A stretch of DNA of 64,000 bases from Phaeodactylum tricornutum CCAP 1055/1 (taxonomy: Eukaryota; Bacillariophyta; Bacillariophyceae; Surirellales; Neidiaceae): assembly GCF_000150955.2 (NCBI RefSeq), contig NC_011686.1, positions 620,001 to 684,000 on the forward strand. Reading direction: 5' to 3'. A model generated the notes under the pieces. That model did not search any database. It was not told the origin of the DNA and saw nothing but the letters and a program-made list of their open reading frames with translations. A program made the position numbers and the translations under genes. Positions 1 through 64,000 of this stretch are shown piece by piece. How positions within the stretch are numbered: the stretch's first letter is position 1; each line of letters begins with the position of its first letter.

Positions 1-1
1 G

Positions 2-310
2 ATCCTCGACGCGTTGTCCATTCCCTTGATCCGTGGTGCGCAAGCCATTTTCCACATGCATCACTTGGATGTGCCCTGCTACTGTTCCAAGCTGATTCGG
101 ACGTTGCAGAAGGATGGGGTCACGGTCGCCAAGGAGCGACCGCGGGCTTTGACGGCCAATACCCAGGCTATTGTCGAACTGACTTTATCCAACGCTATTG
201 CCATGGAAGCCTTTACGGATTGTCGCGCGTTGGGACGTTTCGTACTGCGACGGAGCGGTGACAGTGTTGCGGTTGGACGAATTGAAGAAGTGCTGATGGT
301 GAACCGATAA
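2..310 (+). CDS. HBS1-like translational GTPase, C-terminal end (partial)
   Basis: The window opens inside this gene. About 102 residues remain, ending at a TAA. They match the last beta-barrel (domain III) of the EF-1A/eRF3/HBS1 GTPase family: a FHMHHLD strand, then RPRALTANTQAIVEL, then LGRFVLRRSGDSVAVGRI. The wording RPRALT...AIVEL and GRFVLR is closest to HBS1, the partner of Pelota/Dom34 that rescues stalled ribosomes in the cytoplasm. eRF3 or another EF-1A paralogue cannot be excluded, because the GTPase domain lies outside the window. The frame is open from base 2, so no start codon is visible. Confidence 0.72.
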   Translation: MLDALSIPLIRGAQAIFHMHHLDVPCYCSKLIRTLQKDGVTVAKERPRALTANTQAIVELTLSNAIAMEAFTDCRALGRFVLRRSGDSVAVGRIEEVLMVNR

Positions 311-463
311 TGATAACTACGTTTTCCATCCTAGCAATGTGTCACTTGCCATTATGTATAGCAAAACTGGTATTGAATGCATTGTTCCAAAATTGTAGAA
401 GTATATATGCTTATGTAAGGAACGTACACTACGACTCTTTGCTTGAGGATGTTCCCCTTTTCA

Positions 464-1657
464 TTAGAGACGGCGGTATCCTTGCGCTTTCGTTCCACGT
501 TGGACCGTACGAAAGGTGTTGTTCTTGGACGCATTGCGGCGCTTGCGGAGCGTTAGGGCCAAGATCATACCAACAACCGCAATGCCCACTACAAGCGGTC
601 CATTCAATCCGAACAAATTCTCCTCTCGGGAATTTCCACCCGGCGCCGCCAGCTGTGGTGAACTATTCGCACTTGTTCCACTATTGGTCGCGGGCAGGTC
701 CATGGATGGGAGTTCAAGGTCCTTTGGATTGTCCGGCAGCGAAGGCTTCTCGGGAAGCACGATGTTGTCCTCGCTCTCCATGTCATCGTCTTTGCTATCC
801 TCTTCTTCATCCTCGCTGTCTTCGCTATCCTCTTCTTCATCCTTGCTGTCGTTGCTAACTTCGTCTTTACTGTCATTGTCACCTTCCGGCTTTTCTTCCT
901 CGTCTGTTTCTTCATTATTCTCTTTGGCATCCGCGCTTTCACGGTCTCCACTGCCGCTGGTGTCGTCGTTCGAAGCGTTTGCATCTTCCGTTTTGTCTTT
1001 ATTCGCATCCACTTCGTCGACTTTCTGTACAGAATCGACGTCCTCACTGCCTCCACCGGTTCCCTCGTCTGCATCAGTGGTACCCTCTGGTGTTTCTTCG
1101 TCGTTGGATTTACTGTCGGGACCCTCGTCCTCCTTTTCCTCCACAGCTTTCGTTGGGTCGGCGCTGCTCGATTTCGCTTTCATCGCATCCGCATCTTCTC
1201 CGGATTCGTCCAGCGCTTCTGCGTCTTTAGACGCTGCGTCCGTCTCGATGCCCTCCTGGGTTGGTTCCTTCTCTGGATCTTCTTCCTTCTCTTCTTGTTC
1301 CTCCTCGTCTACTTCCTCTTGTTCCTCCTCCTCGTCTTCTTCTTGTTCCTCCTCCTCGTCTTCTTCTTCTTCTTCTTCTTCTTCCTCCTCCTCGTCTTCT
1401 TCTTCTTCCTCTTCTTGTTCCGTCTCTTCTCCATCTTCCATGTCTACTTCTTCACCGTCTTCCACCTCTCCCTCTTCATTGACTTCACGGAACCCTTCTT
1501 CTGTATCTTCCGTGTTGACTTCTGAACGGGCTTGTTCCGCCGCAGCCACGTCGGCGGGAGGCGGAGGATAGATGGACGGTGGAGGCGGCACCGCCGCGTC
1601 GTCTTGGACCCGACGGCTTCCCCGCAAACCGACACTGACATCGAGAGTGCTCATCAT
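464..1657 (-). CDS. Acidic single-pass membrane protein with YRRL tail
   Basis: Unrecognised protein of about 397 residues. Tandem ATGs lie at 1657 and 1654; an upstream in-frame ATG at 1699 would add 14 residues. The N-terminus has a GLRGSRR motif and proline runs. A very long Glu/Asp-rich stretch follows (poly-Glu around 1300-1440, then Asp/Ser/Glu-rich repeats). Near the C-terminus is one hydrophobic segment (LVVGIAVVGMILALTL), followed directly by RKRR and a tail ending GYRRL. No N-terminal signal peptide is seen. The positive charges after the membrane segment predict a cytosolic C-terminus, leaving the acidic region lumenal or outside; an acidic calcium-binding role is possible but unproven. 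The next gene upstream on this strand (2506-3111) has the same tail layout, so the two may be diverged duplicates. Confidence 0.7.
   Translation of the reverse strand: MMSTLDVSVGLRGSRRVQDDAAVPPPPSIYPPPPADVAAAEQARSEVNTEDTEEGFREVNEEGEVEDGEEVDMEDGEETEQEEEEEEDEEEEEEEEEEEDEEEEQEEDEEEEQEEVDEEEQEEKEEDPEKEPTQEGIETDAASKDAEALDESGEDADAMKAKSSSADPTKAVEEKEDEGPDSKSNDEETPEGTTDADEGTGGGSEDVDSVQKVDEVDANKDKTEDANASNDDTSGSGDRESADAKENNEETDEEEKPEGDNDSKDEVSNDSKDEEEDSEDSEDEEEDSKDDDMESEDNIVLPEKPSLPDNPKDLELPSMDLPATNSGTSANSSPQLAAPGGNSREENLFGLNGPLVVGIAVVGMILALTLRKRRNASKNNTFRTVQRGTKAQGYRRL
1300..1440 (-). repeat. Triplet repeat coding for poly-Glu
   Basis: Imperfect (CTT/CTC)n on the plus strand, read as GAA/GAG codons on the minus strand. 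It codes the Glu run of the acidic membrane protein and is probably length-variable. The plus-strand reading gives only a poly-Ser shadow frame. Confidence 0.8.
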
Positions 1658-2505
1658 ATTCGTTTGGTTTGGGTTTCGATCGAAACAATGGACAGGCAAC
1701 GAGGGAATGGATCCGGTGCAATCGTACGGTGTCGAAGGGGAGCCTTTTTTTTTTTGCGAACGCCACTAGAAAACGATCCAGCCCAAACGATTCCTCGACC
1801 CGTTCGCCCGCTACCTACCATACGGCAATTTCCGTAGAATTCGTTCGTTCGTTCGGGAGTCGTGTGTGCAGCAGGGCACCCCGCGCGACTCTACTTGCCT
1901 TTTTGCGCGGGGGGTCCCGAGCGTTCGCAAAATGTCTCTCCGGATTTGCGTGACCCCTGTACCGAACCTACCAACGTTCTACTTACCTTTTACTCCTCCG
2001 TATGCCGTACCCGTACCAATAGATCGAAGAATCGTGACTGGAGAACAAAGTGTGTGTCGATAGAAGCAAAGAGTCCAGATACAGTCGTCTCCTATGTACA
2101 GCTATCGACAGACCCATCGACCTATTCATTATATACGAATGACTATCCAACCCCGTCCTGATTATAACATTATGGCAGTCACAGTTCCTGGTCACTGCCA
2201 AGAGATATTGCCCAATGCCCCCAAAAGCCAGCATCACAGTCGACCCCTCTTCCGGGAACCTCCACCAACTACTGGCTGTGAAACCGAAATAGTATCAAGA
2301 AGAGAGCAAGAGAAACATTCCATGTAATGACAACAGGAACGGTAATGTTGGGCACCACCAGCACGGTGAGTCATCGCATGGGATCTAACAGGAAATTAGA
2401 GTAGTGTGGTAGAGTATGATGAAAATGACGCAACAATCCCTACTCGATACAAGTCTTGGTAACGACAAAAACAATTGATTGATCGATCGATCGATCGCTT
2501 CTTCC
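1658..2505. other. Intergenic region
   Basis: About 850 bases between two minus-strand genes. It should hold the promoter of the 464-1657 gene and the 3' end of the 2506-3111 gene. A (GATC)n run lies near its right end. Short open frames here show no recognisable protein. Confidence 0.5.
2481..2497. repeat. (GATC)n microsatellite
   Basis: Four tandem GATC units just downstream of the stop codon of the 2506-3111 gene. Confidence 0.85.
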
Positions 2506-3111
2506 TTATAACTGTCGATACCCGTACGCTTTGAGTTCTAGGGACACCGCCCGCCGAACTTTGTTTCCGGACAAACAGGACCGTCGGAGCCACAGAGCCA
2601 CAATGGCACCGACCACCACGGCACCGGCCATCAGGGTACCCAACCCTTCCGTCATTCTCGTCTCTTCACCAATATAAGACATAGCCTTCATCTCGGGATG
2701 ATATGAATATACACGGTAATAGTAATCCAGCATAATAAGATTGCCACGTGCCAATGCCACGGCGTTTCCGTCCCCCGGATCTTCCTGTTGGTCGACGAAC
2801 CGAGGCTCACCCTCTCTGTTAAAGATCGCATTTGTACTCACATTCGCATACTTAACCCCACTGCGCTCCGTTTCCAATTTGCGGTGAACTTTTGCGTCAC
2901 GATCGTACATATCATTTACTGTTGGTTCGTACACGGCATCGTCACCGACAAGTTTTTTTTGCCGTGCCTCGTTCTCTGTTTCATCGTCCGACAAGTCCGC
3001 CGAAGAATCGACCCATGCTCGAAAGTCCTCCAGCACAAATTCTTCCCGCAAGCGACGACTGCCACGTAGACGTAACCTCGTCCACTCGTGTCCCCTAGTT
3101 CGTGCCGTCAT
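2506..3111 (-). CDS. Single-pass membrane protein with YRQL tail
   Basis: A 201-residue protein of unknown function, starting with ATG at 3111. The N-terminal part is charged and includes an LRGSRR motif. A soluble middle region of about 120 residues is followed by one hydrophobic segment (LGTLMAGAVVVGAIVALWL), RRS, and a tail ending KAYGYRQL. The layout mirrors the 464-1657 protein, whose tail ends KAQGYRRL and which also carries LRGSRR near its start. The last four residues fit the YxxPhi sorting motif read by clathrin adaptors in eukaryotes, so a cytosolic tail directing vesicle sorting is a reasonable inference. There is no clear signal peptide. The gene is probably a diverged paralogue of its neighbour. 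Confidence 0.68.
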   Translation of the reverse strand: MTARTRGHEWTRLRLRGSRRLREEFVLEDFRAWVDSSADLSDDETENEARQKKLVGDDAVYEPTVNDMYDRDAKVHRKLETERSGVKYANVSTNAIFNREGEPRFVDQQEDPGDGNAVALARGNLIMLDYYYRVYSYHPEMKAMSYIGEETRMTEGLGTLMAGAVVVGAIVALWLRRSCLSGNKVRRAVSLELKAYGYRQL

Positions 3112-4106
3112 GGCGGTGGATGTGAGGCAGTAACGCGATACGTATGGTGGGGACAGTGTGAGTGGATGGATTTATCCAAGGAGGCTCGGTGGGTACAGAT
3201 TCACAGTTACATCGGTGCCGACTCTATACCGATAGCTGGTTCTCTAGTCTTTCCAGAGGGCTAGAGAGGGAGATACGTTTGCTCGTCTCGGTATCTTCGT
3301 TGTCTGTCATTGATAAAAGACGATGGTCTAGAGCCATGATTTACTAGCAGTATTCACGAATGGCCTGGGCCTCCACTCACGAAACGGAAATACGGAGCGC
3401 CCTCGTCTACGCGGTCACTCCTATGGAATATAAAAAGCCGCAATGGTTTAGTATTGCCGTGTGCATGCTCCCTCTCAACTACTTAGCAGTAGAGCGATGG
3501 TCGCGTCGCGGAAAAGGAGAGCAGGGTTTGGGGGCATGGTTTTCTCTGCGCATGCCTTTCGTTTCACGGTTGCATGCCTTACTTTCCACGGTCATTCTGA
3601 TGACCCTGTCAAGCTATCGATTCCATTTGTTGGGGTTGTCGGGACAGTTTATATAGAGTAGAGAGTGTTACACTGATTTATACCGAGGGGCATGGATATC
3701 TCGTAACTGTATGTACCTAGGCGGGTAGCTAGCGAGATACTGACGAACGGCGGCAGTTGGTATCTCAATTGTGGCGGCGACGGCCCTACGTAGGGAACCC
3801 GGTCTCGAGACACGGCGAGTCCAGCACCACTGCCAGGGTTTGTACCGTACCGTACCTACCTAGTATCGGAACGGCACGGCGTAACACGACACGACACGAC
3901 ACCAATACACACAAGTGTCTATTCCGGAAGGGTAGTAGCGTCCGTACGTGTTAGAGTATCTGCCTTACAATTGGGTAGTTACCAACCATTGAAGAGTACC
4001 GTAGTCCAAAGAGACACAAAGAAGTACAGTGTCGCGGACGTTGTCTTTGTTTGGCAAATAGTCCTTCACGAACGGGAACGTCGCCTAGTATTGTACACGT
4101 TTTACC
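3112..4106. other. Divergent intergenic region
   Basis: About 1 kb between a minus-strand gene and a plus-strand gene, so it probably holds both promoters. It contains a short (ACGAC)n-like run near 3886-3902. A 98-codon open frame at 3360-3656 has no recognisable domain and I do not call it. Confidence 0.5.
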
Positions 4107-5726
4107 ATGGCGGGAGGCAGTGCGCATCACTCTTGGCATCCACACAATGGCGCTTCGTCGTCCGCGTACAAAGTCACTGCGCTCTCCTCTACGGGAAGCA
4201 GTCACGGTCGGTACCCTCCCACCAAAGCTCACCATCATCACACTCGTCCGCACGACGTTGCCGCGATGCTCGCTCGTGGCTACTCGGCGCGATTCCTCGG
4301 AGCCAACGTGCCGCAATCCTTAACTGTTTGTCGCAAGGACGAAATCGAAAAAGACCTCCGTCACATGCAGGCCTATTACCAAGCCGTGCAGCACTACGAA
4401 CAGCAGTGTTATTTGCACCACAATCCCGACGCCGTAAACGCGACACCCGACCCCTACCACAACGGCACCGCACCCGCTCTGCTCCGCGGAGCCCCGGGGA
4501 CAACGCGGTTGCCCATTCGCATTGATCCGGAAGAAGAAAAGCGTCGGGATGTCTTGCGACAAACAATGCTAGTCGCGGAACACGAACGGGCGCAACTCGA
4601 GCAACAGTACGTGTCCCTCATGGCCCACTACGTGGATGTTGCCCAAGCCCTGCAACAGGCCACACAGAACCAGCGTGAATCGGTGGACTTTTTGCAAGCC
4701 GCCGTCGACCAGAAAGCCCGGGCAGTGGCCTGGATGCGGGCCAAAACGCAATTGGCCCGGGATGTTCGGGACGTCCTGCAACACCGCGGACGAGTGCTGG
4801 CCGCCGCCCACGGCGACCAAACCGCCCCGGTCCCTTCCGTTCCCTCGCTCGCACTCGCCGAAGACGACCCCCTCTACCAAATATGGAACGAATGGGAAAA
4901 CAACGCGCCCACCATTGCATCCAATAATGCCAACAGCAACAAGGCGGGCAAAAAGGCTCCCGTCAAGCCCACCAAGAATGTCACCGTGTGGCCCAGCACG
5001 GTGTTGGCGGCGACCCCGCCGGGCGTACCCTTACTCTTGTCGGCCACCAGCAAGGCACCCGAAAAGTCGCTGGCCATGGGGATGAACGGGGACTTGTGTT
5101 GGTTTCCCACCCACGTGCCCGACGACGTGAGCTCTCACGACCGTATAACGCCCACGGCAACCTCGGCGGCGACGACGACTACTACCACAACGGCTTCCTC
5201 AACGACTGTGGTCGTAACCGAGGAAGAAGACGAATCGGAAGTGGTGGACCAATTGCGCGACACTGTCACGGCCTTGTCCCACGAACTGGAGCAGGAACAA
5301 GCGCAAAACGCCGCGATTGCGTCGAAATTGTGGGAATCCCGTTTAGCTCAGGATGAATGGGTAGCCATGATGAACATTCTCCGTCAAGAAACGGAAGGCA
5401 TCTTGCACCGACACAATGTCTTGCTGGAATCCGACATGGCGTTGGAACGCGCAGCGGCAAAGGAACTGGCCGAGGAAGGGACAGACGAAGATGACGGTTC
5501 CGGGGCGGACCGGCAGAGTTCGGTCCCTCCGGAAGTCACCACGACGACGGCACCGATCCGCAAGGCGGACGAAGCCAATGATGGAGACGACGAGGACAGT
5601 CTGGACGAAGAGGAGGAAGAACCACAGAGCAGTATTGCGGTAGTAGCGGAGGCTGCGGGGAAACGGTCTACAATCGAGCCGGATGGAGCTGGTCCCCGGG
5701 TTAGCAGCAAGCGACGTCGATTGTAA
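4107..5726 (+). CDS. Coiled-coil protein of unknown function
   Basis: A 539-residue protein I do not recognise. The start ATG at 4107 lies in an ACCATGG context. Residues 1-60 are His/Ser-rich and disordered. A more conserved-looking stretch (ARGYSARFLGANVPQ, then a charged helix) follows. Two helical coiled-coil regions lie near residues 140-220 and 375-440, with a Thr/Ser/Ala-rich linker between them. The C-terminus is strongly acidic and ends in SSKRRRL, a possible nuclear localisation signal. The composition suggests a nuclear scaffold or a subunit of a larger complex, but nothing in the sequence assigns a function. It converges on the minus-strand gene at 5984-7228. Confidence 0.72.
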   Translation: MAGGSAHHSWHPHNGASSSAYKVTALSSTGSSHGRYPPTKAHHHHTRPHDVAAMLARGYSARFLGANVPQSLTVCRKDEIEKDLRHMQAYYQAVQHYEQQCYLHHNPDAVNATPDPYHNGTAPALLRGAPGTTRLPIRIDPEEEKRRDVLRQTMLVAEHERAQLEQQYVSLMAHYVDVAQALQQATQNQRESVDFLQAAVDQKARAVAWMRAKTQLARDVRDVLQHRGRVLAAAHGDQTAPVPSVPSLALAEDDPLYQIWNEWENNAPTIASNNANSNKAGKKAPVKPTKNVTVWPSTVLAATPPGVPLLLSATSKAPEKSLAMGMNGDLCWFPTHVPDDVSSHDRITPTATSAATTTTTTTASSTTVVVTEEEDESEVVDQLRDTVTALSHELEQEQAQNAAIASKLWESRLAQDEWVAMMNILRQETEGILHRHNVLLESDMALERAAAKELAEEGTDEDDGSGADRQSSVPPEVTTTTAPIRKADEANDGDDEDSLDEEEEEPQSSIAVVAEAAGKRSTIEPDGAGPRVSSKRRRL

Positions 5727-5983
5727 CGTGCTGCCGGAACGACACGAAATTCTAGATACACGGACGAAGCCACTAAGTATAAGCCAGATTTGGAAGGTAT
5801 AGGTACATCTGGTGTATGTGAGTGTACGGAGTCTAGGAAGTGGGAGGATAGTGTAGTTACTTGCTATCAGCCATAGCAGTACACATATATGCACGTGTAG
5901 AGATAGCTTCTCGAGTGATTAAAATGCTGGGGCAAGGTCGGTTAGATAGAAATACTATTGGTAATAGTAGATTCGTTCGGTGT

Positions 5984-7228
5984 TTATACCATGGGATCGT
6001 TCAAGAGTTCTTCCACGGGAAAGCAGAGGACGGCATCGTCCTCCAAGACCACGTCTTCGTCATTGTCGGGAAGAGTAGTGGTTGTGGAGGATGGATAATG
6101 CCCGTCGTGTTCGGAAGAGGCGTCGGTGGTCAGGATACCGGTTTGAATTTGTCGCGAACTTTTTTCAATGGAGGAGAGAACTCTTGCGAGATTGGCTCGT
6201 TGTTGTACGTGTGCGGACAAGAGCACTTTACGGGACTGTTGAGAGGCTTGCATGGATGCGGCGAGGGATTGTCGTCGCATGCGCAAGTCTTCTGCGTGAT
6301 GAGGTGTTTCCGCTTGGGTGCGTCCCCCGGAAGTCGGGGGGAGGGGAGTGTGCAGACTCTGGCTGGAAATGGAAGTGGCGTCGTCCAGGAGCAGTTCGTG
6401 CTGGAGTTGCACATCGTGACTGAGCAAGAGACTGTGGGGGACGAGAGGATTGTAGAACTCGTCCGAAGTGGAGGTTATTTCGGAAGCGGCGGCATCGTCC
6501 CATACGTCCAGTTGCATTTCGTGCAGGTCCTCGTCGTCGTGATGGCAACCAAGAGTAGTGTTGTTGTTGTCGTGTAAATGCGATTCCGTGGCGTCGAGGG
6601 AGACTCGTTTAACCGTGGCGGATGCGGTAGTGTGTTGCCGTGTGGGTGTCGTTAATGTCGTTACGGTCGCTTCGTGTGAGGACTGGGGAAGGGATGGAAG
6701 GTAATCCACCCATTGGGTAAAGGGATGTGGGGAGAGTGCCCGTATGGTGTTGTTGTTGTGAAGGATGGTTGTCGTAGTCACAGCTGCACCGATACTGGGA
6801 TTGATCGCATCAATGGCGTCCGTAGTGGGGGCCCGGGTGACGGGGCTGCGTACCGCCACGGTAGTAGGAGAAGCGGGAGTGACGAGGGGGAGTGTCTTGA
6901 CGAGAAAGGATTGGACTGTATCGTCATCGACTTGCATGGGATCTTCCAAGGAAGGAGCAGCCTCGAATTCGGTACCGTTTCTCGCGTCCGTGATCCTTGG
7001 ATCAAAGATCGATTCCTCTCGATTGGCGTTGACGGCGACATCGTCGGATTCGCAGTGCATGGGAGCAACTCCGACCAAGGTTTGGAGTGGCGTTTGGTGA
7101 CTGGGCAAACTTCTACTACGACAGGTACTGGCTTGCGATTGATTGTGTATCGTCGAACGGGTTCCCACGCTTCGCGTTGGCGTGCGTCGAGCGGGGACTT
7201 GCGGTGGGGACGGGTGCGGTAGAATCAT
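5984..7228 (-). CDS. Low-complexity hypothetical protein
   Basis: About 414 residues from the ATG at 7228. The frame stays open upstream to 7498, but that part is Cys/Pro/Thr-rich and looks like leader sequence. The protein is rich in Thr, Ser, Asp and His, with Asn runs, acidic patches and one helical segment near the C-terminus (MRRQSLAASMQASQQSRKVL, then a Gln/Leu-rich helix). It ends with an acidic stretch and the motif CFPVEELLNDPMV. I recognise no domain. A short conserved C-terminal acidic/hydrophobic peptide could be a protein-docking motif, but that is speculation. The start is uncertain. Confidence 0.5.
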   Translation of the reverse strand: MILPHPSPPQVPARRTPTRSVGTRSTIHNQSQASTCRSRSLPSHQTPLQTLVGVAPMHCESDDVAVNANREESIFDPRITDARNGTEFEAAPSLEDPMQVDDDTVQSFLVKTLPLVTPASPTTVAVRSPVTRAPTTDAIDAINPSIGAAVTTTTILHNNNTIRALSPHPFTQWVDYLPSLPQSSHEATVTTLTTPTRQHTTASATVKRVSLDATESHLHDNNNTTLGCHHDDEDLHEMQLDVWDDAAASEITSTSDEFYNPLVPHSLLLSHDVQLQHELLLDDATSISSQSLHTPLPPTSGGRTQAETPHHAEDLRMRRQSLAASMQASQQSRKVLLSAHVQQRANLARVLSSIEKSSRQIQTGILTTDASSEHDGHYPSSTTTTLPDNDEDVVLEDDAVLCFPVEELLNDPMV

Positions 7229-8790
7229 GGGAGTAGTTGTGTATGGGCAGGGCACTGTGATGCACAATCCGTGCAAACAGTGGGGAGGAGGAATCAGCAG
7301 GAAGAGTACGCAACGTGAGGTAACGCAAACTCGACTTGCGTGAGTTGATTCGTGCGAAGAAGTTGATAAGCGACTGCCAATGCAATCGAGGCAGGTAGGC
7401 GGGCAGGCAGGCAATTCGTTGGGTTCCGTAGGTGGGGTCGATGCACTCGGTACAACTTTCGAGTTGTCGACAATGGAGTACCCTCGATCTCTGAGCACAC
7501 ACGGGATGCCGTGAGTTAGTTTTTGGTTGGTTGACTGTGAGTTGGGTTGATAGGAACGTACGGTAACAACGTAGTAGATCGATCGTAGACGCTAGGTATA
7601 TGTGTAGGAGTATGCATCTATAATAGAGAGTGTGTGCGAGATTGGATAAGGTATTGGCGACGAAAAACCGAGCGAGAGATTCCCCACAACGGGACGGATC
7701 GAACCATAAATCCCACACTCCCAACGCCACTTTGGGAAACCGTGCTCGCGCTCACACGGTCCAAATCCGTCTTTGGTCGCTCGTTGACTACTATACTATT
7801 AGTACGAGTACTCCTACTACTAGTAAGTACGACATACACAACCTGGCAAGAAAGCGTTGTCCATTCGTGAGAAACACTTCAAAAGCAACGACCGGCTGTC
7901 GCACACGCTCCCTTCCGGTACCAAAAGCCATATCTATACATAGACAAGGCCTATTCCAAAGTCACGCACACACAATAAATTTATCGGAATACAAATTCCG
8001 GAATGGGATATAGAGCCGTTGGAGCGATTGCTGTCTCCCTTGCTCGTTCCATTCTCGAGTCCACGATACATCCGTCCCTTCTATAGAGATCAATGGACCC
8101 TCCAGTAACGATACAAAGAGAGGCTAAGGTGTGCCAGGCTGGCCCGCGTGAATCACCAAAGTCATCCCCAGTTGAATCCGGTCCCGGAAGGGCGATAGTC
8201 GCCAAAGGACTGGCGATCGTCCACGACCCGCGGGTGCGACGCGTCCCTTATACGCGCCCGTTGCAACGTCGTCGGAGAAGGAGGCTCGGCAGGCGTTTCA
8301 ACGCCCTTCTAGGAGTGGCCCATTCGGACGCGAGTTGGGGATGCGGGGCTGGCGTACTCGGAAGCAGCGACATGCCTGCTGGCGTGTGTCCGGGATGGAA
8401 ACGGGTTCGGAAGGCCACGGGGTTTCTTCCGACTCCCACGGGGAAGCGTGACGACGCGTGACTCCCTGCCGATCTCTATGGTATGGTCAGTACCATATTC
8501 GGTGGTTGCGCTCTCGGTCCAACGTGTTGGATGACCACCATCGAACCCTAGCTAGCACCTGTTCAAGTCTTCCTTGGGGTCGCGGATGCCACATCAGCAG
8601 CCGACCAAGCGTCGGAATACGCAACTAACTACCCACACTTGCTAAGTACACGCACACAAACAAGCAAACATAACCAAACTACTTTCTCATTACGGACACA
8701 ATATCCCTCGATGCCACAATCATTCCCCGTCACTTTGTCCACCTGACTGCGAAATACAAACAATTATTCTGTTACCAGTAGCAACTTAGG
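7229..8790. other. Divergent intergenic region
   Basis: About 1.5 kb between divergent genes. It includes short GGCAGGC-type repeats near 7393-7412 and a pyrimidine/CA-rich leader just before the DnaJ gene (8640-8790). Open frames at 8093-8461 (plus) and 7981-8205 (minus) overlap each other and have no recognisable domain. I see no supported gene. Confidence 0.45.
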
Positions 8791-9498
8791 ATGCCGCATC
8801 TTCTTCTTCCACTGCACCAACACGCTCATTCCCCTCGCACTGTCGCAACGCTATGCGCACGCATGCTTGCGTCTCGTCGTCGCAACTCGACGCCGTATCG
8901 TTGCTATTTCACCAACACGGACCGCATGAAACAGGACGATCCGTACGCACAACTCGGTTTGGAATGGGGCGATATGCCCACCACGTCCGATATCAAAAAG
9001 GCCTACAAAAAGCGTGCCGCCCAACTCCATCCCGATCTCAATCCACACAATCCGCAGGCGCTCGTCCAATTCCAAGCCCTCCAAAAGGCCTACCAAACGC
9101 TGCTCGCCTACAGCGACGGCACCAATGCCGAACAGTACGACGACTGGAAAACACATATCTACCGGCGGGGGGACCGTATTGCCGCGGATCGGACAGACGT
9201 GGCGGGTGTGCGACGCCAACGGCCCCGGCCGTCCCCCCATACCGCCAACGTCCACGGCGCCCTCCTCGGCCATCCCGATGGTCGACGGGGCGTAGCCTAC
9301 CGTCACAGACGTGGCGGGGAATACCTGGGAGACGGTGGAGGTGAACAACAGCATTCCAACGGAATTCCATCATCATCCCAATCCAGTAGTGTGGGACGCG
9401 GACTCAACAAATGGGTACAGCCCAAAGCCTTTCAAGCCTGGGATGGTCGCACCCAAGTGGCGTCCGCCGCGGCCAAGCCGAAAGCAAATACCAAGTGA
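8791..9498 (+). CDS. J-domain (DnaJ-like) co-chaperone, probably mitochondrial
   Basis: A 235-residue protein. A J domain spans roughly residues 49-115, with [10 protein letters not shown] at its start, helix II ([19 protein letters not shown]) and the HPD tripeptide at 80-82 that stimulates Hsp70 ATPase activity. Residues 1-45 are rich in Arg, His, Ser and Thr with no acidic residues until near the end, as in a mitochondrial presequence. The region after the J domain is Gly/Arg/Ser-rich and not conserved in any way I recognise. There is no zinc-finger or C-terminal substrate-binding domain, so this is a class III (type C) J protein. In-frame ATGs at codons 25 and 46 are alternative starts; starting at codon 46 would remove the presequence. 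Confidence 0.85.
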
Positions 9499-9781
9499 AT
9501 ACAATTCCTACTGTCGGCGTACAAACTGACGTCAAACGTCTTCCTGCCGTCTTTTTGTCGTTGTGCCGTACGTTGTCGAAACTGGTCGATTAGTACGGCG
9601 GCGAGACAAGAGAGATCTAGCTTTTTCGCGGCATGCACTTTCAAGCGAGTAGACTATCTTGTCGAATGTAAAAATTCTTCTTTCTAATGCTTATATTCTC
9701 TGCTTCTTGATACAATGGCAAGTTCACAAGTGTGTGAATTATTGAGACGCTCCTCTACCTCGTTGCTGCTATTGCCGGACT

Positions 9782-10240
9782 CTAGGGGCCATCCAAAAGA
9801 CCACAAGCGACTTCGGCAAGCGGTCCAGGAAACGCACCGTACATGTAACAGTACCCAAGGCACTCTTCGTACGATTCACCGCCCGCACGCACCGGCAAAA
9901 GATCAAAAGTCCCGGTGAACGTCGTTCCGGGACCGGTGAAAGCTATACAAGCACGAATCGTGCCAAAAGCATCAGGACCTGACAACGGAGCACGCCAATT
10001 GTGCTCGGCTGCAGCCAAGGTATCCGACAGCACGGTCAAGTTCGGAATAAACGGCTCATCCAAACGTGTGCTGTCCACGTTGACATCAAAGCAGTCGCTA
10101 AAACCACAGCCTACCGTGGTACGATAGTGGCCGTGACACGCGGGCATGAGCCAAGGCTGGACCAAGAAGAGAGTCACTAGGACGACAACGTCGCCCAAAA
10201 TGTCGCAGCCCCCAAAGATCTTCTGCTTCACATTGAACAA
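9782..10240 (-). CDS. Small cysteine-rich, probably secreted protein (5' end unclear)
   Basis: An open frame of 152 codons ending at 9782. It has a hydrophobic segment near its N-terminus (DVVVLVTLFLVQPWLMPAC) that resembles a signal peptide or anchor, followed by about 115 residues with seven to eight cysteines (CGFSDCFD, ACIAF, EECLGYCYMYG, ACGLL). The frame has no ATG before codon 32 (10147), which lies at the end of the hydrophobic segment, so a short upstream exon is likely. A CAG acceptor at about 10227 would fit. Spaced cysteines after a signal segment suggest a disulfide-bonded extracellular or lumenal protein. I recognise no family. It converges with the DnaJ gene. Confidence 0.5.
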   Translation of the reverse strand: MFNVKQKIFGGCDILGDVVVLVTLFLVQPWLMPACHGHYRTTVGCGFSDCFDVNVDSTRLDEPFIPNLTVLSDTLAAAEHNWRAPLSGPDAFGTIRACIAFTGPGTTFTGTFDLLPVRAGGESYEECLGYCYMYGAFPGPLAEVACGLLDGP

Positions 10241-10749
10241 TTATTTGGTCTCATGTTAATGCTAATTGCTGTGAACGAGGAATACTTTCATTTTCCAACA
10301 TGCGCTGCACCAGAGCCTTCAACTACTTTAAAATGCGTGTGGCTCTGACTGTTGAAACCGTTTCGCTCTATATAATTATTCGTGATGTAAACAATATAGT
10401 ACAAAGGTAATTGGCCCAAGTAGAGGAGCGGCTTTGACAGAGGTGCGTGGGACATCGCTGGGAATCATCACTGCCACGAAATCGACAATGAACTGCAACT
10501 CTAGCTCAGTATCATTGTCCTATGTTATAGATAGAGATATTGGTGATTGTGCGCCCCTGATATTACTGTTAGGGTTCCGTTTTTTGGATGGAATCAAAAG
10601 GGGATCTTCAGATCCTCGAAAAAAAATTTAGTTGGCTTCTGCACGTACTACCAACTTTCCTGGATTGCACTTGCTCTTACATTGCCGTTCGTTTTGAAAG
10701 CCCGCATCGCCTGTATCGACCCTTCCATACCCATCATTACGTCATCACC
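10241..10749. other. Intergenic region upstream of homoserine dehydrogenase
   Basis: About 500 bases between divergently oriented genes, AT-richer than the flanking coding sequence. No gene seen. The homoserine dehydrogenase frame is open back to 10588, but the added residues do not look like a conserved extension. Confidence 0.5.
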
Positions 10750-12063
10750 ATGAGTATCGCTCCCGCTATTGTCCCTCTACGCATCGGCATGTTCGGTGGC
10801 GGCGTCGTTGGCGGTGGAGTGTACGAAATCCTCATGCAGCGCGGCGTGGCCACGCTGCGTCGCCCCGTGGTAATTTCCAAGATCTGCGTCCGCAATCTCG
10901 ACAAGCCGCGTTCCTTCACGATCGACGAAAGCCAAACAACGTTGACAACGGATCCCAACGATATTCTGGAAGATTCCGAGATTGACTGCGTCGTCGAAGT
11001 CATGGGAGGCATCGGACTCGCGAAACAAGTCGTGCTCGACAGCCTCAAGGCCGGCAAATCCGTCGTCACCGCCAACAAGGCGCTCCTTGCGGCCCATTTG
11101 GATGAATGTCACGACGCCGCCAAGTCCACCAAGAAAGAACTCGCGTACGAAGCAGCGGTTTGCGGGGGAATCCCCATTATTCAAGTCTTACAGAGTTGCT
11201 ACGATGGAGACGTTATTACCAACGTTTCCGGTATTTGCAACGGCACCACCAACTACATGCTTACCGCCATGGAAGACGGAGCGGATTATGCTACTGTACT
11301 GCAAGAAGCTCAAGATTTGGGTTTTGCGGAAGCGGACCCCACGGCGGATGTAGAAGGTCACGATGTCCGTGCCAAAATTGCTATTCTCGCCAAACTCGCG
11401 TTCGGACAAACCGTCTCGGTAGACGACATTCCGACTGCGGGAATCAGCAACATTCAAGCCGTCGATTTTGAGTACGCAGCTCTCCTGCATTCCACCATCA
11501 AGTTGGTAGGAACGGCTCGTCGTTTGACCGGCGTCGATGGCGACGACGCTAATTCTAGCCCTCTCAGTGTGTACGTCAGTCCCGTCATGGTCTCGACCAA
11601 GGATATGTTGGCGTCGACACGCGGTAGTGGCAACGCCATTGTGGTGACATCGGAAAATATGAATGCCTGTAGCTATACTGGGCCCGGAGCCGGTCGTTTC
11701 CCAACCGCAAATTCTGTTGTGGCCGATATTGTTCGCGTTGCCAACGGACAGGCGTCCGTAGATCCCTTTCCCAAAGTCTCGCCCGAACCGCTGGAACTAG
11801 AAGACAACTACGTCTCGCCTTTCTACGTACGTATCCCATTTCGCGACGGTCTAGGAATTATCCGGCAGACCGGAGAGTTGGCGGAGCGTCACGGTGTTTC
11901 CATTCACGCTATTTTGCAAAATCCCATTGCCGATCCCGGGTCGGCTGATTTCTGTGTCACAACCGATCCCTGTCCACTATCAAACGTGCAGGCCTTTTGC
12001 AACGACCTGGCGGCGCAAAATTTTTGCCGCGATCCACCCCTGCATATGCCGTTGTTGCGTTGA
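10750..12063 (+). CDS. Homoserine dehydrogenase (monofunctional, with C-terminal ACT-like region)
   Basis: Reduces aspartate-4-semialdehyde to homoserine with NAD(P)H, the branch point to threonine, isoleucine and methionine. The ATG at 10750 gives 437 residues, the usual length for the monofunctional enzyme; the frame extends to 10588. Visible parts are the Rossmann loop GGGVVGGGV (about 16-24), VVTANKALL (105-113), YEAAVCGGIPII (133-144), GICNGTTNYMLT (161-172) and the family signature GFAEADPTADVEGHDVRAK (191-209). A C-terminal segment beginning FYVRIPFRDGLGIIRQ fits an ACT fold, which in other species gives threonine feedback control. There is no fused aspartate kinase. No bipartite plastid signal with an ASAFAP-like motif is visible in this frame, although amino-acid synthesis of this kind is often plastidial in diatoms; a missed upstream exon is possible. 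Confidence 0.93.
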   Translation: MSIAPAIVPLRIGMFGGGVVGGGVYEILMQRGVATLRRPVVISKICVRNLDKPRSFTIDESQTTLTTDPNDILEDSEIDCVVEVMGGIGLAKQVVLDSLKAGKSVVTANKALLAAHLDECHDAAKSTKKELAYEAAVCGGIPIIQVLQSCYDGDVITNVSGICNGTTNYMLTAMEDGADYATVLQEAQDLGFAEADPTADVEGHDVRAKIAILAKLAFGQTVSVDDIPTAGISNIQAVDFEYAALLHSTIKLVGTARRLTGVDGDDANSSPLSVYVSPVMVSTKDMLASTRGSGNAIVVTSENMNACSYTGPGAGRFPTANSVVADIVRVANGQASVDPFPKVSPEPLELEDNYVSPFYVRIPFRDGLGIIRQTGELAERHGVSIHAILQNPIADPGSADFCVTTDPCPLSNVQAFCNDLAAQNFCRDPPLHMPLLR

Positions 12064-13180
12064 AGGATTAAATCGAACGCACCCACACTCAGGGACAGCA
12101 TTGTCGAACTTTTGGTGTAGATGTATCACGTTGCACGTGAGATCTAGGAACACACACCGAGCGCTTCTTTCTTTTCTTCCTGTAGTACATTAGAGTAAAT
12201 CTTCCACTAAAGTGTGGTATGGTTGATTAGCAGACTTCTTGTTCAGCATTTTTTTCTGTAGAGGGACGCGCCAATCAAGGCTACTGTTCCCTACTCTTCA
12301 AAATAAGGAGCTGTTTTTCCCCAAAGGAGACACCTGGTGACGGAATCTAGGGAGGCAAGCCCACTGTACGTGATAGTGGCCTCGTTTTGTAATAACAAGA
12401 CCAGGTAAGAGTCGACGGTCTGATCCAGCATGGGCAAAATTGTTCCCGTTGCTCATGCATCTATCAGCGATAAACTAAAATTTTGGATCTCAACGGCTAC
12501 AAGCAGATTCGGCAAGAGGCCGGAGAGCGCACAGTGAACCATTGTTTGTCAAAAGCTCTCCCGAGTATCTTATCTGGCATTGGCGTCTAGAGGTGTACCT
12601 ACACAGAATACTTCAATACGCTTCAATACCGACTTTCGTCTCATTGAACGATAAGACTGCTTAATCTACACGCAAGCGGGTGGAAAAAAGTTATACAGAA
12701 AAATGTCGCACACCCTCGACACAGTTCATTTGGGTTCTGCAGGGATCGTTTTTCGCGAAGCGTCTTGTCCAAAAAAATGGAGTGCTATTGCTGCAAGTCA
12801 TCAATCATTCCAATGGACTTCCTCTGCATGTTTTGAAGTTACAAAAATGTAAGCACCCGAACATCGCATCATCGACGCTCACGGTAATGCTCCCCGTGTA
12901 CTGAAGCAATAGATCCCAAGGAGGCCAAAAGTGGTCTTTCGCTCAAAAGGGAGGAAGCATACTCGGCAACTTTACGCGTTGAGACAGTCTATCTCAGTCA
13001 GTTTAGGTTTACTGCGTGGAGAAAACGGCCGCAGAAGTATCTTGTCGTGTTCAAGCTTGTGTCGAGATCTGAACCTATCACAGCCCTTCCTCCCGTTTCA
13101 CATACGTCAGCACTACTTGGATCCCCCGGACAACCTTGGCAGGGGGAGCAACCGATCATCAAAAAGATGCACCGATGTGC
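12064..13180. other. Convergent intergenic region
   Basis: About 1.1 kb between the ends of homoserine dehydrogenase and the first CRAL-TRIO/bZIP gene. Short open frames at 12680-12904 and 12931-13296 have no recognisable similarity. Nothing supported. Confidence 0.5.
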
Positions 13181-16099
13181 TCAATCGGGTTTTCGTAGCA
13201 CTTTACGATCGAGCTCCGCATACAAACGGTCTTTGTGTGTGGCATCAAGCGCGCCGCCAATTTCCCAAGCGGTTAGCCCATCTCGCAAAGAATTAGCAGT
13301 CAGAGCCCTGCCCGCGATATCTCGCAGATCGCCACATAGATTAGGACCGACCGGCAATGATCCGTACGGTCGGGCCCCCCTGTCGGACGGTCTCAGGAAC
13401 ATCGGCAGCATATGACGTTGTGCAACGGAAGCATTGTGATTTGCTTCGTTCGCCGCTGCCTGTGTTACAAGCTGTCCATCCATGAAATGCCTCCACAGCT
13501 GTTCTTCGATCAGACCGTTAGTCACAGGAATAGGCATACCATGTGGAGAAAACATTACAGATCCATGTAAAGCATGTGCACCATACCCCATTGTTGACAA
13601 GGTATAAGTGTCGAGGGGAAAGCTGCTGCTCATACTCGTGCGCATTGACATTTTGTATGCTGCCACCACGCCGCTGGCCTTTCGCAGAAGTTCCTCGAGT
13701 CGAGCATTTGCTTCTTGCATAGCTGCCTTACGTGCGCAAAGGTCATTGCAAAATTTTTCTAGAGATTCATAGCGCTCTTTTCGTCGTAGCCGCTTTCGCC
13801 GTGATGCGATTACATTGAGAATTCGTTTACGGTTTTCTCCTTTAAGAAAGTGGAGATTTTCTTCGTTGACTTCGACTTCTCCAGACGATGAAACAATTGC
13901 ACCGTTTCTTTGCTCCCAATCCCTCACTTCTTGCGTTTCCTTTGGGTTTTTGACAATCATTTCATCGCGAAAGTGCGGATCGCCGTTCTCATGGTCAAAC
14001 CCACCGTTTAGCGATAGGTCGTCTGCAACATGTACTTCACCAGGCTCTCCAACACCGGATAAAAGGCCTGTAATATCTGCTCTTTCCTGGCCCCTTCTAT
14101 TTTCGTTCAAAGCCACAATATCTGCAAAACTCATCTTTCCGCCGATCAAATCAGGCAGGTGTTCTTCCTTTAGGCCACAAGCAACAAGCGTAGCCAAAAC
14201 TTCCGATGGCGCATTTGCATCGTGCGCAAGCACTTGGCAGCCAAACAAACCAAGGACAGATGGTAGGACTCTCTTTTCAAACACTTGCTCCTCAAAACCA
14301 CTCAAGCAATGAATTATATGGACTCTCTTGAAACGTATTGGTATTGACCGTCGTAACATTTCAGCAACTCCAGACCTCCCTGCCGCCTGTCCCATTTCTG
14401 TTTGGCCTAGCAAAGCAATCACAACGGCGCCGTTCTCAACCGTTTTTTCATTTTGCATAATTCGAGTCAGGGTATAAAATCCGCATTTCAGGCGCTCTGT
14501 TGACTCAGCACCAGCCAATTCCGGAGTATAAAAAATCACATCTCTGCCGACGTTGTCTTTCTCCAGAAGTGTGATATAGGTGGAGGATAGAAGCTCGATA
14601 TCATCACTAGATAAAGCTCCGTCCCCCGTTGTATTCATGGGCAAAAACGCTCGATCTCCAAACAGTCTTTGGCGTGTTTGCCAGTGAGAAACAAATCGTC
14701 TTGCAGCTGCTAAAGGATCGTTTGCTTCAAACTGAAGAAATATCCTTGGGTGCGTTTCTCGGTGGAGCAGGTCTGGAGCAGACTCAAGTGCTTCCAAAAA
14801 AGAAGATTTTTCGCTTTGAGGAATCTCGCGAAGCGCCTTCGCAAAGGCATCGAGCGCTGTGGAATTACAGTGGTCTAATTGCGTCTGAAAGATCCAACTT
14901 TTGGGTCTTTGGGGCACATTCAATAAGTCATGGCCCTTTGTTTTGGATTGGAAAACCTTGTCAGTATCGGCAAGGTTGAGCAAGTCAGAGTGCGCAAGTT
15001 CAGCGTGGGCTTGCCACTCCATTTGAGTTCTCGCTTTATCCAGATTGATAACATCTGCCTGAGAAAGGGCTCCACCAACTTTTACAGGAAGAGCTTCGGG
15101 CTTGAGAGCCCGGATCTGGAAGAAGTCCCCAATCTCCTCTTTTGTACAAGTTGCCAAGGAAAATGTTTTGACAGGACAGCTGTACAATCTAGTGAGTTGT
15201 GGAACGCAGCGCTCAAAAACATTCATCTCGTCACCAGTTAAGGTGTGGAACAAGAGCAGGGCCCCCAAACGAACTGGCATCGCCTTTAAGAGGCTGGCTG
15301 GTGTCTCACGACCAAAGATGCCATCAAAGCCCCTTTCATCCATGTACGTCAGAATTGTGTAGCCATCTTTGGCATTGTTAGTGTTGTGCATAGCCAGAAA
15401 TTGGGTATAAAAAACGCAGCGGAGACGCGCTGGTGTAAAGGAGGCTAAGACTCCAGGTTCGAAGAACTGCACGGAACAACCATCTTGATTGTTGGGCAAA
15501 GCGACCAAATAGTGCGTGCGGTACAGCAACAAATCGGTCGGTGATAAGGTTCCCTCTCCTGTCGAGTTCATGGGTAAAAAGGCTCGCTCCCCGAAGACAT
15601 TTTTCCGGACCTGCCAGTGCTGTGCAAAGAGGAGTGCGGCGGCGGCGACGTTTTCACAACGGAAGCGCAAGAAAATCTCTGGGTTCGACTCTCGATACAA
15701 GATCATTGGGATGGTTTGGCAAGCCTCTATGTACGCGCTTTTCTCAAAATCTGGAATCTTGTCCAATTCGTGAGAAAACTGCTGGAGGCTCTCGTAGACA
15801 CCAGAACCCTGCGTTACATTGAAAAACATCCATTGGTGGTTGCCTTTTTCCGCTGAGAGAGCAAGGGTGGAGGTTGGGATCCCGACGGTTCTGTCTATAG
15901 AGCACTGTTCTTGTCCAGACGCTATTCCGGCCGAGGCGACCATGGATTTAGCACTTTCAACGTTGTAGTCGCTATCCTCAGGAGCTCGTGTTAGCTTTTT
16001 CGTGGGCTTAAAAAGGTCCACCTTGGCAGAGCACTTTAGGGCGCCTGAGCGCGGGCCATCGCTACTACTTCTCTTTTTTGCTTTCAAAAACAAATCCAT
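13181..16099 (-). CDS. Tandem CRAL-TRIO/bZIP fusion protein (paralogue A)
   Basis: A 972-residue protein starting with ATG at 16099. Two Sec14-like CRAL-TRIO modules follow a Lys/Ser-rich head, at about residues 99-343 and 402-656. Each has the helical entry (ESNPEIFLRF; ETHPRIFLQF), the family motif RAFLPMNxTGxG and a closing LP..(V/I)GG turn like that of Sec14. A complete bZIP follows: Asn762, Ala765, Ser766 and Arg770 match the invariant N-x7-R basic region, and Leu780, Leu787, Met794 and Leu801 form the zipper in exact register. A motif SPHGMPIP...IEEQLWRHFM lies at about 851-874. CRAL-TRIO pockets bind phosphoinositides, tocopherol, retinal or other lipids; bZIP domains dimerise on DNA. 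A ligand-responsive nuclear regulator is the inference. No introns are needed. Confidence 0.85.
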   Translation of the reverse strand: MDLFLKAKKRSSSDGPRSGALKCSAKVDLFKPTKKLTRAPEDSDYNVESAKSMVASAGIASGQEQCSIDRTVGIPTSTLALSAEKGNHQWMFFNVTQGSGVYESLQQFSHELDKIPDFEKSAYIEACQTIPMILYRESNPEIFLRFRCENVAAAALLFAQHWQVRKNVFGERAFLPMNSTGEGTLSPTDLLLYRTHYLVALPNNQDGCSVQFFEPGVLASFTPARLRCVFYTQFLAMHNTNNAKDGYTILTYMDERGFDGIFGRETPASLLKAMPVRLGALLLFHTLTGDEMNVFERCVPQLTRLYSCPVKTFSLATCTKEEIGDFFQIRALKPEALPVKVGGALSQADVINLDKARTQMEWQAHAELAHSDLLNLADTDKVFQSKTKGHDLLNVPQRPKSWIFQTQLDHCNSTALDAFAKALREIPQSEKSSFLEALESAPDLLHRETHPRIFLQFEANDPLAAARRFVSHWQTRQRLFGDRAFLPMNTTGDGALSSDDIELLSSTYITLLEKDNVGRDVIFYTPELAGAESTERLKCGFYTLTRIMQNEKTVENGAVVIALLGQTEMGQAAGRSGVAEMLRRSIPIRFKRVHIIHCLSGFEEQVFEKRVLPSVLGLFGCQVLAHDANAPSEVLATLVACGLKEEHLPDLIGGKMSFADIVALNENRRGQERADITGLLSGVGEPGEVHVADDLSLNGGFDHENGDPHFRDEMIVKNPKETQEVRDWEQRNGAIVSSSGEVEVNEENLHFLKGENRKRILNVIASRRKRLRRKERYESLEKFCNDLCARKAAMQEANARLEELLRKASGVVAAYKMSMRTSMSSSFPLDTYTLSTMGYGAHALHGSVMFSPHGMPIPVTNGLIEEQLWRHFMDGQLVTQAAANEANHNASVAQRHMLPMFLRPSDRGARPYGSLPVGPNLCGDLRDIAGRALTANSLRDGLTAWEIGGALDATHKDRLYAELDRKVLRKPD

Positions 16100-17229
16100 C
16101 TTCCAGGCAATTGTATTGTCCGGTCGCCAGGTCTCTCTTTGGGCTTTGCGATCAGCAGCTTATTTATTTCCAATTCAGAAGGAGTGTGGGTTAGAACCGG
16201 AGAGCGCCGAAACATCACCTTTATATGCCCTACGCTGTAGGACGTATGTTCTGACTCTGACAGTACGTACGGCTATTACCTAACAATAACAAGTCCGTTA
16301 TGTTCATTCTGTACCGGTTCCAACAATGCCGAAATTTCATCATGACCTGGTCAAGGACGCAAAAAAAGTCCCAACGGTATGTCTCCACTTCTGTGAACAA
16401 TTAAGTAATTTTCGGACTAGAGAAGAACCCACCCTCCTATGTAGTTAGCTTACATTGAATAGACGTTAGAATGACATATGTCTCGTCAAAATTTGTTTTG
16501 ATACTGCTTATGATTAATAGCTAGCTATTCATAGTCAACTGTAAGTCACCGTCCGGCTTCGTAGCATCTCTCTAGAGACTGTAGAAAGATGTCCGTTTCG
16601 TATCAAATTTCTCCGGAATCAATTTTGATAGCATAATATCGTTAGGTCTGCGTAACGCATAGATTTGCTATTGCGTCGCACATCTCCAGGCCTCCTTAAA
16701 TGCGGTAAACACTGCAAATAGCTTATTTGCGGTGTGATTTGGACTTTTATTTGCGGTGTTTGCGGTATTTCGAACCCTAACGGATTTTACTTAACATGCG
16801 TATATCGTATCGGTATCCAACTCACTATGTTTTTCAAAAATTACTTGTCACTACGTTGTCTTACTCTTGAATGTCAGAGGAAAGCACTTTCGAATTCTTC
16901 TCCTATCTGCAATATCCTTTGAGAGAGAAGTCTGTGAGTTCCTGTTGGCTTGCATCTTTCTCTCAGTGTATGGTTGTTGTTTATAAATCTGACTGACAAT
17001 AAGCAGATGACGTGTTTCGGAAGGAGAAGTCTCCATAGAAATTTTGCTTGGGAGGAAACTGTCTGTTTTCTACTGCCAAGCTATCCACAAAAGGATTTTT
17101 TCTCATAGACAAAGTTATTTGAGGAAAGCATCCTTGTGATAGACCCTGGGTAAGACAATTGCTGTTTGGCTTCAAAGGTCTGTCTCTTCTGCTGATATGC
17201 TTTGCTGATTTTTAGAGCTCATTTCTTCT
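16100..17229. other. Intergenic region before the transposon island
   Basis: About 1.1 kb. It holds the promoter of paralogue A at its left end. A perfectable hairpin lies at 16709-16735 (ACACTGCAAAT with ATTTGCGGTGT) amid several TTGCGGTGT-like words; this may be a transposon scrap. No gene seen. Confidence 0.4.
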
Positions 17230-17234
17230 GACTG
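17230..17234. repeat. Target-site duplication GACTG (left) of Copia element 1
   Basis: GACTG directly precedes the 5' LTR. The same five bases follow the 3' LTR at 25481-25485, as expected for an LTR-element insertion. Confidence 0.85.
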
Positions 17235-17904
17235 TGTCATGGTTTAGTACCATGCAACATGCCCATCAAGAATGTCCGTCCGTTAGGTGCCAACACAGTG
17301 GATGGCAGTTGGAATGTTTACAAGGATGAAGTGAGTTGCATGGAAGTTAATTTGGTCTTATTGTATGGAATTCCTACATACAACAATGTATCAGGCATTG
17401 GAGAGAACGTGACAAAGTCAGTCGTGTTCTGACAGTGGCAACGGAGTGGGACACCTGACTAACAGATGTAAATGGATGTGCCCCATTTTCCGTGGCATGT
17501 GTGTTATGAAAGGTATTTCCGGTTCCACTATAAGTATATGTGAGCATGCGCCATGGTGTAAGGATACTATGGCAAAGGAAAGATATTTGGTTTTGTTTTG
17601 TTTGAGTTTGTTCCTCAGGTTTTGTTGCATCTTGGCAAATCAGAGGAACAACAAGAACTAGTTTATAGCACTGATTCTTCAATCATTGTTTTATAACTTC
17701 TTTGATCCGTACTGCCTTTATTGCACAGGTCCTTGTATCCGCTGTCTAACCCGTGGGGAGCGTTGTCAACGAGTAGAGTTTTACAGTCCCTAAGTCCCTT
17801 AGGTGTATTGCCGGTTGTTCGCAATAACGCCATCCTCTATTTACCAGGCTCTGTTCCTAACAGCGCTTCTGTCCATACGGTGTACATTGGTGTATATTGT
17901 AACA
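17235..17904 (+). repeat. 5' LTR of Copia element 1
   Basis: 670 bases, TG...CA ends. Nearly all differences from the 3' LTR fall in its first 310 bases and most are CpG to TpG or CpA. Confidence 0.88.
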
Positions 17905-17922
17905 GAGTAACAGTCTTGGTTT
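17905..17922 (+). promoter_or_regulatory. Candidate primer-binding site of Copia element 1
   Basis: The sequence just after the 5' LTR, GAGTAACAGTCTTGGTTT, is almost the same as that just after the 5' LTR of the otherwise distinct element 3. Its position and conservation fit a tRNA primer-binding site. The tRNA is not identified. Confidence 0.5.
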
Positions 17923-20900
17923 CTTGTCAAATCACTGCTGCTTGTTGCACAGAATTTGGTAAACCCACCTTGAATCAACCCTTTGATAGTTACTGGCACG
18001 GAGCGATATCACGCACAGTAGTAACACTGCCACCGAGGTGGTAGAAGGGAGTGAACCAGTGCTGGCAACGTCCACTGGTGTAGGGTCAAATAAAGAGGTC
18101 CGCTTAGTTACAGCGAAGGACCTGAAATATAGTGGAAGACCTAACCCCGGACCCCTACCAATCCGGCTATCCAGCCCAACTCAAGATCTGATCCGGCTAC
18201 CCAGCCCAACTCAAGACCTGGATAACCTTGTTGAGACGAACTACATCTGATGCAGCTGCCCTTGCTCATTTGCTGGAGACGGTGCTCGCACCATCTGCAA
18301 CTTCATCTATCCGCCTTAGCCTACAACTTAACGGATATGACGATCTACAAAGTGTTGATGGTATTTTTGAGAGTGAACTTGAATCTCTAGAGTACGTCCC
18401 TTTTGCACTTGAAGAAGGAGTCCCACCTCACCCGGTGAAGTTGCTAATGGCGCATTGAAAGCTACTAAGTTATTTCCTACCTTGGATGAGTCATCTTCGG
18501 AACACAAATGGGGGGCCACTATCCCCTTATGAGATTGTTTCCCTCGCTAGAGATGTTTTCAACACATACCGGATGTCGCCTCCTGTCCAGTTGTCAGAAT
18601 CACCGTCTACTCCCCTTTGGCAATCCAGCACCCCTATGGCCATACCTGGAAACCATAGTTGCTCTGCTGTTGCTGATTTCAAACAAGGAGTGAAATGTGA
18701 CAAGACGCACTATCCAGTGCTTAAGGATGATCGCTACTGGGACAATTTTTACCGTACCTTTGTTGTTACCGCCGTATTGCACAGATAATGTTCTAGATCC
18801 GGCTTATTCTCCAACAGATCCAGATGAAATCTCACTTTTTAAAGAGCAGAAAAAGTTTGTCTATTCCGCCCTAGAACACTGTTTGCAAACCAATATGGGG
18901 AAAAACATTGTTCGAGAACATGCTTTTGATTTTGACGCCCAAGTTGTATTTGCAAAAATCGTTAAACATTACACGGCATCCACAGCCGCGAAAATCAGCT
19001 CCGGCACTACTCTCTCATACTTGACCTCTGCAAAATACGGCAGCTCCTGGACCGGCACTGCGGAAGGTTTATCTTGCATTGGAAAACCATCTACGCATCT
19101 ACAACAATACCGTGCCAACTACGGAACATTTGCCACCGCAACTCTGCCTCAGTTTGCTCGAGTCCTCTGTTCGCGACGTCTCCGAACTACGTCAAGTCAA
19201 CACTACCGCGAATTTAGATTTAGCTAAAGGGGGGTCTCCTTTTAACTATGAAAATTATCTAAGTCTACTTCTCGCTGCAGCAACTTATACGACAAAGGGA
19301 ACAACCTTTCCAACTCTCGTAGCCCTAAGACCAAGCGTAGTGCCTTTGTTGCCGAAACCATCTTCCCTGACAACGACTACGGCGTTGATTACGACATTGA
19401 TTTATCTCCGTCCATTCTGTACGAAGCGAATGCTCACAACCGCAGAGCAGGAGATCAAAATCGAGACCGCCAGGGCAATGTCAACCGTGAACAACCGTAT
19501 ATCCCCCGTGAGACATGGGATAAACTGTCCGAGGATGCAAAGGCGATTCTCCGAGGCATGTCTTCTCCCGCGGAAGGTCAAGCCTCGCCTAACAGCAAGT
19601 CAACACCCGCATTTCATGCCAATTCTCATTCTCTAGCCGACATGGGACACCCCTCCCCAACCAACAACTCGTTGAATGAAAGCGACAACGAAAAATTCCA
19701 CGATTGTGGAAACGATTCGGAGTTACTTGTCCACCTTACTGATTGTTCCAGTCCTATGGCAAATGGAGACATTCGCAAAGTCCTTGCCTCTGCCTCTTCC
19801 CACAAGAAAAATGAAAACAACTGCCTCCAGTCAAACATGCTTGAGTACACCATTTCACGGCACTCCATCATTGGAACCACATCTTCTCTCATTGACAGAG
19901 GTGCCAATGGCGGACTCGCTGGAAGCGATGTTAAGGTTATCAACAAAACCGGCCGTTCGGCAAGCATCACCGGTATCAACGACCACACTCTGCCTGATTT
20001 AGATATTGTCACCACTGCTGGTCTTGTTGAATCCCAGAACGGACCTATTATTGTCGTACTACATCAATATGCCCATCATGGAAAAGGAAAAACTATCCAT
20101 TCTAGTGCACAACTAGAGTACTACAAGAACACTGTCAAAGACCGATCTTGTGTACTTGGAGGTAAACAACGCATTGTAACTCTAGATGACTATGTTATTC
20201 TTTTACAAGTTCGTCAGGGACTTGCATACATGGACATGCGCCCTCCTTCCGACGCAGAGTTTGATACACTTCCCCACGTTGTACTTACTTCCCATGTTGA
20301 TTGGGATCCGTCCATCATTGACAATGAGATTGACCTTGCCACGGATTGGTATGACGCCGTTCAGGATCTCCCGAACGACCCATATGTCGAACCTCGTTTC
20401 AATTCAACTGGGGACTACTGGCATAGACATGTTGCGAATTTTGACATATTTTTGTCATCTGAGATCATTGCCCATTCCACCGCTATTGACAATATACTCT
20501 CGTCCAATAAGCACAACATGGTTCGAAATGAACGCAATTACGAAGCCTTGCGCCCTTGTCTTGGCTGGGTCTCTACTGACACAGTCAAGAAAACTATCCT
20601 GGCCACCACGCAATTTGCTCGAGAAGTATATAATGCGCCCATGCATAAACATTTCAAGTCCCGCTTCCCAGCGCTTAATGTTCATTGACGCAACGAGGCT
20701 GTGGCTACCGATACCATCTGGTCGGATACGCCTGCCATTGACAATGGAGCAAAATTTGCGCAATTATTCGTTGGACGCCGATTGCTTGTTACCGATATTT
20801 ATCCCATGAAAACAGACAAGGAGTTTGTTAACGCTCTCGAAGACAATATTCGTCATTGAGGCGCCATGGATAAACTTTTCAGCGACCGCGCCAAGGCCGA

Positions 20901-21239
20901 AATCAGCAAGAAAGTTTCCGACATTGGCCGTGCCTATAACATTGATCAATGGCAAGGTGAGCCCAACCACCAGCACCAGAATTATGCTGAACATCGGATT
21001 GCAACTGTGGAAGCAAATGCATATAACATTCTAAACAAAACAGGCGCACCCAATTCTACATGGTTATTGTGTGTTTCCTACGTTTGCTATTTATTCAACC
21101 ATTTGGCACATGAGTCTTTGCACGACCGCACCCCAATCGAAATTCTTTCCGGTAGTACCCCTGACATTAGCGTACTCCTTCAATTTCATTTCTGGGAGCC
21201 AATCTATTACCAACTTGATAAGATTCTACCTGCTTACGA

Positions 21240-21920
21240 GTGTATTTGTAGAATACGACAAAAGAGTAGAAGTTGGGGGAAAGCCTCGTAGAGGCTCCGA
21301 TTGTTTTAATCAGTAGGTTTTTAGATTGAGATTGTGAGACTAAAATATAGATTCCAAAATGAAACCTTTTGTGTTGGAAACAGAATGTACAAATGTAGAA
21401 ACCCCGTAGCCAATGTACTGGCTATCGAACCATTGACATAGTTTTTGTCGAGATGATTGGATCACCTATGTGATCGCCAAACCATCCAGTTCAGATGGTG
21501 CCAACAGTATCTGTTGACAACTTTCATCTAGGGAAACCGTATGGTAATCAGGAATATTTCGTTCCTAGCGTATCAGGTTTGATAAGACGAGTCGTCTTAT
21601 ATGCCTCATGCAACGGAACCAGAGTTGTGTATGTTGCAAACATTTGGGTGCATAACGCAAATATTTGGTTTCCTATGAGACGCTTCGTATTTTCCTCCGG
21701 CATGCCACACACGGGTAATGAACCCGACGAGGACAGTCGTCTGGCTACTGCGTCTGTCCTACGACAGAGCCAGGAAAAAGGAAATGGCAACGAGGCCAAG
21801 ATCTAGAGCTAGTGAATCCTAGGTAGATGTTCCAACAAACAATGCTAAGGCTAAGCAATTCTATCTACAATGTAGTATCAAATTGTAGCATTGTGTGGCT
21901 ATAATTTATCAGACTCGAAG
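21240..21920. mobile_element. Unclassified insertion of about 680 bases within Copia element 1
   Basis: Between the integrase end and the next recognisable Copia segment lies about 680 bases that element 3 does not have. It includes a near-perfect palindrome around 21583-21602 (TAAGACGA/TCGTCTTA). I find no convincing terminal repeats or target duplication, so its type is unknown. Boundaries are approximate. Confidence 0.45.
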
Positions 21921-22238
21921 ACCCTACTTTTCCTTCCAACGGAACTGAAAAGAAAGGACGATTCGTTGGAATTGCGGACTCCGTTGGTGATGCTCTTACC
22001 TATAAGATACTCACCAATGACTCCCACAAGATCCTTTTCCGATCTAGCGTTAGATCTGCTTTAAAAGCTAGTGAAACCATTTTGCGTCTTGAACCACATG
22101 AAGGGGGGAGAGTTCTCCTAAGCCTATCAACTTCATTAAGTCGCGTAGAACTGAGGACGAAAGTTCCTATGCTCTTCATACGCTACCTGGTGTCACCCCG
22201 GACGATCTCATCGGCCGCACGTTTCTAACGGACACTCA

Positions 22239-22575
22239 GGGGCGTGCCGCGAAAGCAAAATGTCAGTCCCCAGTAAAAAACTTTTGGTCATTTTCAATGT
22301 TTTCGTTAAATATTTAAAATGTCAGCGACCGAGCTGGCGTTCTGGATGCCCGTTACGGTTATTTTCGCGAAAAAAATTAGAGTCGGATTTTGAAAACGAA
22401 TCTAATTTAGAGTCGGATTTTGAAAACGACTGTGATTTAGAGTCGGATTTCACTTCTCAACGGATATTGGAAACGCCAGCCGGATACGATCATAATTACA
22501 ACCGAGCTCCTTTAAATACGTAATGACTGGTCGTTATTTTTCGGGACTCATATTCAAGGCTTTGCGGCACGCCCC
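22239..22575. mobile_element. MITE-like DNA element inserted in Copia element 1
   Basis: About 337 bases with terminal inverted repeats: GGGGCGTGCCGCGAAAGC at the left and the complement of GGGGCGTGCCGCAAAGCC at the right. Weaker inverted similarity continues inward for about 60-70 bases. It has no coding capacity, so it looks like a non-autonomous DNA transposon. The exact target duplication is ambiguous because the flank is G-rich. It interrupts the region between integrase and reverse transcriptase. Confidence 0.65.
22377..22453 (+). repeat. 30-base tandem repeat inside the MITE
   Basis: Two and a half copies of a 30-base unit beginning TTAGAGTCGGATTTTGAAAA. Confidence 0.8.
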
Positions 22576-24796
22576 AGGAAAATGGGGAGCGTTTTCGGGC
22601 ATGTATCGCCAGGAAAATCTTTGATCCTGACAAACCACATGACATCCGATTTCTTGTTGAGATTAATGAAGGCGAACATGATGAAATCATTGCTTACAAC
22701 GAGATTCTAGATAAAATTGAAACCAATCTAGAAAAGGAATTGACAGACACTGATCGTCAATGGAAATTCAAGGACATCATTGCACACCAAGGGCCCCTCC
22801 TACCCACATACATAAACTATAAAGGTTCTAAGTTTAATATTTTAGTAAACTGGGAAACTGGAGAGTCTAGCTATGAGCCTCTAGACGTCATACATGCCGA
22901 CAATCCTATTACTTGTGCTGCCTATGCGAAACGGCAAGGTCTACTAGATACACCAGGATGGAAGCAATTCAAACAACTTGTCAACCGTCAGAAGAAGTTC
23001 CAACGCTTTGTTAACCAAAGTCGCCTTCATTCTATCCGTCGTGTTTCCATCTGCAAGTTTGGTTACCAGATCCCTCGAGATCATCTGGACGCTGTTGACA
23101 TTGACAGACGCAATGGTAATGCCAAGTGGCAGGACGCCGAGAATATCGAATGTACGCAACTCCATGAATACGACACATTCATTGACAAGGGCAAAGCTAT
23201 CTTGCACGGTAAACATGTATCGAATGCTCCGCAGGGTTACAGGAATATCAGGATCCACACTGTCTACGATGTTAAACATGACGGTAGACACAAGGCTCGC
23301 ATGGTTGCTGGAGGTCACCTTACCCCTGTGCCCCCCGAGAGCGTCTACTCTGGAGTTGTGTCTCTTTGAAGCCTTCGTATTGTTGTGTTCCTAGCCGAGC
23401 TTAACAGCTTGAAACTATTGGGAGCCGACATTGGGAATGCCTATCTAGAAGCCAAAACCCAAGAGAAAGTCTTTGTAGTTGCCGGACCTGAGTTTGGTGA
23501 CCTTGCCGGTCACATACTCATCGTCAACAAGGCCTTGTACGGTTTACGTAGCAGTGGACTCCGTTGGCATGAGAGGTTTGCCGATACGCTTCGAGACATG
23601 GGTTTTATACCTAGCAAAACCGACTCCGACGTTTGGATGCGCCATAGTTAAGGCGTCTATGAGTACATTACCGTCTACGTCGACGATATTGCTATTGCAG
23701 CCCATGATCCCAATGGCATTGTCGAACAACTCAAAAGCGTTCACAAGTACAAGCTTAAGGGCGTTGGACCATTGGAGTACCAATTAGGTTGTACGTTCGA
23801 ACGAGACAAGGATGGAACCCTCTCGTACCATCCCAAGAAATACATTGCACAAAAGATGGAGCAGTACAAACGTATGTACGGCGAACACCCAAGCCATATG
23901 TTTCACCGTTAGAGAAAGGTGATCACCCTTAACTGGATTCCACCTCTGAGCTAAATGAAGATGGGATCAAACAGCATCAGTCGTTGATTGGTAGTCTACA
24001 GTGGCTCATCACATTACGACGATTTGACATTGTTACAGCCGTAATGACTATGCCCCGATTCCGCGTTGTACCACGAGAGGGCCACCTCGATTGACTCAAG
24101 CGTATGTATGGATATCTTTGTAAGATGAAGAGCGGAGCAATCCGTGTGCATATCGATCAGCCCAACTACGCCGAGTTACCTGACTGCAGTAACAAATGGG
24201 CACGTTCCATCTATGGAAACGTTGAGGAACTTGTTCCACACAATGCTCCCACAGCTTTGGGAGAGCCTGTTGCCCTAACTACCTATGTTGATGCAAACCT
24301 GTATCAGGGTATGATCACAGGATGTTCAGTCACCGGTATTCTACACCTTGTCAATCAAACACCTTTCGAATGGTTCTCGAAACGGCAAGCTACCGTCAAG
24401 ACTGCTACCTATGGATCAGAGTTTGTTGCTGCACGTATTGCAGTTGAACAAATCATTGATGTGCGCATTACAATGAGATACCTAGGTGTTGCGGTAAAGG
24501 GAAAGACTATTATGTTTGGAGATAACCAGTCACTTATCACAAGTTTTACTGAGTTGCAATTGCCAATCAACAAATGGCACAATGCTTTGTCCTATCATTG
24601 AGTTCAAGAAGCTATTGCAGCCGGCATTGTTGATTTCCAGAAGATTTTGGGAGCTAACAATCCTGCCAATGTGTTGAGCAAGCATTGGGGTTTCCAACAG
24701 GCATGGCCTCTTCTTAAACCTATTCTGTTTTGGCAAGGAGATATATCCAAGTGTTATATCAAGGCGTTATCGGATACAACCCAGCCCAATGGGGAG

Positions 24797-25480
24797 TGTC
24801 ACGGTTTAGTACCATGCGATATGCCCATCAAGAATGTCCGTCCGTTAGGTGTCAACACGGTGGATTGCAGTTGGAGTGTTTACAAGGATGAAGTGAGTCG
24901 CATGGAAGTTTATTCGGTCTTATTGTATGGAATTCCTAAGTACAACAATGTATTAGGCGTTGGAGAGAACGCGACAAAGTCAGTCGTGTTCTGACAGTGG
25001 CAACGGAGTGGGACAGCCAATCCTTATCACCTGACTAACGGATGTAAATGGATGCGCCCCATTTTCCGTGGCATGTGTGTTATGAAAGGTATTTCCGGTT
25101 CCACTATAAGTATATGTGAGCGTGCGCCATGGTGTAAGGATACTATGGCAAAGGAAAGATATTTGGTTTTGTTTTGTTTGAGTTTGTTCCTCAGGTTTTG
25201 TTGCATCTTGGCAAATCAGAGGAACAACAAGAACTAGTTTATAGCACTGATTCTTCAATCATTGTTTTATAACTTCTTTGATCCGTACTGCCTTTATTGC
25301 ACAGGTCCTTGTATCCGCTGTCTAACCCGTGGGGAGCGTTGTCAACGAGTAGAGTTTTACAGTCCCTAAGTCCCTTAGGTGTATTGCCGGTTGTTCGCAA
25401 TAACGCCATCCTCTATTTACCAGGCTCTGTTCCTAACAGCGCTTCTGTCCATACGGTGTACATTGGTGTATATCATAACA
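24797..25480 (+). repeat. 3' LTR of Copia element 1
   Basis: 684 bases, TG...CA ends. It is preceded by the purine-rich tract AATGGGGAG. It has a 14-base stretch absent from the 5' LTR. Confidence 0.88.
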
Positions 25481-25485
25481 GACTG
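25481..25485. repeat. Target-site duplication GACTG (right) of Copia element 1
   Basis: GACTG follows the 3' LTR and pairs with 17230-17234. Confidence 0.85.
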
Positions 25486-25717
25486 AAACCAACGCATTCC
25501 ATTTACAGCTAGCTCAAACGGAACTGTTGATGGTAGCAGTGCATCATTTTTGCTGTGTAGAATGGCAGCTCTGTTGATGCCATCCGCGGCTGTCACAGGA
25601 TTTTTATAGCAATATTTGAATCTGCCCTATTGTAAAAACCTTGACTTCAAAGAGAAGAAAAGGAATGACTGTACAGCTCCAGTAAAAAGGGTTTTATGCT
25701 AGTGTCTACACAACCGC

Positions 25718-25735
25718 GGTCCTTAATTAAGGACC
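25718..25735. repeat. 18-base perfect palindrome GGTCCTTAATTAAGGACC
   Basis: A perfect palindrome centred on TTAATTAA, upstream of the piggyBac-like remnant. PiggyBac elements insert at TTAA, so this could mark the left end of that transposon. That is a guess, because the right end is gone. Confidence 0.4.
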
Positions 25736-25851
25736 TTTTTTAGACTAGTTGAAAACTTTGTTCAAGGGCTTGCTGGTCTTTTTTATGTACAGATTCGTGC
25801 TCAGCATGCTTTCAAACCTAGTGGGAGGTGAGATCAATATAATATTACCAT

Positions 25852-27070
25852 GTGCGCTCTGTCAGGAGTGGCCCTGTCCTTGTATCTCCGGTGGCAGATC
25901 CTTCACCGGTAGCAGCAACAACGGAAGCAGCAACTATCTCAGCAGTGTCCAATGTGGTAGCCACATCAGCTATAGGAACAGCAACTTTCACAGCTCCATC
26001 TAAAGGACCTACAGCAACATTTTGTGCAACCACCACAGCCACAATAGCTACTACTGCAGCCATGGTAGCTGCTCCAACAAATACAGCAACACAAACACCA
26101 GTAGCAACAGTCCATGAAGAGGAATGGTTCCACTCGGACACAACAATTAAGCTGAAGGAGGTCCCGTTTCGACAATGCAAAGTCAAAGATATGTTTGGCA
26201 AGGATATTTATCCTGGATCCAGTTCTTCACAGTCAATGTCACAACTTGACTTCTTTCTGTTGATGTTTCCAGACAATCAATGTCTGCCATGATAACTCTT
26301 GCAAATGCAAAGCTAGGTGCCAAAGGAGAACAAGATCTTACCAGGGGTGAGCTTCAAGGTCTTTGGGATCCTGATACTGGCCACCTGCTTTGAGTTTGGC
26401 AGTAGGCGGGAACTGTGGTCTACAATTCCACTGACACGCTATCAACCTGCCTGTGCCTTTGGAAACACAGGGATGTCTAGAAACCAATGTGATGTGCTTT
26501 TTACAACAGTTGTGTGGAGCAGTCAGCCAGAAGAGTGTCCTGACGGCATGACGTCGGAACAGTGTTGCTGGAAACTAGTTTCGGATTTTGTTGATTGTTT
26601 CAATGATCATCATAAGAGTTAATTTGTTCCTTCGGATCATATTTGTGTGGATGAATCTATTTCTTGTTGGTACGGCCTTGGGGGGCATTGGATAAACATT
26701 GGGCTACGCCAATATGTTGCAATAGACCGGAAGCCAGAGAATGGCTGTGAGATACAGAACTGTGGTGACGGAAGGAGTGGTGTGATGATGCACTTGAAAA
26801 TTGTTGAGACAGCAGAGTCAGAAAGTCTACATTGTTCTGCATTTGATGGTGAGGAAGGACTATTGCATGGAACCATTGTTCTCAAGTACCTAATTGACCC
26901 TTGGGCATATTCTGGAGATTGTCTGGTTTGTGCTGACAGTTACTTTGCATCTGTTTTGGCAGTTGAGGAGCTGGAGAAAATGGGGTTTGGTTTCATTGGG
27001 GTGGTGAAAACTGCAACCAGGTGCTTCCCCCAGGCATATCTGGCTAGTTTGGAATTGACAACCTGTGGAG
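25852..27070 (+). pseudogene. PiggyBac-like transposase remnant (DDE_Tnp_1_7)
   Basis: A plain DNA-transposon fossil. The N-terminal part (25852-26292) is Thr/Ala-rich and ends in a conserved-looking helix (MSQLDFFLLMFPDNQ). The frame then shifts near 26292-26317. The next part carries FGSRRELWSTIPLTRY and GMSRNQCD, and an in-frame TAA at 26620-26622 splits it from the core. The core (from about 26623) has VDESISCWYGLGGHW, AIDRKPENGCEIQN, a HGTIVLKYL strand and VCADSYFAS, as in piggyBac-type transposases common in stramenopiles. Asp residues of VDES and ADSY fit the catalytic triad. The remnant is cut off at about 27070, where the reverse-oriented Copia element 2 begins. Confidence 0.8.
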
Positions 27071-27747
27071 AATGGGACCATCCGTCGTGTGAATGAGTCC
27101 AGCCACCATTGACAAATCGGCCACCATTGACAAACGGAGGTTGGTCAGTTCCAAATTTCCAATTCCAGAGACAGTTGCCTCCAACAGGGATTGCGAAATA
27201 ACGGTTACATTGGAGCCGCTAGGGCCACCATTGGCACCACCATCAATCAAAGAGTCCTTATTCAACAAAACATTGTGAGTGGAAAGACGGTACTGCACAG
27301 AAGCACGGTTCACTTTGCGGTGATAGGTGGTCCCATTAACCGAAAAAGAGTCAGGTGTGGCTCCATTTGATGGAGCAGAGTGCTGGCGGGCGGCTGAATT
27401 CAAAATGAGCAAACAAAGCAGTTGACCAGGTCCGGAAGCAGGCGGGACGTGAGTTTAAGCAAGGCTTTGGTTGTCAACAGCCGTCAAGTCGCTGACATAC
27501 ACTGTAGGAGGAGGCTGAGTGGCAGCGGCATTCACCAATAAGGCAGGGGCAGGAGCTGGAGCAGGGCAAGGTCCTTGTTGGTCCATAATGGTCCGCTTCT
27601 CTTTGGGAGAGAGAGCTTTTCACTTTTCAGGAGGCACATAATTCTTGTGCTTCTTACCAATTGGTTTGTTAGTTTTCTTCTTGGAAGAAGACTGAGACTT
27701 TGCATTGTTTGCTGAGCATCCACCGCGGTTGTTACCGCGGTCTTCCA

Positions 27748-28106
27748 AATTGGTCTGATCAATATCAGTTGCATGTTTGAGCATCAAATCATAAACATAC
27801 TCAAAATTGGAATTGTTGGCACTCTTACCCACATGGGTACAAGAGTAAAGCTGAACATTTCAAGGAAAAGTTTCAATTGCGGATGGGAACAGACAGCTGA
27901 CTTGAGTTGTATGCTCTTCTGGTGATCCGGCAAGGGGAACTTGTTAATCTGTTCAAGATTGTAAATCAAATTGCGCCAAATTGTCAAAAAAGCAACACAG
28001 GTCTTGCTCTTTGAAGTTGCAAATGAATACAAAGTGAGCTTTGTTTCAATGGATGTGGCAGTGATCTGCGCATTGATACTTGATACCTTTACCATACAAG
28101 GCAACA
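27748..28106 (-). repeat. Direct repeat of gag segment, copy 1
   Basis: About 359 bases of element 2 gag, nearly identical to 29029-29388. The two copies flank a piece of a different Copia element. Confidence 0.85.
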
Positions 28107-29028
28107 CCAACAGAATCGGCAATTCATCACACTTGGATCTCCATCCTTGTACGTTGTATGTCCACGAGACATGTCATTAGATAGGATACCGTGACATCCC
28201 CTGTCGAATCATCTGAATAAGCGCAAAATACATTATACTTTTCAGGAAACACAGGGGCAATGGCATCATCAAAGTTATTATAGCTCAAAGTTGCGTCAAA
28301 TGAGGACTTGTCTAATTGCACCTCCCTGGAATTAAGATCAGCTGTAGAAAGTGGCAAGTAAGAAGTCGAGATACCACTTGACCACTTCAAACAAGTATAC
28401 GCGCACACATAACATCACCAATGTCATGCGCAGGACCGAGCCAGCGACCTAGATTCCGTTTGTCTTCCGGAAAGTCGACTGGGTCCAAATACCATATCCA
28501 ATCATACCAAGCAAATTCACACAAGTGACTGATATCCGTAGTATCACCCAACACTGCCGTGTTCGGTACATCGTCATTCAATGCATAAATGTTATGATTC
28601 CATATTGGCACAGCAAAGCTGCATATGAGCCTTTTTGCCAACGTCTTTTGTTATTGTTGTAGATCCAGCAAAGATGGAAGAGCTCAAAACCTGAGGTGAA
28701 GCAATGCATTTGAATATTTCGTTGTACGTAGGTTATCACCATCAGTACCAGCATTGAAATTTTCCACAAACACAAGCCGGCTTGTTCACTCCAATGAGAC
28801 TTGTATTTTGGTTAAGCAAATAATTTTTGTCTTGGTATGTTGGTGGTTAGTAGCAGGAGTAGTGGGCATACTTACAGTTGGTTGATCTAATCAGAGACAA
28901 TGTCCAGGTAGCAATACTTTTGTGTTAGCAATAACTACCTACCATACAGGGGGCTCTGTATTCTACTTTCACAGGTGTCTGATGGTAATTTTTTCATCTG
29001 TCTTCTTGCATTAGACTGTTATTTGCAT
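28107..29028 (-). mobile_element. Fragment of a third Copia lineage within element 2
   Basis: About 920 bases on the minus strand, related to the C-terminal integrase region and the following linker of Copia pol. Readable parts include ALNDDVPNTAVLGDT, FPEDKRNLGRWLGPAHDIGD and a region ending near 28127. It does not match the family of element 2 or element 3. It is a short, broken fragment without LTRs. Confidence 0.7.
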
Positions 29029-29388
29029 AATTGGTCTGATCAATATCAGTTGCATGTTTGAGCATCAAATCATAAACATACTCAAAATTGGAATTGTTGG
29101 CACTCTTACCCACATGGGTACAAGAGTAAAGCTGAACATTTCCAAGGAAAAGTTTCAATTGCGGATGGGAACAGACAGCTGACTTGAGTTGTATGCTCTT
29201 CTGGTGATCCGGCAAGGGGAACTTGTTAATCTGTTCAAGATTGTAAATCAAATTGCGCCAAATTGTCAAAAAAGCAACACAGGTCTTGCTCTTTGAAGTT
29301 GCAAATGAATACAAAGTGAGCTTTGTTTCAATGGATGTGGCAGTGATCTGCGCATTGATACTTGATACCTTTACCATACAAGGCAACA
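29029..29388 (-). repeat. Direct repeat of gag segment, copy 2
   Basis: About 360 bases, almost identical to 27748-28106 apart from a one-base length difference. Confidence 0.85.
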
Positions 29389-30348
29389 AGATTGCGGTAG
29401 ACAGCCTGAGCATCCAATTCATCCACATGGTTGTGGAGGATTTCACGCGCACAAGGGGTCAACAATATATTGTTGAACACGCCAAAAACAAAGTTCTGCA
29501 TTTCGGCAAATGTATCTGTCTTGTTGACGGTCTCAGGCAAATAATCCGGGTCAAGAACAAACTGGACGCCATGGATACAGAGCTTGATACAAATATTTGT
29601 TTTCCAAGTGACCCAAAAACGGTCTTCACTGAACTTTGGGTACGGAACGGAATGATTTTTGATTGTCTTCCGAAATTTCGCGGCAGTACTTTTGACAAAG
29701 GAACTCCAAGCGTCCGATCCAACAGGAGTAGCAGGTGTAACAATAGCAGAGGCTGGTTGCCAATACTCAAGGACTTCAGGGGTAAGTTCAAGCCAGGTTT
29801 TGTTTGTCACGTTGGTACCTTTCGAGAGGAACCATTTGACAATCTTAAGGATCTGATCCTGCTGGGCAGGCGGAAGAAACATACAAACAATGGTGGCAGG
29901 GGTATCTCCCACAGAAGGAGTCAAAACACCATATGACACCGTTGCAAGACGATTTTTGGTGATGGAGGCCAACTTGCTGGCCTGAAAAATACCGTACTCT
30001 TCAAAGAACCGACAGTACGACAAATCTGGTGTTGTTGCTCCCAAAAGGTTCATAAGAACATGTTCAAGAGGGTCCATGGTCAAAGCAGGGATGATTCTCA
30101 AACACAACTGTTGGACCATTCACACGCAACAGAATCTTGTGCACCAAGGACAAACAAGACAAACAAAATATCTTGTGCACCAAGGACAAGCAAGATAACA
30201 ATTAATCCTATCAACTTGTCAGCAGACCAAAAACAACAACAATGCCACTGGTCTTACCCAATGGATTGTTTTATTGCCATTCTATCACAGAACCAGACAA
30301 TCCCCAACAAACAGGAGCAAAGTGATTAGCAATCCAAGATTTTTAATC

Positions 30349-30734
30349 TGTCAACGTCAAGTATCTCCTGGCTTCTGAAGACAGCACAAGGTGATCAAGA
30401 CTTGCCTGGCTTCTAACAAAGAGATACAAACTAACAAAAATGGTTTTCACACAATTGTGGTCCATTTCACTATTCTCCACAGTGTTATACATGGCACCAT
30501 GGGCACATTCATCATAGTTACCATGCTCCTTAGCATGGCAACAATTGAGTCCCAAAACAGTCACATCATGTTTCTGAATACTCAGCTGGGAATGCGCCTG
30601 TCCAAAACCATCCATGTCGGGATTTGTGGCCAAACACACAAGATTAGTTTCGACAGGCTCGCCTTGGGTGCCACGACCCAAGTAGTGCGCGCCATCGCGC
30701 GAACCGGTACTCAAAACTGTCATTCCAGTTGACA
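30349..30734 (-). repeat. LTR of Copia element 2
   Basis: 386 bases matching the 467-base LTRs of element 3, reverse-oriented, shorter and CpG-depleted. It is the 5' LTR of element 2. Confidence 0.85.
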
Positions 30735-31488
30735 TCGGGAAAGGTTCAGAGCCAGGAAGGAGTATCAAATTGTATATCTAACTTTTCATAAGAGTCCACT
30801 CTTTTTGCCACGAATGATGACAATAATTCGCTTGCACTCCACAAAATGTATGGGATTCTAAAGCCCCCAAGACTAATAAAAAGATTCTTCCCTATATGCG
30901 ACGCCTCTATACCAACAGATACTTTTGTTACAGTCCCGTACACTATGGGCATGATGCATACCCAATGTAAGACATTTCCATAGACTATTGAATTTCGTAT
31001 TTATTGAGTGCTTTCTTTCTCAGCAATTTCTCCGAGTTGCAACTAGAATGCGACTACACCGTTTCTGTGGCGAAAAAATTCCAGCCCTCGATAATGATTC
31101 GTTCGTTTATGCAAGTTGGCATTTTCATCACTTGGATTGATAACTCCTGAATATTTTATATAAAGTAGTATTGACTTGACATATTTTACTTTACACTAGG
31201 TTGCAGCAACAGTTCTTTGAAGAGGTTTCTGAGAGGTTTATGTAGATTCTTCTGATCGTTGAATTTTCAAACCCAATCTTGGATTTCTCCGGGCTTCTAT
31301 GCTTTTGCAACGAAGGGTACGGTCGAACTCGTAGAACGGTAATACATCAAAATCTATCCCATTGATTCCGTACCGACACTTGAGTTCACAGTCAGACTTT
31401 TCGCATATCCTTTGTGATACTTTGAAGAATCGTTCTTCGAAGACCATGAAGAGCTTTCCAATTTCTTCCAAAAAAGGAGTTCAGTTCA
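30735..31488. other. Region between Copia element 2 and the HSF pseudogene
   Basis: About 750 AT-rich bases. Short minus-strand frames at 30746-30952 and 31238-31471 have no recognisable domain. It probably includes the former promoter of the HSF-like gene. I see no supported feature. Confidence 0.4.
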
Positions 31489-32040
31489 GTGTTCGGCCGG
31501 CCCCCCGCCTTCAGCAGTAACCCAACGACCCTAACCACGATCAACAACATCAGGCCATCACTTTACGATCTACACTCAGGCGCTGTTTTGTTTAGATCTT
31601 CTGCTGGAGTCTCCAAGCCGCTTCCGCCGACTTCCGCGGAGTTTACCAGACAGATTTTCATCAACTCGCTGCTTGAACAATAGCAACATTATGAGTCTCG
31701 TCGTGCACACATCATTTCCGTACTTCAGGGCATCGACCTGCAAGATCGCTTCCATGAAGAAGTCGAGCTGTTGAGCTCATTGGCTATCCCGGCAACGCCG
31801 GGAAGGTTACGGAGCAACCCATTCGTACAGCTCCAGGGCCATGGATTCAAGCCGTCTGTACCAATTTTCGATTCTTCTGCTCTTGCGAACAGCAGGTCGC
31901 CCTTTCAAGGATGGACGTCTCTTCATCAAGGTCTGCACGCAAGTCTCTTTCCTATAATTTCCGGACATTATAGAACCACAAATATCATCCGCTCCGAACT
32001 CGGCGAAAAAAGTTTGCCGGGATCAACGGATGTAACTGCC
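31489..32040 (+). pseudogene. HSF-like transcription factor pseudogene, 5' part
   Basis: The N-terminal half of a host heat-shock-factor-like gene, cut by Copia element 3. The frame reads Pro/Ser-rich sequence, then EFTRQIFINSLLEQ, a helix with ISVLQGIDLQDRF, and then disordered sequence up to the insertion point. One TAG lies in frame at 31681-31683. The frame at 32040 continues in the same register after the duplicated CTGCC on the far side of the element, where the DNA-binding domain follows. The first ATG is not evident; the frame opens from a GTG at 31489 and may begin further upstream or in another exon. Confidence 0.65.
32036..32040. repeat. Target-site duplication CTGCC (left) of Copia element 3
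   Basis: CTGCC precedes the 5' LTR and is repeated at 38597-38601. Confidence 0.9.
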
Positions 32041-32507
32041 TGTCAACTGGAATGACAGTTTTGAGTACCGGTTCGCGCGATGGCGCGCACTACTTGGGTT
32101 GTGGCACCCAAGGCGAGCCTGTCGAAACTAATCTTGTGTGTTTGGCCACAAATCCCGACACGGATGGTTTTGGACAGACGCAATCCCAGTTGAGTATTCA
32201 GAAACATGATGTGACTGTTTCGGGACTCGATTGTTGCCATGCTAAGGAGCATGGTAACTATGATGAATGTGCCCACGGTGCCGTGTATAACACCGTGGAG
32301 AATAGTGAAACGGACCACGATGGCGCTTGGCAGATCGTGGGGCCAAATGGAAAGTGAACAGATTAGCTCTTTAGTTTAGAGTTTATAAATCTTAACAACG
32401 ATTGTGTGAAAACCATATTCGTTAGTTCGTATCTCTTCGTTAGAAGCCAGACGAGTCTTGATCACCTCGTGCTGTCTTCAGAAGCCAGGAGATACTTGAC
32501 GTTGACA
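32041..32507 (+). repeat. 5' LTR of Copia element 3
   Basis: 467 bases, TGTCAACTGG...GACGTTGACA. All three differences from the 3' LTR are CpG versus TpG. Confidence 0.93.
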
Positions 32508-32525
32508 GATTAACAGTCTTGGATT
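32508..32525 (+). promoter_or_regulatory. Candidate primer-binding site of Copia element 3
   Basis: GATTAACAGTCTTGGATT directly follows the LTR and shares TAACAGTCTTGG with the same position in element 1. Confidence 0.5.
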
Positions 32526-32737
32526 GCTAATCACTTTGCTCCCGTTTGTTTGGGGATTGTCTGGTTCTGTGATAGAACGGCAATAAAACAATCCGTTGGG
32601 TAAGACCAGTGGCATTGTTGTTGTTTTCGGTCTGCTGACGAGTCGATCGAATTAATCGTTATCTCGCTTGTCCTTGGTGCACGAGATATTGTGTTCGTCT
32701 CGTTTGTCCTTGGTGCACGAGATTCTGTTGTGTGTGA

Positions 32738-33949
32738 ATGGCCCGACAGTTGCGTTCGAGAATCATCCCTGCTTTGACCATGGACCCTCTTGAACATGTT
32801 CTTGTGAACCTTTTGGGAGCGACGACACCGGATTCGTCGTACCGTCGGTTCTTTGAAGAGTACGGTATTACTCAGACCAGCGAGTTGGCCTCAATCACCG
32901 AAAATTGTCTTGCAACGGTGTCATATGGTGTTTTGACCCCTTCTGTGGGAGATACCCCTGCCACCATTGTTCGTATGTTTCTTCCGCCTGCCCAGCAGGA
33001 TCGGATCTTGAAGATTGTCAAATGGTTCCTCTCGAAAGGTACCAACGTGACAAACGAAACCTGGTTTGAACTTACCCCTGAAGTCCTTGAGTATTGGCAA
33101 CCAGCCTCTGCTATTGTTGCCCCTGCTACTCCTGTTGGATCGGATGCTCGGAGTTCCTTTGTCAAAAGTGCTGCCGCAAAGTTTCGGAAGACAATCAAGA
33201 ATCACTCCGTTCCGTACCCAAAGTTCAGTGAAGACCGTTTTTGGGTCACTTGGAATACGAATATTCGTATCAAGCTCCGTATCCATGGTGTCCAGTTGGT
33301 TCTTGACCCGGATTATTTGCCCGAGACCGTCGACGAGACGGATACATTTGTCGAAATGCAGAACTTTGTCTTTGGCGTGTTCAACGATATATTGTTGACC
33401 CCTCGTGCGCGTGGAATCCTCCACAAGCATGTGGATGAATTGGATGCTCAGGCTGTTTACCGCGACCTTGTTGCCTCGTACGGTAAAGGTATCAATGCGC
33501 AGATCACTGCCACATCCATTGAAACGAAGCTCACTTTGTACTCATTTGCGACTTCAAAGAGCAAGACCTGTGTTGCTTTTTTGACGACTTGGCGCAATTT
33601 GATTTACGATCTTGAACGGATCAACGAGTTCCCCTTGCCGGATCACCAGAAGAGCGTACGACTCAAGTCAGCTGTCCGTTCCCATCCGCAATTGAAGCTT
33701 TTCCTCGGAAATGTTCAGCTTTACTCTCGTACCCATGTGGGTAAGAGTGCCGACGATTCCGATTTTGAGTATGTTTATGATTTGATGCTCGAACATGCGA
33801 CTGATATTGATCAGACCGATTTGGAAGACCGCGGTAACAACCGCGGTGGATGCTCAGCAAACAATGCAAAGTCTCAGTCTTCTTCCAAGAAGAAAACTAA
33901 CAAACCAATTGGTAAGAAGCACAAGAATTATGTGCCTCCTGAAAAGTGA
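32738..33949 (+). CDS. Copia element 3 gag
   Basis: A 403-residue Gag polyprotein of the Copia element, with the capsid-like helical region followed by a Lys/Ser/Asn-rich C-terminus. It lies upstream of and separate from the pol frame. It is part of a mobile element, not a host gene. Confidence 0.85.
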   Translation: MARQLRSRIIPALTMDPLEHVLVNLLGATTPDSSYRRFFEEYGITQTSELASITENCLATVSYGVLTPSVGDTPATIVRMFLPPAQQDRILKIVKWFLSKGTNVTNETWFELTPEVLEYWQPASAIVAPATPVGSDARSSFVKSAAAKFRKTIKNHSVPYPKFSEDRFWVTWNTNIRIKLRIHGVQLVLDPDYLPETVDETDTFVEMQNFVFGVFNDILLTPRARGILHKHVDELDAQAVYRDLVASYGKGINAQITATSIETKLTLYSFATSKSKTCVAFLTTWRNLIYDLERINEFPLPDHQKSVRLKSAVRSHPQLKLFLGNVQLYSRTHVGKSADDSDFEYVYDLMLEHATDIDQTDLEDRGNNRGGCSANNAKSQSSSKKKTNKPIGKKHKNYVPPEK

Positions 33950-33982
33950 AAAGCTCTCTCTCCCAAAGAGAAGCGGACCATT

Positions 33983-36900
33983 ATGGACCAACGAGGACCT
34001 CGCCCTGCTCCAGCTCCTGCCCCTGCCTTATCGGTGAACGCCGCTGCCACTCAGCCTCCTCCTACGGTGTATGTCAGCGACTCGACGGTTGTTGACAACC
34101 AAAGCCTCGCTTCGACTCACGTCCCGCCTGCTGCCGGACCTGGTCAACTGCTTCGTTCGCTCATTTCGAATTCAGCTGCCCGCCAGCACCCTGCTCCATC
34201 GAATGGAGCCACGTCTGACTCTTTTTCGGTCAATGGGACCACCTATCGCAGCGAAGTGAACCGTTCTTCTGTGCAGTACCGTCTTTCCACTCACGATGTT
34301 TCGTTGAACAAGGACTCTTTGATCGATGGTGGTGCGAACGGTGGCCTTAGCGGCTCCGACGTAACCGTTATTTCGCAATCCCTGTTGGAGGCCACTGTCT
34401 CTGGAATTGGAAATTCGGAATTGACCAACCTCCGTTTGTCAACGGTGGCCGGACTCATTCACACGACGGATGGTCCCATTATTGGTGTGTTTCACCAGTA
34501 TGCTCACCTTGGTACTGGCAATACCATTCATTCGTGCAACCAAATGCGCTCCTGGGGAGTCACGGTTGACGACGTCCCTCGTACTTTTGGTGGCAAACAG
34601 CGTATTGTCACGTCCGATGGTCGTTTTGTCATCCCGCTTTCCGTTTCTGGCGGACTCACTTACTTGTCTATGCAGGCCCCTACCGAGGAGGACCTGGACA
34701 CTTTCGAATGGGTGCCTTTTACCGCTGACAACGAGTGGGACCCAAATGGTGTCTCTTCTCCTGCCGCTGCCGACAATGACCTCAGTTTGCAGCTTCCTGC
34801 CGGCCATGTCCCGTTCCGTGATGAACGCATCAATAACTTTGGTCTCCTTGCGCATTCCGCGGCTGTCAGTCGATCCCCTTTGAATGCCGATGCTTTGCAA
34901 CCCAATTTTGGATGGGTTCCCAGTGCTCGTATCTCTCGCACGTTCGAGAATACCACACAATTCGCTCGTGCCGATGTCCGTTTGCCCCTGCGCAAACATT
35001 TCAAGTCGCGTTTCCCTGCTGCCAATGTTTCTCGTTTGAACGAAATTGTGGCAACTGATACCTTTTTCTCGGATACCCCTGCGGCCGATGACGGCATTCT
35101 TAACCATGGTGGGGCTACGATGGCCCAACTTTTCGTTGGAAAAAGTTCGCAAATCACCTCTGTCTTCCCGATGAAGCGTGAATCCCAGTTTGCCCATACT
35201 TTCGAGGACTTTATCCGTACCCATGGTGCTCCCGATGCCCTCCTCAGCGACAATGCTCGTGCTCAGATCGGTCAGCAGGCACTTCAGATTTTGCGTATGT
35301 ATGCAATCGACGATATGCAGTGCGAGCCGCATCATCAACACCAAAATTACGCGGAACGCCGCATTCAAGAGGTGAAAAAGATGGTGAACACAATCATGGA
35401 TCGTACAAACACCCCTCCGGAATATTGGTTGCTCTGCTTATTTTATGTGACCTACTTGCTCAATCGCCTTGCTGTTGAAAGCTTGAATTGGCGTACCCCG
35501 CTTCAAGTTGCCCATGGACAGCGTCCTGATATTTCTGCTTTGCTCCTTTTCCGTTGGTTTGAACCCGTTTATTATTACGACCCTGACCATGCGTCTTTCC
35601 CATCGGCTTCTCGCGAGAAAACTGGTCGTTGGATTGGTGTTGCTGAACACAAAGGTGATGCGCTGACTTACTGGATTTTAACCGACAATACTCACCAAGC
35701 CATTGCTCGTTCTGTTGTTCGTTCAGCCAACGTCGATAATGGTTTGAAAAACCATCGTGCTGCGAATTCCTCTCCCGATGGTGGGGAGCCTTCGAATCCT
35801 AAGCCCATTGTCTTGGCTACGAGTGACCTACGCCATGATGCTACGGTCGATCCATCTTTTGAGAAATCCCCTGCATTCTCTCCTGACGAATTGATCGGCA
35901 GGTATTTGATCCGTGAAGCCCCTGACGGCCAGAGCCATCGAGCCCTTGTTGCTCGTAAAATTATTGATGCCGACTCCGATAACCATCAGGCGATTTGCTT
36001 CTTGTTGCAAATTGATGAAAAGGATGCTGACGAGATCATTTCGTACAATGAACTTTCCGATTTGATGGAAGCCCAACAATCAGAGCCCGCTACGAACGGA
36101 AATATCGAAGATCATTTCAAGTTTACTAGTATTATTGGACACCAAGGCCCTTTGCAACCGACCGATGCTGGTTACAAGGGATCCTCTTGGAATGTTTTGG
36201 TTCAATGGGAAGATGGTTCCCAGTCGTACGAACCTCTAATTGAAATGGCTAAGGACGATCCAGTCACACTCGCGATGTACGCGTCTGACAACGATCTCCT
36301 TAACGTGCCCGGGTGGCGCCGCTTCAATCGTTTGCTTCGCAACCGTGATGACTTCAATCGATCTGTTTCGTTAGTGAAACAACGCAAGGGAGACCCCATG
36401 TTCAAGTTTGGCGTCCTTGTCCCTCGCAATTCTCGTGAAGCCCTGAAATTTGACGCGAACGCCGGCAATACTCGTTGGGCCGATGCCATGGAGCTCGAAT
36501 TGGCCCAGCACCGTGAGTATAAAACCTACAAGGACCTCGGTAAGGGTGCAGCCACACCTGGCCCTGAATACCAGCGGATCAATGTTCATTTCGTGTTTGA
36601 CGTGAAGCAGTCACTCAAATACAAGGCTCGGCTCGTCGCCGGTGGACACATGACGGCGCCTCCGAAGGACAGTGTTTATTCCGGTGTTGTCTCACTTCGG
36701 TCCATTCGTCTCGCTCTTCTTGCTGGTGAGGTAAATGGACTGGAAACGTGGGTTGGTGACATTGCAGTCGCCTATTTAGAGGCATACACGAAGGAACAGG
36801 TGTATTTTGTTGCTGGTCCCGAGTTTGGGGAGCTTTCTGGACATACCCTGCTCATCGACAAGGCTTTGTATGGCCTACGTACTAGTGGAGCCCGTTTCCA

Positions 36901-38446
36901 TGAGCGTCTCTCGGATTCCCTTCGTGCGATGAATTTTATTCCTTGCAAAGCGGACCCTGATCTCTGGATGCGTGACTGCGATGACCATTGGGAGTATGTG
37001 TGTGTATACGTAGACGATATTGCGTGCGTCTCACGAAACCCCAAGGCCTTCTTTGATTCCCTTGTTTCAGACCATCATTACACTCTGAAGGGTGTTGGTC
37101 CCCCGACTTACTTTCTTGGTGGTGATTTTACTCGCGACAGTAAGGACAATACTCTCGCGGTTGGCGCGAAAACGTACGTGAAACGTATTATTTCGAACTA
37201 CAAGACCTCCTTCGGTACGGAGCCCAAGCTGTACTCGTCTCCTCTCGAGAACGGTGATCACCCAGAAGTCGACGCTTCGCAACTCCTTGATTTCGGTTCG
37301 ATTAAGTTGTACCAGTCCCTCATCGGTGCCCTCCAATGGGCCATCACTCTCGGGCGATTTGACATACAGTGTGCCGTCATGACGATGGGACGCTTTCGTG
37401 CTGCCCCTCGAGAAGGACATTTGAATCGTCTTCGTCGTATCATCGGATACCTTCGTCGTTACCCTGATGCTGCCATTCGTTTTCGTACTGGAATTCCCAA
37501 CCATGAGGCTCGGGGAGACGTCCCTCAACACGACTGGATGTACTCGGTATACGGTAAATCGACTGACGAGGACTCTCCGACAGACATGCCGCCTGCTCGT
37601 GGTAAGCCTATGCGCATTACCACCTTTGTTGATGCTAACTTGTATCATGATTTGACTACAGGCCGTTCTACAACGGGTGTCTTGCATTTGGTTAATCAGA
37701 CTCCTGTGTCTTGGTTTTCTAAACGACAGTCTACGGTTGAAACGGCTACGTATGGCTCTGAATTTGTTGCTGCTCGTTTGGCTACGGAGCAGATTATTGA
37801 CATGCGTCTTACTCTACGTATGATGGGCATTCCCTTGGACGGTCCTGCTTGGCTCCTTGGCGACAATCAGAGCATTGTTACCAGCTCGACTTTGCCTCAT
37901 TCTGTTCTCTCCAAACGACACAATGCGTTGGCATACCACCGCGTTCGCGAAGCGATCGCTTTTGGTATCATGCATTTTTTGTGGATTGAGGGTAAGGACA
38001 ATGCAAGCGACGTGTTGACCAAACCTTTGGGTCACGCAGTTGCTTGGTCTTTGGTTCAGCCTTTGTTGTTTTGGAAAGGTGAGACGAAATCCCCCGTTCG
38101 TTCTGTTTCGAGTACCTCACAGTGGGGAGTGTCAACTGGAATGACAGTTTTGAGTACCGGTTCGCGCGATGGCGCGCACTACTTGGGTCGTGGCACCCAA
38201 GGCGAGCCTGTCGAAACTAATCTTGTGTGTTTGGCCACAAATCCCGACACGGATGGTTTTGGACAGACGCAATCCCAGTTGAGTATTCAGAAACATGATG
38301 TGACTGTTTCGGGACTCGATCGTTGCCATGCTAAGGAGCATGGTAACTATGATGAATGTGCCCACGGTGCCGTGTATAACACCGTGGAGAATAGTGAAAC
38401 GGACCACGATGGCGCTTGGCAGATCGTGGGGCCAAATGGAAAGTGA
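33983..38446 (+). CDS. Copia element 3 pol (protease, integrase, reverse transcriptase, RNase H)
   Basis: A 1487-codon frame. The protease motif LIDGGANGG lies near 34.32 kb. The integrase core, with its D, D and E in TDTFFSD, LLSDNA and QNYAER, spans about 35.0-35.5 kb. The reverse transcriptase YVDD box is near 37.0 kb and RNase H is at about 37.6-38.0 kb. The frame ends inside the 3' LTR. Element-encoded. Confidence 0.9.
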   Translation: MDQRGPRPAPAPAPALSVNAAATQPPPTVYVSDSTVVDNQSLASTHVPPAAGPGQLLRSLISNSAARQHPAPSNGATSDSFSVNGTTYRSEVNRSSVQYRLSTHDVSLNKDSLIDGGANGGLSGSDVTVISQSLLEATVSGIGNSELTNLRLSTVAGLIHTTDGPIIGVFHQYAHLGTGNTIHSCNQMRSWGVTVDDVPRTFGGKQRIVTSDGRFVIPLSVSGGLTYLSMQAPTEEDLDTFEWVPFTADNEWDPNGVSSPAAADNDLSLQLPAGHVPFRDERINNFGLLAHSAAVSRSPLNADALQPNFGWVPSARISRTFENTTQFARADVRLPLRKHFKSRFPAANVSRLNEIVATDTFFSDTPAADDGILNHGGATMAQLFVGKSSQITSVFPMKRESQFAHTFEDFIRTHGAPDALLSDNARAQIGQQALQILRMYAIDDMQCEPHHQHQNYAERRIQEVKKMVNTIMDRTNTPPEYWLLCLFYVTYLLNRLAVESLNWRTPLQVAHGQRPDISALLLFRWFEPVYYYDPDHASFPSASREKTGRWIGVAEHKGDALTYWILTDNTHQAIARSVVRSANVDNGLKNHRAANSSPDGGEPSNPKPIVLATSDLRHDATVDPSFEKSPAFSPDELIGRYLIREAPDGQSHRALVARKIIDADSDNHQAICFLLQIDEKDADEIISYNELSDLMEAQQSEPATNGNIEDHFKFTSIIGHQGPLQPTDAGYKGSSWNVLVQWEDGSQSYEPLIEMAKDDPVTLAMYASDNDLLNVPGWRRFNRLLRNRDDFNRSVSLVKQRKGDPMFKFGVLVPRNSREALKFDANAGNTRWADAMELELAQHREYKTYKDLGKGAATPGPEYQRINVHFVFDVKQSLKYKARLVAGGHMTAPPKDSVYSGVVSLRSIRLALLAGEVNGLETWVGDIAVAYLEAYTKEQVYFVAGPEFGELSGHTLLIDKALYGLRTSGARFHERLSDSLRAMNFIPCKADPDLWMRDCDDHWEYVCVYVDDIACVSRNPKAFFDSLVSDHHYTLKGVGPPTYFLGGDFTRDSKDNTLAVGAKTYVKRIISNYKTSFGTEPKLYSSPLENGDHPEVDASQLLDFGSIKLYQSLIGALQWAITLGRFDIQCAVMTMGRFRAAPREGHLNRLRRIIGYLRRYPDAAIRFRTGIPNHEARGDVPQHDWMYSVYGKSTDEDSPTDMPPARGKPMRITTFVDANLYHDLTTGRSTTGVLHLVNQTPVSWFSKRQSTVETATYGSEFVAARLATEQIIDMRLTLRMMGIPLDGPAWLLGDNQSIVTSSTLPHSVLSKRHNALAYHRVREAIAFGIMHFLWIEGKDNASDVLTKPLGHAVAWSLVQPLLFWKGETKSPVRSVSSTSQWGVSTGMTVLSTGSRDGAHYLGRGTQGEPVETNLVCLATNPDTDGFGQTQSQLSIQKHDVTVSGLDRCHAKEHGNYDECAHGAVYNTVENSETDHDGAWQIVGPNGK

Positions 38447-38596
38447 ACAGATTAGCTCTTTAGTTTAGAGTTTATAAATCTTAACAACGATTGTGTGAAA
38501 ACCATATTCGTTAGTTCGTATCTCTTCGTTAGAAGCCAGACGAGTCTTGATCACCTTGTGCTGTCTTCAGAAGCCAGGAGATACTTGACGTTGACA
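38130..38596 (+). repeat. 3' LTR of Copia element 3
   Basis: 467 bases, paired with 32041-32507. Confidence 0.93.
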
Positions 38597-38601
38597 CTGC
38601 C
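38597..38601. repeat. Target-site duplication CTGCC (right) of Copia element 3
   Basis: Matches 32036-32040. Confidence 0.9.
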
Positions 38602-39072
38602 AATACCACTACCAATCAACCTGGTCGCAAAGCCTTCTTCCCCAGAAAGCTCCACGGGATGCTGACTGATCTTGGTTTTAAGGGGAGCGACATTGCCGCC
38701 TTCCTCCCCAACGGACAAGCTTTTATAATTTTCAAGCCTAACGAGTTTACCGAGGAAATATTACCCAAGTAGTTCAATATGCACCACTTTGCAAGTTTTC
38801 AGAGACAGTTGAATCTCTACAAGTTCAAGCGGACCAGCAAAGATGGGTCCTACAAGGGGGCTTACTATCACGAGCTATTTGCTCGCGAGCGACAAGATCT
38901 CATTTCTATGATCAAGTGCCAACAGACCACAAAATTGATACCTCCGTCGTCGTCAAAGAAGCAGAGCTTACGTAAAGCAGAAAAGCCGGGAGCCGTCGGG
39001 TTTTCATCTGTCGAGAAGCCCACGTTTACATCTTCATCTCCAAATTTGGTAAAAAAAGTCGACAAATTGTAA
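38602..39072 (+). pseudogene. HSF-like transcription factor pseudogene, 3' part with DNA-binding domain
   Basis: The host gene resumes after Copia element 3. It encodes an HSF-type winged-helix DNA-binding domain: FFPRKLHGMLTDLGF, then FKPNEFTEEILPK, then FNMHHFASFQRQLNLYKF, then GAYYHELFARERQDL, with a basic/Ser-rich tail ending at 39072. A TAG at 38770-38772 replaces the aromatic residue expected just before FNMHHF, inside the DNA-recognition region. With the TAG in the 5' part, the gene carries two nonsense codons outside the transposon, so it seems to be a pseudogene in its own right, not merely interrupted. HSFs normally bind GAA-type heat-shock elements as trimers. Confidence 0.78.
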
Positions 39073-40320
39073 ATATTATGAAGTTCGCACATACGATTAC
39101 ACAAGCAACTATCCTCTATTACAAATAATTGCTTTTACGCTGTCTCGCATGAATTATGTTTTTAATATAGCTTATTTGCACAACCTGCCGGCGTATCGCG
39201 TTTTCTTTACTCGTTTTGGCAGTCAGCCCGATAGCAATTACGATGATAGACGCGCAGCTCTGCTTCGTTTTGCCTTCGTACAACGGGATACTTCGAAAGG
39301 GACGATGGAATTGAGAGGCTTGCAAGTATGGTTGACAGTAACGTCCCAACCGGAAGATATCGCGTTCCTTAGAATTTCAGTATTTTCGGAGGTATCAATC
39401 ATCACATCACGGGTACACGTCCGTTAGAAAGAATCCCTGTTGATTTGCTACAGACACTAGCAAAGACAACGTTCATATACAGCCGTGACTAAATTCCAAG
39501 TCAACTTATTTTATATTAGCTGGCTACCGAGAAATCCCGACTCGAGATGAGATGCGAACTCCTCTTCACGAACAATCAACTTCAATAGAGCTCAAGTAAT
39601 TTTTGTATAGGGATGAGTCTTCTAACAATACCAGGTTCAACTGTAAACCGCTTTACAATTAGAGTAAAGTTACTTGGCGATTACTGAATGCAAATTTAAG
39701 TGTAAGTTGAGAGTTTCTTCAAAACAGAAATCGAGATGGCTACATTAATTCAGAGACAGCCATGGCGGGACCGTTAATTACTAAGAAAAAGAGTTCCGAA
39801 AATGTGTCTAGCTAGCTATTAGCGCATAGCTCCAACAAGTGTAATTTTTATCCAGTCAGCTGAACTATTTTATCCGATTGTAAGTTATGACGCTTGAATA
39901 AATCCGACACTTGTGGCAGTTGGGGCAAGGAAAAAGAAGTCAACTACCCAGGATACCAATGATCTGGTAGGCAAATTGGTTCTACCCTTCATTTCTCACA
40001 TGCTCATTGCTGCAATTTTCGAGGCCCTAATCCCAGCCTACCTCATCTTAAGAGCAGGTATCTCCAGTTCGCGAATGTAGTCACGCATATCCTGAGTGAT
40101 CAACATAATTACCGTTATGTACCTCTACCATTTTATCCCTTCGGCTCCTTTTTTCGATGTGGACGGCTCTGCCAAAAAGTATTTAGCACATCGCGTGTTG
40201 ACGCCAAAAAACCCTGTAATCCATTGGCTGGCAAAGGAACGTTGTGGTTACTTGAATTCACAGAAGGAACTTCGCTCCATGAATGAGGAACGGTCAAACC
40301 CTGTCGAGCTCGGGCTTCAA
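39073..40320. other. Intergenic region right of the transposon island
   Basis: About 1.25 kb, AT-rich. Open frames at 39149-39427 and 40096-40362 have no recognisable domain. No transposon signature was recognised here. Confidence 0.4.
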
Positions 40321-40566
40321 TCAGAGCTTCACGACGGCGTAATCCATCCAGCTGGTCAGTGACTCAAAAGCAGTGTCCATGAAAGTCGTCTCAGCAGTGA
40401 TCAGGTCAGAACTGTTATAACTTTTCAAATGCCCTACAGGAGTCACTAAAGATTGCAATGTGTGCTCTTTCAAGAACTCAGCGACCAGCTGCTCATGTGC
40501 GATGCTTTCTAAAATTGAGGGAACACCTGGATGGGGAACTAGATACCCCATTGGCTGCTTCTTCAC
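40321..40566 (-). CDS. Possible C-terminal exon of CRAL-TRIO/bZIP paralogue B
   Basis: A short frame lying 156 bases downstream of paralogue B on the same strand. It contains VPHPGVPSILESIAHEQL followed by VAEFL, which lines up with SPHGMPIP...IEEQL and WRHFM in the C-terminal part of paralogue A. It has no ATG at its start; a CAG acceptor near 40555 would enter the frame at PMGYLVPHPG. A GTAGAT donor near the end of the paralogue B frame would allow splicing. If the exon is used, the last residues of paralogue B as called would be replaced. The alignment was made by eye. Confidence 0.38.
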   Translation of the reverse strand: MKKQPMGYLVPHPGVPSILESIAHEQLVAEFLKEHTLQSLVTPVGHLKSYNSSDLITAETTFMDTAFESLTSWMDYAVVKL

Positions 40567-40722
40567 TTAACTGTTGTTTCCAATAGGAGCGGACCTATGC
40601 ATGGTCTGGAAAAACGCACGTGAACGTTCTGATGGGTCCTCCGCTACCGATTCCGGGGCGGACAGATGCCTCGAACCCAAGGTTGCTACAGTCTTGAGGG
40701 GTACTCGAAGACAAGTGTCCGG

Positions 40723-43002
40723 TCAGATGGCACTTTCGTTAGCGACTGAGAGTTGATGATCTACCGCTACAATTTGGTTTGCCTGCTTTAAAAGATCTTC
40801 AAGTCGTTTCTCTTCAGATCTCAAAGACATATTCATGATTAATTCAGTCGAAAATTCTTCTTGAAGTGCTCCATACTTGGCCTTCCGTCTCGCCCGTTTT
40901 CGCTTTGAGTAGATAGCGTCCATTTTGCGTTTCCTCTCATCATGTGTGAGGTGATCCAATTCAGTCTCGGGAACAACTTTGAGCTTTGCCCCACGTCGAC
41001 CAGTACTCCTTCTGACAGGCCAATTTTGCTTCGAGCACCTTTCCTTCTCTTCCACCGCTCGGACGCATTCTATTTCATCAAGTTTTTGAATTGTAAGTTC
41101 TCCACCAAGCCATTCTGGGAACCTGTGGGCCCTTAAATTATTTGCCTCCAAAATTTCTCGGATTTCCCAGCGAGAATAGCCAGAATGGATTTTAAAATGA
41201 TCAAATGCGTAAAGACCGATGATTGTGGGAACCAGTCGCTTAAAGAAGGAAAACTTTTCTCCTGAGTGTAAGCATTGCACCAAATGGAGCTCGCGAAGGC
41301 GGCAAGGGAACGCTCGGCGAAGTAGGTCGGCTGGCTTAGTACGCCCAGTAGCACGATAGAAGCCGGGGTTATCGAACATTGCAACAACAAGAAACCCTTC
41401 ATCCAGCGATCGTTCGTTCTGCATAAGGAGAGAAAAGGCATAAAATGCACATCGAAGCCGTTCGGGTCCTTCGATCGTAATACGTCCTGGAGAGTAGCAA
41501 AGGCTCCCACGTCCACATTCGTCCTGAGGTAAATCGACTAGGTAGCGAGTCTTCCAAGCTTCAAGTTCTGCAGGCCCCAAAGCACCCTCGCCTGTCTGAA
41601 CAATAGGCAAGAACACTCGGTCCTCATAAATTTTCACACGTTCCTCCCAGTACGTCAAAAAGCGCCTTACTGCCTTCATCGAATGGTTCCTTTCGTGCCG
41701 AATGAATAGCTCTGGTGGCGACTCTTCCTCAACTAATAGCGGCGCTCTTCGAATGGCCTGCAGATAGCCAAGCTTTTCCTTCTGCGGGATGAGCATTAGT
41801 ATTCGATCAAATGAGCGACGATGACGTGACAAAGCACTTTCTGGCAATGAGTTGGCCTTGTTGTGCGTCGACCGCCATCCGCCACCAAGGGAAGTAGGCA
41901 GGTAGGCCCGGCGGAATGAGTTCTGCTCGAGAATTTTACACAATTGAACCGCAGAATCGTAGTCGTGTATGTGTGCCTGAGATCCCCAGACACTGGAGAG
42001 CCCAGTTGATTTCCACAACCATGACTTCTTGCCGTCATGAAAGGAACATACGTGTATGTCCTGGACTGTGAGGGGCAAAATAGACCCAATCCAGCTCGTC
42101 AAAGTATGGTACAGGGCTTGGTCTACTTCTTGGAAAGAGGAGCATGCTGCTATATCTTCTCGTATCAGAATGCGAATCGATTCGTTGCCCTGCTCGGATA
42201 AAATGGCCAACATGTAAAACAAGACCCGTCTTTGTGATAAAGCATCCTCGCGACCTTCGAACGGCGAGCACCAGGGGTCCCAGAACAAGACCGGCAGAGA
42301 TCGCGCCTCGGACATGGGAAGAATCACTAAGAAATTAGACTTGAGGGCGTCCTTCTCTCGCTTGGACAGCCAACCAGACGACGGTCCATAAGTATGTTCC
42401 TGTTGGGAACCAAACATCATCTCACGCTCGGTCCAATAGGAGGCCAACCGCTTGCTCGCAGCCCAAGGGTCCCCTCGCGCAGCTTTCAAAAATTGCGCAA
42501 AGTCTGGTGGGTTCTGAAAGTCGTCATGCGGATGGTTTCGTGTGCAACATGTCCTGGAGCGCTTAAGGAAAGACCGAAAGGCCTTTGTTACCTTCGGGGG
42601 CAAGAGTTGCATCGCCGTTGCCATTTCCGGAGTGAGAAACGTTTTAAAAAGAGTAGTTGCGTCCTCCTCTACGGAAGCTTTAGAATGTCCTGCCGCTAAA
42701 TGTTTCTGCAAAACCATATCAACCGCATGCTGCCATTCAGTCGGCGAGGATTTTTCCTGCTGACGACAGCTACTAGTGTGCGAGTCATCCAAGAAATCGT
42801 CCAAGGGCGTTTTGACGGACATGTTCGGAAGAGGGACGGAGCAAAGCTTCCTTCGCTTTCGCGTTCGGAACTCAACAGAACGTAACGCGATCAGAAATCG
42901 AATCAATGAAGATAGATGTGAGGCAGGTTGTACACTTACTGCACAGCGATATGAGGATCGCTTTGCCTCAGGGCCGTGGGCAGACGCGTTCTTACGATGC
43001 AA
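40723..43002 (-). CDS. CRAL-TRIO/bZIP fusion protein with altered basic region (paralogue B)
   Basis: Up to 759 residues from 43002. An internal ATG at 42822 (codon 61, MSVKTPLDDF) is the more likely start. A diverged Sec14-like module lies at about residues 160-375 and a better conserved one at about 395-640 (EDRVFLPIVQTGEGAL; FPEWLGGEL). A bZIP-like segment begins at about 690. Here the invariant basic-region Asn is Asp695 and the Ala three residues later is Tyr698, while Arg703 is kept. The zipper register has Leu713, Glu720, Leu727 and Leu734. DNA contact is therefore probably changed or weak, and this member may act as a dimer partner or dominant modulator. That is inference. It lies next to the transposon island. 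Confidence 0.8.
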   Translation of the reverse strand: MHRKNASAHGPEAKRSSYRCAVSVQPASHLSSLIRFLIALRSVEFRTRKRRKLCSVPLPNMSVKTPLDDFLDDSHTSSCRQQEKSSPTEWQHAVDMVLQKHLAAGHSKASVEEDATTLFKTFLTPEMATAMQLLPPKVTKAFRSFLKRSRTCCTRNHPHDDFQNPPDFAQFLKAARGDPWAASKRLASYWTEREMMFGSQQEHTYGPSSGWLSKREKDALKSNFLVILPMSEARSLPVLFWDPWCSPFEGREDALSQRRVLFYMLAILSEQGNESIRILIREDIAACSSFQEVDQALYHTLTSWIGSILPLTVQDIHVCSFHDGKKSWLWKSTGLSSVWGSQAHIHDYDSAVQLCKILEQNSFRRAYLPTSLGGGWRSTHNKANSLPESALSRHRRSFDRILMLIPQKEKLGYLQAIRRAPLLVEEESPPELFIRHERNHSMKAVRRFLTYWEERVKIYEDRVFLPIVQTGEGALGPAELEAWKTRYLVDLPQDECGRGSLCYSPGRITIEGPERLRCAFYAFSLLMQNERSLDEGFLVVAMFDNPGFYRATGRTKPADLLRRAFPCRLRELHLVQCLHSGEKFSFFKRLVPTIIGLYAFDHFKIHSGYSRWEIREILEANNLRAHRFPEWLGGELTIQKLDEIECVRAVEEKERCSKQNWPVRRSTGRRGAKLKVVPETELDHLTHDERKRKMDAIYSKRKRARRKAKYGALQEEFSTELIMNMSLRSEEKRLEDLLKQANQIVAVDHQLSVANESAI

Positions 43003-43578
43003 GTAAAATTGTACGAGTTTTGTCTCATCGCGATCGTGTCGGCAAGTACGTTATACCCGGCCCACACCCGACAGGTAACTTGAAGGTCGTAGGCCGCGCG
43101 GAAGAATCTCCGAGGAATGCCTATATGATTCGGTTCGTCGCTCACAGTCAGTGTTTTCGTGTTCTCGATTCCGCACCGGTCGAACAAACCTAGACCGATT
43201 TCCAAGAACGGTCGTCCTCTTTTATAGTTACGGGATACGAAAGAGAACACCAAATCCATTTTTCGTGAATTCAAACTTCGCTACCGGCAGTTTTATGGAC
43301 ATCCTACTCCAATCAAAACAGAATTATATGCTTTACGGTAGCCTTGCACTGTTTGTCGTCATTTATCAACAACGTTTGTATCCCTTCCCCGGCAATCAAT
43401 TATTTCCGCTAACAAAACTACACTAACCTTAAACTGGCCCAACAGAAACGCATCGGGCCAACGTCCACCGAGGAAACTTTATAGGGGACATAAAGGAAGA
43501 CACAAAAAGTTTGAAGTTGACCATCGATCATAACATTCGACTGGGCGCTCACAGTCAAATGTGTTTCTTCACAGTGAA
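43003..43578. other. Divergent promoter region
   Basis: About 575 bases between paralogue B (minus) and the GT61 gene (plus). No gene seen. Confidence 0.5.
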
Positions 43579-44778
43579 ATGACCATGGTTTTGACCGGGC
43601 GTCAAAGTAAGCCTGCCCTCAAGTATAAGCAACTGGCGAACCGCAGTATTTTTCTGGTTGCTGTGCTAGCGCTGATGTCTTTCTTGTGTAGGTTCGGCAG
43701 CGTAAAATTCTTTGCGCGTTCGCCTCAGATATCTGCTTCCGTGCAAGCGCAGAATTCCAAAATGGATCTGTGTCTAAGCTTGCAAAGGACGGAAAATGTA
43801 ACGACTGCTCAGTTTCGCAGTGAAAGACAGCTAGTAGAATTCTTGGAAGGTCCAGGGCTGCTGGAGAATAATGGGAATGCCCTCATTGCCACCTGCAAGT
43901 TCCAATACAACAACCACTCCCGCCATTTCCCACACGCCATGCAGCAGCTGTATCGATGCCATTCCTGGTGGCTAGCCAATCCCGACAAGCAGCCATGGCT
44001 GGTTTTTAAAAGCCCTCAAAATGCCTTTGTAGGCGGCTTCTTGACAGCTCTCCGGGATGTCTTCAACGTTACCATTGTTCGATTGCGACACAATCTAAAA
44101 GTGGTTCGTCCAAAAGTCGAGTATGCTTTTGGATCGCCATTTGCTGCCAACTTTGGCTATGCCATGCAATCTCCCCGCGACGCCATCGTATTGCGCGATT
44201 CTATTCTACACCACTACGATTTGCTCTCGGATCGTACCGGTGGTTGCCATCGCAAACCGAGTGTAGTGGGGGCGTCGGTGGAAAATTTAATGCGTGAGCC
44301 CTCAATCGGTATCTTGAATCGATCGCAAAGGACCGGCCGTCGCTTCTTTTCTGACTCTTTATTGCGGGACGCTATTCGGGAGCGATTTGGCCTGACGGTC
44401 CACATGATGACCTTTGACGACAAAAACTTTCTTCAACAAGTCCAATTCATGTCCGAGACAGACATTCTATTGTCTCCACACGGTGCCCAATTGACATCCA
44501 TACCCTTCCTACCCCCGTGTGCCCGCATGATGGAATTCTTCCCCGTCGGATACCTCGTTCCCGAGTTTTTTGGCACTCTTGCGGCGGCCTCGGATGTAAG
44601 CTATGCCTACCTCTATACGGGGCAAGACCGCATCTCCGAAACAGCTACATGGATGAAAGATGCCGAATCTCGCCAAGCAGCCCGGCTATTTCCTGTTTGT
44701 CCAAATCTCGAGACAGTCATGGACAATCTGGAGGAGCAAATTGCTGCGTGGCGGACCTGTTGCCGAGGGAAAAACTGA
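43579..44778 (+). CDS. GT61-type glycosyltransferase, Golgi type II membrane protein
   Basis: 399 residues from the ATG at 43579; another ATG two codons on lies in an ACCATGG context. A single hydrophobic anchor (SIFLVAVLALMSFL) near residues 23-36 follows a short basic N-terminus, the layout of a Golgi type II enzyme. The C-terminal half carries the GT61 (formerly DUF563) signature: a FLQQVQFMSETDILLSPHGA core, then QLTSIPFLPPCARMMEFFP. GT61 enzymes include plant beta-1,2-xylosyltransferase and xylan arabinosyltransferases and animal EOGT. The sugar and acceptor here are unknown; N-glycan or cell-wall polysaccharide modification is likely. Several Asn-X-Ser/Thr sites are present. Confidence 0.82.
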   Translation: MTMVLTGRQSKPALKYKQLANRSIFLVAVLALMSFLCRFGSVKFFARSPQISASVQAQNSKMDLCLSLQRTENVTTAQFRSERQLVEFLEGPGLLENNGNALIATCKFQYNNHSRHFPHAMQQLYRCHSWWLANPDKQPWLVFKSPQNAFVGGFLTALRDVFNVTIVRLRHNLKVVRPKVEYAFGSPFAANFGYAMQSPRDAIVLRDSILHHYDLLSDRTGGCHRKPSVVGASVENLMREPSIGILNRSQRTGRRFFSDSLLRDAIRERFGLTVHMMTFDDKNFLQQVQFMSETDILLSPHGAQLTSIPFLPPCARMMEFFPVGYLVPEFFGTLAAASDVSYAYLYTGQDRISETATWMKDAESRQAARLFPVCPNLETVMDNLEEQIAAWRTCCRGKN

Positions 44779-45131
44779 AAAATGCCACAAAGATCTGCTC
44801 TATGTATAGCGAATGCTGGTCCCACAATTACAAAAATATTAGGTCTTGGCATGTTATTGACTACTCTAGGACTGGACAACTTAGTATGGCCTTGAAATAC
44901 TTTAACAAGTGTGTTCGATTTTTAGTTTTTCGGAAAAGAGCTGTGGTCTCTTTCTCACGCTCTCTCGCGAAATTCGTACAATTGCTCCCCGTGGAGAAAC
45001 GATACCATACATAAGGGAGCACTTGTCTCCACTTTAACAAAAGGAAATCACAGCCATTACGCATTTGGGTTGGCTACTAGAGAGCTGGCTAGAGCTAGAG
45101 GATGTACTGATCGTTTCTTTTCTTTTTTGCA

Positions 45132-46832
45132 ATGGGTTCCCAAAAGGGACTCAGTGAGTCCGGAGTAGGAATTCCCAATTGGAGTCCGCCGGCGTGTATC
45201 GAGAGTATCACAAAGAAATCCTCCAACAAATTGGCAATAGCTGACCATGGCCGTTGCCGGAAGATGACTATGGGACCTCGTCGCCCTGTACAAGGTAGCG
45301 AACTATCGTACCAGCCCGTGTCGATCGACGGCGAAGCAGAATGGGAGGGCAGTTGCGATTTACAAGGCTTTTCTGGAACCAGTCATGCAAGACAGTCTCT
45401 GCCCTCCTCAACAAGTTCGAGTCTCTCGCCGTGTTGCGACTCCGGTACAATTATGGCTTTTGGTGCCTTGGGCGTCTTGAACAATATGCCTTACGTCATC
45501 ATGCTAGCCGCAGCGAAGTCGATTTCGGAAGGAGGGACCGCTTTGGTCTATTTGGCGAACGTCGTACCCGGATTGATAGTCAAGATTTCGGCACCATATT
45601 GGTTCGACAGAGTCTCCTACCGCCGGCGTCTGTGGACTGCGTCCCTATTAATGGGTACCGCATTTGTTTTGGTGGGTCTCTGTTCTCGGGAGTCGATCGA
45701 CGAATCATCATCGCAGACTGTTTCGTCGCGTACTTATGGGCAGCTTTTGGGAGTGGCCTTGATGAGTGTACAGTGTGGATTGGGAGAAGCATCCCTATTG
45801 GCGTTGGCTGGCGGGATGGACGCGGCGGCTTTGACGGCCTTTTCGTCAGGTACCGGTGTAGCGGGCCCCGCTGGGTACTTGTGGAAAATTGTGCTCACGA
45901 GCAGCCTCGGATGGTCCCTCCGGCGGATCGCGTATACGGCAATCCTCCTGCCTATCCTTTACGCTGGAATCTACCAACGTTGTATTGAACCAATCCTTCG
46001 GGGAGACGCTGGGGACGTAGTTCCTGAGTACGACACCTCCCAATTGGAAGGACCGAGTATTCGCGATCGACGTCCGGAAACGGATGTCCCGCTTGTTCCT
46101 GGAGAGACGACGGGATTGGGGGAAGAGCTACAAGTCGTTGACCGCAGTCGTAGCACTTGCGATAACGACACATCTCGCGAAGATTGCACCAACGGGAGCG
46201 ATGCGTCGCAAGACCCACTTTTCACGGTTCCGATTGCGTCCATGACTGGGACGCAAAGATTTCACCGAGTATTGTCACTGTGGAGGTACATTGTTCCTCT
46301 CTTTACAGTGTACGCTGCAGAATACGTTTGCCAAGCAGGGGTGTGGACCGCTCTCGGATTTCCCGTATCAAACGCGGCCTCCCGGAATCACGCTTATCAA
46401 ACCGCCAACGCGTGCTATCAAACGGGGGTACTGGTAAGTCGTAGTAGCGGCAACTGTTTCCGGCTAAGTCTTGTATGGCTCTGGATTTTACCTGGATTGC
46501 AAATCGTCAATTTGGTCTTTTTCACGTACGTCGCCGCGAACGCGCCGGATGCGGACACGGAGGGGGGACGCTGGTTCTGGTACTACACACCCACGGTCTT
46601 GTACGGTGCGGCCGTTGGAACTGGTTTGCTTGGTGGTGGCGTCTATATTCACGGATATCAGCGCGTGGTCGCGGACAGCACCCAAAAGGACCACTGTGAG
46701 TTTGCTTTGAGTTCCGTTTCGGTCGCCGAAGGTCTGGGGGTTGGATTTGCGGATATTCTGAGTTTGTGGTGGCAGTCCTGTCTGTACAAGGCCAATAATC
46801 TGGCGGGAGCCGTTGTCTCCTGCCCATTCTGA
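45132..46832 (+). CDS. CLN3: CLN3/battenin family lysosomal or vacuolar membrane protein
   Basis: 566 residues, longer than human CLN3 (438), largely because of a hydrophilic N-terminal extension of about 100 residues and an acidic loop in the middle. Family landmarks are LGVLNNMPYVIMLAAAKSI in the first membrane segment, GLGEASLLALA, FSSGTGVAGPAGY, the second-half segment IVPLFTVYAAEYVCQAG, YQTANACYQTGVLVSRSS, and LYGAAVGTGLLGGGVYIHGY. About ten to eleven membrane segments are expected. Battenin acts in lysosome or vacuole membranes and affects pH, arginine and glycerophosphodiester handling. It is read in a single frame with no intron needed. Confidence 0.92.
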   Translation: MGSQKGLSESGVGIPNWSPPACIESITKKSSNKLAIADHGRCRKMTMGPRRPVQGSELSYQPVSIDGEAEWEGSCDLQGFSGTSHARQSLPSSTSSSLSPCCDSGTIMAFGALGVLNNMPYVIMLAAAKSISEGGTALVYLANVVPGLIVKISAPYWFDRVSYRRRLWTASLLMGTAFVLVGLCSRESIDESSSQTVSSRTYGQLLGVALMSVQCGLGEASLLALAGGMDAAALTAFSSGTGVAGPAGYLWKIVLTSSLGWSLRRIAYTAILLPILYAGIYQRCIEPILRGDAGDVVPEYDTSQLEGPSIRDRRPETDVPLVPGETTGLGEELQVVDRSRSTCDNDTSREDCTNGSDASQDPLFTVPIASMTGTQRFHRVLSLWRYIVPLFTVYAAEYVCQAGVWTALGFPVSNAASRNHAYQTANACYQTGVLVSRSSGNCFRLSLVWLWILPGLQIVNLVFFTYVAANAPDADTEGGRWFWYYTPTVLYGAAVGTGLLGGGVYIHGYQRVVADSTQKDHCEFALSSVSVAEGLGVGFADILSLWWQSCLYKANNLAGAVVSCPF

Positions 46833-47076
46833 AATCACCTGGGAAGGATTTAGAAAGGTATCGGGCGGTAAGTACGCTGATCTTGACTGAGAATAGCACA
46901 ATTAGCAAGGAGAAACCACATGTTGGGTCGTTCTTTCAACGAGTGTGTCTCTATCGGCAGGCCAAAGATAAAATGGTCATAATTATAATTCCAAACACCC
47001 AACAAGTGATTCTTCCAAAGAAGTTAGTGTCTAGGGCATATGATGATATACGGTTGCAACGATGCTTTTTTATGCT
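46833..47076. other. Short convergent intergenic region
   Basis: About 240 bases between the ends of CLN3 and RPL10, AT-rich; it should hold both 3' ends. No other feature. Confidence 0.5.
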
Positions 47077-47730
47077 TTACTCCTGTCCGGCCTTGTACAG
47101 AGCCGACTTTTCGAGAGGACCGCGACGGTTGTGCACCTTGACGATGTTTCCGTCGGCGCTGAGCTCACCACAGCGGCGCATACGGACGTATTCCTCGCGA
47201 GGGTATGAGGTGAATCCCCATTTAAGACTCTTGAGGATCTTTTGTCGTCCGGCAAACTTGAACTTTCCTCGGCGAATGGCTTCAATGACGTGGGCTTCGT
47301 GGGTGTCCTTGGATCGGACGGAGATGAGAATTTGTCCAATATCTACACGAGCCGCCACACCAATGGGCTTTCCGTACGAGTGCCGCATTCCTGAGGAAAG
47401 TCGATCGGCACCGGCGCACGACAGCATCTTATTGGCCCGCAGAACGTGGAACGGATGAGCCCGGATACGAATGTGGAAGGCGTCCTTACCAATGTTCTTG
47501 GACAAATGCTTGTTAATGGCAACACGGCACGCTTCGAGTGCTTCGGAAGAGATCTGCTGCTTTTCATCGCAGACCAAATGCGCTACAAAGGGAAACTGAT
47601 CCACCGGGGCTTTCTTGGCACCCACGTCGAAAATACGAATCTTCGACTCGGGCACACCACGGCAGTAGCGCGACTTGATGTAGGGCTTGTTCTTTTGGTA
47701 GCGGTAGCAACGAGCAGGACGGCGACCCAT
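47077..47730 (-). CDS. RPL10: 60S ribosomal protein L10 (uL16)
   Basis: 217 residues starting [17 protein letters not shown] at the ATG at 47730. The frame stays open 21 codons upstream, but the universal start of eukaryotic L10 is [10 protein letters not shown]. Family blocks include [16 protein letters not shown], the P-site loop region [31 protein letters not shown] and [12 protein letters not shown]. The protein is added late to the cytosolic 60S subunit and organises the tRNA accommodation and P-site region. Only 66 bases separate this start from the end of the upstream minus-strand gene, so the promoter must be short or overlap it. Confidence 0.97.
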
Positions 47731-47796
47731 TTTTAAAAAAGAGACTTGACAGTAAAAGTACGAAAAAGTGGGAGTGACTGCAAGAGCAACCAAAAA

Positions 47797-48323
47797 TCAA
47801 AGAAGGTCAGCGTGTTGATCGGTAAGAATTTGCGGTACAACACGATTGTACTCATGAGCATCCGGCAAACGTAGCCAGACGTGCAACGAACCACAAGGAT
47901 GTTCCAAGCTGCGTTCTAGATATTGATCCCACGGAACGTAGGCAATCGTACGCACGGTTGACAACTGGGCAAACCGAGATTCGTCTGGAAGACAGGCTAC
48001 CGCTGTCCGTTTTGACCCGTTTTAATTTCTATCAGCATCGGAAGCCATCTTTGGCCCATTAATAGTCAACAGCGTTGGTTTCAGTCCTTGATAAAACACT
48101 CCAAGGCCAGCAATATCGCCATGGTCAACTTACCACGCAACTTCTCGTGCGAATGGCAACACGGGACGAGGTTGGTTGTCGGCAACGTCCGATTAACGTC
48201 TCTGGATAGAGAACACCAGAGTCGTCGATAGAAGTCGCTAGAAATGTAGTAAAGCGGTAACTTTGTCCGCTTGTCTGAAAGTACTGGCAAAGTGGAACCC
48301 GAAATGTACCTGGTCTGTGCCAA
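47797..48323 (-). CDS. Probable spliced gene of unknown function (5' end incomplete)
   Basis: Two open blocks on the minus strand join at a good splice pair. The upstream block runs from about 48323 to 48134; a GTAAGT donor begins at 48133, and a CAG acceptor ends at 48003, giving a 131-base intron of a size common in diatoms. The second block runs from 48002 to a TGA at 47799-47797. The phases match: the single leftover base of the first block plus two of the second make GCG. The second block reads VACLPDESRFAQLSTVRTIA, then VPWDQYLERSLEHPCGSLHV. I recognise no domain. The first block lacks an ATG, so at least one more exon lies upstream. Confidence 0.45.
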
Positions 48324-48882
48324 AGCCTACATTTGCTGTTGGACTCTGCATGAGCCGCAATCATGACTACCGGTAGCCCATGGAAACGTCACATCTGTCG
48401 CAGAGAACACGAAAGAGTTTGCATTTTGAGTGACTGCCATTACAGCACGTACACTACTATGTTATTCGTGACTCACGAATGCCGAAATTTACATTGTATT
48501 ACAGTTAGTACAACTCCGTTTTCACAAAACGGCAATGATAAGGGGCTATTGTCGGATGATCTCTATCCTTATTCGTCGATTGCGGAAAATGCCCGCTGGA
48601 CAACGATTCCTCGATTTCAAGTGAAAGTCTACCAGGCTTTTCTCTGGTTTTTGCGGCAACTGGGCACTGGTGGACAAGCTGGGCCTATATGACGCTCGTC
48701 AGTCATTCGGCCTAGCTTACATTGCCTGTTCCACTGACTGCTAAACAGCACTGGAAAGGCAACCGTAGATATATCTCAACCCGTACTATTGCACGAGGCG
48801 TTCATCCTTCGACACTCTGGAAGAACCATTCGTCGGATGTCGCACGAAGACCTCCGTACCATACTATACACAGGTCATCACC
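48324..48882. other. Upstream region of paralogue C
   Basis: About 560 bases. It may contain the first exon of the spliced minus-strand gene and certainly the promoter of paralogue C. A plus-strand frame at 48363-48692 has no recognisable domain and is not called. Confidence 0.4.
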
Positions 48883-50412
48883 ATGGCGACAGTCTCGTCC
48901 TCGACAACAACCACAAGCGCTCCCGATGCCAACAATGGCAAGGCTACAGGAATTCCACCCTCCTCCCTTAGTGTCCTGAAGGAAGCTGTCTTTCAAGTCC
49001 TCGAGTCTCACCATCGCAAAGATTGTCCATTCACGAACGACGAATCGACGTGTGATGACTCGATGAATGATGAATCACAAACTAATGAAAAACAGCAATG
49101 GAAAAAGGACAGCCTAGGAGCCAAGCACAAGGAGAACTCGATAATCCCCGGCGTCGTTCGTATTGGGCCGCTTCCCCTAGGTGAAGGTGGTACTACGAAC
49201 ATCAGAACCGATACACCGACAAACGTCAGTGAAACTAGCTCGGAAGACATTGTAGAAGTTACAATTTCTGGGAACGAAAACTGGATGTTCCAGAACCAAG
49301 ATAATCCGGAAGTCTCGGATCCAGCTTTGGCCTCGTCTCTGACTGCCTTTGCGCAAGCTCTCCGAATGCATCCTACTGCCGAAAAGCAGGCCTATCTTGA
49401 TGCTCTGGAACGATGTCCCGACTTGCTTGCGACAGAATCGAATCCAGCGTCGTTTCTAGTGTTTGAAAAGTACAACGTCGGCGCTGCCGTACAGCGTTTT
49501 GTCTTATTTTGGAAAGTGCGGCGGCATCTCTTTGGCGAGGATCGCGCATTTTTGGCCATGAATGCTACTGGTAGTGGGGCCCTGGTCGGCTCGGATCTTG
49601 CAATGCTAGAGACGGGGATGTTTCGAATTCTTCCTCGTGACGAGCTTGGTCGAGAAGTGGTGTTCCACAATCCTACTTTAGTTGAACTAGATACTATTGA
49701 ACGCGTCCGATGCGCCTTTTACATTGATTGCATGATTATGCGTAACGGAAAATCCTCTACCGAAGGAATAAGCGTGGTTGTGGCACTTGATAAAGTGGGG
49801 ATGGAGCGTAGCTACGGACGGCCTGCCATTGCGAATGTGCTGCGAAATGCGATGCCTTTTCGCATCAACAAGGCACACATAGTGAAGCTCTTTGACGATG
49901 TCGAAGATGAGCAGTTTTTCACGAAACGATTTGTACCAAGAATTGTTGAAGTATTTGGTTGCCCACTCGAGATTCATGGCCCTCCAGAGGATCTTTCAGA
50001 GGAAACTCCGTACACTTTGTCAATCTACTACGATATGGCGACTCTTCCACTTCTCGTGGGCGGAACTTTGCAGAGTACGGAAACGGATTGCATGCAATTG
50101 TTCTACCAGGAACAAGCAAAGTTTTCCACACGAGCTCGCCGCCGAGCGCTTTCAAAGGATAGCAGGGTCAAAGTAATTGAAAATGAAGACCGGAAGAGAA
50201 AAGTCAACGCAGTCGCATCACGACGCAAAAGAATGCGACGAAAAGAACGCGAAGATATGCTACTTTCAACGCGGGATGATCTTATTGAAGAGAATACTTT
50301 GCTAGAAAAAGAGTATGCGCATCTCCAAAGAGTATTGCAGGAAGCACATCACATTGTTGCAATGATCCAGAACTGTCAAGCATTGTTTCAACAAAAATTT
50401 CAAAGAAGGTAG
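48883..50412 (+). CDS. CRAL-TRIO/bZIP fusion protein (paralogue C)
   Basis: 509 residues, with ATG at 48883 in an ACCATGG context. An N-terminal motif SSLSVLKEAVFQVL...IPGVVRIGPLP is shared with paralogue D. A single CRAL-TRIO-like module spans about residues 150-396. It has ESNPASFLVF, the family motif RAFLAMNATGSGAL, a LGREVVFHNP strand, the lipid-gate-like helix region with MPFRINKAHIVKLF, and the terminal LPLLVGGTLQ, matching LPxxxGG of Sec14. The bZIP starts at about 436, with Asn442, Ala445, Ser446 and Arg450 in the basic region and Leu460, Leu467, Leu474 and Leu481 in a perfect heptad. The protein ends soon after the zipper, so this is the most compact of the four members. Confidence 0.87.
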   Translation: MATVSSSTTTTSAPDANNGKATGIPPSSLSVLKEAVFQVLESHHRKDCPFTNDESTCDDSMNDESQTNEKQQWKKDSLGAKHKENSIIPGVVRIGPLPLGEGGTTNIRTDTPTNVSETSSEDIVEVTISGNENWMFQNQDNPEVSDPALASSLTAFAQALRMHPTAEKQAYLDALERCPDLLATESNPASFLVFEKYNVGAAVQRFVLFWKVRRHLFGEDRAFLAMNATGSGALVGSDLAMLETGMFRILPRDELGREVVFHNPTLVELDTIERVRCAFYIDCMIMRNGKSSTEGISVVVALDKVGMERSYGRPAIANVLRNAMPFRINKAHIVKLFDDVEDEQFFTKRFVPRIVEVFGCPLEIHGPPEDLSEETPYTLSIYYDMATLPLLVGGTLQSTETDCMQLFYQEQAKFSTRARRRALSKDSRVKVIENEDRKRKVNAVASRRKRMRRKEREDMLLSTRDDLIEENTLLEKEYAHLQRVLQEAHHIVAMIQNCQALFQQKFQRR

Positions 50413-51355
50413 GAAGAATTTAATGGTTTGTCCTATTGCTCTACCAGAGGACCACACGGGGGCAGGTGATTGCTGCTGTGAGAGAGCTTTAGCTTACATT
50501 TGTCAACGCAAGTTGCTAGCAAACAGAACAGGTCATTAGCCAACCCATATTTTATATCGCGTTTTGTCAAATCGTCGGCCGGGTTCACTTTTGCACATCC
50601 CGTCATTTGGCTGCCTCAGCTTTCATCAACTCAGGGAGCCTCCTGTTGCACTTTCTTCGTTAATCTTTACCTTTACTGAAAGTCGACTAATTTGTAATAG
50701 AAAATTTCCCGGCGATAAGTTTGTTCATGCGGCTTCATCGATTCCTCTTTGGCCTCTTTTGGCGTTTGTAGGTGGTGGAGTGTGCCGCGAACATTCAGGC
50801 AAAGATAGGACACTCGGTCGAATTTGGTATTCTTTAAGTCGGACACACATCTGCAGCATCATTTATGATCTTTTAGGGATCAGTGACGCACTGCTCAACA
50901 CTCTTTCAAATTTCATGGGAAGTCAAGTCATAAACGAAATCGTTAGGTCATATCATACTCAAACGCGGATCCACGTAAAGTCAATTTTACTCATCCAGAC
51001 CAGTACGCCATCAGACGCTCATTTACCTAAATAGAACATCTCAAACTATCAAAGTTATGACCGATAAACCAAGCGGCACTCCAAATTTAAGGTAGAATTG
51101 CAAAGGCAATCGAGGATTCCGACGTCAACGCTGCATACGGCTTCCACAGAAGTGGTACTACAGGTCTTTTGAACCACGGATCAAACTCTAACTGTGAGTC
51201 AATCCCGAAAGGAGACTGGCCACGACCTCGAACGCCAATTCACGAACCTTGGATCTGCATCACAATTTTCCAATGAGCATGTCAAATCAATACCAGAAAA
51301 GACAAGCGAGTCTTGACGTCAACCGTCAAAACTGATATTTACGAGGAAGGAACAC
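50413..51355. other. Intergenic region between paralogues C and D
   Basis: About 940 bases between tandem genes. A 156-codon frame at 50564-51034 lacks an ATG start and a recognisable domain, so it is not called. No other feature. Confidence 0.45.
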
Positions 51356-53203
51356 ATGAACCAAGCTGCGTCTTCGACAATCAACCGCATTGCTGAACTC
51401 GAAAACGCGTCCGGAAGGGACAGAATCAGAGAACACGATGGCAAACCCACAAGCGAGCCACCTATTGTGCACAAAAACGAGGCCAAAAGCTCTACCAGCT
51501 GCTCACAGATTGTGCCCCACACTTCCCCTTCGGCCCTGCACCTTCTCAAATCAGCTGTGCAACGAGTGCAACAAGAAGAAATATTGGCTGCCGAGGCATT
51601 ACCTACACCTTTTATAGGCGTTTTGCGATTTGGCCCTGGCAAAGCTGTCCCTAGGAAAAGAATTAGTCCTTCTGGTAAGCGGCCGAGACATACAAATGAC
51701 CGTTCATTTTCTGAAGCATGGATGCTCGAATTACTCGACAAAGTCGATCCTGAAGCTATCAATCCCTTGGTAGCATTTGCCGCAGCCTTAAAAGACATCC
51801 CGGATGAGGAGAAGACTGGATACTACAACACCTTGCGGGAAGCACCCGACTTGATTGCTTGTGAGTCGAATCCACTCATTTTCTTAAAATTTCATTCGGA
51901 CAATGTCGAGGCAGCTGCTCAGCGCTTTGCACTGTTCTGGCAGGAACGGTATCGGATCTTTGGGGAAAGAGCTTATCTACCGATGGATTCCACTGGAAAT
52001 GGTGCGATGTCACGCCAAGATCTGATCGTCTACAACTCACAGTACCTCTTTGTGTTGCCTCGAGACGATGCCGAGGAGTCTGTTGTTTGCTATACGCCGT
52101 CCTTAGTGGATGTGGACTGTAAAGAGCGCATGAGATGCGTTTTCTATACATTTTTCCAAGTATTTAAGAATCCGATGTCATCGAAAACAGGATTCACTGC
52201 CATAACAGTCTTCGACAAGATTGGTATGGAACGTGCTTACGGTAGAAAGCACCCCGCGGATCTGCTGCGAGATGCATTTCCAATGCGAATGAAAAAAATC
52301 CATGCTGTTCTGTTGCTGGATAGCGAGCACGTGACCTACTTCAAACAAAGATCAGAGCCTCTATTTATACAGCTTTACTCTTGCCCCCTGAACACGCATT
52401 TCGAGGGAACAAAAGAGGAGATAGCAAGTTCATTGGTTTCATCCGGGTTCAGAAGTGCTACTCTCCCGGAATCTGTCGGCGGCATGCTCCGATACTGCGA
52501 TGTCGAAGAGGCTTTTACAAAACAACGACAAAAAGAAACAGTAGAAGAAATAGAACGCATGAAAATGAGAAAACGCCTATCGGCAACTGCTTCTGACATT
52601 TCCGAGGCGGCCTACGACCTTTCAGCCACGGAAGCAGATATCACACGCTCGGATAGCGACGACAGCGCATCCCGATGGAAGATGAGGCGACGACGTCAAC
52701 TGAACAACGAAGCGTCAAAGCGAAAGAGAAGAAAAATCAAGCAACACGAACACGATTTAGAGAAACAATGTGCGGCATTGAGAGAGCAAAATGCAAGGCT
52801 CAAAAGCGGCAATTATCAATTGCAACGTCTTTTGATACAGGCGCAAGAAATTGTCACTGTGTATGAGGAACGCATTCTCCACCCGAATCGTGCGATTCAA
52901 AACACTAACCAGCTCAATTCCATGATAAGCAACGAAAATCATCAGGTAGTAGTCCAGCCCAGCACGACTGCGCTTTCGACACCTGTACCCGTCACTCGTC
53001 TTGCCGATGCTATAGGACAGCCTTCTGGTTTTTCTGCACACTTTCTACTCTCACCTGAAGATCCATTTAAATCCAACGCAGTGAGCCTGGCTGACGTTCG
53101 TTTGCTCCCGGGAGGCTTGTACGAGCGACCAATCCAATCAGATACCATCGGACAAAGCGAAACAAAAATGCCGGATTGTGAACGAAAGGCCCGGGTACCT
53201 TAG
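51356..53203 (+). CDS. CRAL-TRIO/bZIP fusion protein (paralogue D)
   Basis: 615 residues from the ATG at 51356. The N-terminal motif SALHLLKSAVQRV...FIGVLRFGPG matches that of paralogue C, and a KRISPSGKRPR basic patch may be a nuclear signal. One CRAL-TRIO-like module spans about residues 134-380 (ESNPLIFLKF; RAYLPMDSTGNGAM; MPMRMKKIHAVLLL; LPESVGG). An acidic linker precedes the bZIP: Asn450, Ala453, Ser454 and Arg458, then Leu468, Leu475, Leu482 and Leu489. A Ser/Thr/Pro-rich C-terminal tail of about 110 residues could be an activation region. It lies 943 bases downstream of paralogue C in the same direction, so the pair is probably a local duplication. Confidence 0.87.
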   Translation: MNQAASSTINRIAELENASGRDRIREHDGKPTSEPPIVHKNEAKSSTSCSQIVPHTSPSALHLLKSAVQRVQQEEILAAEALPTPFIGVLRFGPGKAVPRKRISPSGKRPRHTNDRSFSEAWMLELLDKVDPEAINPLVAFAAALKDIPDEEKTGYYNTLREAPDLIACESNPLIFLKFHSDNVEAAAQRFALFWQERYRIFGERAYLPMDSTGNGAMSRQDLIVYNSQYLFVLPRDDAEESVVCYTPSLVDVDCKERMRCVFYTFFQVFKNPMSSKTGFTAITVFDKIGMERAYGRKHPADLLRDAFPMRMKKIHAVLLLDSEHVTYFKQRSEPLFIQLYSCPLNTHFEGTKEEIASSLVSSGFRSATLPESVGGMLRYCDVEEAFTKQRQKETVEEIERMKMRKRLSATASDISEAAYDLSATEADITRSDSDDSASRWKMRRRRQLNNEASKRKRRKIKQHEHDLEKQCAALREQNARLKSGNYQLQRLLIQAQEIVTVYEERILHPNRAIQNTNQLNSMISNENHQVVVQPSTTALSTPVPVTRLADAIGQPSGFSAHFLLSPEDPFKSNAVSLADVRLLPGGLYERPIQSDTIGQSETKMPDCERKARVP

Positions 53204-53332
53204 TTTCATCGGCCCTAACATGCGGATATGTCCAGCGCTATTTACGAATAGAGTTCCTCTTGTGAAACGCGCTCTTTCAGTTTATAGTACTAACAGTCAA
53301 ATACTTGATGGATGGTACAGTTACTAGCTCTT

Positions 53333-54529
53333 CTACATTTCACCGTCCTGGCCATTTTCGTTCATACTAGTCAGACTGGCTTCCTCGTCATTTTCTTCTT
53401 GGGTTTCAGTATTGCCAGACTCAGAGCTGACTTGGACCTTCTTACTGGCTTTGCTTTTGTTTCGATTGATCATTGTCGCAAGAATCGGCCGACCTCGAAC
53501 GAAAAGTTCGTGACAATAGGACCCCTTGTTGGGTCCTTCTGTGATGCGACGAATGTTGTACAGGGCAAGCTGGCGCTGAAAGCTGGTGTATCGACTCATC
53601 CGACAGTACTTGGGCATAACATCGCGAACGAATTCCTTTGGCTTGTGTATCGAAAAGGAGCGCCCATGAGAAGAAAAAGAGGCTACGTCACTGCCTTGCT
53701 GCTCCAGGTCTGTCAGCATCTGGTGTAGCTTTTGCGGAAAGCTTCCACTACGACCACTACGACGTTTGACTTCTTTGGTTGCAAGCCGTAGATCAGTGGT
53801 AAGGGGGGCTGTATTCTGGTTGAGTACGGCCTCGTGTGTCGCTACTCGCCAATGTGGAAGATTACCCACTGCCGGGGGTTTCCGCGCTTCCAAGAAAGCC
53901 TGCGGTACTTCTGGCAGTTGCGGTGCCGCAGACTGATGGTTGTTGCGTAATAGCTGGGCGATCACCGCGGCTTGGTCTGGGTTTAACTGCTGCGGTGGAG
54001 GGGCGTATGGCGCAACGGCGAACGGAGCCTGGACCCCCACGTTGCCAGCACCGATAGGCGCGGTTGTTTGATGTGTCTGAGTGAGAAGCTGTTGTCGAAT
54101 CAAAAGGTCTATCAGCTTTTGTGCGCTGAGATTAGAGTCGGAAGGAGGAACAGTGTGTACAGCTGGGAGATGCGCGTATTGCTGTTGCAATGCAGGCGCC
54201 CCCGTTTCCAGATTTGGACACTGCATCGGCGTTTGCCCTTGAACCCCCAGCAGTATCCGCAGAGCCTCTTCAGCATTCAGACCCCCTCCATGGCTAGCAG
54301 TAGTGGAAATATTATTAAGATTGGTAAGCTGATGCCACAGCCGGCTGACGGGAGAGGTGCCAATGGTGGCATCGGCCATAGCTCTGGCGATCGGTGGCGC
54401 CGTAGCCGCGTACGGAGAAGTCGGCGCAGATCCTCTCAATATGTTTGCCAAGCCATCGATTGGAGATCCGCTGTTCAGCAATGCAACTAAATCGTTTAAA
54501 CTGAGTGGGCCGGTCCTATTATTGCTCAT
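53333..54529 (-). CDS. Heat-shock-factor-type transcription factor
   Basis: 398 residues from the ATG at 54529. The first 260 residues are Gln/Pro/Ala-rich and disordered. An HSF DNA-binding winged helix occupies about residues 263-352 (FPQKLHQMLTDL, then SFSIHKPKEFVRDVMPKY, then YTSFQRQLALYNIRRI, then SYCHELFVRGRP). A short basic then acidic tail ends the protein. The DNA-binding domain sits near the C-terminus, whereas in animal and yeast HSFs it is near the N-terminus. No long trimerisation coiled coil is visible after it. HSFs are the largest transcription-factor family in diatoms, and the target genes here are unknown. It converges with paralogue D, 129 bases apart. Confidence 0.9.
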   Translation of the reverse strand: MSNNRTGPLSLNDLVALLNSGSPIDGLANILRGSAPTSPYAATAPPIARAMADATIGTSPVSRLWHQLTNLNNISTTASHGGGLNAEEALRILLGVQGQTPMQCPNLETGAPALQQQYAHLPAVHTVPPSDSNLSAQKLIDLLIRQQLLTQTHQTTAPIGAGNVGVQAPFAVAPYAPPPQQLNPDQAAVIAQLLRNNHQSAAPQLPEVPQAFLEARKPPAVGNLPHWRVATHEAVLNQNTAPLTTDLRLATKEVKRRSGRSGSFPQKLHQMLTDLEQQGSDVASFSSHGRSFSIHKPKEFVRDVMPKYCRMSRYTSFQRQLALYNIRRITEGPNKGSYCHELFVRGRPILATMINRNKSKASKKVQVSSESGNTETQEENDEEASLTSMNENGQDGEM

Positions 54530-55053
54530 AGTGTACTGTTTGGCTCAACAAGTAGGGAATTGTTCAGCGTCAAACAGAATCGGGCTCGGAAAGCTAGCTA
54601 ATGCAATGGGGAATCTTCTGTCGCATCGAGTAAGGAGAAATCTAATGAGTACCGACAACAAACAACGGGCACTTCAGCTTGCGGCTGACAATCTGTCTCC
54701 GACAGACATGTCCGAAGAATACCGATTGTTGAGAATTCTGTACCAGTCAACTCTGAGTCATCTTACATATCTGAAGGCCGTCTGGAATTTCAAAAATTCT
54801 CCGAAGCCACTTTTGCTATTGGAATCCAGAAAGTTCCATAATAATCGTTCGCTTATCAGATAACTACTATCGGAAGAAACCGATATTTCGGCATTTCCAA
54901 AACCCATGGGTTTGTGACAGTGAATCAACTTTTCCTAGTGTGACAATGGATGCTCAATCGTCCGCCACAAGACCTTTCAGTTCCAGTTGTGCCTGGGTGA
55001 TTAACTGTAAAGGAGTCTTCGTTGCTAGTGTACTCTCGACCAGCTAACCGAAA
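54530..55053. other. Intergenic region
   Basis: About 520 bases between two minus-strand genes; it holds the HSF promoter. The open frame at 54357-54863 mostly overlaps the HSF gene in antisense and is not called. Confidence 0.5.
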
Positions 55054-56265
55054 CTAAAACTCGATTCCCGGAAACCTCTCCTCAATGCGAGCGATCGCTT
55101 TTTGTAAAAGAACAGATCTTGAAGTAAGGTAAGCTTGTACAATATCGTCTTCCACAAAAGCCGCATCGATGGCTCCCTGAGACGCCTCTGTACCAGCTTC
55201 CGCAATGAGAGTTACCAAGAACGCAAACATGTCCCTTTCGTTCCTTTCGGAAAGAGGACGCAAGGCTGCCAATGCACCCTCTTTGTTGAGCATGTCGAGG
55301 TCCTCACCAGAGGCAAATTCTCGCCGTAAAACAGCTTTCGCCGCGGGATCCACCGATCCGTCGGCAAGAACTGTCAGTGTCACTGGTGACCGACGAATCA
55401 TTTGGACTTGAATGGACTCGAAATTGCAACTGTTTGAGCGGTCGACAAAGCCGTAATCGCAGAGAGTTTCGAGGTTCGAAAGACTACCGTAGCTAATAAA
55501 GACTTGGTCACCGGCTCGATAGCACTGTTCAATTTGGAGAGACAACCACTTGTCGTCTTCATCCAATTTGTTTTTCGATACTTTAGCCGAAGTTCGCACC
55601 GTGCAGTCGTGATTCAGCATATCCAACAGGGGTGTCATTGAATAGGACATGTCGTTCAGAAAGTTGCTCCGTGAACAGACGCACGCCATTGCCCAAGGAT
55701 CACCCTCTCTGACTGGAGAGTCTTTAGCCATTCTTCGCTTCAGCTCACCCCCGTCAGAAACGCTTTCCAGACGCTCGGGTGTCCAAAACCGAGGCATCGA
55801 TTGAAAATCCTTTAGCGTTGGCAGCATATCGAAGTAAGGGGCAAAGGTCGATCTATCACCCTTTTCCTTTTCAAACAAAAGTTTATCGGCAACTACCTCC
55901 AGAGACTCTCCCGTCAAGCAGGCTGTCAGCGGGACCCGCACAAGCTCCGCAGAAGTTTTGATCTCTTGCACTGCAGTCATGAAACGGTAGTTGGAATCGG
56001 CGGCCGTTTCTAGCTGGAGCAGTGGAGCCGAAATACCTTGTGAAGTACACCATGTGACAAAGGTGTTCGTCAATGTTCCGGTCTTCATTGCTGAGCTCCT
56101 AAATAGGACTTGGCGATCAATTCGACGGCGCCTTTCAAAATAACGTGTCCTGCTGTAAGACGGAAGATAAAACGGTTTTGTCAAAGCTCGAGATGCTGGT
56201 GCCCATCGTCCTTGAAATCTTTTATCGAGACACTGGAGTGCCTGTTTTTCAGTGTCAGGTTTCAA
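55054..56265 (-). CDS. SET-domain protein methyltransferase of the Rubisco LSMT/SETD3 type
   Basis: 403 codons; an internal ATG at 56088 (codon 60, MKTGTLTNTF) starts the conserved part and gives 344 residues. The upstream 59 codons are Arg-rich and could be a transit peptide or leader. The split SET domain is visible: MTPLLDMLNHDC with the catalytic-core NHD, then QVFISYGSLSNLETLCDYGFV with the knot Tyr. A C-terminal helical region fits the Rubis-subs-bind domain. Relatives methylate lysine or histidine in Rubisco, aldolase, actin or ribosomal proteins. The substrate here cannot be read from sequence. Confidence 0.82.
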   Translation of the reverse strand: MKPDTEKQALQCLDKRFQGRWAPASRALTKPFYLPSYSRTRYFERRRRIDRQVLFRSSAMKTGTLTNTFVTWCTSQGISAPLLQLETAADSNYRFMTAVQEIKTSAELVRVPLTACLTGESLEVVADKLLFEKEKGDRSTFAPYFDMLPTLKDFQSMPRFWTPERLESVSDGGELKRRMAKDSPVREGDPWAMACVCSRSNFLNDMSYSMTPLLDMLNHDCTVRTSAKVSKNKLDEDDKWLSLQIEQCYRAGDQVFISYGSLSNLETLCDYGFVDRSNSCNFESIQVQMIRRSPVTLTVLADGSVDPAAKAVLRREFASGEDLDMLNKEGALAALRPLSERNERDMFAFLVTLIAEAGTEASQGAIDAAFVEDDIVQAYLTSRSVLLQKAIARIEERFPGIEF

Positions 56266-57732
56266 AACGTTACTTATAATATTATATTCGTTAATTGCAA
56301 GGCTATCGCTTGAAATTTACAGTTTTAGTATTTAAATTCTGAGTTTATAATGTTAAATATTTTTTTTTCGACCCATCGGAGGGGAACATCTTTCCATTAC
56401 CTTATTTGTGACCATTGAGGACTTGGAAGCTTCTATGAAAGCTTTTGACCTAGATGTTACCGTCAGGGGCCCACTTTGTTGAGGACCGTTCGACAAATTA
56501 GTATGATAGACACCACCCGACACGAAAAAATCGATGTCGAAAGATCTAATATAATAATTGTAAATCAGGTTGCAAAGTCAATATTGCATATTGTGCTGCT
56601 AGTCCCTGGCCGAGGTTCAGATTCTGAACATATGTGGGAAAATACCGAAGCTCTCGCAGAGTGACAGTTAATCACGTATGCAAACGGAGAAGAAAGCCCT
56701 AGATTTTTGAATGTCAATTCGGTGACTTTTTGGTTGAGGTTGGTTTTCACAGTCAGCGAATGAACTCTGGAACCAAGATGATGGAGATGGCTCCATGTTA
56801 AGTTGCCTCTAGCACCACCATCTTACTGCAGATGCATGCATGCATGCATGAATATCCTCTGATTGTATGTCGTGGTAGAACGACAACAGTAAGCACTCTC
56901 CGGGACGGATTCATCGCGATAATTCTCAGTCAATGTTTCACAGAGTATTCGCTGGAACCTCCCTTCGCATCTTGTATGGAACTCGCTAGACAGGAACACG
57001 CAACGGACTTCCCATCCAATATGGGCCACGGCTCTGATCGTACTTCGGGTGCATTCTAGATTTTCCATTTAGGAGTTTTTTTTAAATAAAGAACAAGCTA
57101 TAGTGCGATGCAAAGAATCCTTAGTCGGAATGGTTCAATTGAAACCTTTAATCAATGTTGGAGCAGCTGTTAAATAGACTACCAAGCACATAATTTATTT
57201 AGCCTATTCGTTGGGCGCAAAGTTGGAACTCCCTAGTGACCAATATGTTCATCAATCGAAATTGTTTTCGCCTTCTCTTCCGAGGCCTAGCTCCTATGAG
57301 AACGAGACCAAAGTCAAGCCTGTCAAGATTTGGAATTTATAGCACGACGGCTGTGTTCCAGCGACAAGAAAATCGCAGCAATTTGGGAACTCGTCCTCGT
57401 ATTATGGCAGCCCCAATGCTCCGTTCCGTAGTTTCTGAATACATAAAAAGGTCCTTGGCCCGTACCCGCGTTTGCAAAAAGGGTACGGAGTTGCAATTCA
57501 ATAAAACTTGCATGGTAAAAAAATGCCTTCACGCCCTTGGCTCCCCATCTAATCATGAGGTTATTGTGCGCGAAGGTGAATCTTCGGAGAGGGGCTCACA
57601 TCGCGGTGTACTTTTGAACTAAAAAGACCAAGCATATTCATAGCAAAGGATACAAGCAACGACCGCAAGGTACTTTTTTCAATCGCACAACATTTTCCGC
57701 ATCTCTGCATTTCCCGCAAGAACCTTTTCGCC
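56266..57732. other. Intergenic region
   Basis: About 1.45 kb, AT-rich. It contains an (ATGC)n microsatellite at 56832-56850. A frame at 57236-57622 has a basic, Ser/Arg-rich start but no recognisable domain, so I do not call it. Confidence 0.45.
56832..56850. repeat. (ATGC)n microsatellite
   Basis: Between four and five tandem ATGC units. Confidence 0.85.
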
Positions 57733-58302
57733 ATGACGTTTGACGCCGTCCCTTCCAAAACGACTACACCACCTACACAGTGCAAGGTATCGACCAGCGA
57801 CGAAGAGGAACAGGTTGAGAACTTGCACTATTGGGCATCGCAAAGCTTAAACTTTCATTCTTTCCAGAAAGCGAACTGCGGCCTACCGCAACATGCGAAT
57901 GGCTCTCCTTCACAATTTGCTAGACACCAGCAACATCCAAGTACCGAACGACTTGACGTGTCACACGACGACGCACCACTCGGCCGACGATGTCTCAATA
58001 TCTCGACGACAGATCAAGACGCGGACGACGAAATCAGCTCATTCTTGACTCTGCACGAACACCGCTCTACACCTCCGGAGCGAGATTTGACCTCCCCACC
58101 TACCCTTCAGTCTCATAGTCCAAAGCTGCCGTGGTTTCCACTGGACCTGCGGAGCGAATATGAATACCCAGCATTGGAACCCCGCTACAGGAGACCAAAT
58201 CTTCGACCGGTTCGCACCAGTTCGGTCCCGGACCCTTTCCAAGCACGAAACGACGGGAGTAAGAATTTCTCGAGCATCGCCCGTCTGCTCGCTCCGATCT
58301 AG
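57733..58302 (+). CDS. Small hypothetical protein
   Basis: 189 residues from the ATG at 57733. It is hydrophilic, rich in Ser, Pro, His and Asp, with no membrane segment and no recognisable domain. A central LGRRCLNIS patch and a Pro/Arg-rich C-terminus ending NFSSIARLLAPI are the only distinctive parts. The frame has a clean start and stop and no overlapping stronger candidate, but it could be spurious. Confidence 0.45.
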   Translation: MTFDAVPSKTTTPPTQCKVSTSDEEEQVENLHYWASQSLNFHSFQKANCGLPQHANGSPSQFARHQQHPSTERLDVSHDDAPLGRRCLNISTTDQDADDEISSFLTLHEHRSTPPERDLTSPPTLQSHSPKLPWFPLDLRSEYEYPALEPRYRRPNLRPVRTSSVPDPFQARNDGSKNFSSIARLLAPI

Positions 58303-58810
58303 GCCCATCACAGCCTTTGCATTTTGTATTTAGTTTCTACGCATGTGCCAGACTTTTGACTTAATTCGAGTTCTAACGATAGCACCATCTACGATTTTTA
58401 ATCTTGCGAGTGTGGATACCTCCGCTAGCGAGGCGACGGCGATACCGCAGACCGACACGCCCGTTCCCCACTCTTTCTTTTTCCCATATAATGAGAGATT
58501 ACCGCGGATTCTGTGTGCATGTTCATCCACCGAGGTGGCTGTTGGCTTTGTACACCCAATCGGCTTGAAGCCGTATTGCACACACACGGTTGATGCTAAC
58601 AGTGAACTGTTGGATTCCTTTCATCGATTGCTATGCTCTGTACGAAAACGTATTCCGCACAAAAATTTGTTGCCGTTAAACTGTTATCGTGTATATAGTA
58701 TATGAAAATTTGGGTGATTTGTGTGGAACGGCGTGTGTCACGGCAACAAAGAAGGAAATCGGCGTTTGGGTTCAGGAGCGCTAGACGACGCCCTCGTATC
58801 TGCGTTGGTT
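58303..58810. other. Convergent intergenic region
   Basis: About 500 bases. Short antisense frames only. No feature supported. Confidence 0.5.
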
Positions 58811-59758
58811 TCACTCGGCCTTGCGAGCGTGAATGACACCCCAGGAAAAGACACCACGATCAACTTGTCCCACCCGAGCGGCCAGATTTTGTCGGTACGT
58901 GTCCAGCAAAACGGGGTCAATGTCTTTGGCGGCTCCGGATTCGATCAAGCGGGTTACCTTTTGTCCCATGAGTTGAAAAGACTTTTTGATATCGACCGTC
59001 ATATCAATAAAGACCACATCTTGCCATCCCGCCTGTTCGCACGCCTTGACATTTTGCGCAGGACTCAGCCAGTCGTTGACCATGTTGGTGGCGGCGAAGG
59101 TCGCGAGTTCGTCTTCCGAAACGTCCGGTCCGTCTCCACACATGAGATCGCAAAAGACAAAGACTCCACCGGGTTTGGTGACGGCCAAGGCCTGCTCGTA
59201 GGTGCGTACTTTGGAAAACGAATGAACAAAGGCGTCTTGCGAGAAGCAAACGTCAAAGAGTCCCGGCTGTTTGTTGTTCTCGGGCAGCAACAAGGCTTGG
59301 GCTTGATCGTAGGACCCGGTGCGAACGGTGAAACGGTCCGCTACGCCCGCCGCGACAGCGTCTTGCTGAGCCGTGGCGTTCTGCGCCTCGCACAAATTGA
59401 GGCAGGTAGCGGTGAGGGAAGGGTGCGCGGACAAAAGGCGAATGGCGGCGCCGCCGGTTCCGCTGCCCAAATCAACGTACGACAGAGTCGACGAGTTCCG
59501 TGCCAACAAATCAGTCGCCAGTGCGAACATGTAATCCGTCATGGCGTCACTGGCTTTGCCGTAAGCCCCTTCTTGTGTGACGTCAATGTCGTCATCCCAC
59601 TTGCCAAAGTGAATGTTGGACGTGCCGTCACCCATGACTTGGGCGTAAAAGGCCCGCTTTTCTGCCGTATCGTACTGCGCCTGCACGCCACGCTCGTGTT
59701 GGCTGATTTCACCCGACTTGCTGTACACCTCGGGTTTGTAGTGAGTTGCCGCAGTCAT
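58811..59758 (-). CDS. SAM-dependent methyltransferase, sarcosine/dimethylglycine methyltransferase-like
   Basis: 315 residues from the ATG at 59758; the frame stays open upstream to 60196, but that part is unlike the family. SAM-binding motif I is VDLGSGTGG (about 95-103). Other landmarks are NIHFGKWDDDIDVTQEG before it, then FSQDAFVHSFSKVRTYEQAL and KPGGVFVFCDLM. The NIHxG opening and SQDAFxHS motif resemble glycine/sarcosine/dimethylglycine N-methyltransferases and sterol or tocopherol methyltransferases, and this class also covers algal S-methyltransferases. A role in an osmolyte such as glycine betaine or a DMSP precursor is possible but unproven. It is divergent from, and paralogous to, the methyltransferase domain of the gene at 61004. 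Confidence 0.85.
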   Translation of the reverse strand: MTAATHYKPEVYSKSGEISQHERGVQAQYDTAEKRAFYAQVMGDGTSNIHFGKWDDDIDVTQEGAYGKASDAMTDYMFALATDLLARNSSTLSYVDLGSGTGGAAIRLLSAHPSLTATCLNLCEAQNATAQQDAVAAGVADRFTVRTGSYDQAQALLLPENNKQPGLFDVCFSQDAFVHSFSKVRTYEQALAVTKPGGVFVFCDLMCGDGPDVSEDELATFAATNMVNDWLSPAQNVKACEQAGWQDVVFIDMTVDIKKSFQLMGQKVTRLIESGAAKDIDPVLLDTYRQNLAARVGQVDRGVFSWGVIHARKAE

Positions 59759-61003
59759 TTTGGTAAAGAAGAGTCGCAAGGGATAAGAAGCAGTGTTTCT
59801 GGTTAGCGAAATGTTTGCAGAAGAATCCAAATTGTGAGAACTGTTTCGCGGTGGAGTTTGGAAGTGGCACGCCTGCCTTCGATGTGGGTGTGTTGTTGGA
59901 TTGTCTGTCCACGCGCTTGGGTGCGTGCGTGGCCTTGGTTTCGTTCTGTATGTTTGTGGTTGCGTGATGTGTACACGTTGGGTGGCGGTTCGCGGGTTCG
60001 CCATTCCGGTTGTGTGTCGTCCAGAGAAGGAAACGAAAAAGCCGACCTCTCGACATGCGTGCGGTACCGACAAAAAAAGCGGCACTTTTGCAACGGGCGG
60101 CATGCTCGACCCAACAGGGGCTATATCTGCTACATAGGTGCACACATCCGCATGCGTGCGTACGTCTCGTAGTTTTCTACGGTTTCGTATTCGCATTGGC
60201 TAACGACACGACGGAGTTCCCCAGTGTCATTGACCGGTGGATCATCTTCCGGGTTGCTGTCGTCGTTGGTTCGCATCGTGGGGAGAAGGGAGTGAACCGG
60301 AATTCCGATTGAAAGGAGATGGCGAATTCTGCTTTCGCGAGGGACGAATTCGTGTTTTCCACTAAACCGTCCCTGCGTCGTCCATTTTGCACCAATTATA
60401 TTGCTTCTCGAGTACCGTTCTCTTCATAGAGAGAGCGGTTCCGGTTGGGTGGCCTTCTGACGTGGTGTTCTTCTGGGCAAAGTTCCCCGATCGCACTTGG
60501 AAGTGGATTGTCGCGAAGTTCTTTTGATTGGATCCTAGGCAGCAAACCAGTTTGCGGTATGGCGTTTCCGTTGGGTCTTTTTGGCTTTTTGTTCCATCCA
60601 CAGACGCCTAGGCGAACGTCGAGTCTCGAAAAAGAACGCACAATTCGCACACCACACGCACAAGTTTTGGCCATTGCAACAACAAAAACACAAAACGCGA
60701 AAGACACGAAACAGCCACCCACGACTCTCTCTCTTTCTATTGGTGGCGTCGCGAATCCTTCTGACGCTCTCTTGACGCGCTTGCTTCCATCTCGAATTAC
60801 TGTTACTGTTAGTACTGTTGTCCTCTCACAAAATCAAACTACACCCGAAGCCGCAATCAGAAAACCAAGTTACTTACCTCCCTGAGATACCCAGCTATTA
60901 ACCTCCTTCCACTCCCTCCCCACTACCGCTAGTTATTAACTACAACACGCATCACCAAGCCTACTCCAGTGCTCACAATCAAAGACACGCGTACGCAACC
61001 AGC
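59759..61003. other. Shared divergent promoter region of the two methyltransferase genes
   Basis: About 1.25 kb between the two related genes; it probably carries both promoters and 5' leaders. The last 250 bases before 61004 are rich in AC and TC, as in a leader. No gene seen. Confidence 0.5.
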
Positions 61004-63739
61004 ATGAGCTCTCCCATTTGTGTGACGGATCAGTTCCATTTTTCTCACTACTACTGGCGATCTTGGGACTTATCTAGTGGGGCGAACCCGGAGGAACAAG
61101 AGCCACAGGATGGCAGTGATTCGGAAGATGATCCCGGACTCCCGGCTCCTCCGCAACTCTACAAGCCTCAGCCTGCGGTCCCGGAGGACATTCGTCTCAA
61201 GTTTTACAACGCCATTCTGGACGATGGCTCCAACAACATCCATTTCGGCAAGTGGGACGGCATTGATGTGACGCAGGAAGGAGCCTATGGGAGAGCCAGT
61301 GACGCACTCACCGCCTACATGTGGGAACTGGCGCGCCAGCGTCAACCGCATCGTGTACACTGCAACGACAATGACGATAACAAGATCCTGCGCTTTGTTG
61401 ATTTGGGTAGTGGGACGGCGGCGTCCGCCCTTCAAATTGTCCGGTCCCACCAAGCCTCCACGACTCCCGTTCACGGGACTTGCTTGAATTTATGTCACGA
61501 ACAAAACGTGCAAGCCAAGGCCTTTCGTGATGATGAAAACTTGCAATCGAGCATTGATATCGTGGAAGGCACCTTTGAAGACGCTCCGTTTGCACCCCAC
61601 GTCTTTGATGTTGTCTTTTCGCAAGACGCCTTTATCCATGCCGTAAGCAAATTGCGAACCTATCAAGAAGCTTTCCGGGTAACCAAGCCGGGTGGGGCGA
61701 TGGTCTTTTGCGATCTCATGGCGGGTCCCACGCCTGATTGGACACAAGCCGAGCGCGACAAGTTTGCTTCCACCAACCTTTTAAACGATTGGAAGACACC
61801 GGAACAAAACGTTTCCTGCTTGCTCTCCTGCGGATGGAAAGATGTTCAAGTTGTTGATTTGACTAACGATATGCGGATCAGTTTTCAACTCATGCTCAAA
61901 AAGGTCAATTACGTCCTGGAACACGGCGGACGGCGGCCTCACGTACGCAGTAACATGAATCAAGTGTTGCTTCGCACGTACGCCCGAAAGATTCAGACCC
62001 GGCTGGTCCAGATCGATCAGGGTGTCTTTTGCTGGTGTGTGGTTCACGGACGCAAACCCGTGGGTATATCGCTCATGTGTGAACCACCCGTTCCCTTTAT
62101 GAACACATCGAACTTGCTAGAAATCTTGTCCCCGAAGGAAGAGGACACTGAGAAAGAAACCCTGAATGCTTCGGAGGACTTCAATGACTCCTTAGTATCC
62201 CTACGTTCACCGTTGCCACAAATGTCGACTTCGATTGTCGTGGTGGATATCTTGCAAAAAATGACTCGGGAACGGATCGCAGCACTGCCTGATACGGTGG
62301 AACTGTTGATTACGCTCTCAGCCGGGCTCGATCACATTGACATGCAGGCCTGCAATGAACGTGGCATTGCTGTGCAACAATCCGGACGAGCTGCCATCAC
62401 GTCCCATGTCGTGCAGTACGTCCTAGCCTTTTTGATAATTGGGCTGCGCGACGCGCTATCTCAGCTCGGTGTTCCATTCCCTAGTAAGGGTTGGAATTTG
62501 AACTGGAATTGTCAAATAGGCAAGCCTCTGACGGACAGCGTCATTGCCGTTGTGGGGATGGGCGTCATAGCTAACGAATTGTGTCGACAAATTCGGCTGT
62601 TAGCGCCACACACACGGATTCTGTACTACGTCCCCGAATGCTTTCGTGACTCTGACGCGGAAACCAAGTACAATTTGGAGTACTTCAATAATGTTGGCGA
62701 TATGGCCAGCTTGTGCGATGTCCTACTTCCCATGTGCCCGCTGAACAAACACACGACTCACGTCATTGACGCCAAGGTACTCAATCGGCTGCGTCCCGAC
62801 GCCGGTCTCATCAACATGGCCCGTGGCAAGGTTGTCGACACCGACGCACTCACGGCAGCCTTGCAGGAAGGCAAAATCCAGTACGCGATTCTTGATACAA
62901 CCTTCCCCGAGCCGCTACCAACCAATCACCCGCTCTGGAGCATTTCCAATTGTTTCATTTTGCCCCATTTTGCCACCAACACTATGGCTGTCCGCAAAGC
63001 GCTAGTCGAAGAAATTCAACCCATGGTCGAAGAATTTTACGGTCTCGGCTTTTCTGACGCCAAACTTCGGGAACAGGAACGATCCCTTCGTCTTGATTTG
63101 GCCGTCGCGCACCAGCTCACGGCGCAACTCAACATGGATATGTTGGTCTGGAATCACATTTCTGCCCGATTTAAGTCTGGTTGTTTGATTACGCCCGGTC
63201 GGAAACTGTGGAAGCAAATCACTCCGGAGGATCTAGTCTACAGTAGTTCTAACGTGACGGCCGATATCATTCACGATGCAATCTACAAGGCCCGTGGTGA
63301 TATTGGCGCAATTATTCATTTGCACACACCAGCTGCCACGGCCGTCTCATGTCTACAAGACGGTTTTGTCCCGTTGACACAAGATGCGGCATACTTCTAC
63401 AATCGTGTCATCAGCTACGAATGGGATGGAGTCTCCGACGATGCTTCGGAAGGACCGGCCATTACCGCTGCAATTCAAAACGGCCCATCTCAGGCCAACA
63501 CTCTGCTCATGAATAACCACGGATTTGTCTGTTTCGGTAAGACCATCAAGGAAGTTTGGGTCCTGGCCTACTACTTTGAACGCTGTTGTGAAGTACAATT
63601 GCGTGTCATGCAGTCAGGGGGCAAGATTCGTCAACCCCCGGCATCGGTCATGGCGCAAGCTGCCACCACATCCTACTTGCCCGAATTCGCGCCCGGCGTG
63701 TGCGAGTGGGACGCCCTCTGTGCGGATATTCAATTCTAG
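61004..63739 (+). CDS. Three-domain fusion: methyltransferase, D-2-hydroxyacid dehydrogenase, class II aldolase
   Basis: 911 residues in one intron-free frame. (1) Residues about 60-350 form a SAM methyltransferase with NIHFGKWDGIDVTQEG, motif I VDLGSGT (132-138) and FSQDAFIHAVSK, close to the neighbouring gene at 58811. (2) Residues about 405-690 form a D-isomer 2-hydroxyacid dehydrogenase: GLDHIDMQACNERG, nucleotide loop GMGVIA (518-523), INMARGKVVDTDAL with catalytic Arg607, FPEPLP with Glu636 and LPHFA with His655. (3) Residues about 695-870 form a class II aldolase/adducin domain: ISARF, then IIHLHTP with His772 and His774, then NNHGFV with His839, the zinc ligands. The catalytic sites of all three seem intact, although the aldolase position usually Glu reads Asp. 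The joint reaction is unknown. Confidence 0.88.
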   Translation: MSSPICVTDQFHFSHYYWRSWDLSSGANPEEQEPQDGSDSEDDPGLPAPPQLYKPQPAVPEDIRLKFYNAILDDGSNNIHFGKWDGIDVTQEGAYGRASDALTAYMWELARQRQPHRVHCNDNDDNKILRFVDLGSGTAASALQIVRSHQASTTPVHGTCLNLCHEQNVQAKAFRDDENLQSSIDIVEGTFEDAPFAPHVFDVVFSQDAFIHAVSKLRTYQEAFRVTKPGGAMVFCDLMAGPTPDWTQAERDKFASTNLLNDWKTPEQNVSCLLSCGWKDVQVVDLTNDMRISFQLMLKKVNYVLEHGGRRPHVRSNMNQVLLRTYARKIQTRLVQIDQGVFCWCVVHGRKPVGISLMCEPPVPFMNTSNLLEILSPKEEDTEKETLNASEDFNDSLVSLRSPLPQMSTSIVVVDILQKMTRERIAALPDTVELLITLSAGLDHIDMQACNERGIAVQQSGRAAITSHVVQYVLAFLIIGLRDALSQLGVPFPSKGWNLNWNCQIGKPLTDSVIAVVGMGVIANELCRQIRLLAPHTRILYYVPECFRDSDAETKYNLEYFNNVGDMASLCDVLLPMCPLNKHTTHVIDAKVLNRLRPDAGLINMARGKVVDTDALTAALQEGKIQYAILDTTFPEPLPTNHPLWSISNCFILPHFATNTMAVRKALVEEIQPMVEEFYGLGFSDAKLREQERSLRLDLAVAHQLTAQLNMDMLVWNHISARFKSGCLITPGRKLWKQITPEDLVYSSSNVTADIIHDAIYKARGDIGAIIHLHTPAATAVSCLQDGFVPLTQDAAYFYNRVISYEWDGVSDDASEGPAITAAIQNGPSQANTLLMNNHGFVCFGKTIKEVWVLAYYFERCCEVQLRVMQSGGKIRQPPASVMAQAATTSYLPEFAPGVCEWDALCADIQF

Positions 63740-64000
63740 TACGCATGCATGACAACCTGAGCGAACCTCTATGCCCGACTCCCCTGTCTCTCTATACAAG
63801 AAAAATGCTTGTCTCAACCATTTCAAGTAAACCTGTTCTTGACGAGGACAATTTTGTGGTCTTTACTCAAATTCCAAACACATCAGTATTCTTCTACTAG
63901 CATTCATTGCAATAGCTGACAAAACAATTATCATCAAAATAATTTTGAACAACTTTTCTGGGACGAGCTTTTATAAAATATATGAATTGTTTGCGCTAGA
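63740..64000. other. 3' flank to window end
   Basis: About 260 AT-rich bases, probably the 3' end of the fusion gene. Nothing else seen. Confidence 0.5.

Follow-up and report, generated by a model that had tools for sequence, protein, structure and literature searches.

Four paralogous genes in the window, the whole stretch of 64,000 nucleotides of Phaeodactylum tricornutum DNA analysed here, encode in a single open frame one or two CRAL-TRIO modules of about 270 residues each, followed by a bZIP domain. This order is the same in the four genes, and their frames lie where the first-pass annotation had placed them (13181-16099 and 40723-43002 on the minus strand, 48883-50412 and 51356-53203 on the plus strand), with no stops inside. 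At the DNA level, CRAL-TRIO plus bZIP is well supported as a real domain combination. As the best explanation we propose a set of paralogous bZIP factors in which an N-terminal CRAL-TRIO part would have a regulatory role, binding a hydrophobic ligand that switches the zipper; we judge this proposal to have about an even chance of being right. The ligand, the action in the nucleus and the coupling of ligand to zipper are what we infer beyond the domains themselves.

The family contains six modules, two in each of genes 1 and 2 and one in each of genes 3 and 4. Gene 1 (13181..16099, minus strand, 972 amino acids) is an open frame with module 1 at residues 86-360 (15020..15844), module 2 at residues 397-668 (14096..14911), a linker, the bZIP and a long C-terminal tail. 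The listed frame of gene 2 opens with TTG and its first ATG is found at 42822, which gives a protein of 699 and not 759 residues; read from this ATG (40723..42822, minus strand), the gene consists of a strongly diverged module 1 (41848..42618), a module 2 (41023..41844) and the bZIP. Gene 3 (48883..50412, plus strand, 509 amino acids) has its module at residues 129-410 (49267..50112), followed by the bZIP, and gene 4 (51356..53203, plus strand, 615 amino acids) has its module at residues 119-400 (51710..52555), with the bZIP and a C-terminal tail behind it.

The relationship among the modules was analyzed by paralogue BLAST, with E-values calculated as for a database of nominally 10 million residues. 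Five modules share 32-41% pairwise identity, at E of about 1e-38 or better, and five of the six align over their full length. Module 1 of gene 2 is divergent: its identity to the remaining modules is 21-24%, with a best E of 8e-8 and an E of 0.03 against gene 3, and in paralogue BLAST it gave no match to module 1 of gene 1. None of the three inner branches of the module tree reached both support limits, and a grouping of gene 1 module 1 with genes 3 and 4 (support 85/93) is only hinted at.

Profile searches against Pfam, which the first-pass annotation had proposed as a check, were positive for one gene per domain: CRAL_TRIO_2 passes its cut-off in gene 2 and bZIP_2 in gene 4, and the remaining genes were below cut-off or unmatched. 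When whole proteins were scanned, CRAL_TRIO_2 reached 28.3 bits against a cut-off of 23 in gene 2 (E 2.5e-6) and stayed narrowly below it in gene 1 (22.2 bits, E 1.9e-4, residues 518-654 within module 2), and no CRAL-TRIO match was obtained for genes 3 and 4. Scanned singly, two of the six modules matched CRAL_TRIO_2 (best E 2.1e-5) and one matched CRAL_TRIO (E 0.12). Two other Pfam matches, Rad51 in the gene 4 module and FAM104 in gene 3 (both E 0.23), were taken as noise. A profile built from the six modules was then compared with 177635 distinct PDB sequences at E up to 10. All ten matches at E<=10 are CRALBP or alpha-TTP, with best E-values of 5e-4 and 0.02, respectively, and two matches below 0.001; the matched part covers about positions 105-200 of the 273 in the profile.

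The first-pass annotation had described a shared motif RAFLPMNxTGxGAL and a terminal LPxxxGG. The former is exact in one module, recognizable in loose form in four and missing from the sixth, and the latter is kept in five of six, the remaining module having FPEWLGG. When alpha-TTP and Sec14 are aligned with the modules, an end motif [LF]PxxxGG is common to all six modules, and five of the six keep a Pro-x-Arg; the His that comes after it, as in alpha-TTP, is likewise kept in five.

The predicted fold agrees with this family assignment. An AlphaFold2 module model computed from the six sequences (mean pLDDT 65, pTM 0.56) was used as a Foldseek query; among the best 50 of 243 matches at E<=10, CRALBP is at the top and all 21 at E<=0.001 are CRAL-TRIO/Sec14 proteins. 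A full-length model of gene 3 (mean pLDDT 52) gave a list led by AtSFH5 and alpha-TTP, in which, among the best 50 of 573 matches at E<=10, the 22 at E<=0.001 all belong to the CRAL-TRIO/Sec14 superfamily, the Sec14 domain of neurofibromin included, and one weak match is unrelated. For the matches at E<=0.001 the TM-scores by query length are low, 0.34-0.39 with the module model and 0.18-0.24 with the gene 3 model, and the rmsd is above 9 Å. Both models are poorly packed overall, so that they serve to identify the fold and are unfit to show a pocket. The predicted module thus falls in the superfamily of Sec14 and alpha-TTP, as the earlier annotation had anticipated; absence of a profile or fold match, which would have refuted that annotation, was not observed. 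The CRAL-TRIO assignment is carried by the family profile, which in the PDB finds CRALBP and alpha-TTP only, together with the fold searches; the single-sequence matches are weak.

The bZIP domains are located at 13655..13834 in gene 1 (residues 756-815), 40768..40938 in gene 2, 50188..50367 in gene 3 (residues 436-495) and 52676..52864 in gene 4 (residues 441-503). Taken alone, most of them are weak: bZIP_2 passes its cut-off in gene 4 (24.3 bits against 22.3), gives E-values of 0.015 in gene 3 and 0.31 in gene 1, and gene 2 has no Pfam bZIP match. The joint profile of the four, searched against the PDB, has GCN4 in first place (E 2.7e-5), ungapped over 48 positions from the basic region to the last leucine of the zipper, and NFIL3 as the second family (E 0.015); the weak end of the list holds further bZIPs, along with some coiled coils that are unrelated. 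The gene 4 bZIP, too, has a PDB match to NFIL3 (E 0.0011). The ungapped GCN4 match disfavours a chance resemblance arising from basic low-complexity sequence and corroborates the bZIP identity given in the earlier annotation. In the gene 3 model, residues 427-508 form one helix, which contains the best-predicted residues of that model (block means of pLDDT 80-92 from 441 to 500).

The register of basic region and leucine heptads had been described as common to the four genes, and this holds in part; the register equals that of GCN4. The Arg at +8 is present in all of them, and the Asn at 0 that completes Asn-x7-Arg in three, gene 2 having Asp in its place. Leucine occupies the d positions +18, +25, +32 and +39 in 14 of 16 cases, the exceptions being Met at +32 in gene 1 and Glu at +25 in gene 2, and the a position +29 is Asn in three genes. 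Gene 2 is atypical by its Asp for the invariant Asn, a Tyr for Ala and the Glu in the heptad. All four domains differ from GCN4 in another respect: where GCN4 reads N-TE-A-A-RR-S-R, the family reads N/D-xx-A/Y-S-xx-K-R, Ser and Lys replacing an Ala and a Ser at positions which we take to be base-contacting. This shared change suggests an unusual target site, and it makes the site preference as well as the predicted DNA binding itself uncertain.

Whether the two folds belong to one protein depends on the linkers. From the last module to the bZIP these measure 100, 53, 40 and 63 codons in genes 1-4. Codon usage taken from seven other genes in the window served to score the linkers in six frames; in every linker a positive score was reached by the gene's own frame and by no other, marginally so in gene 2 (1.2), and at the stop frequency of the window the chance of 256 stop-free linker codons is about 1.2e-4. 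Since each of the four linkers stays open and looks coding in the reading frame of its gene, the fusion claimed earlier is real at the DNA level, and the same observations speak against a bZIP on a separate transcript. A merely accidental open frame is unlikely as well, as four diverged paralogues keep an identical domain order.

What the modules might bind was approached through contact residues, compared over the final third of the domain in a single alignment of remotely related sequences. E207, T236 and K239 of Sec14 presumably constitute its phosphatidylinositol barcode. Their columns are occupied here by V/I/L/C/F/M, by an aromatic residue (in all six modules) and by P/Q/D, respectively, and no module keeps any of the three. 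This replacement throughout the family disfavours phosphatidylinositol as the ligand, and the residue pattern would leave another hydrophobic ligand, or none. The description of the modules as Sec14-like is hence appropriate for the fold and not for the ligand group. According to our proposal, the CRAL-TRIO pocket would accept some hydrophobic ligand, though not phosphatidylinositol; isoprenoids, sterols, oxylipins and derivatives of fatty acids are examples of candidates. Loading of the ligand would act on the C-terminal zipper by way of its stability or dimerisation, its residence in the nucleus or its binding to DNA. The coupling is modelled on START domains acting on HD-Zip factors. A more far-reaching version, which falls somewhat short of an even chance, would see in these genes a new one-component class of ligand-sensing transcription factors, in which one CRAL-TRIO pocket or a tandem pair exerts direct control over a bZIP with an altered DNA-contact code; the members of a small, expanded family would respond to different lipophilic signals, forming an algal counterpart of nuclear receptors. 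Counting against the proposed ligand switch are the basic region of gene 2, devoid of the invariant Asn, the Ser and Lys in the basic regions of all four genes, the poor packing of the models, and the four of six single modules that yield no CRAL_TRIO_2 match.

The same observations can be accommodated differently. The proteins could be true bZIP factors in which the CRAL-TRIO part binds no ligand and acts as a scaffold for protein-protein contacts or dimerisation, as we take to be the precedent of the BCH subclass of the CRAL-TRIO superfamily. Strong divergence, with gene 2 module 1 barely recognizable, and loss of the phospholipid-contact residues would fit such a role, but full-length alignment of five modules and an end motif kept in all six would not be expected from it, and the closest solved relatives by sequence are carriers, CRALBP of retinal and alpha-TTP of tocopherol. 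We regard a pure scaffold as rather unlikely; in its favour, the title of one paper treats BCH domains as a functional subclass of CRAL_TRIO/Sec14 in their own right (PMC3313917).

Since CRAL-TRIO proteins dock on membranes, the modules might instead tether the protein to a membrane or lipid store and hold the bZIP away from the nucleus, to be freed once the lipid composition changes. The highest 19-residue Kyte-Doolittle mean is 1.27, so there is no strongly hydrophobic segment and release would proceed without proteolysis. Basic contacts give a divided picture: from the four basic residues of alpha-TTP that we take to be its phosphoinositide contacts (K190, R192, K217 and R221), the K190 column is Arg in five of six modules, but the R192 column is basic in just three, and none of the six has retained K217 or R221. 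We regard tethering as an improbable role. Still less credit is given to a C-terminal helix that dimerises as a basic coiled coil and does not bind DNA, in proteins that would be lipid carriers or trafficking factors. It could account for a Pfam bZIP above cut-off in one gene of four, for a basic region that departs from GCN4 at two conserved positions in the four genes and has lost its Asn in gene 2, and for the non-bZIP coiled coils among the weak matches of the bZIP profile. The GCN4 match nevertheless continues without gaps through the basic region, and the Arg at +8 (4/4) and the Asn at a position +29 (3/4) likewise speak against this reading.

The ligand-switched bZIP factor that we favour has known relatives in its logic. 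HD-Zip III/IV proteins also unite a lipid-binding pocket domain and a DNA-binding part with a leucine zipper, although they use START and a homeodomain-zipper instead of CRAL-TRIO and bZIP, and their lipid domain comes after the DNA-binding part. An excerpt of PMC10126025 states that in HD-Zip IV lipid on START protects the protein and raises the dimer level, and indicates through these START factors that a zipper transcription factor can be under lipid control. Aureochromes, in stramenopile algae, are one-component fusions of sensor and bZIP like those described here; in them a flavin LOV domain follows the bZIP, whereas CRAL-TRIO precedes it in genes 1-4. LOV alters bZIP dimerisation and DNA binding in aureochromes, as an extract of PMC10967249 puts it. 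In a Pfam scan with E allowed up to 10, where HMMER discards most matches weaker than 0.1, none of the four proteins had a homeodomain, START, PAS or LOV listed, which places the family outside both HD-Zip/START proteins and aureochromes. Among relatives of the separate parts, CRALBP, alpha-TTP and Sec14 have the fold and the end motif in common with the modules, with the phosphatidylinositol residues of Sec14 missing here, and we know of no member of that group with a DNA-binding domain. GCN4, NFIL3 and other bZIPs have the same register of basic region and zipper, with NxxAA..SR in GCN4 for the NxxAS..KR found here, and they are not known to have a lipid-binding fold attached.

The window is nuclear eukaryotic DNA, since its uL16/RPL10 gene (47077-47793) matches eukaryotic ribosomal proteins with E down to 1e-88; CLN3, GT61, HSF and SET-like genes are found in the neighbourhood. 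The HSF genes, together with the length of the uninterrupted frames, are in keeping with a diatom. As the GT61, CLN3 and uL16 genes lie within 43002-48883, between paralogues 2 and 3, the family forms a cluster that other genes interrupt, and no simple tandem array. When all six frames of the window were searched with the module and bZIP profiles (E up to 10), and by tblastn, genes 1-4 and no fifth copy came up, and no relatives were found in viral contigs or prokaryote genomes, collections that are not meant to hold eukaryote genomes.

Other features of the window were recorded. A Ty1/copia-type reverse transcriptase frame (RVT_2) is located at 32041-38429 (plus strand) between 300-base direct repeats, and because these are 99% identical the element is probably a recent insertion; similar sequence (92-96%) occurs in inverse orientation at 30302-30734. 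Adjoining the retroelement repeat, 38551-39072 (plus strand) starts like an HSF DNA-binding domain (E 4e-4, slightly below the Pfam cut-off), has an in-frame stop at 38770-38772 and by eye resumes HSF-like sequence past it, being possibly a damaged HSF gene or one with an unrecognised intron. An HSF gene at 53333-54529 adjoins gene 4 on the opposite (minus) strand; its HSF domain is C-terminal (residues 264-357 of 398), and ahead of it no Pfam match was obtained at E<=0.01. Expansion of HSF via tandem duplication in several diatoms is mentioned in an excerpt of PMC7335047. One frame of 911 residues at 61004-63739 (plus strand) combines SAM methyltransferase, D-2-hydroxyacid dehydrogenase and class II aldolase/adducin domains by Pfam, the last two matched in the PDB too; this joining of a reductase to a methyltransferase may hint at methionine-derived pathways such as DMSP synthesis.

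A limited library, weak evidence in this respect, gave no report of a CRAL-TRIO and bZIP fusion protein by titles and abstract openings, and none on diatoms or stramenopiles by title. Sec14 and bZIP are both mentioned, but apart, in a portion of PMC5322657. The bHLH-PAS and bZIP-LOV proteins are the two domain combinations common to the two stramenopiles of a microalgal transcription-factor survey, according to an extract of it (PMC4827209). The 40 CRAL-TRIO superfamily genes mentioned along with clade-signature genes in a passage of PMC7335047, where no fusion to bZIP is mentioned, suggest a wide occurrence of the fold among diatoms.

The meaning of this architecture would lie in how algae perceive lipids. 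Microalgae respond to lipophilic cues, oxylipins among them, and to our knowledge no nuclear-receptor-like sensor for such cues has been described in diatoms. With a pocket domain joined to a bZIP, direct control of genes by lipids could be put to the test, provided that orthologues exist in a transformable alga. If the proposal is true, dimeric eukaryotic transcription factors would have one more built-in lipid-binding fold in addition to START and the nuclear-receptor domain.
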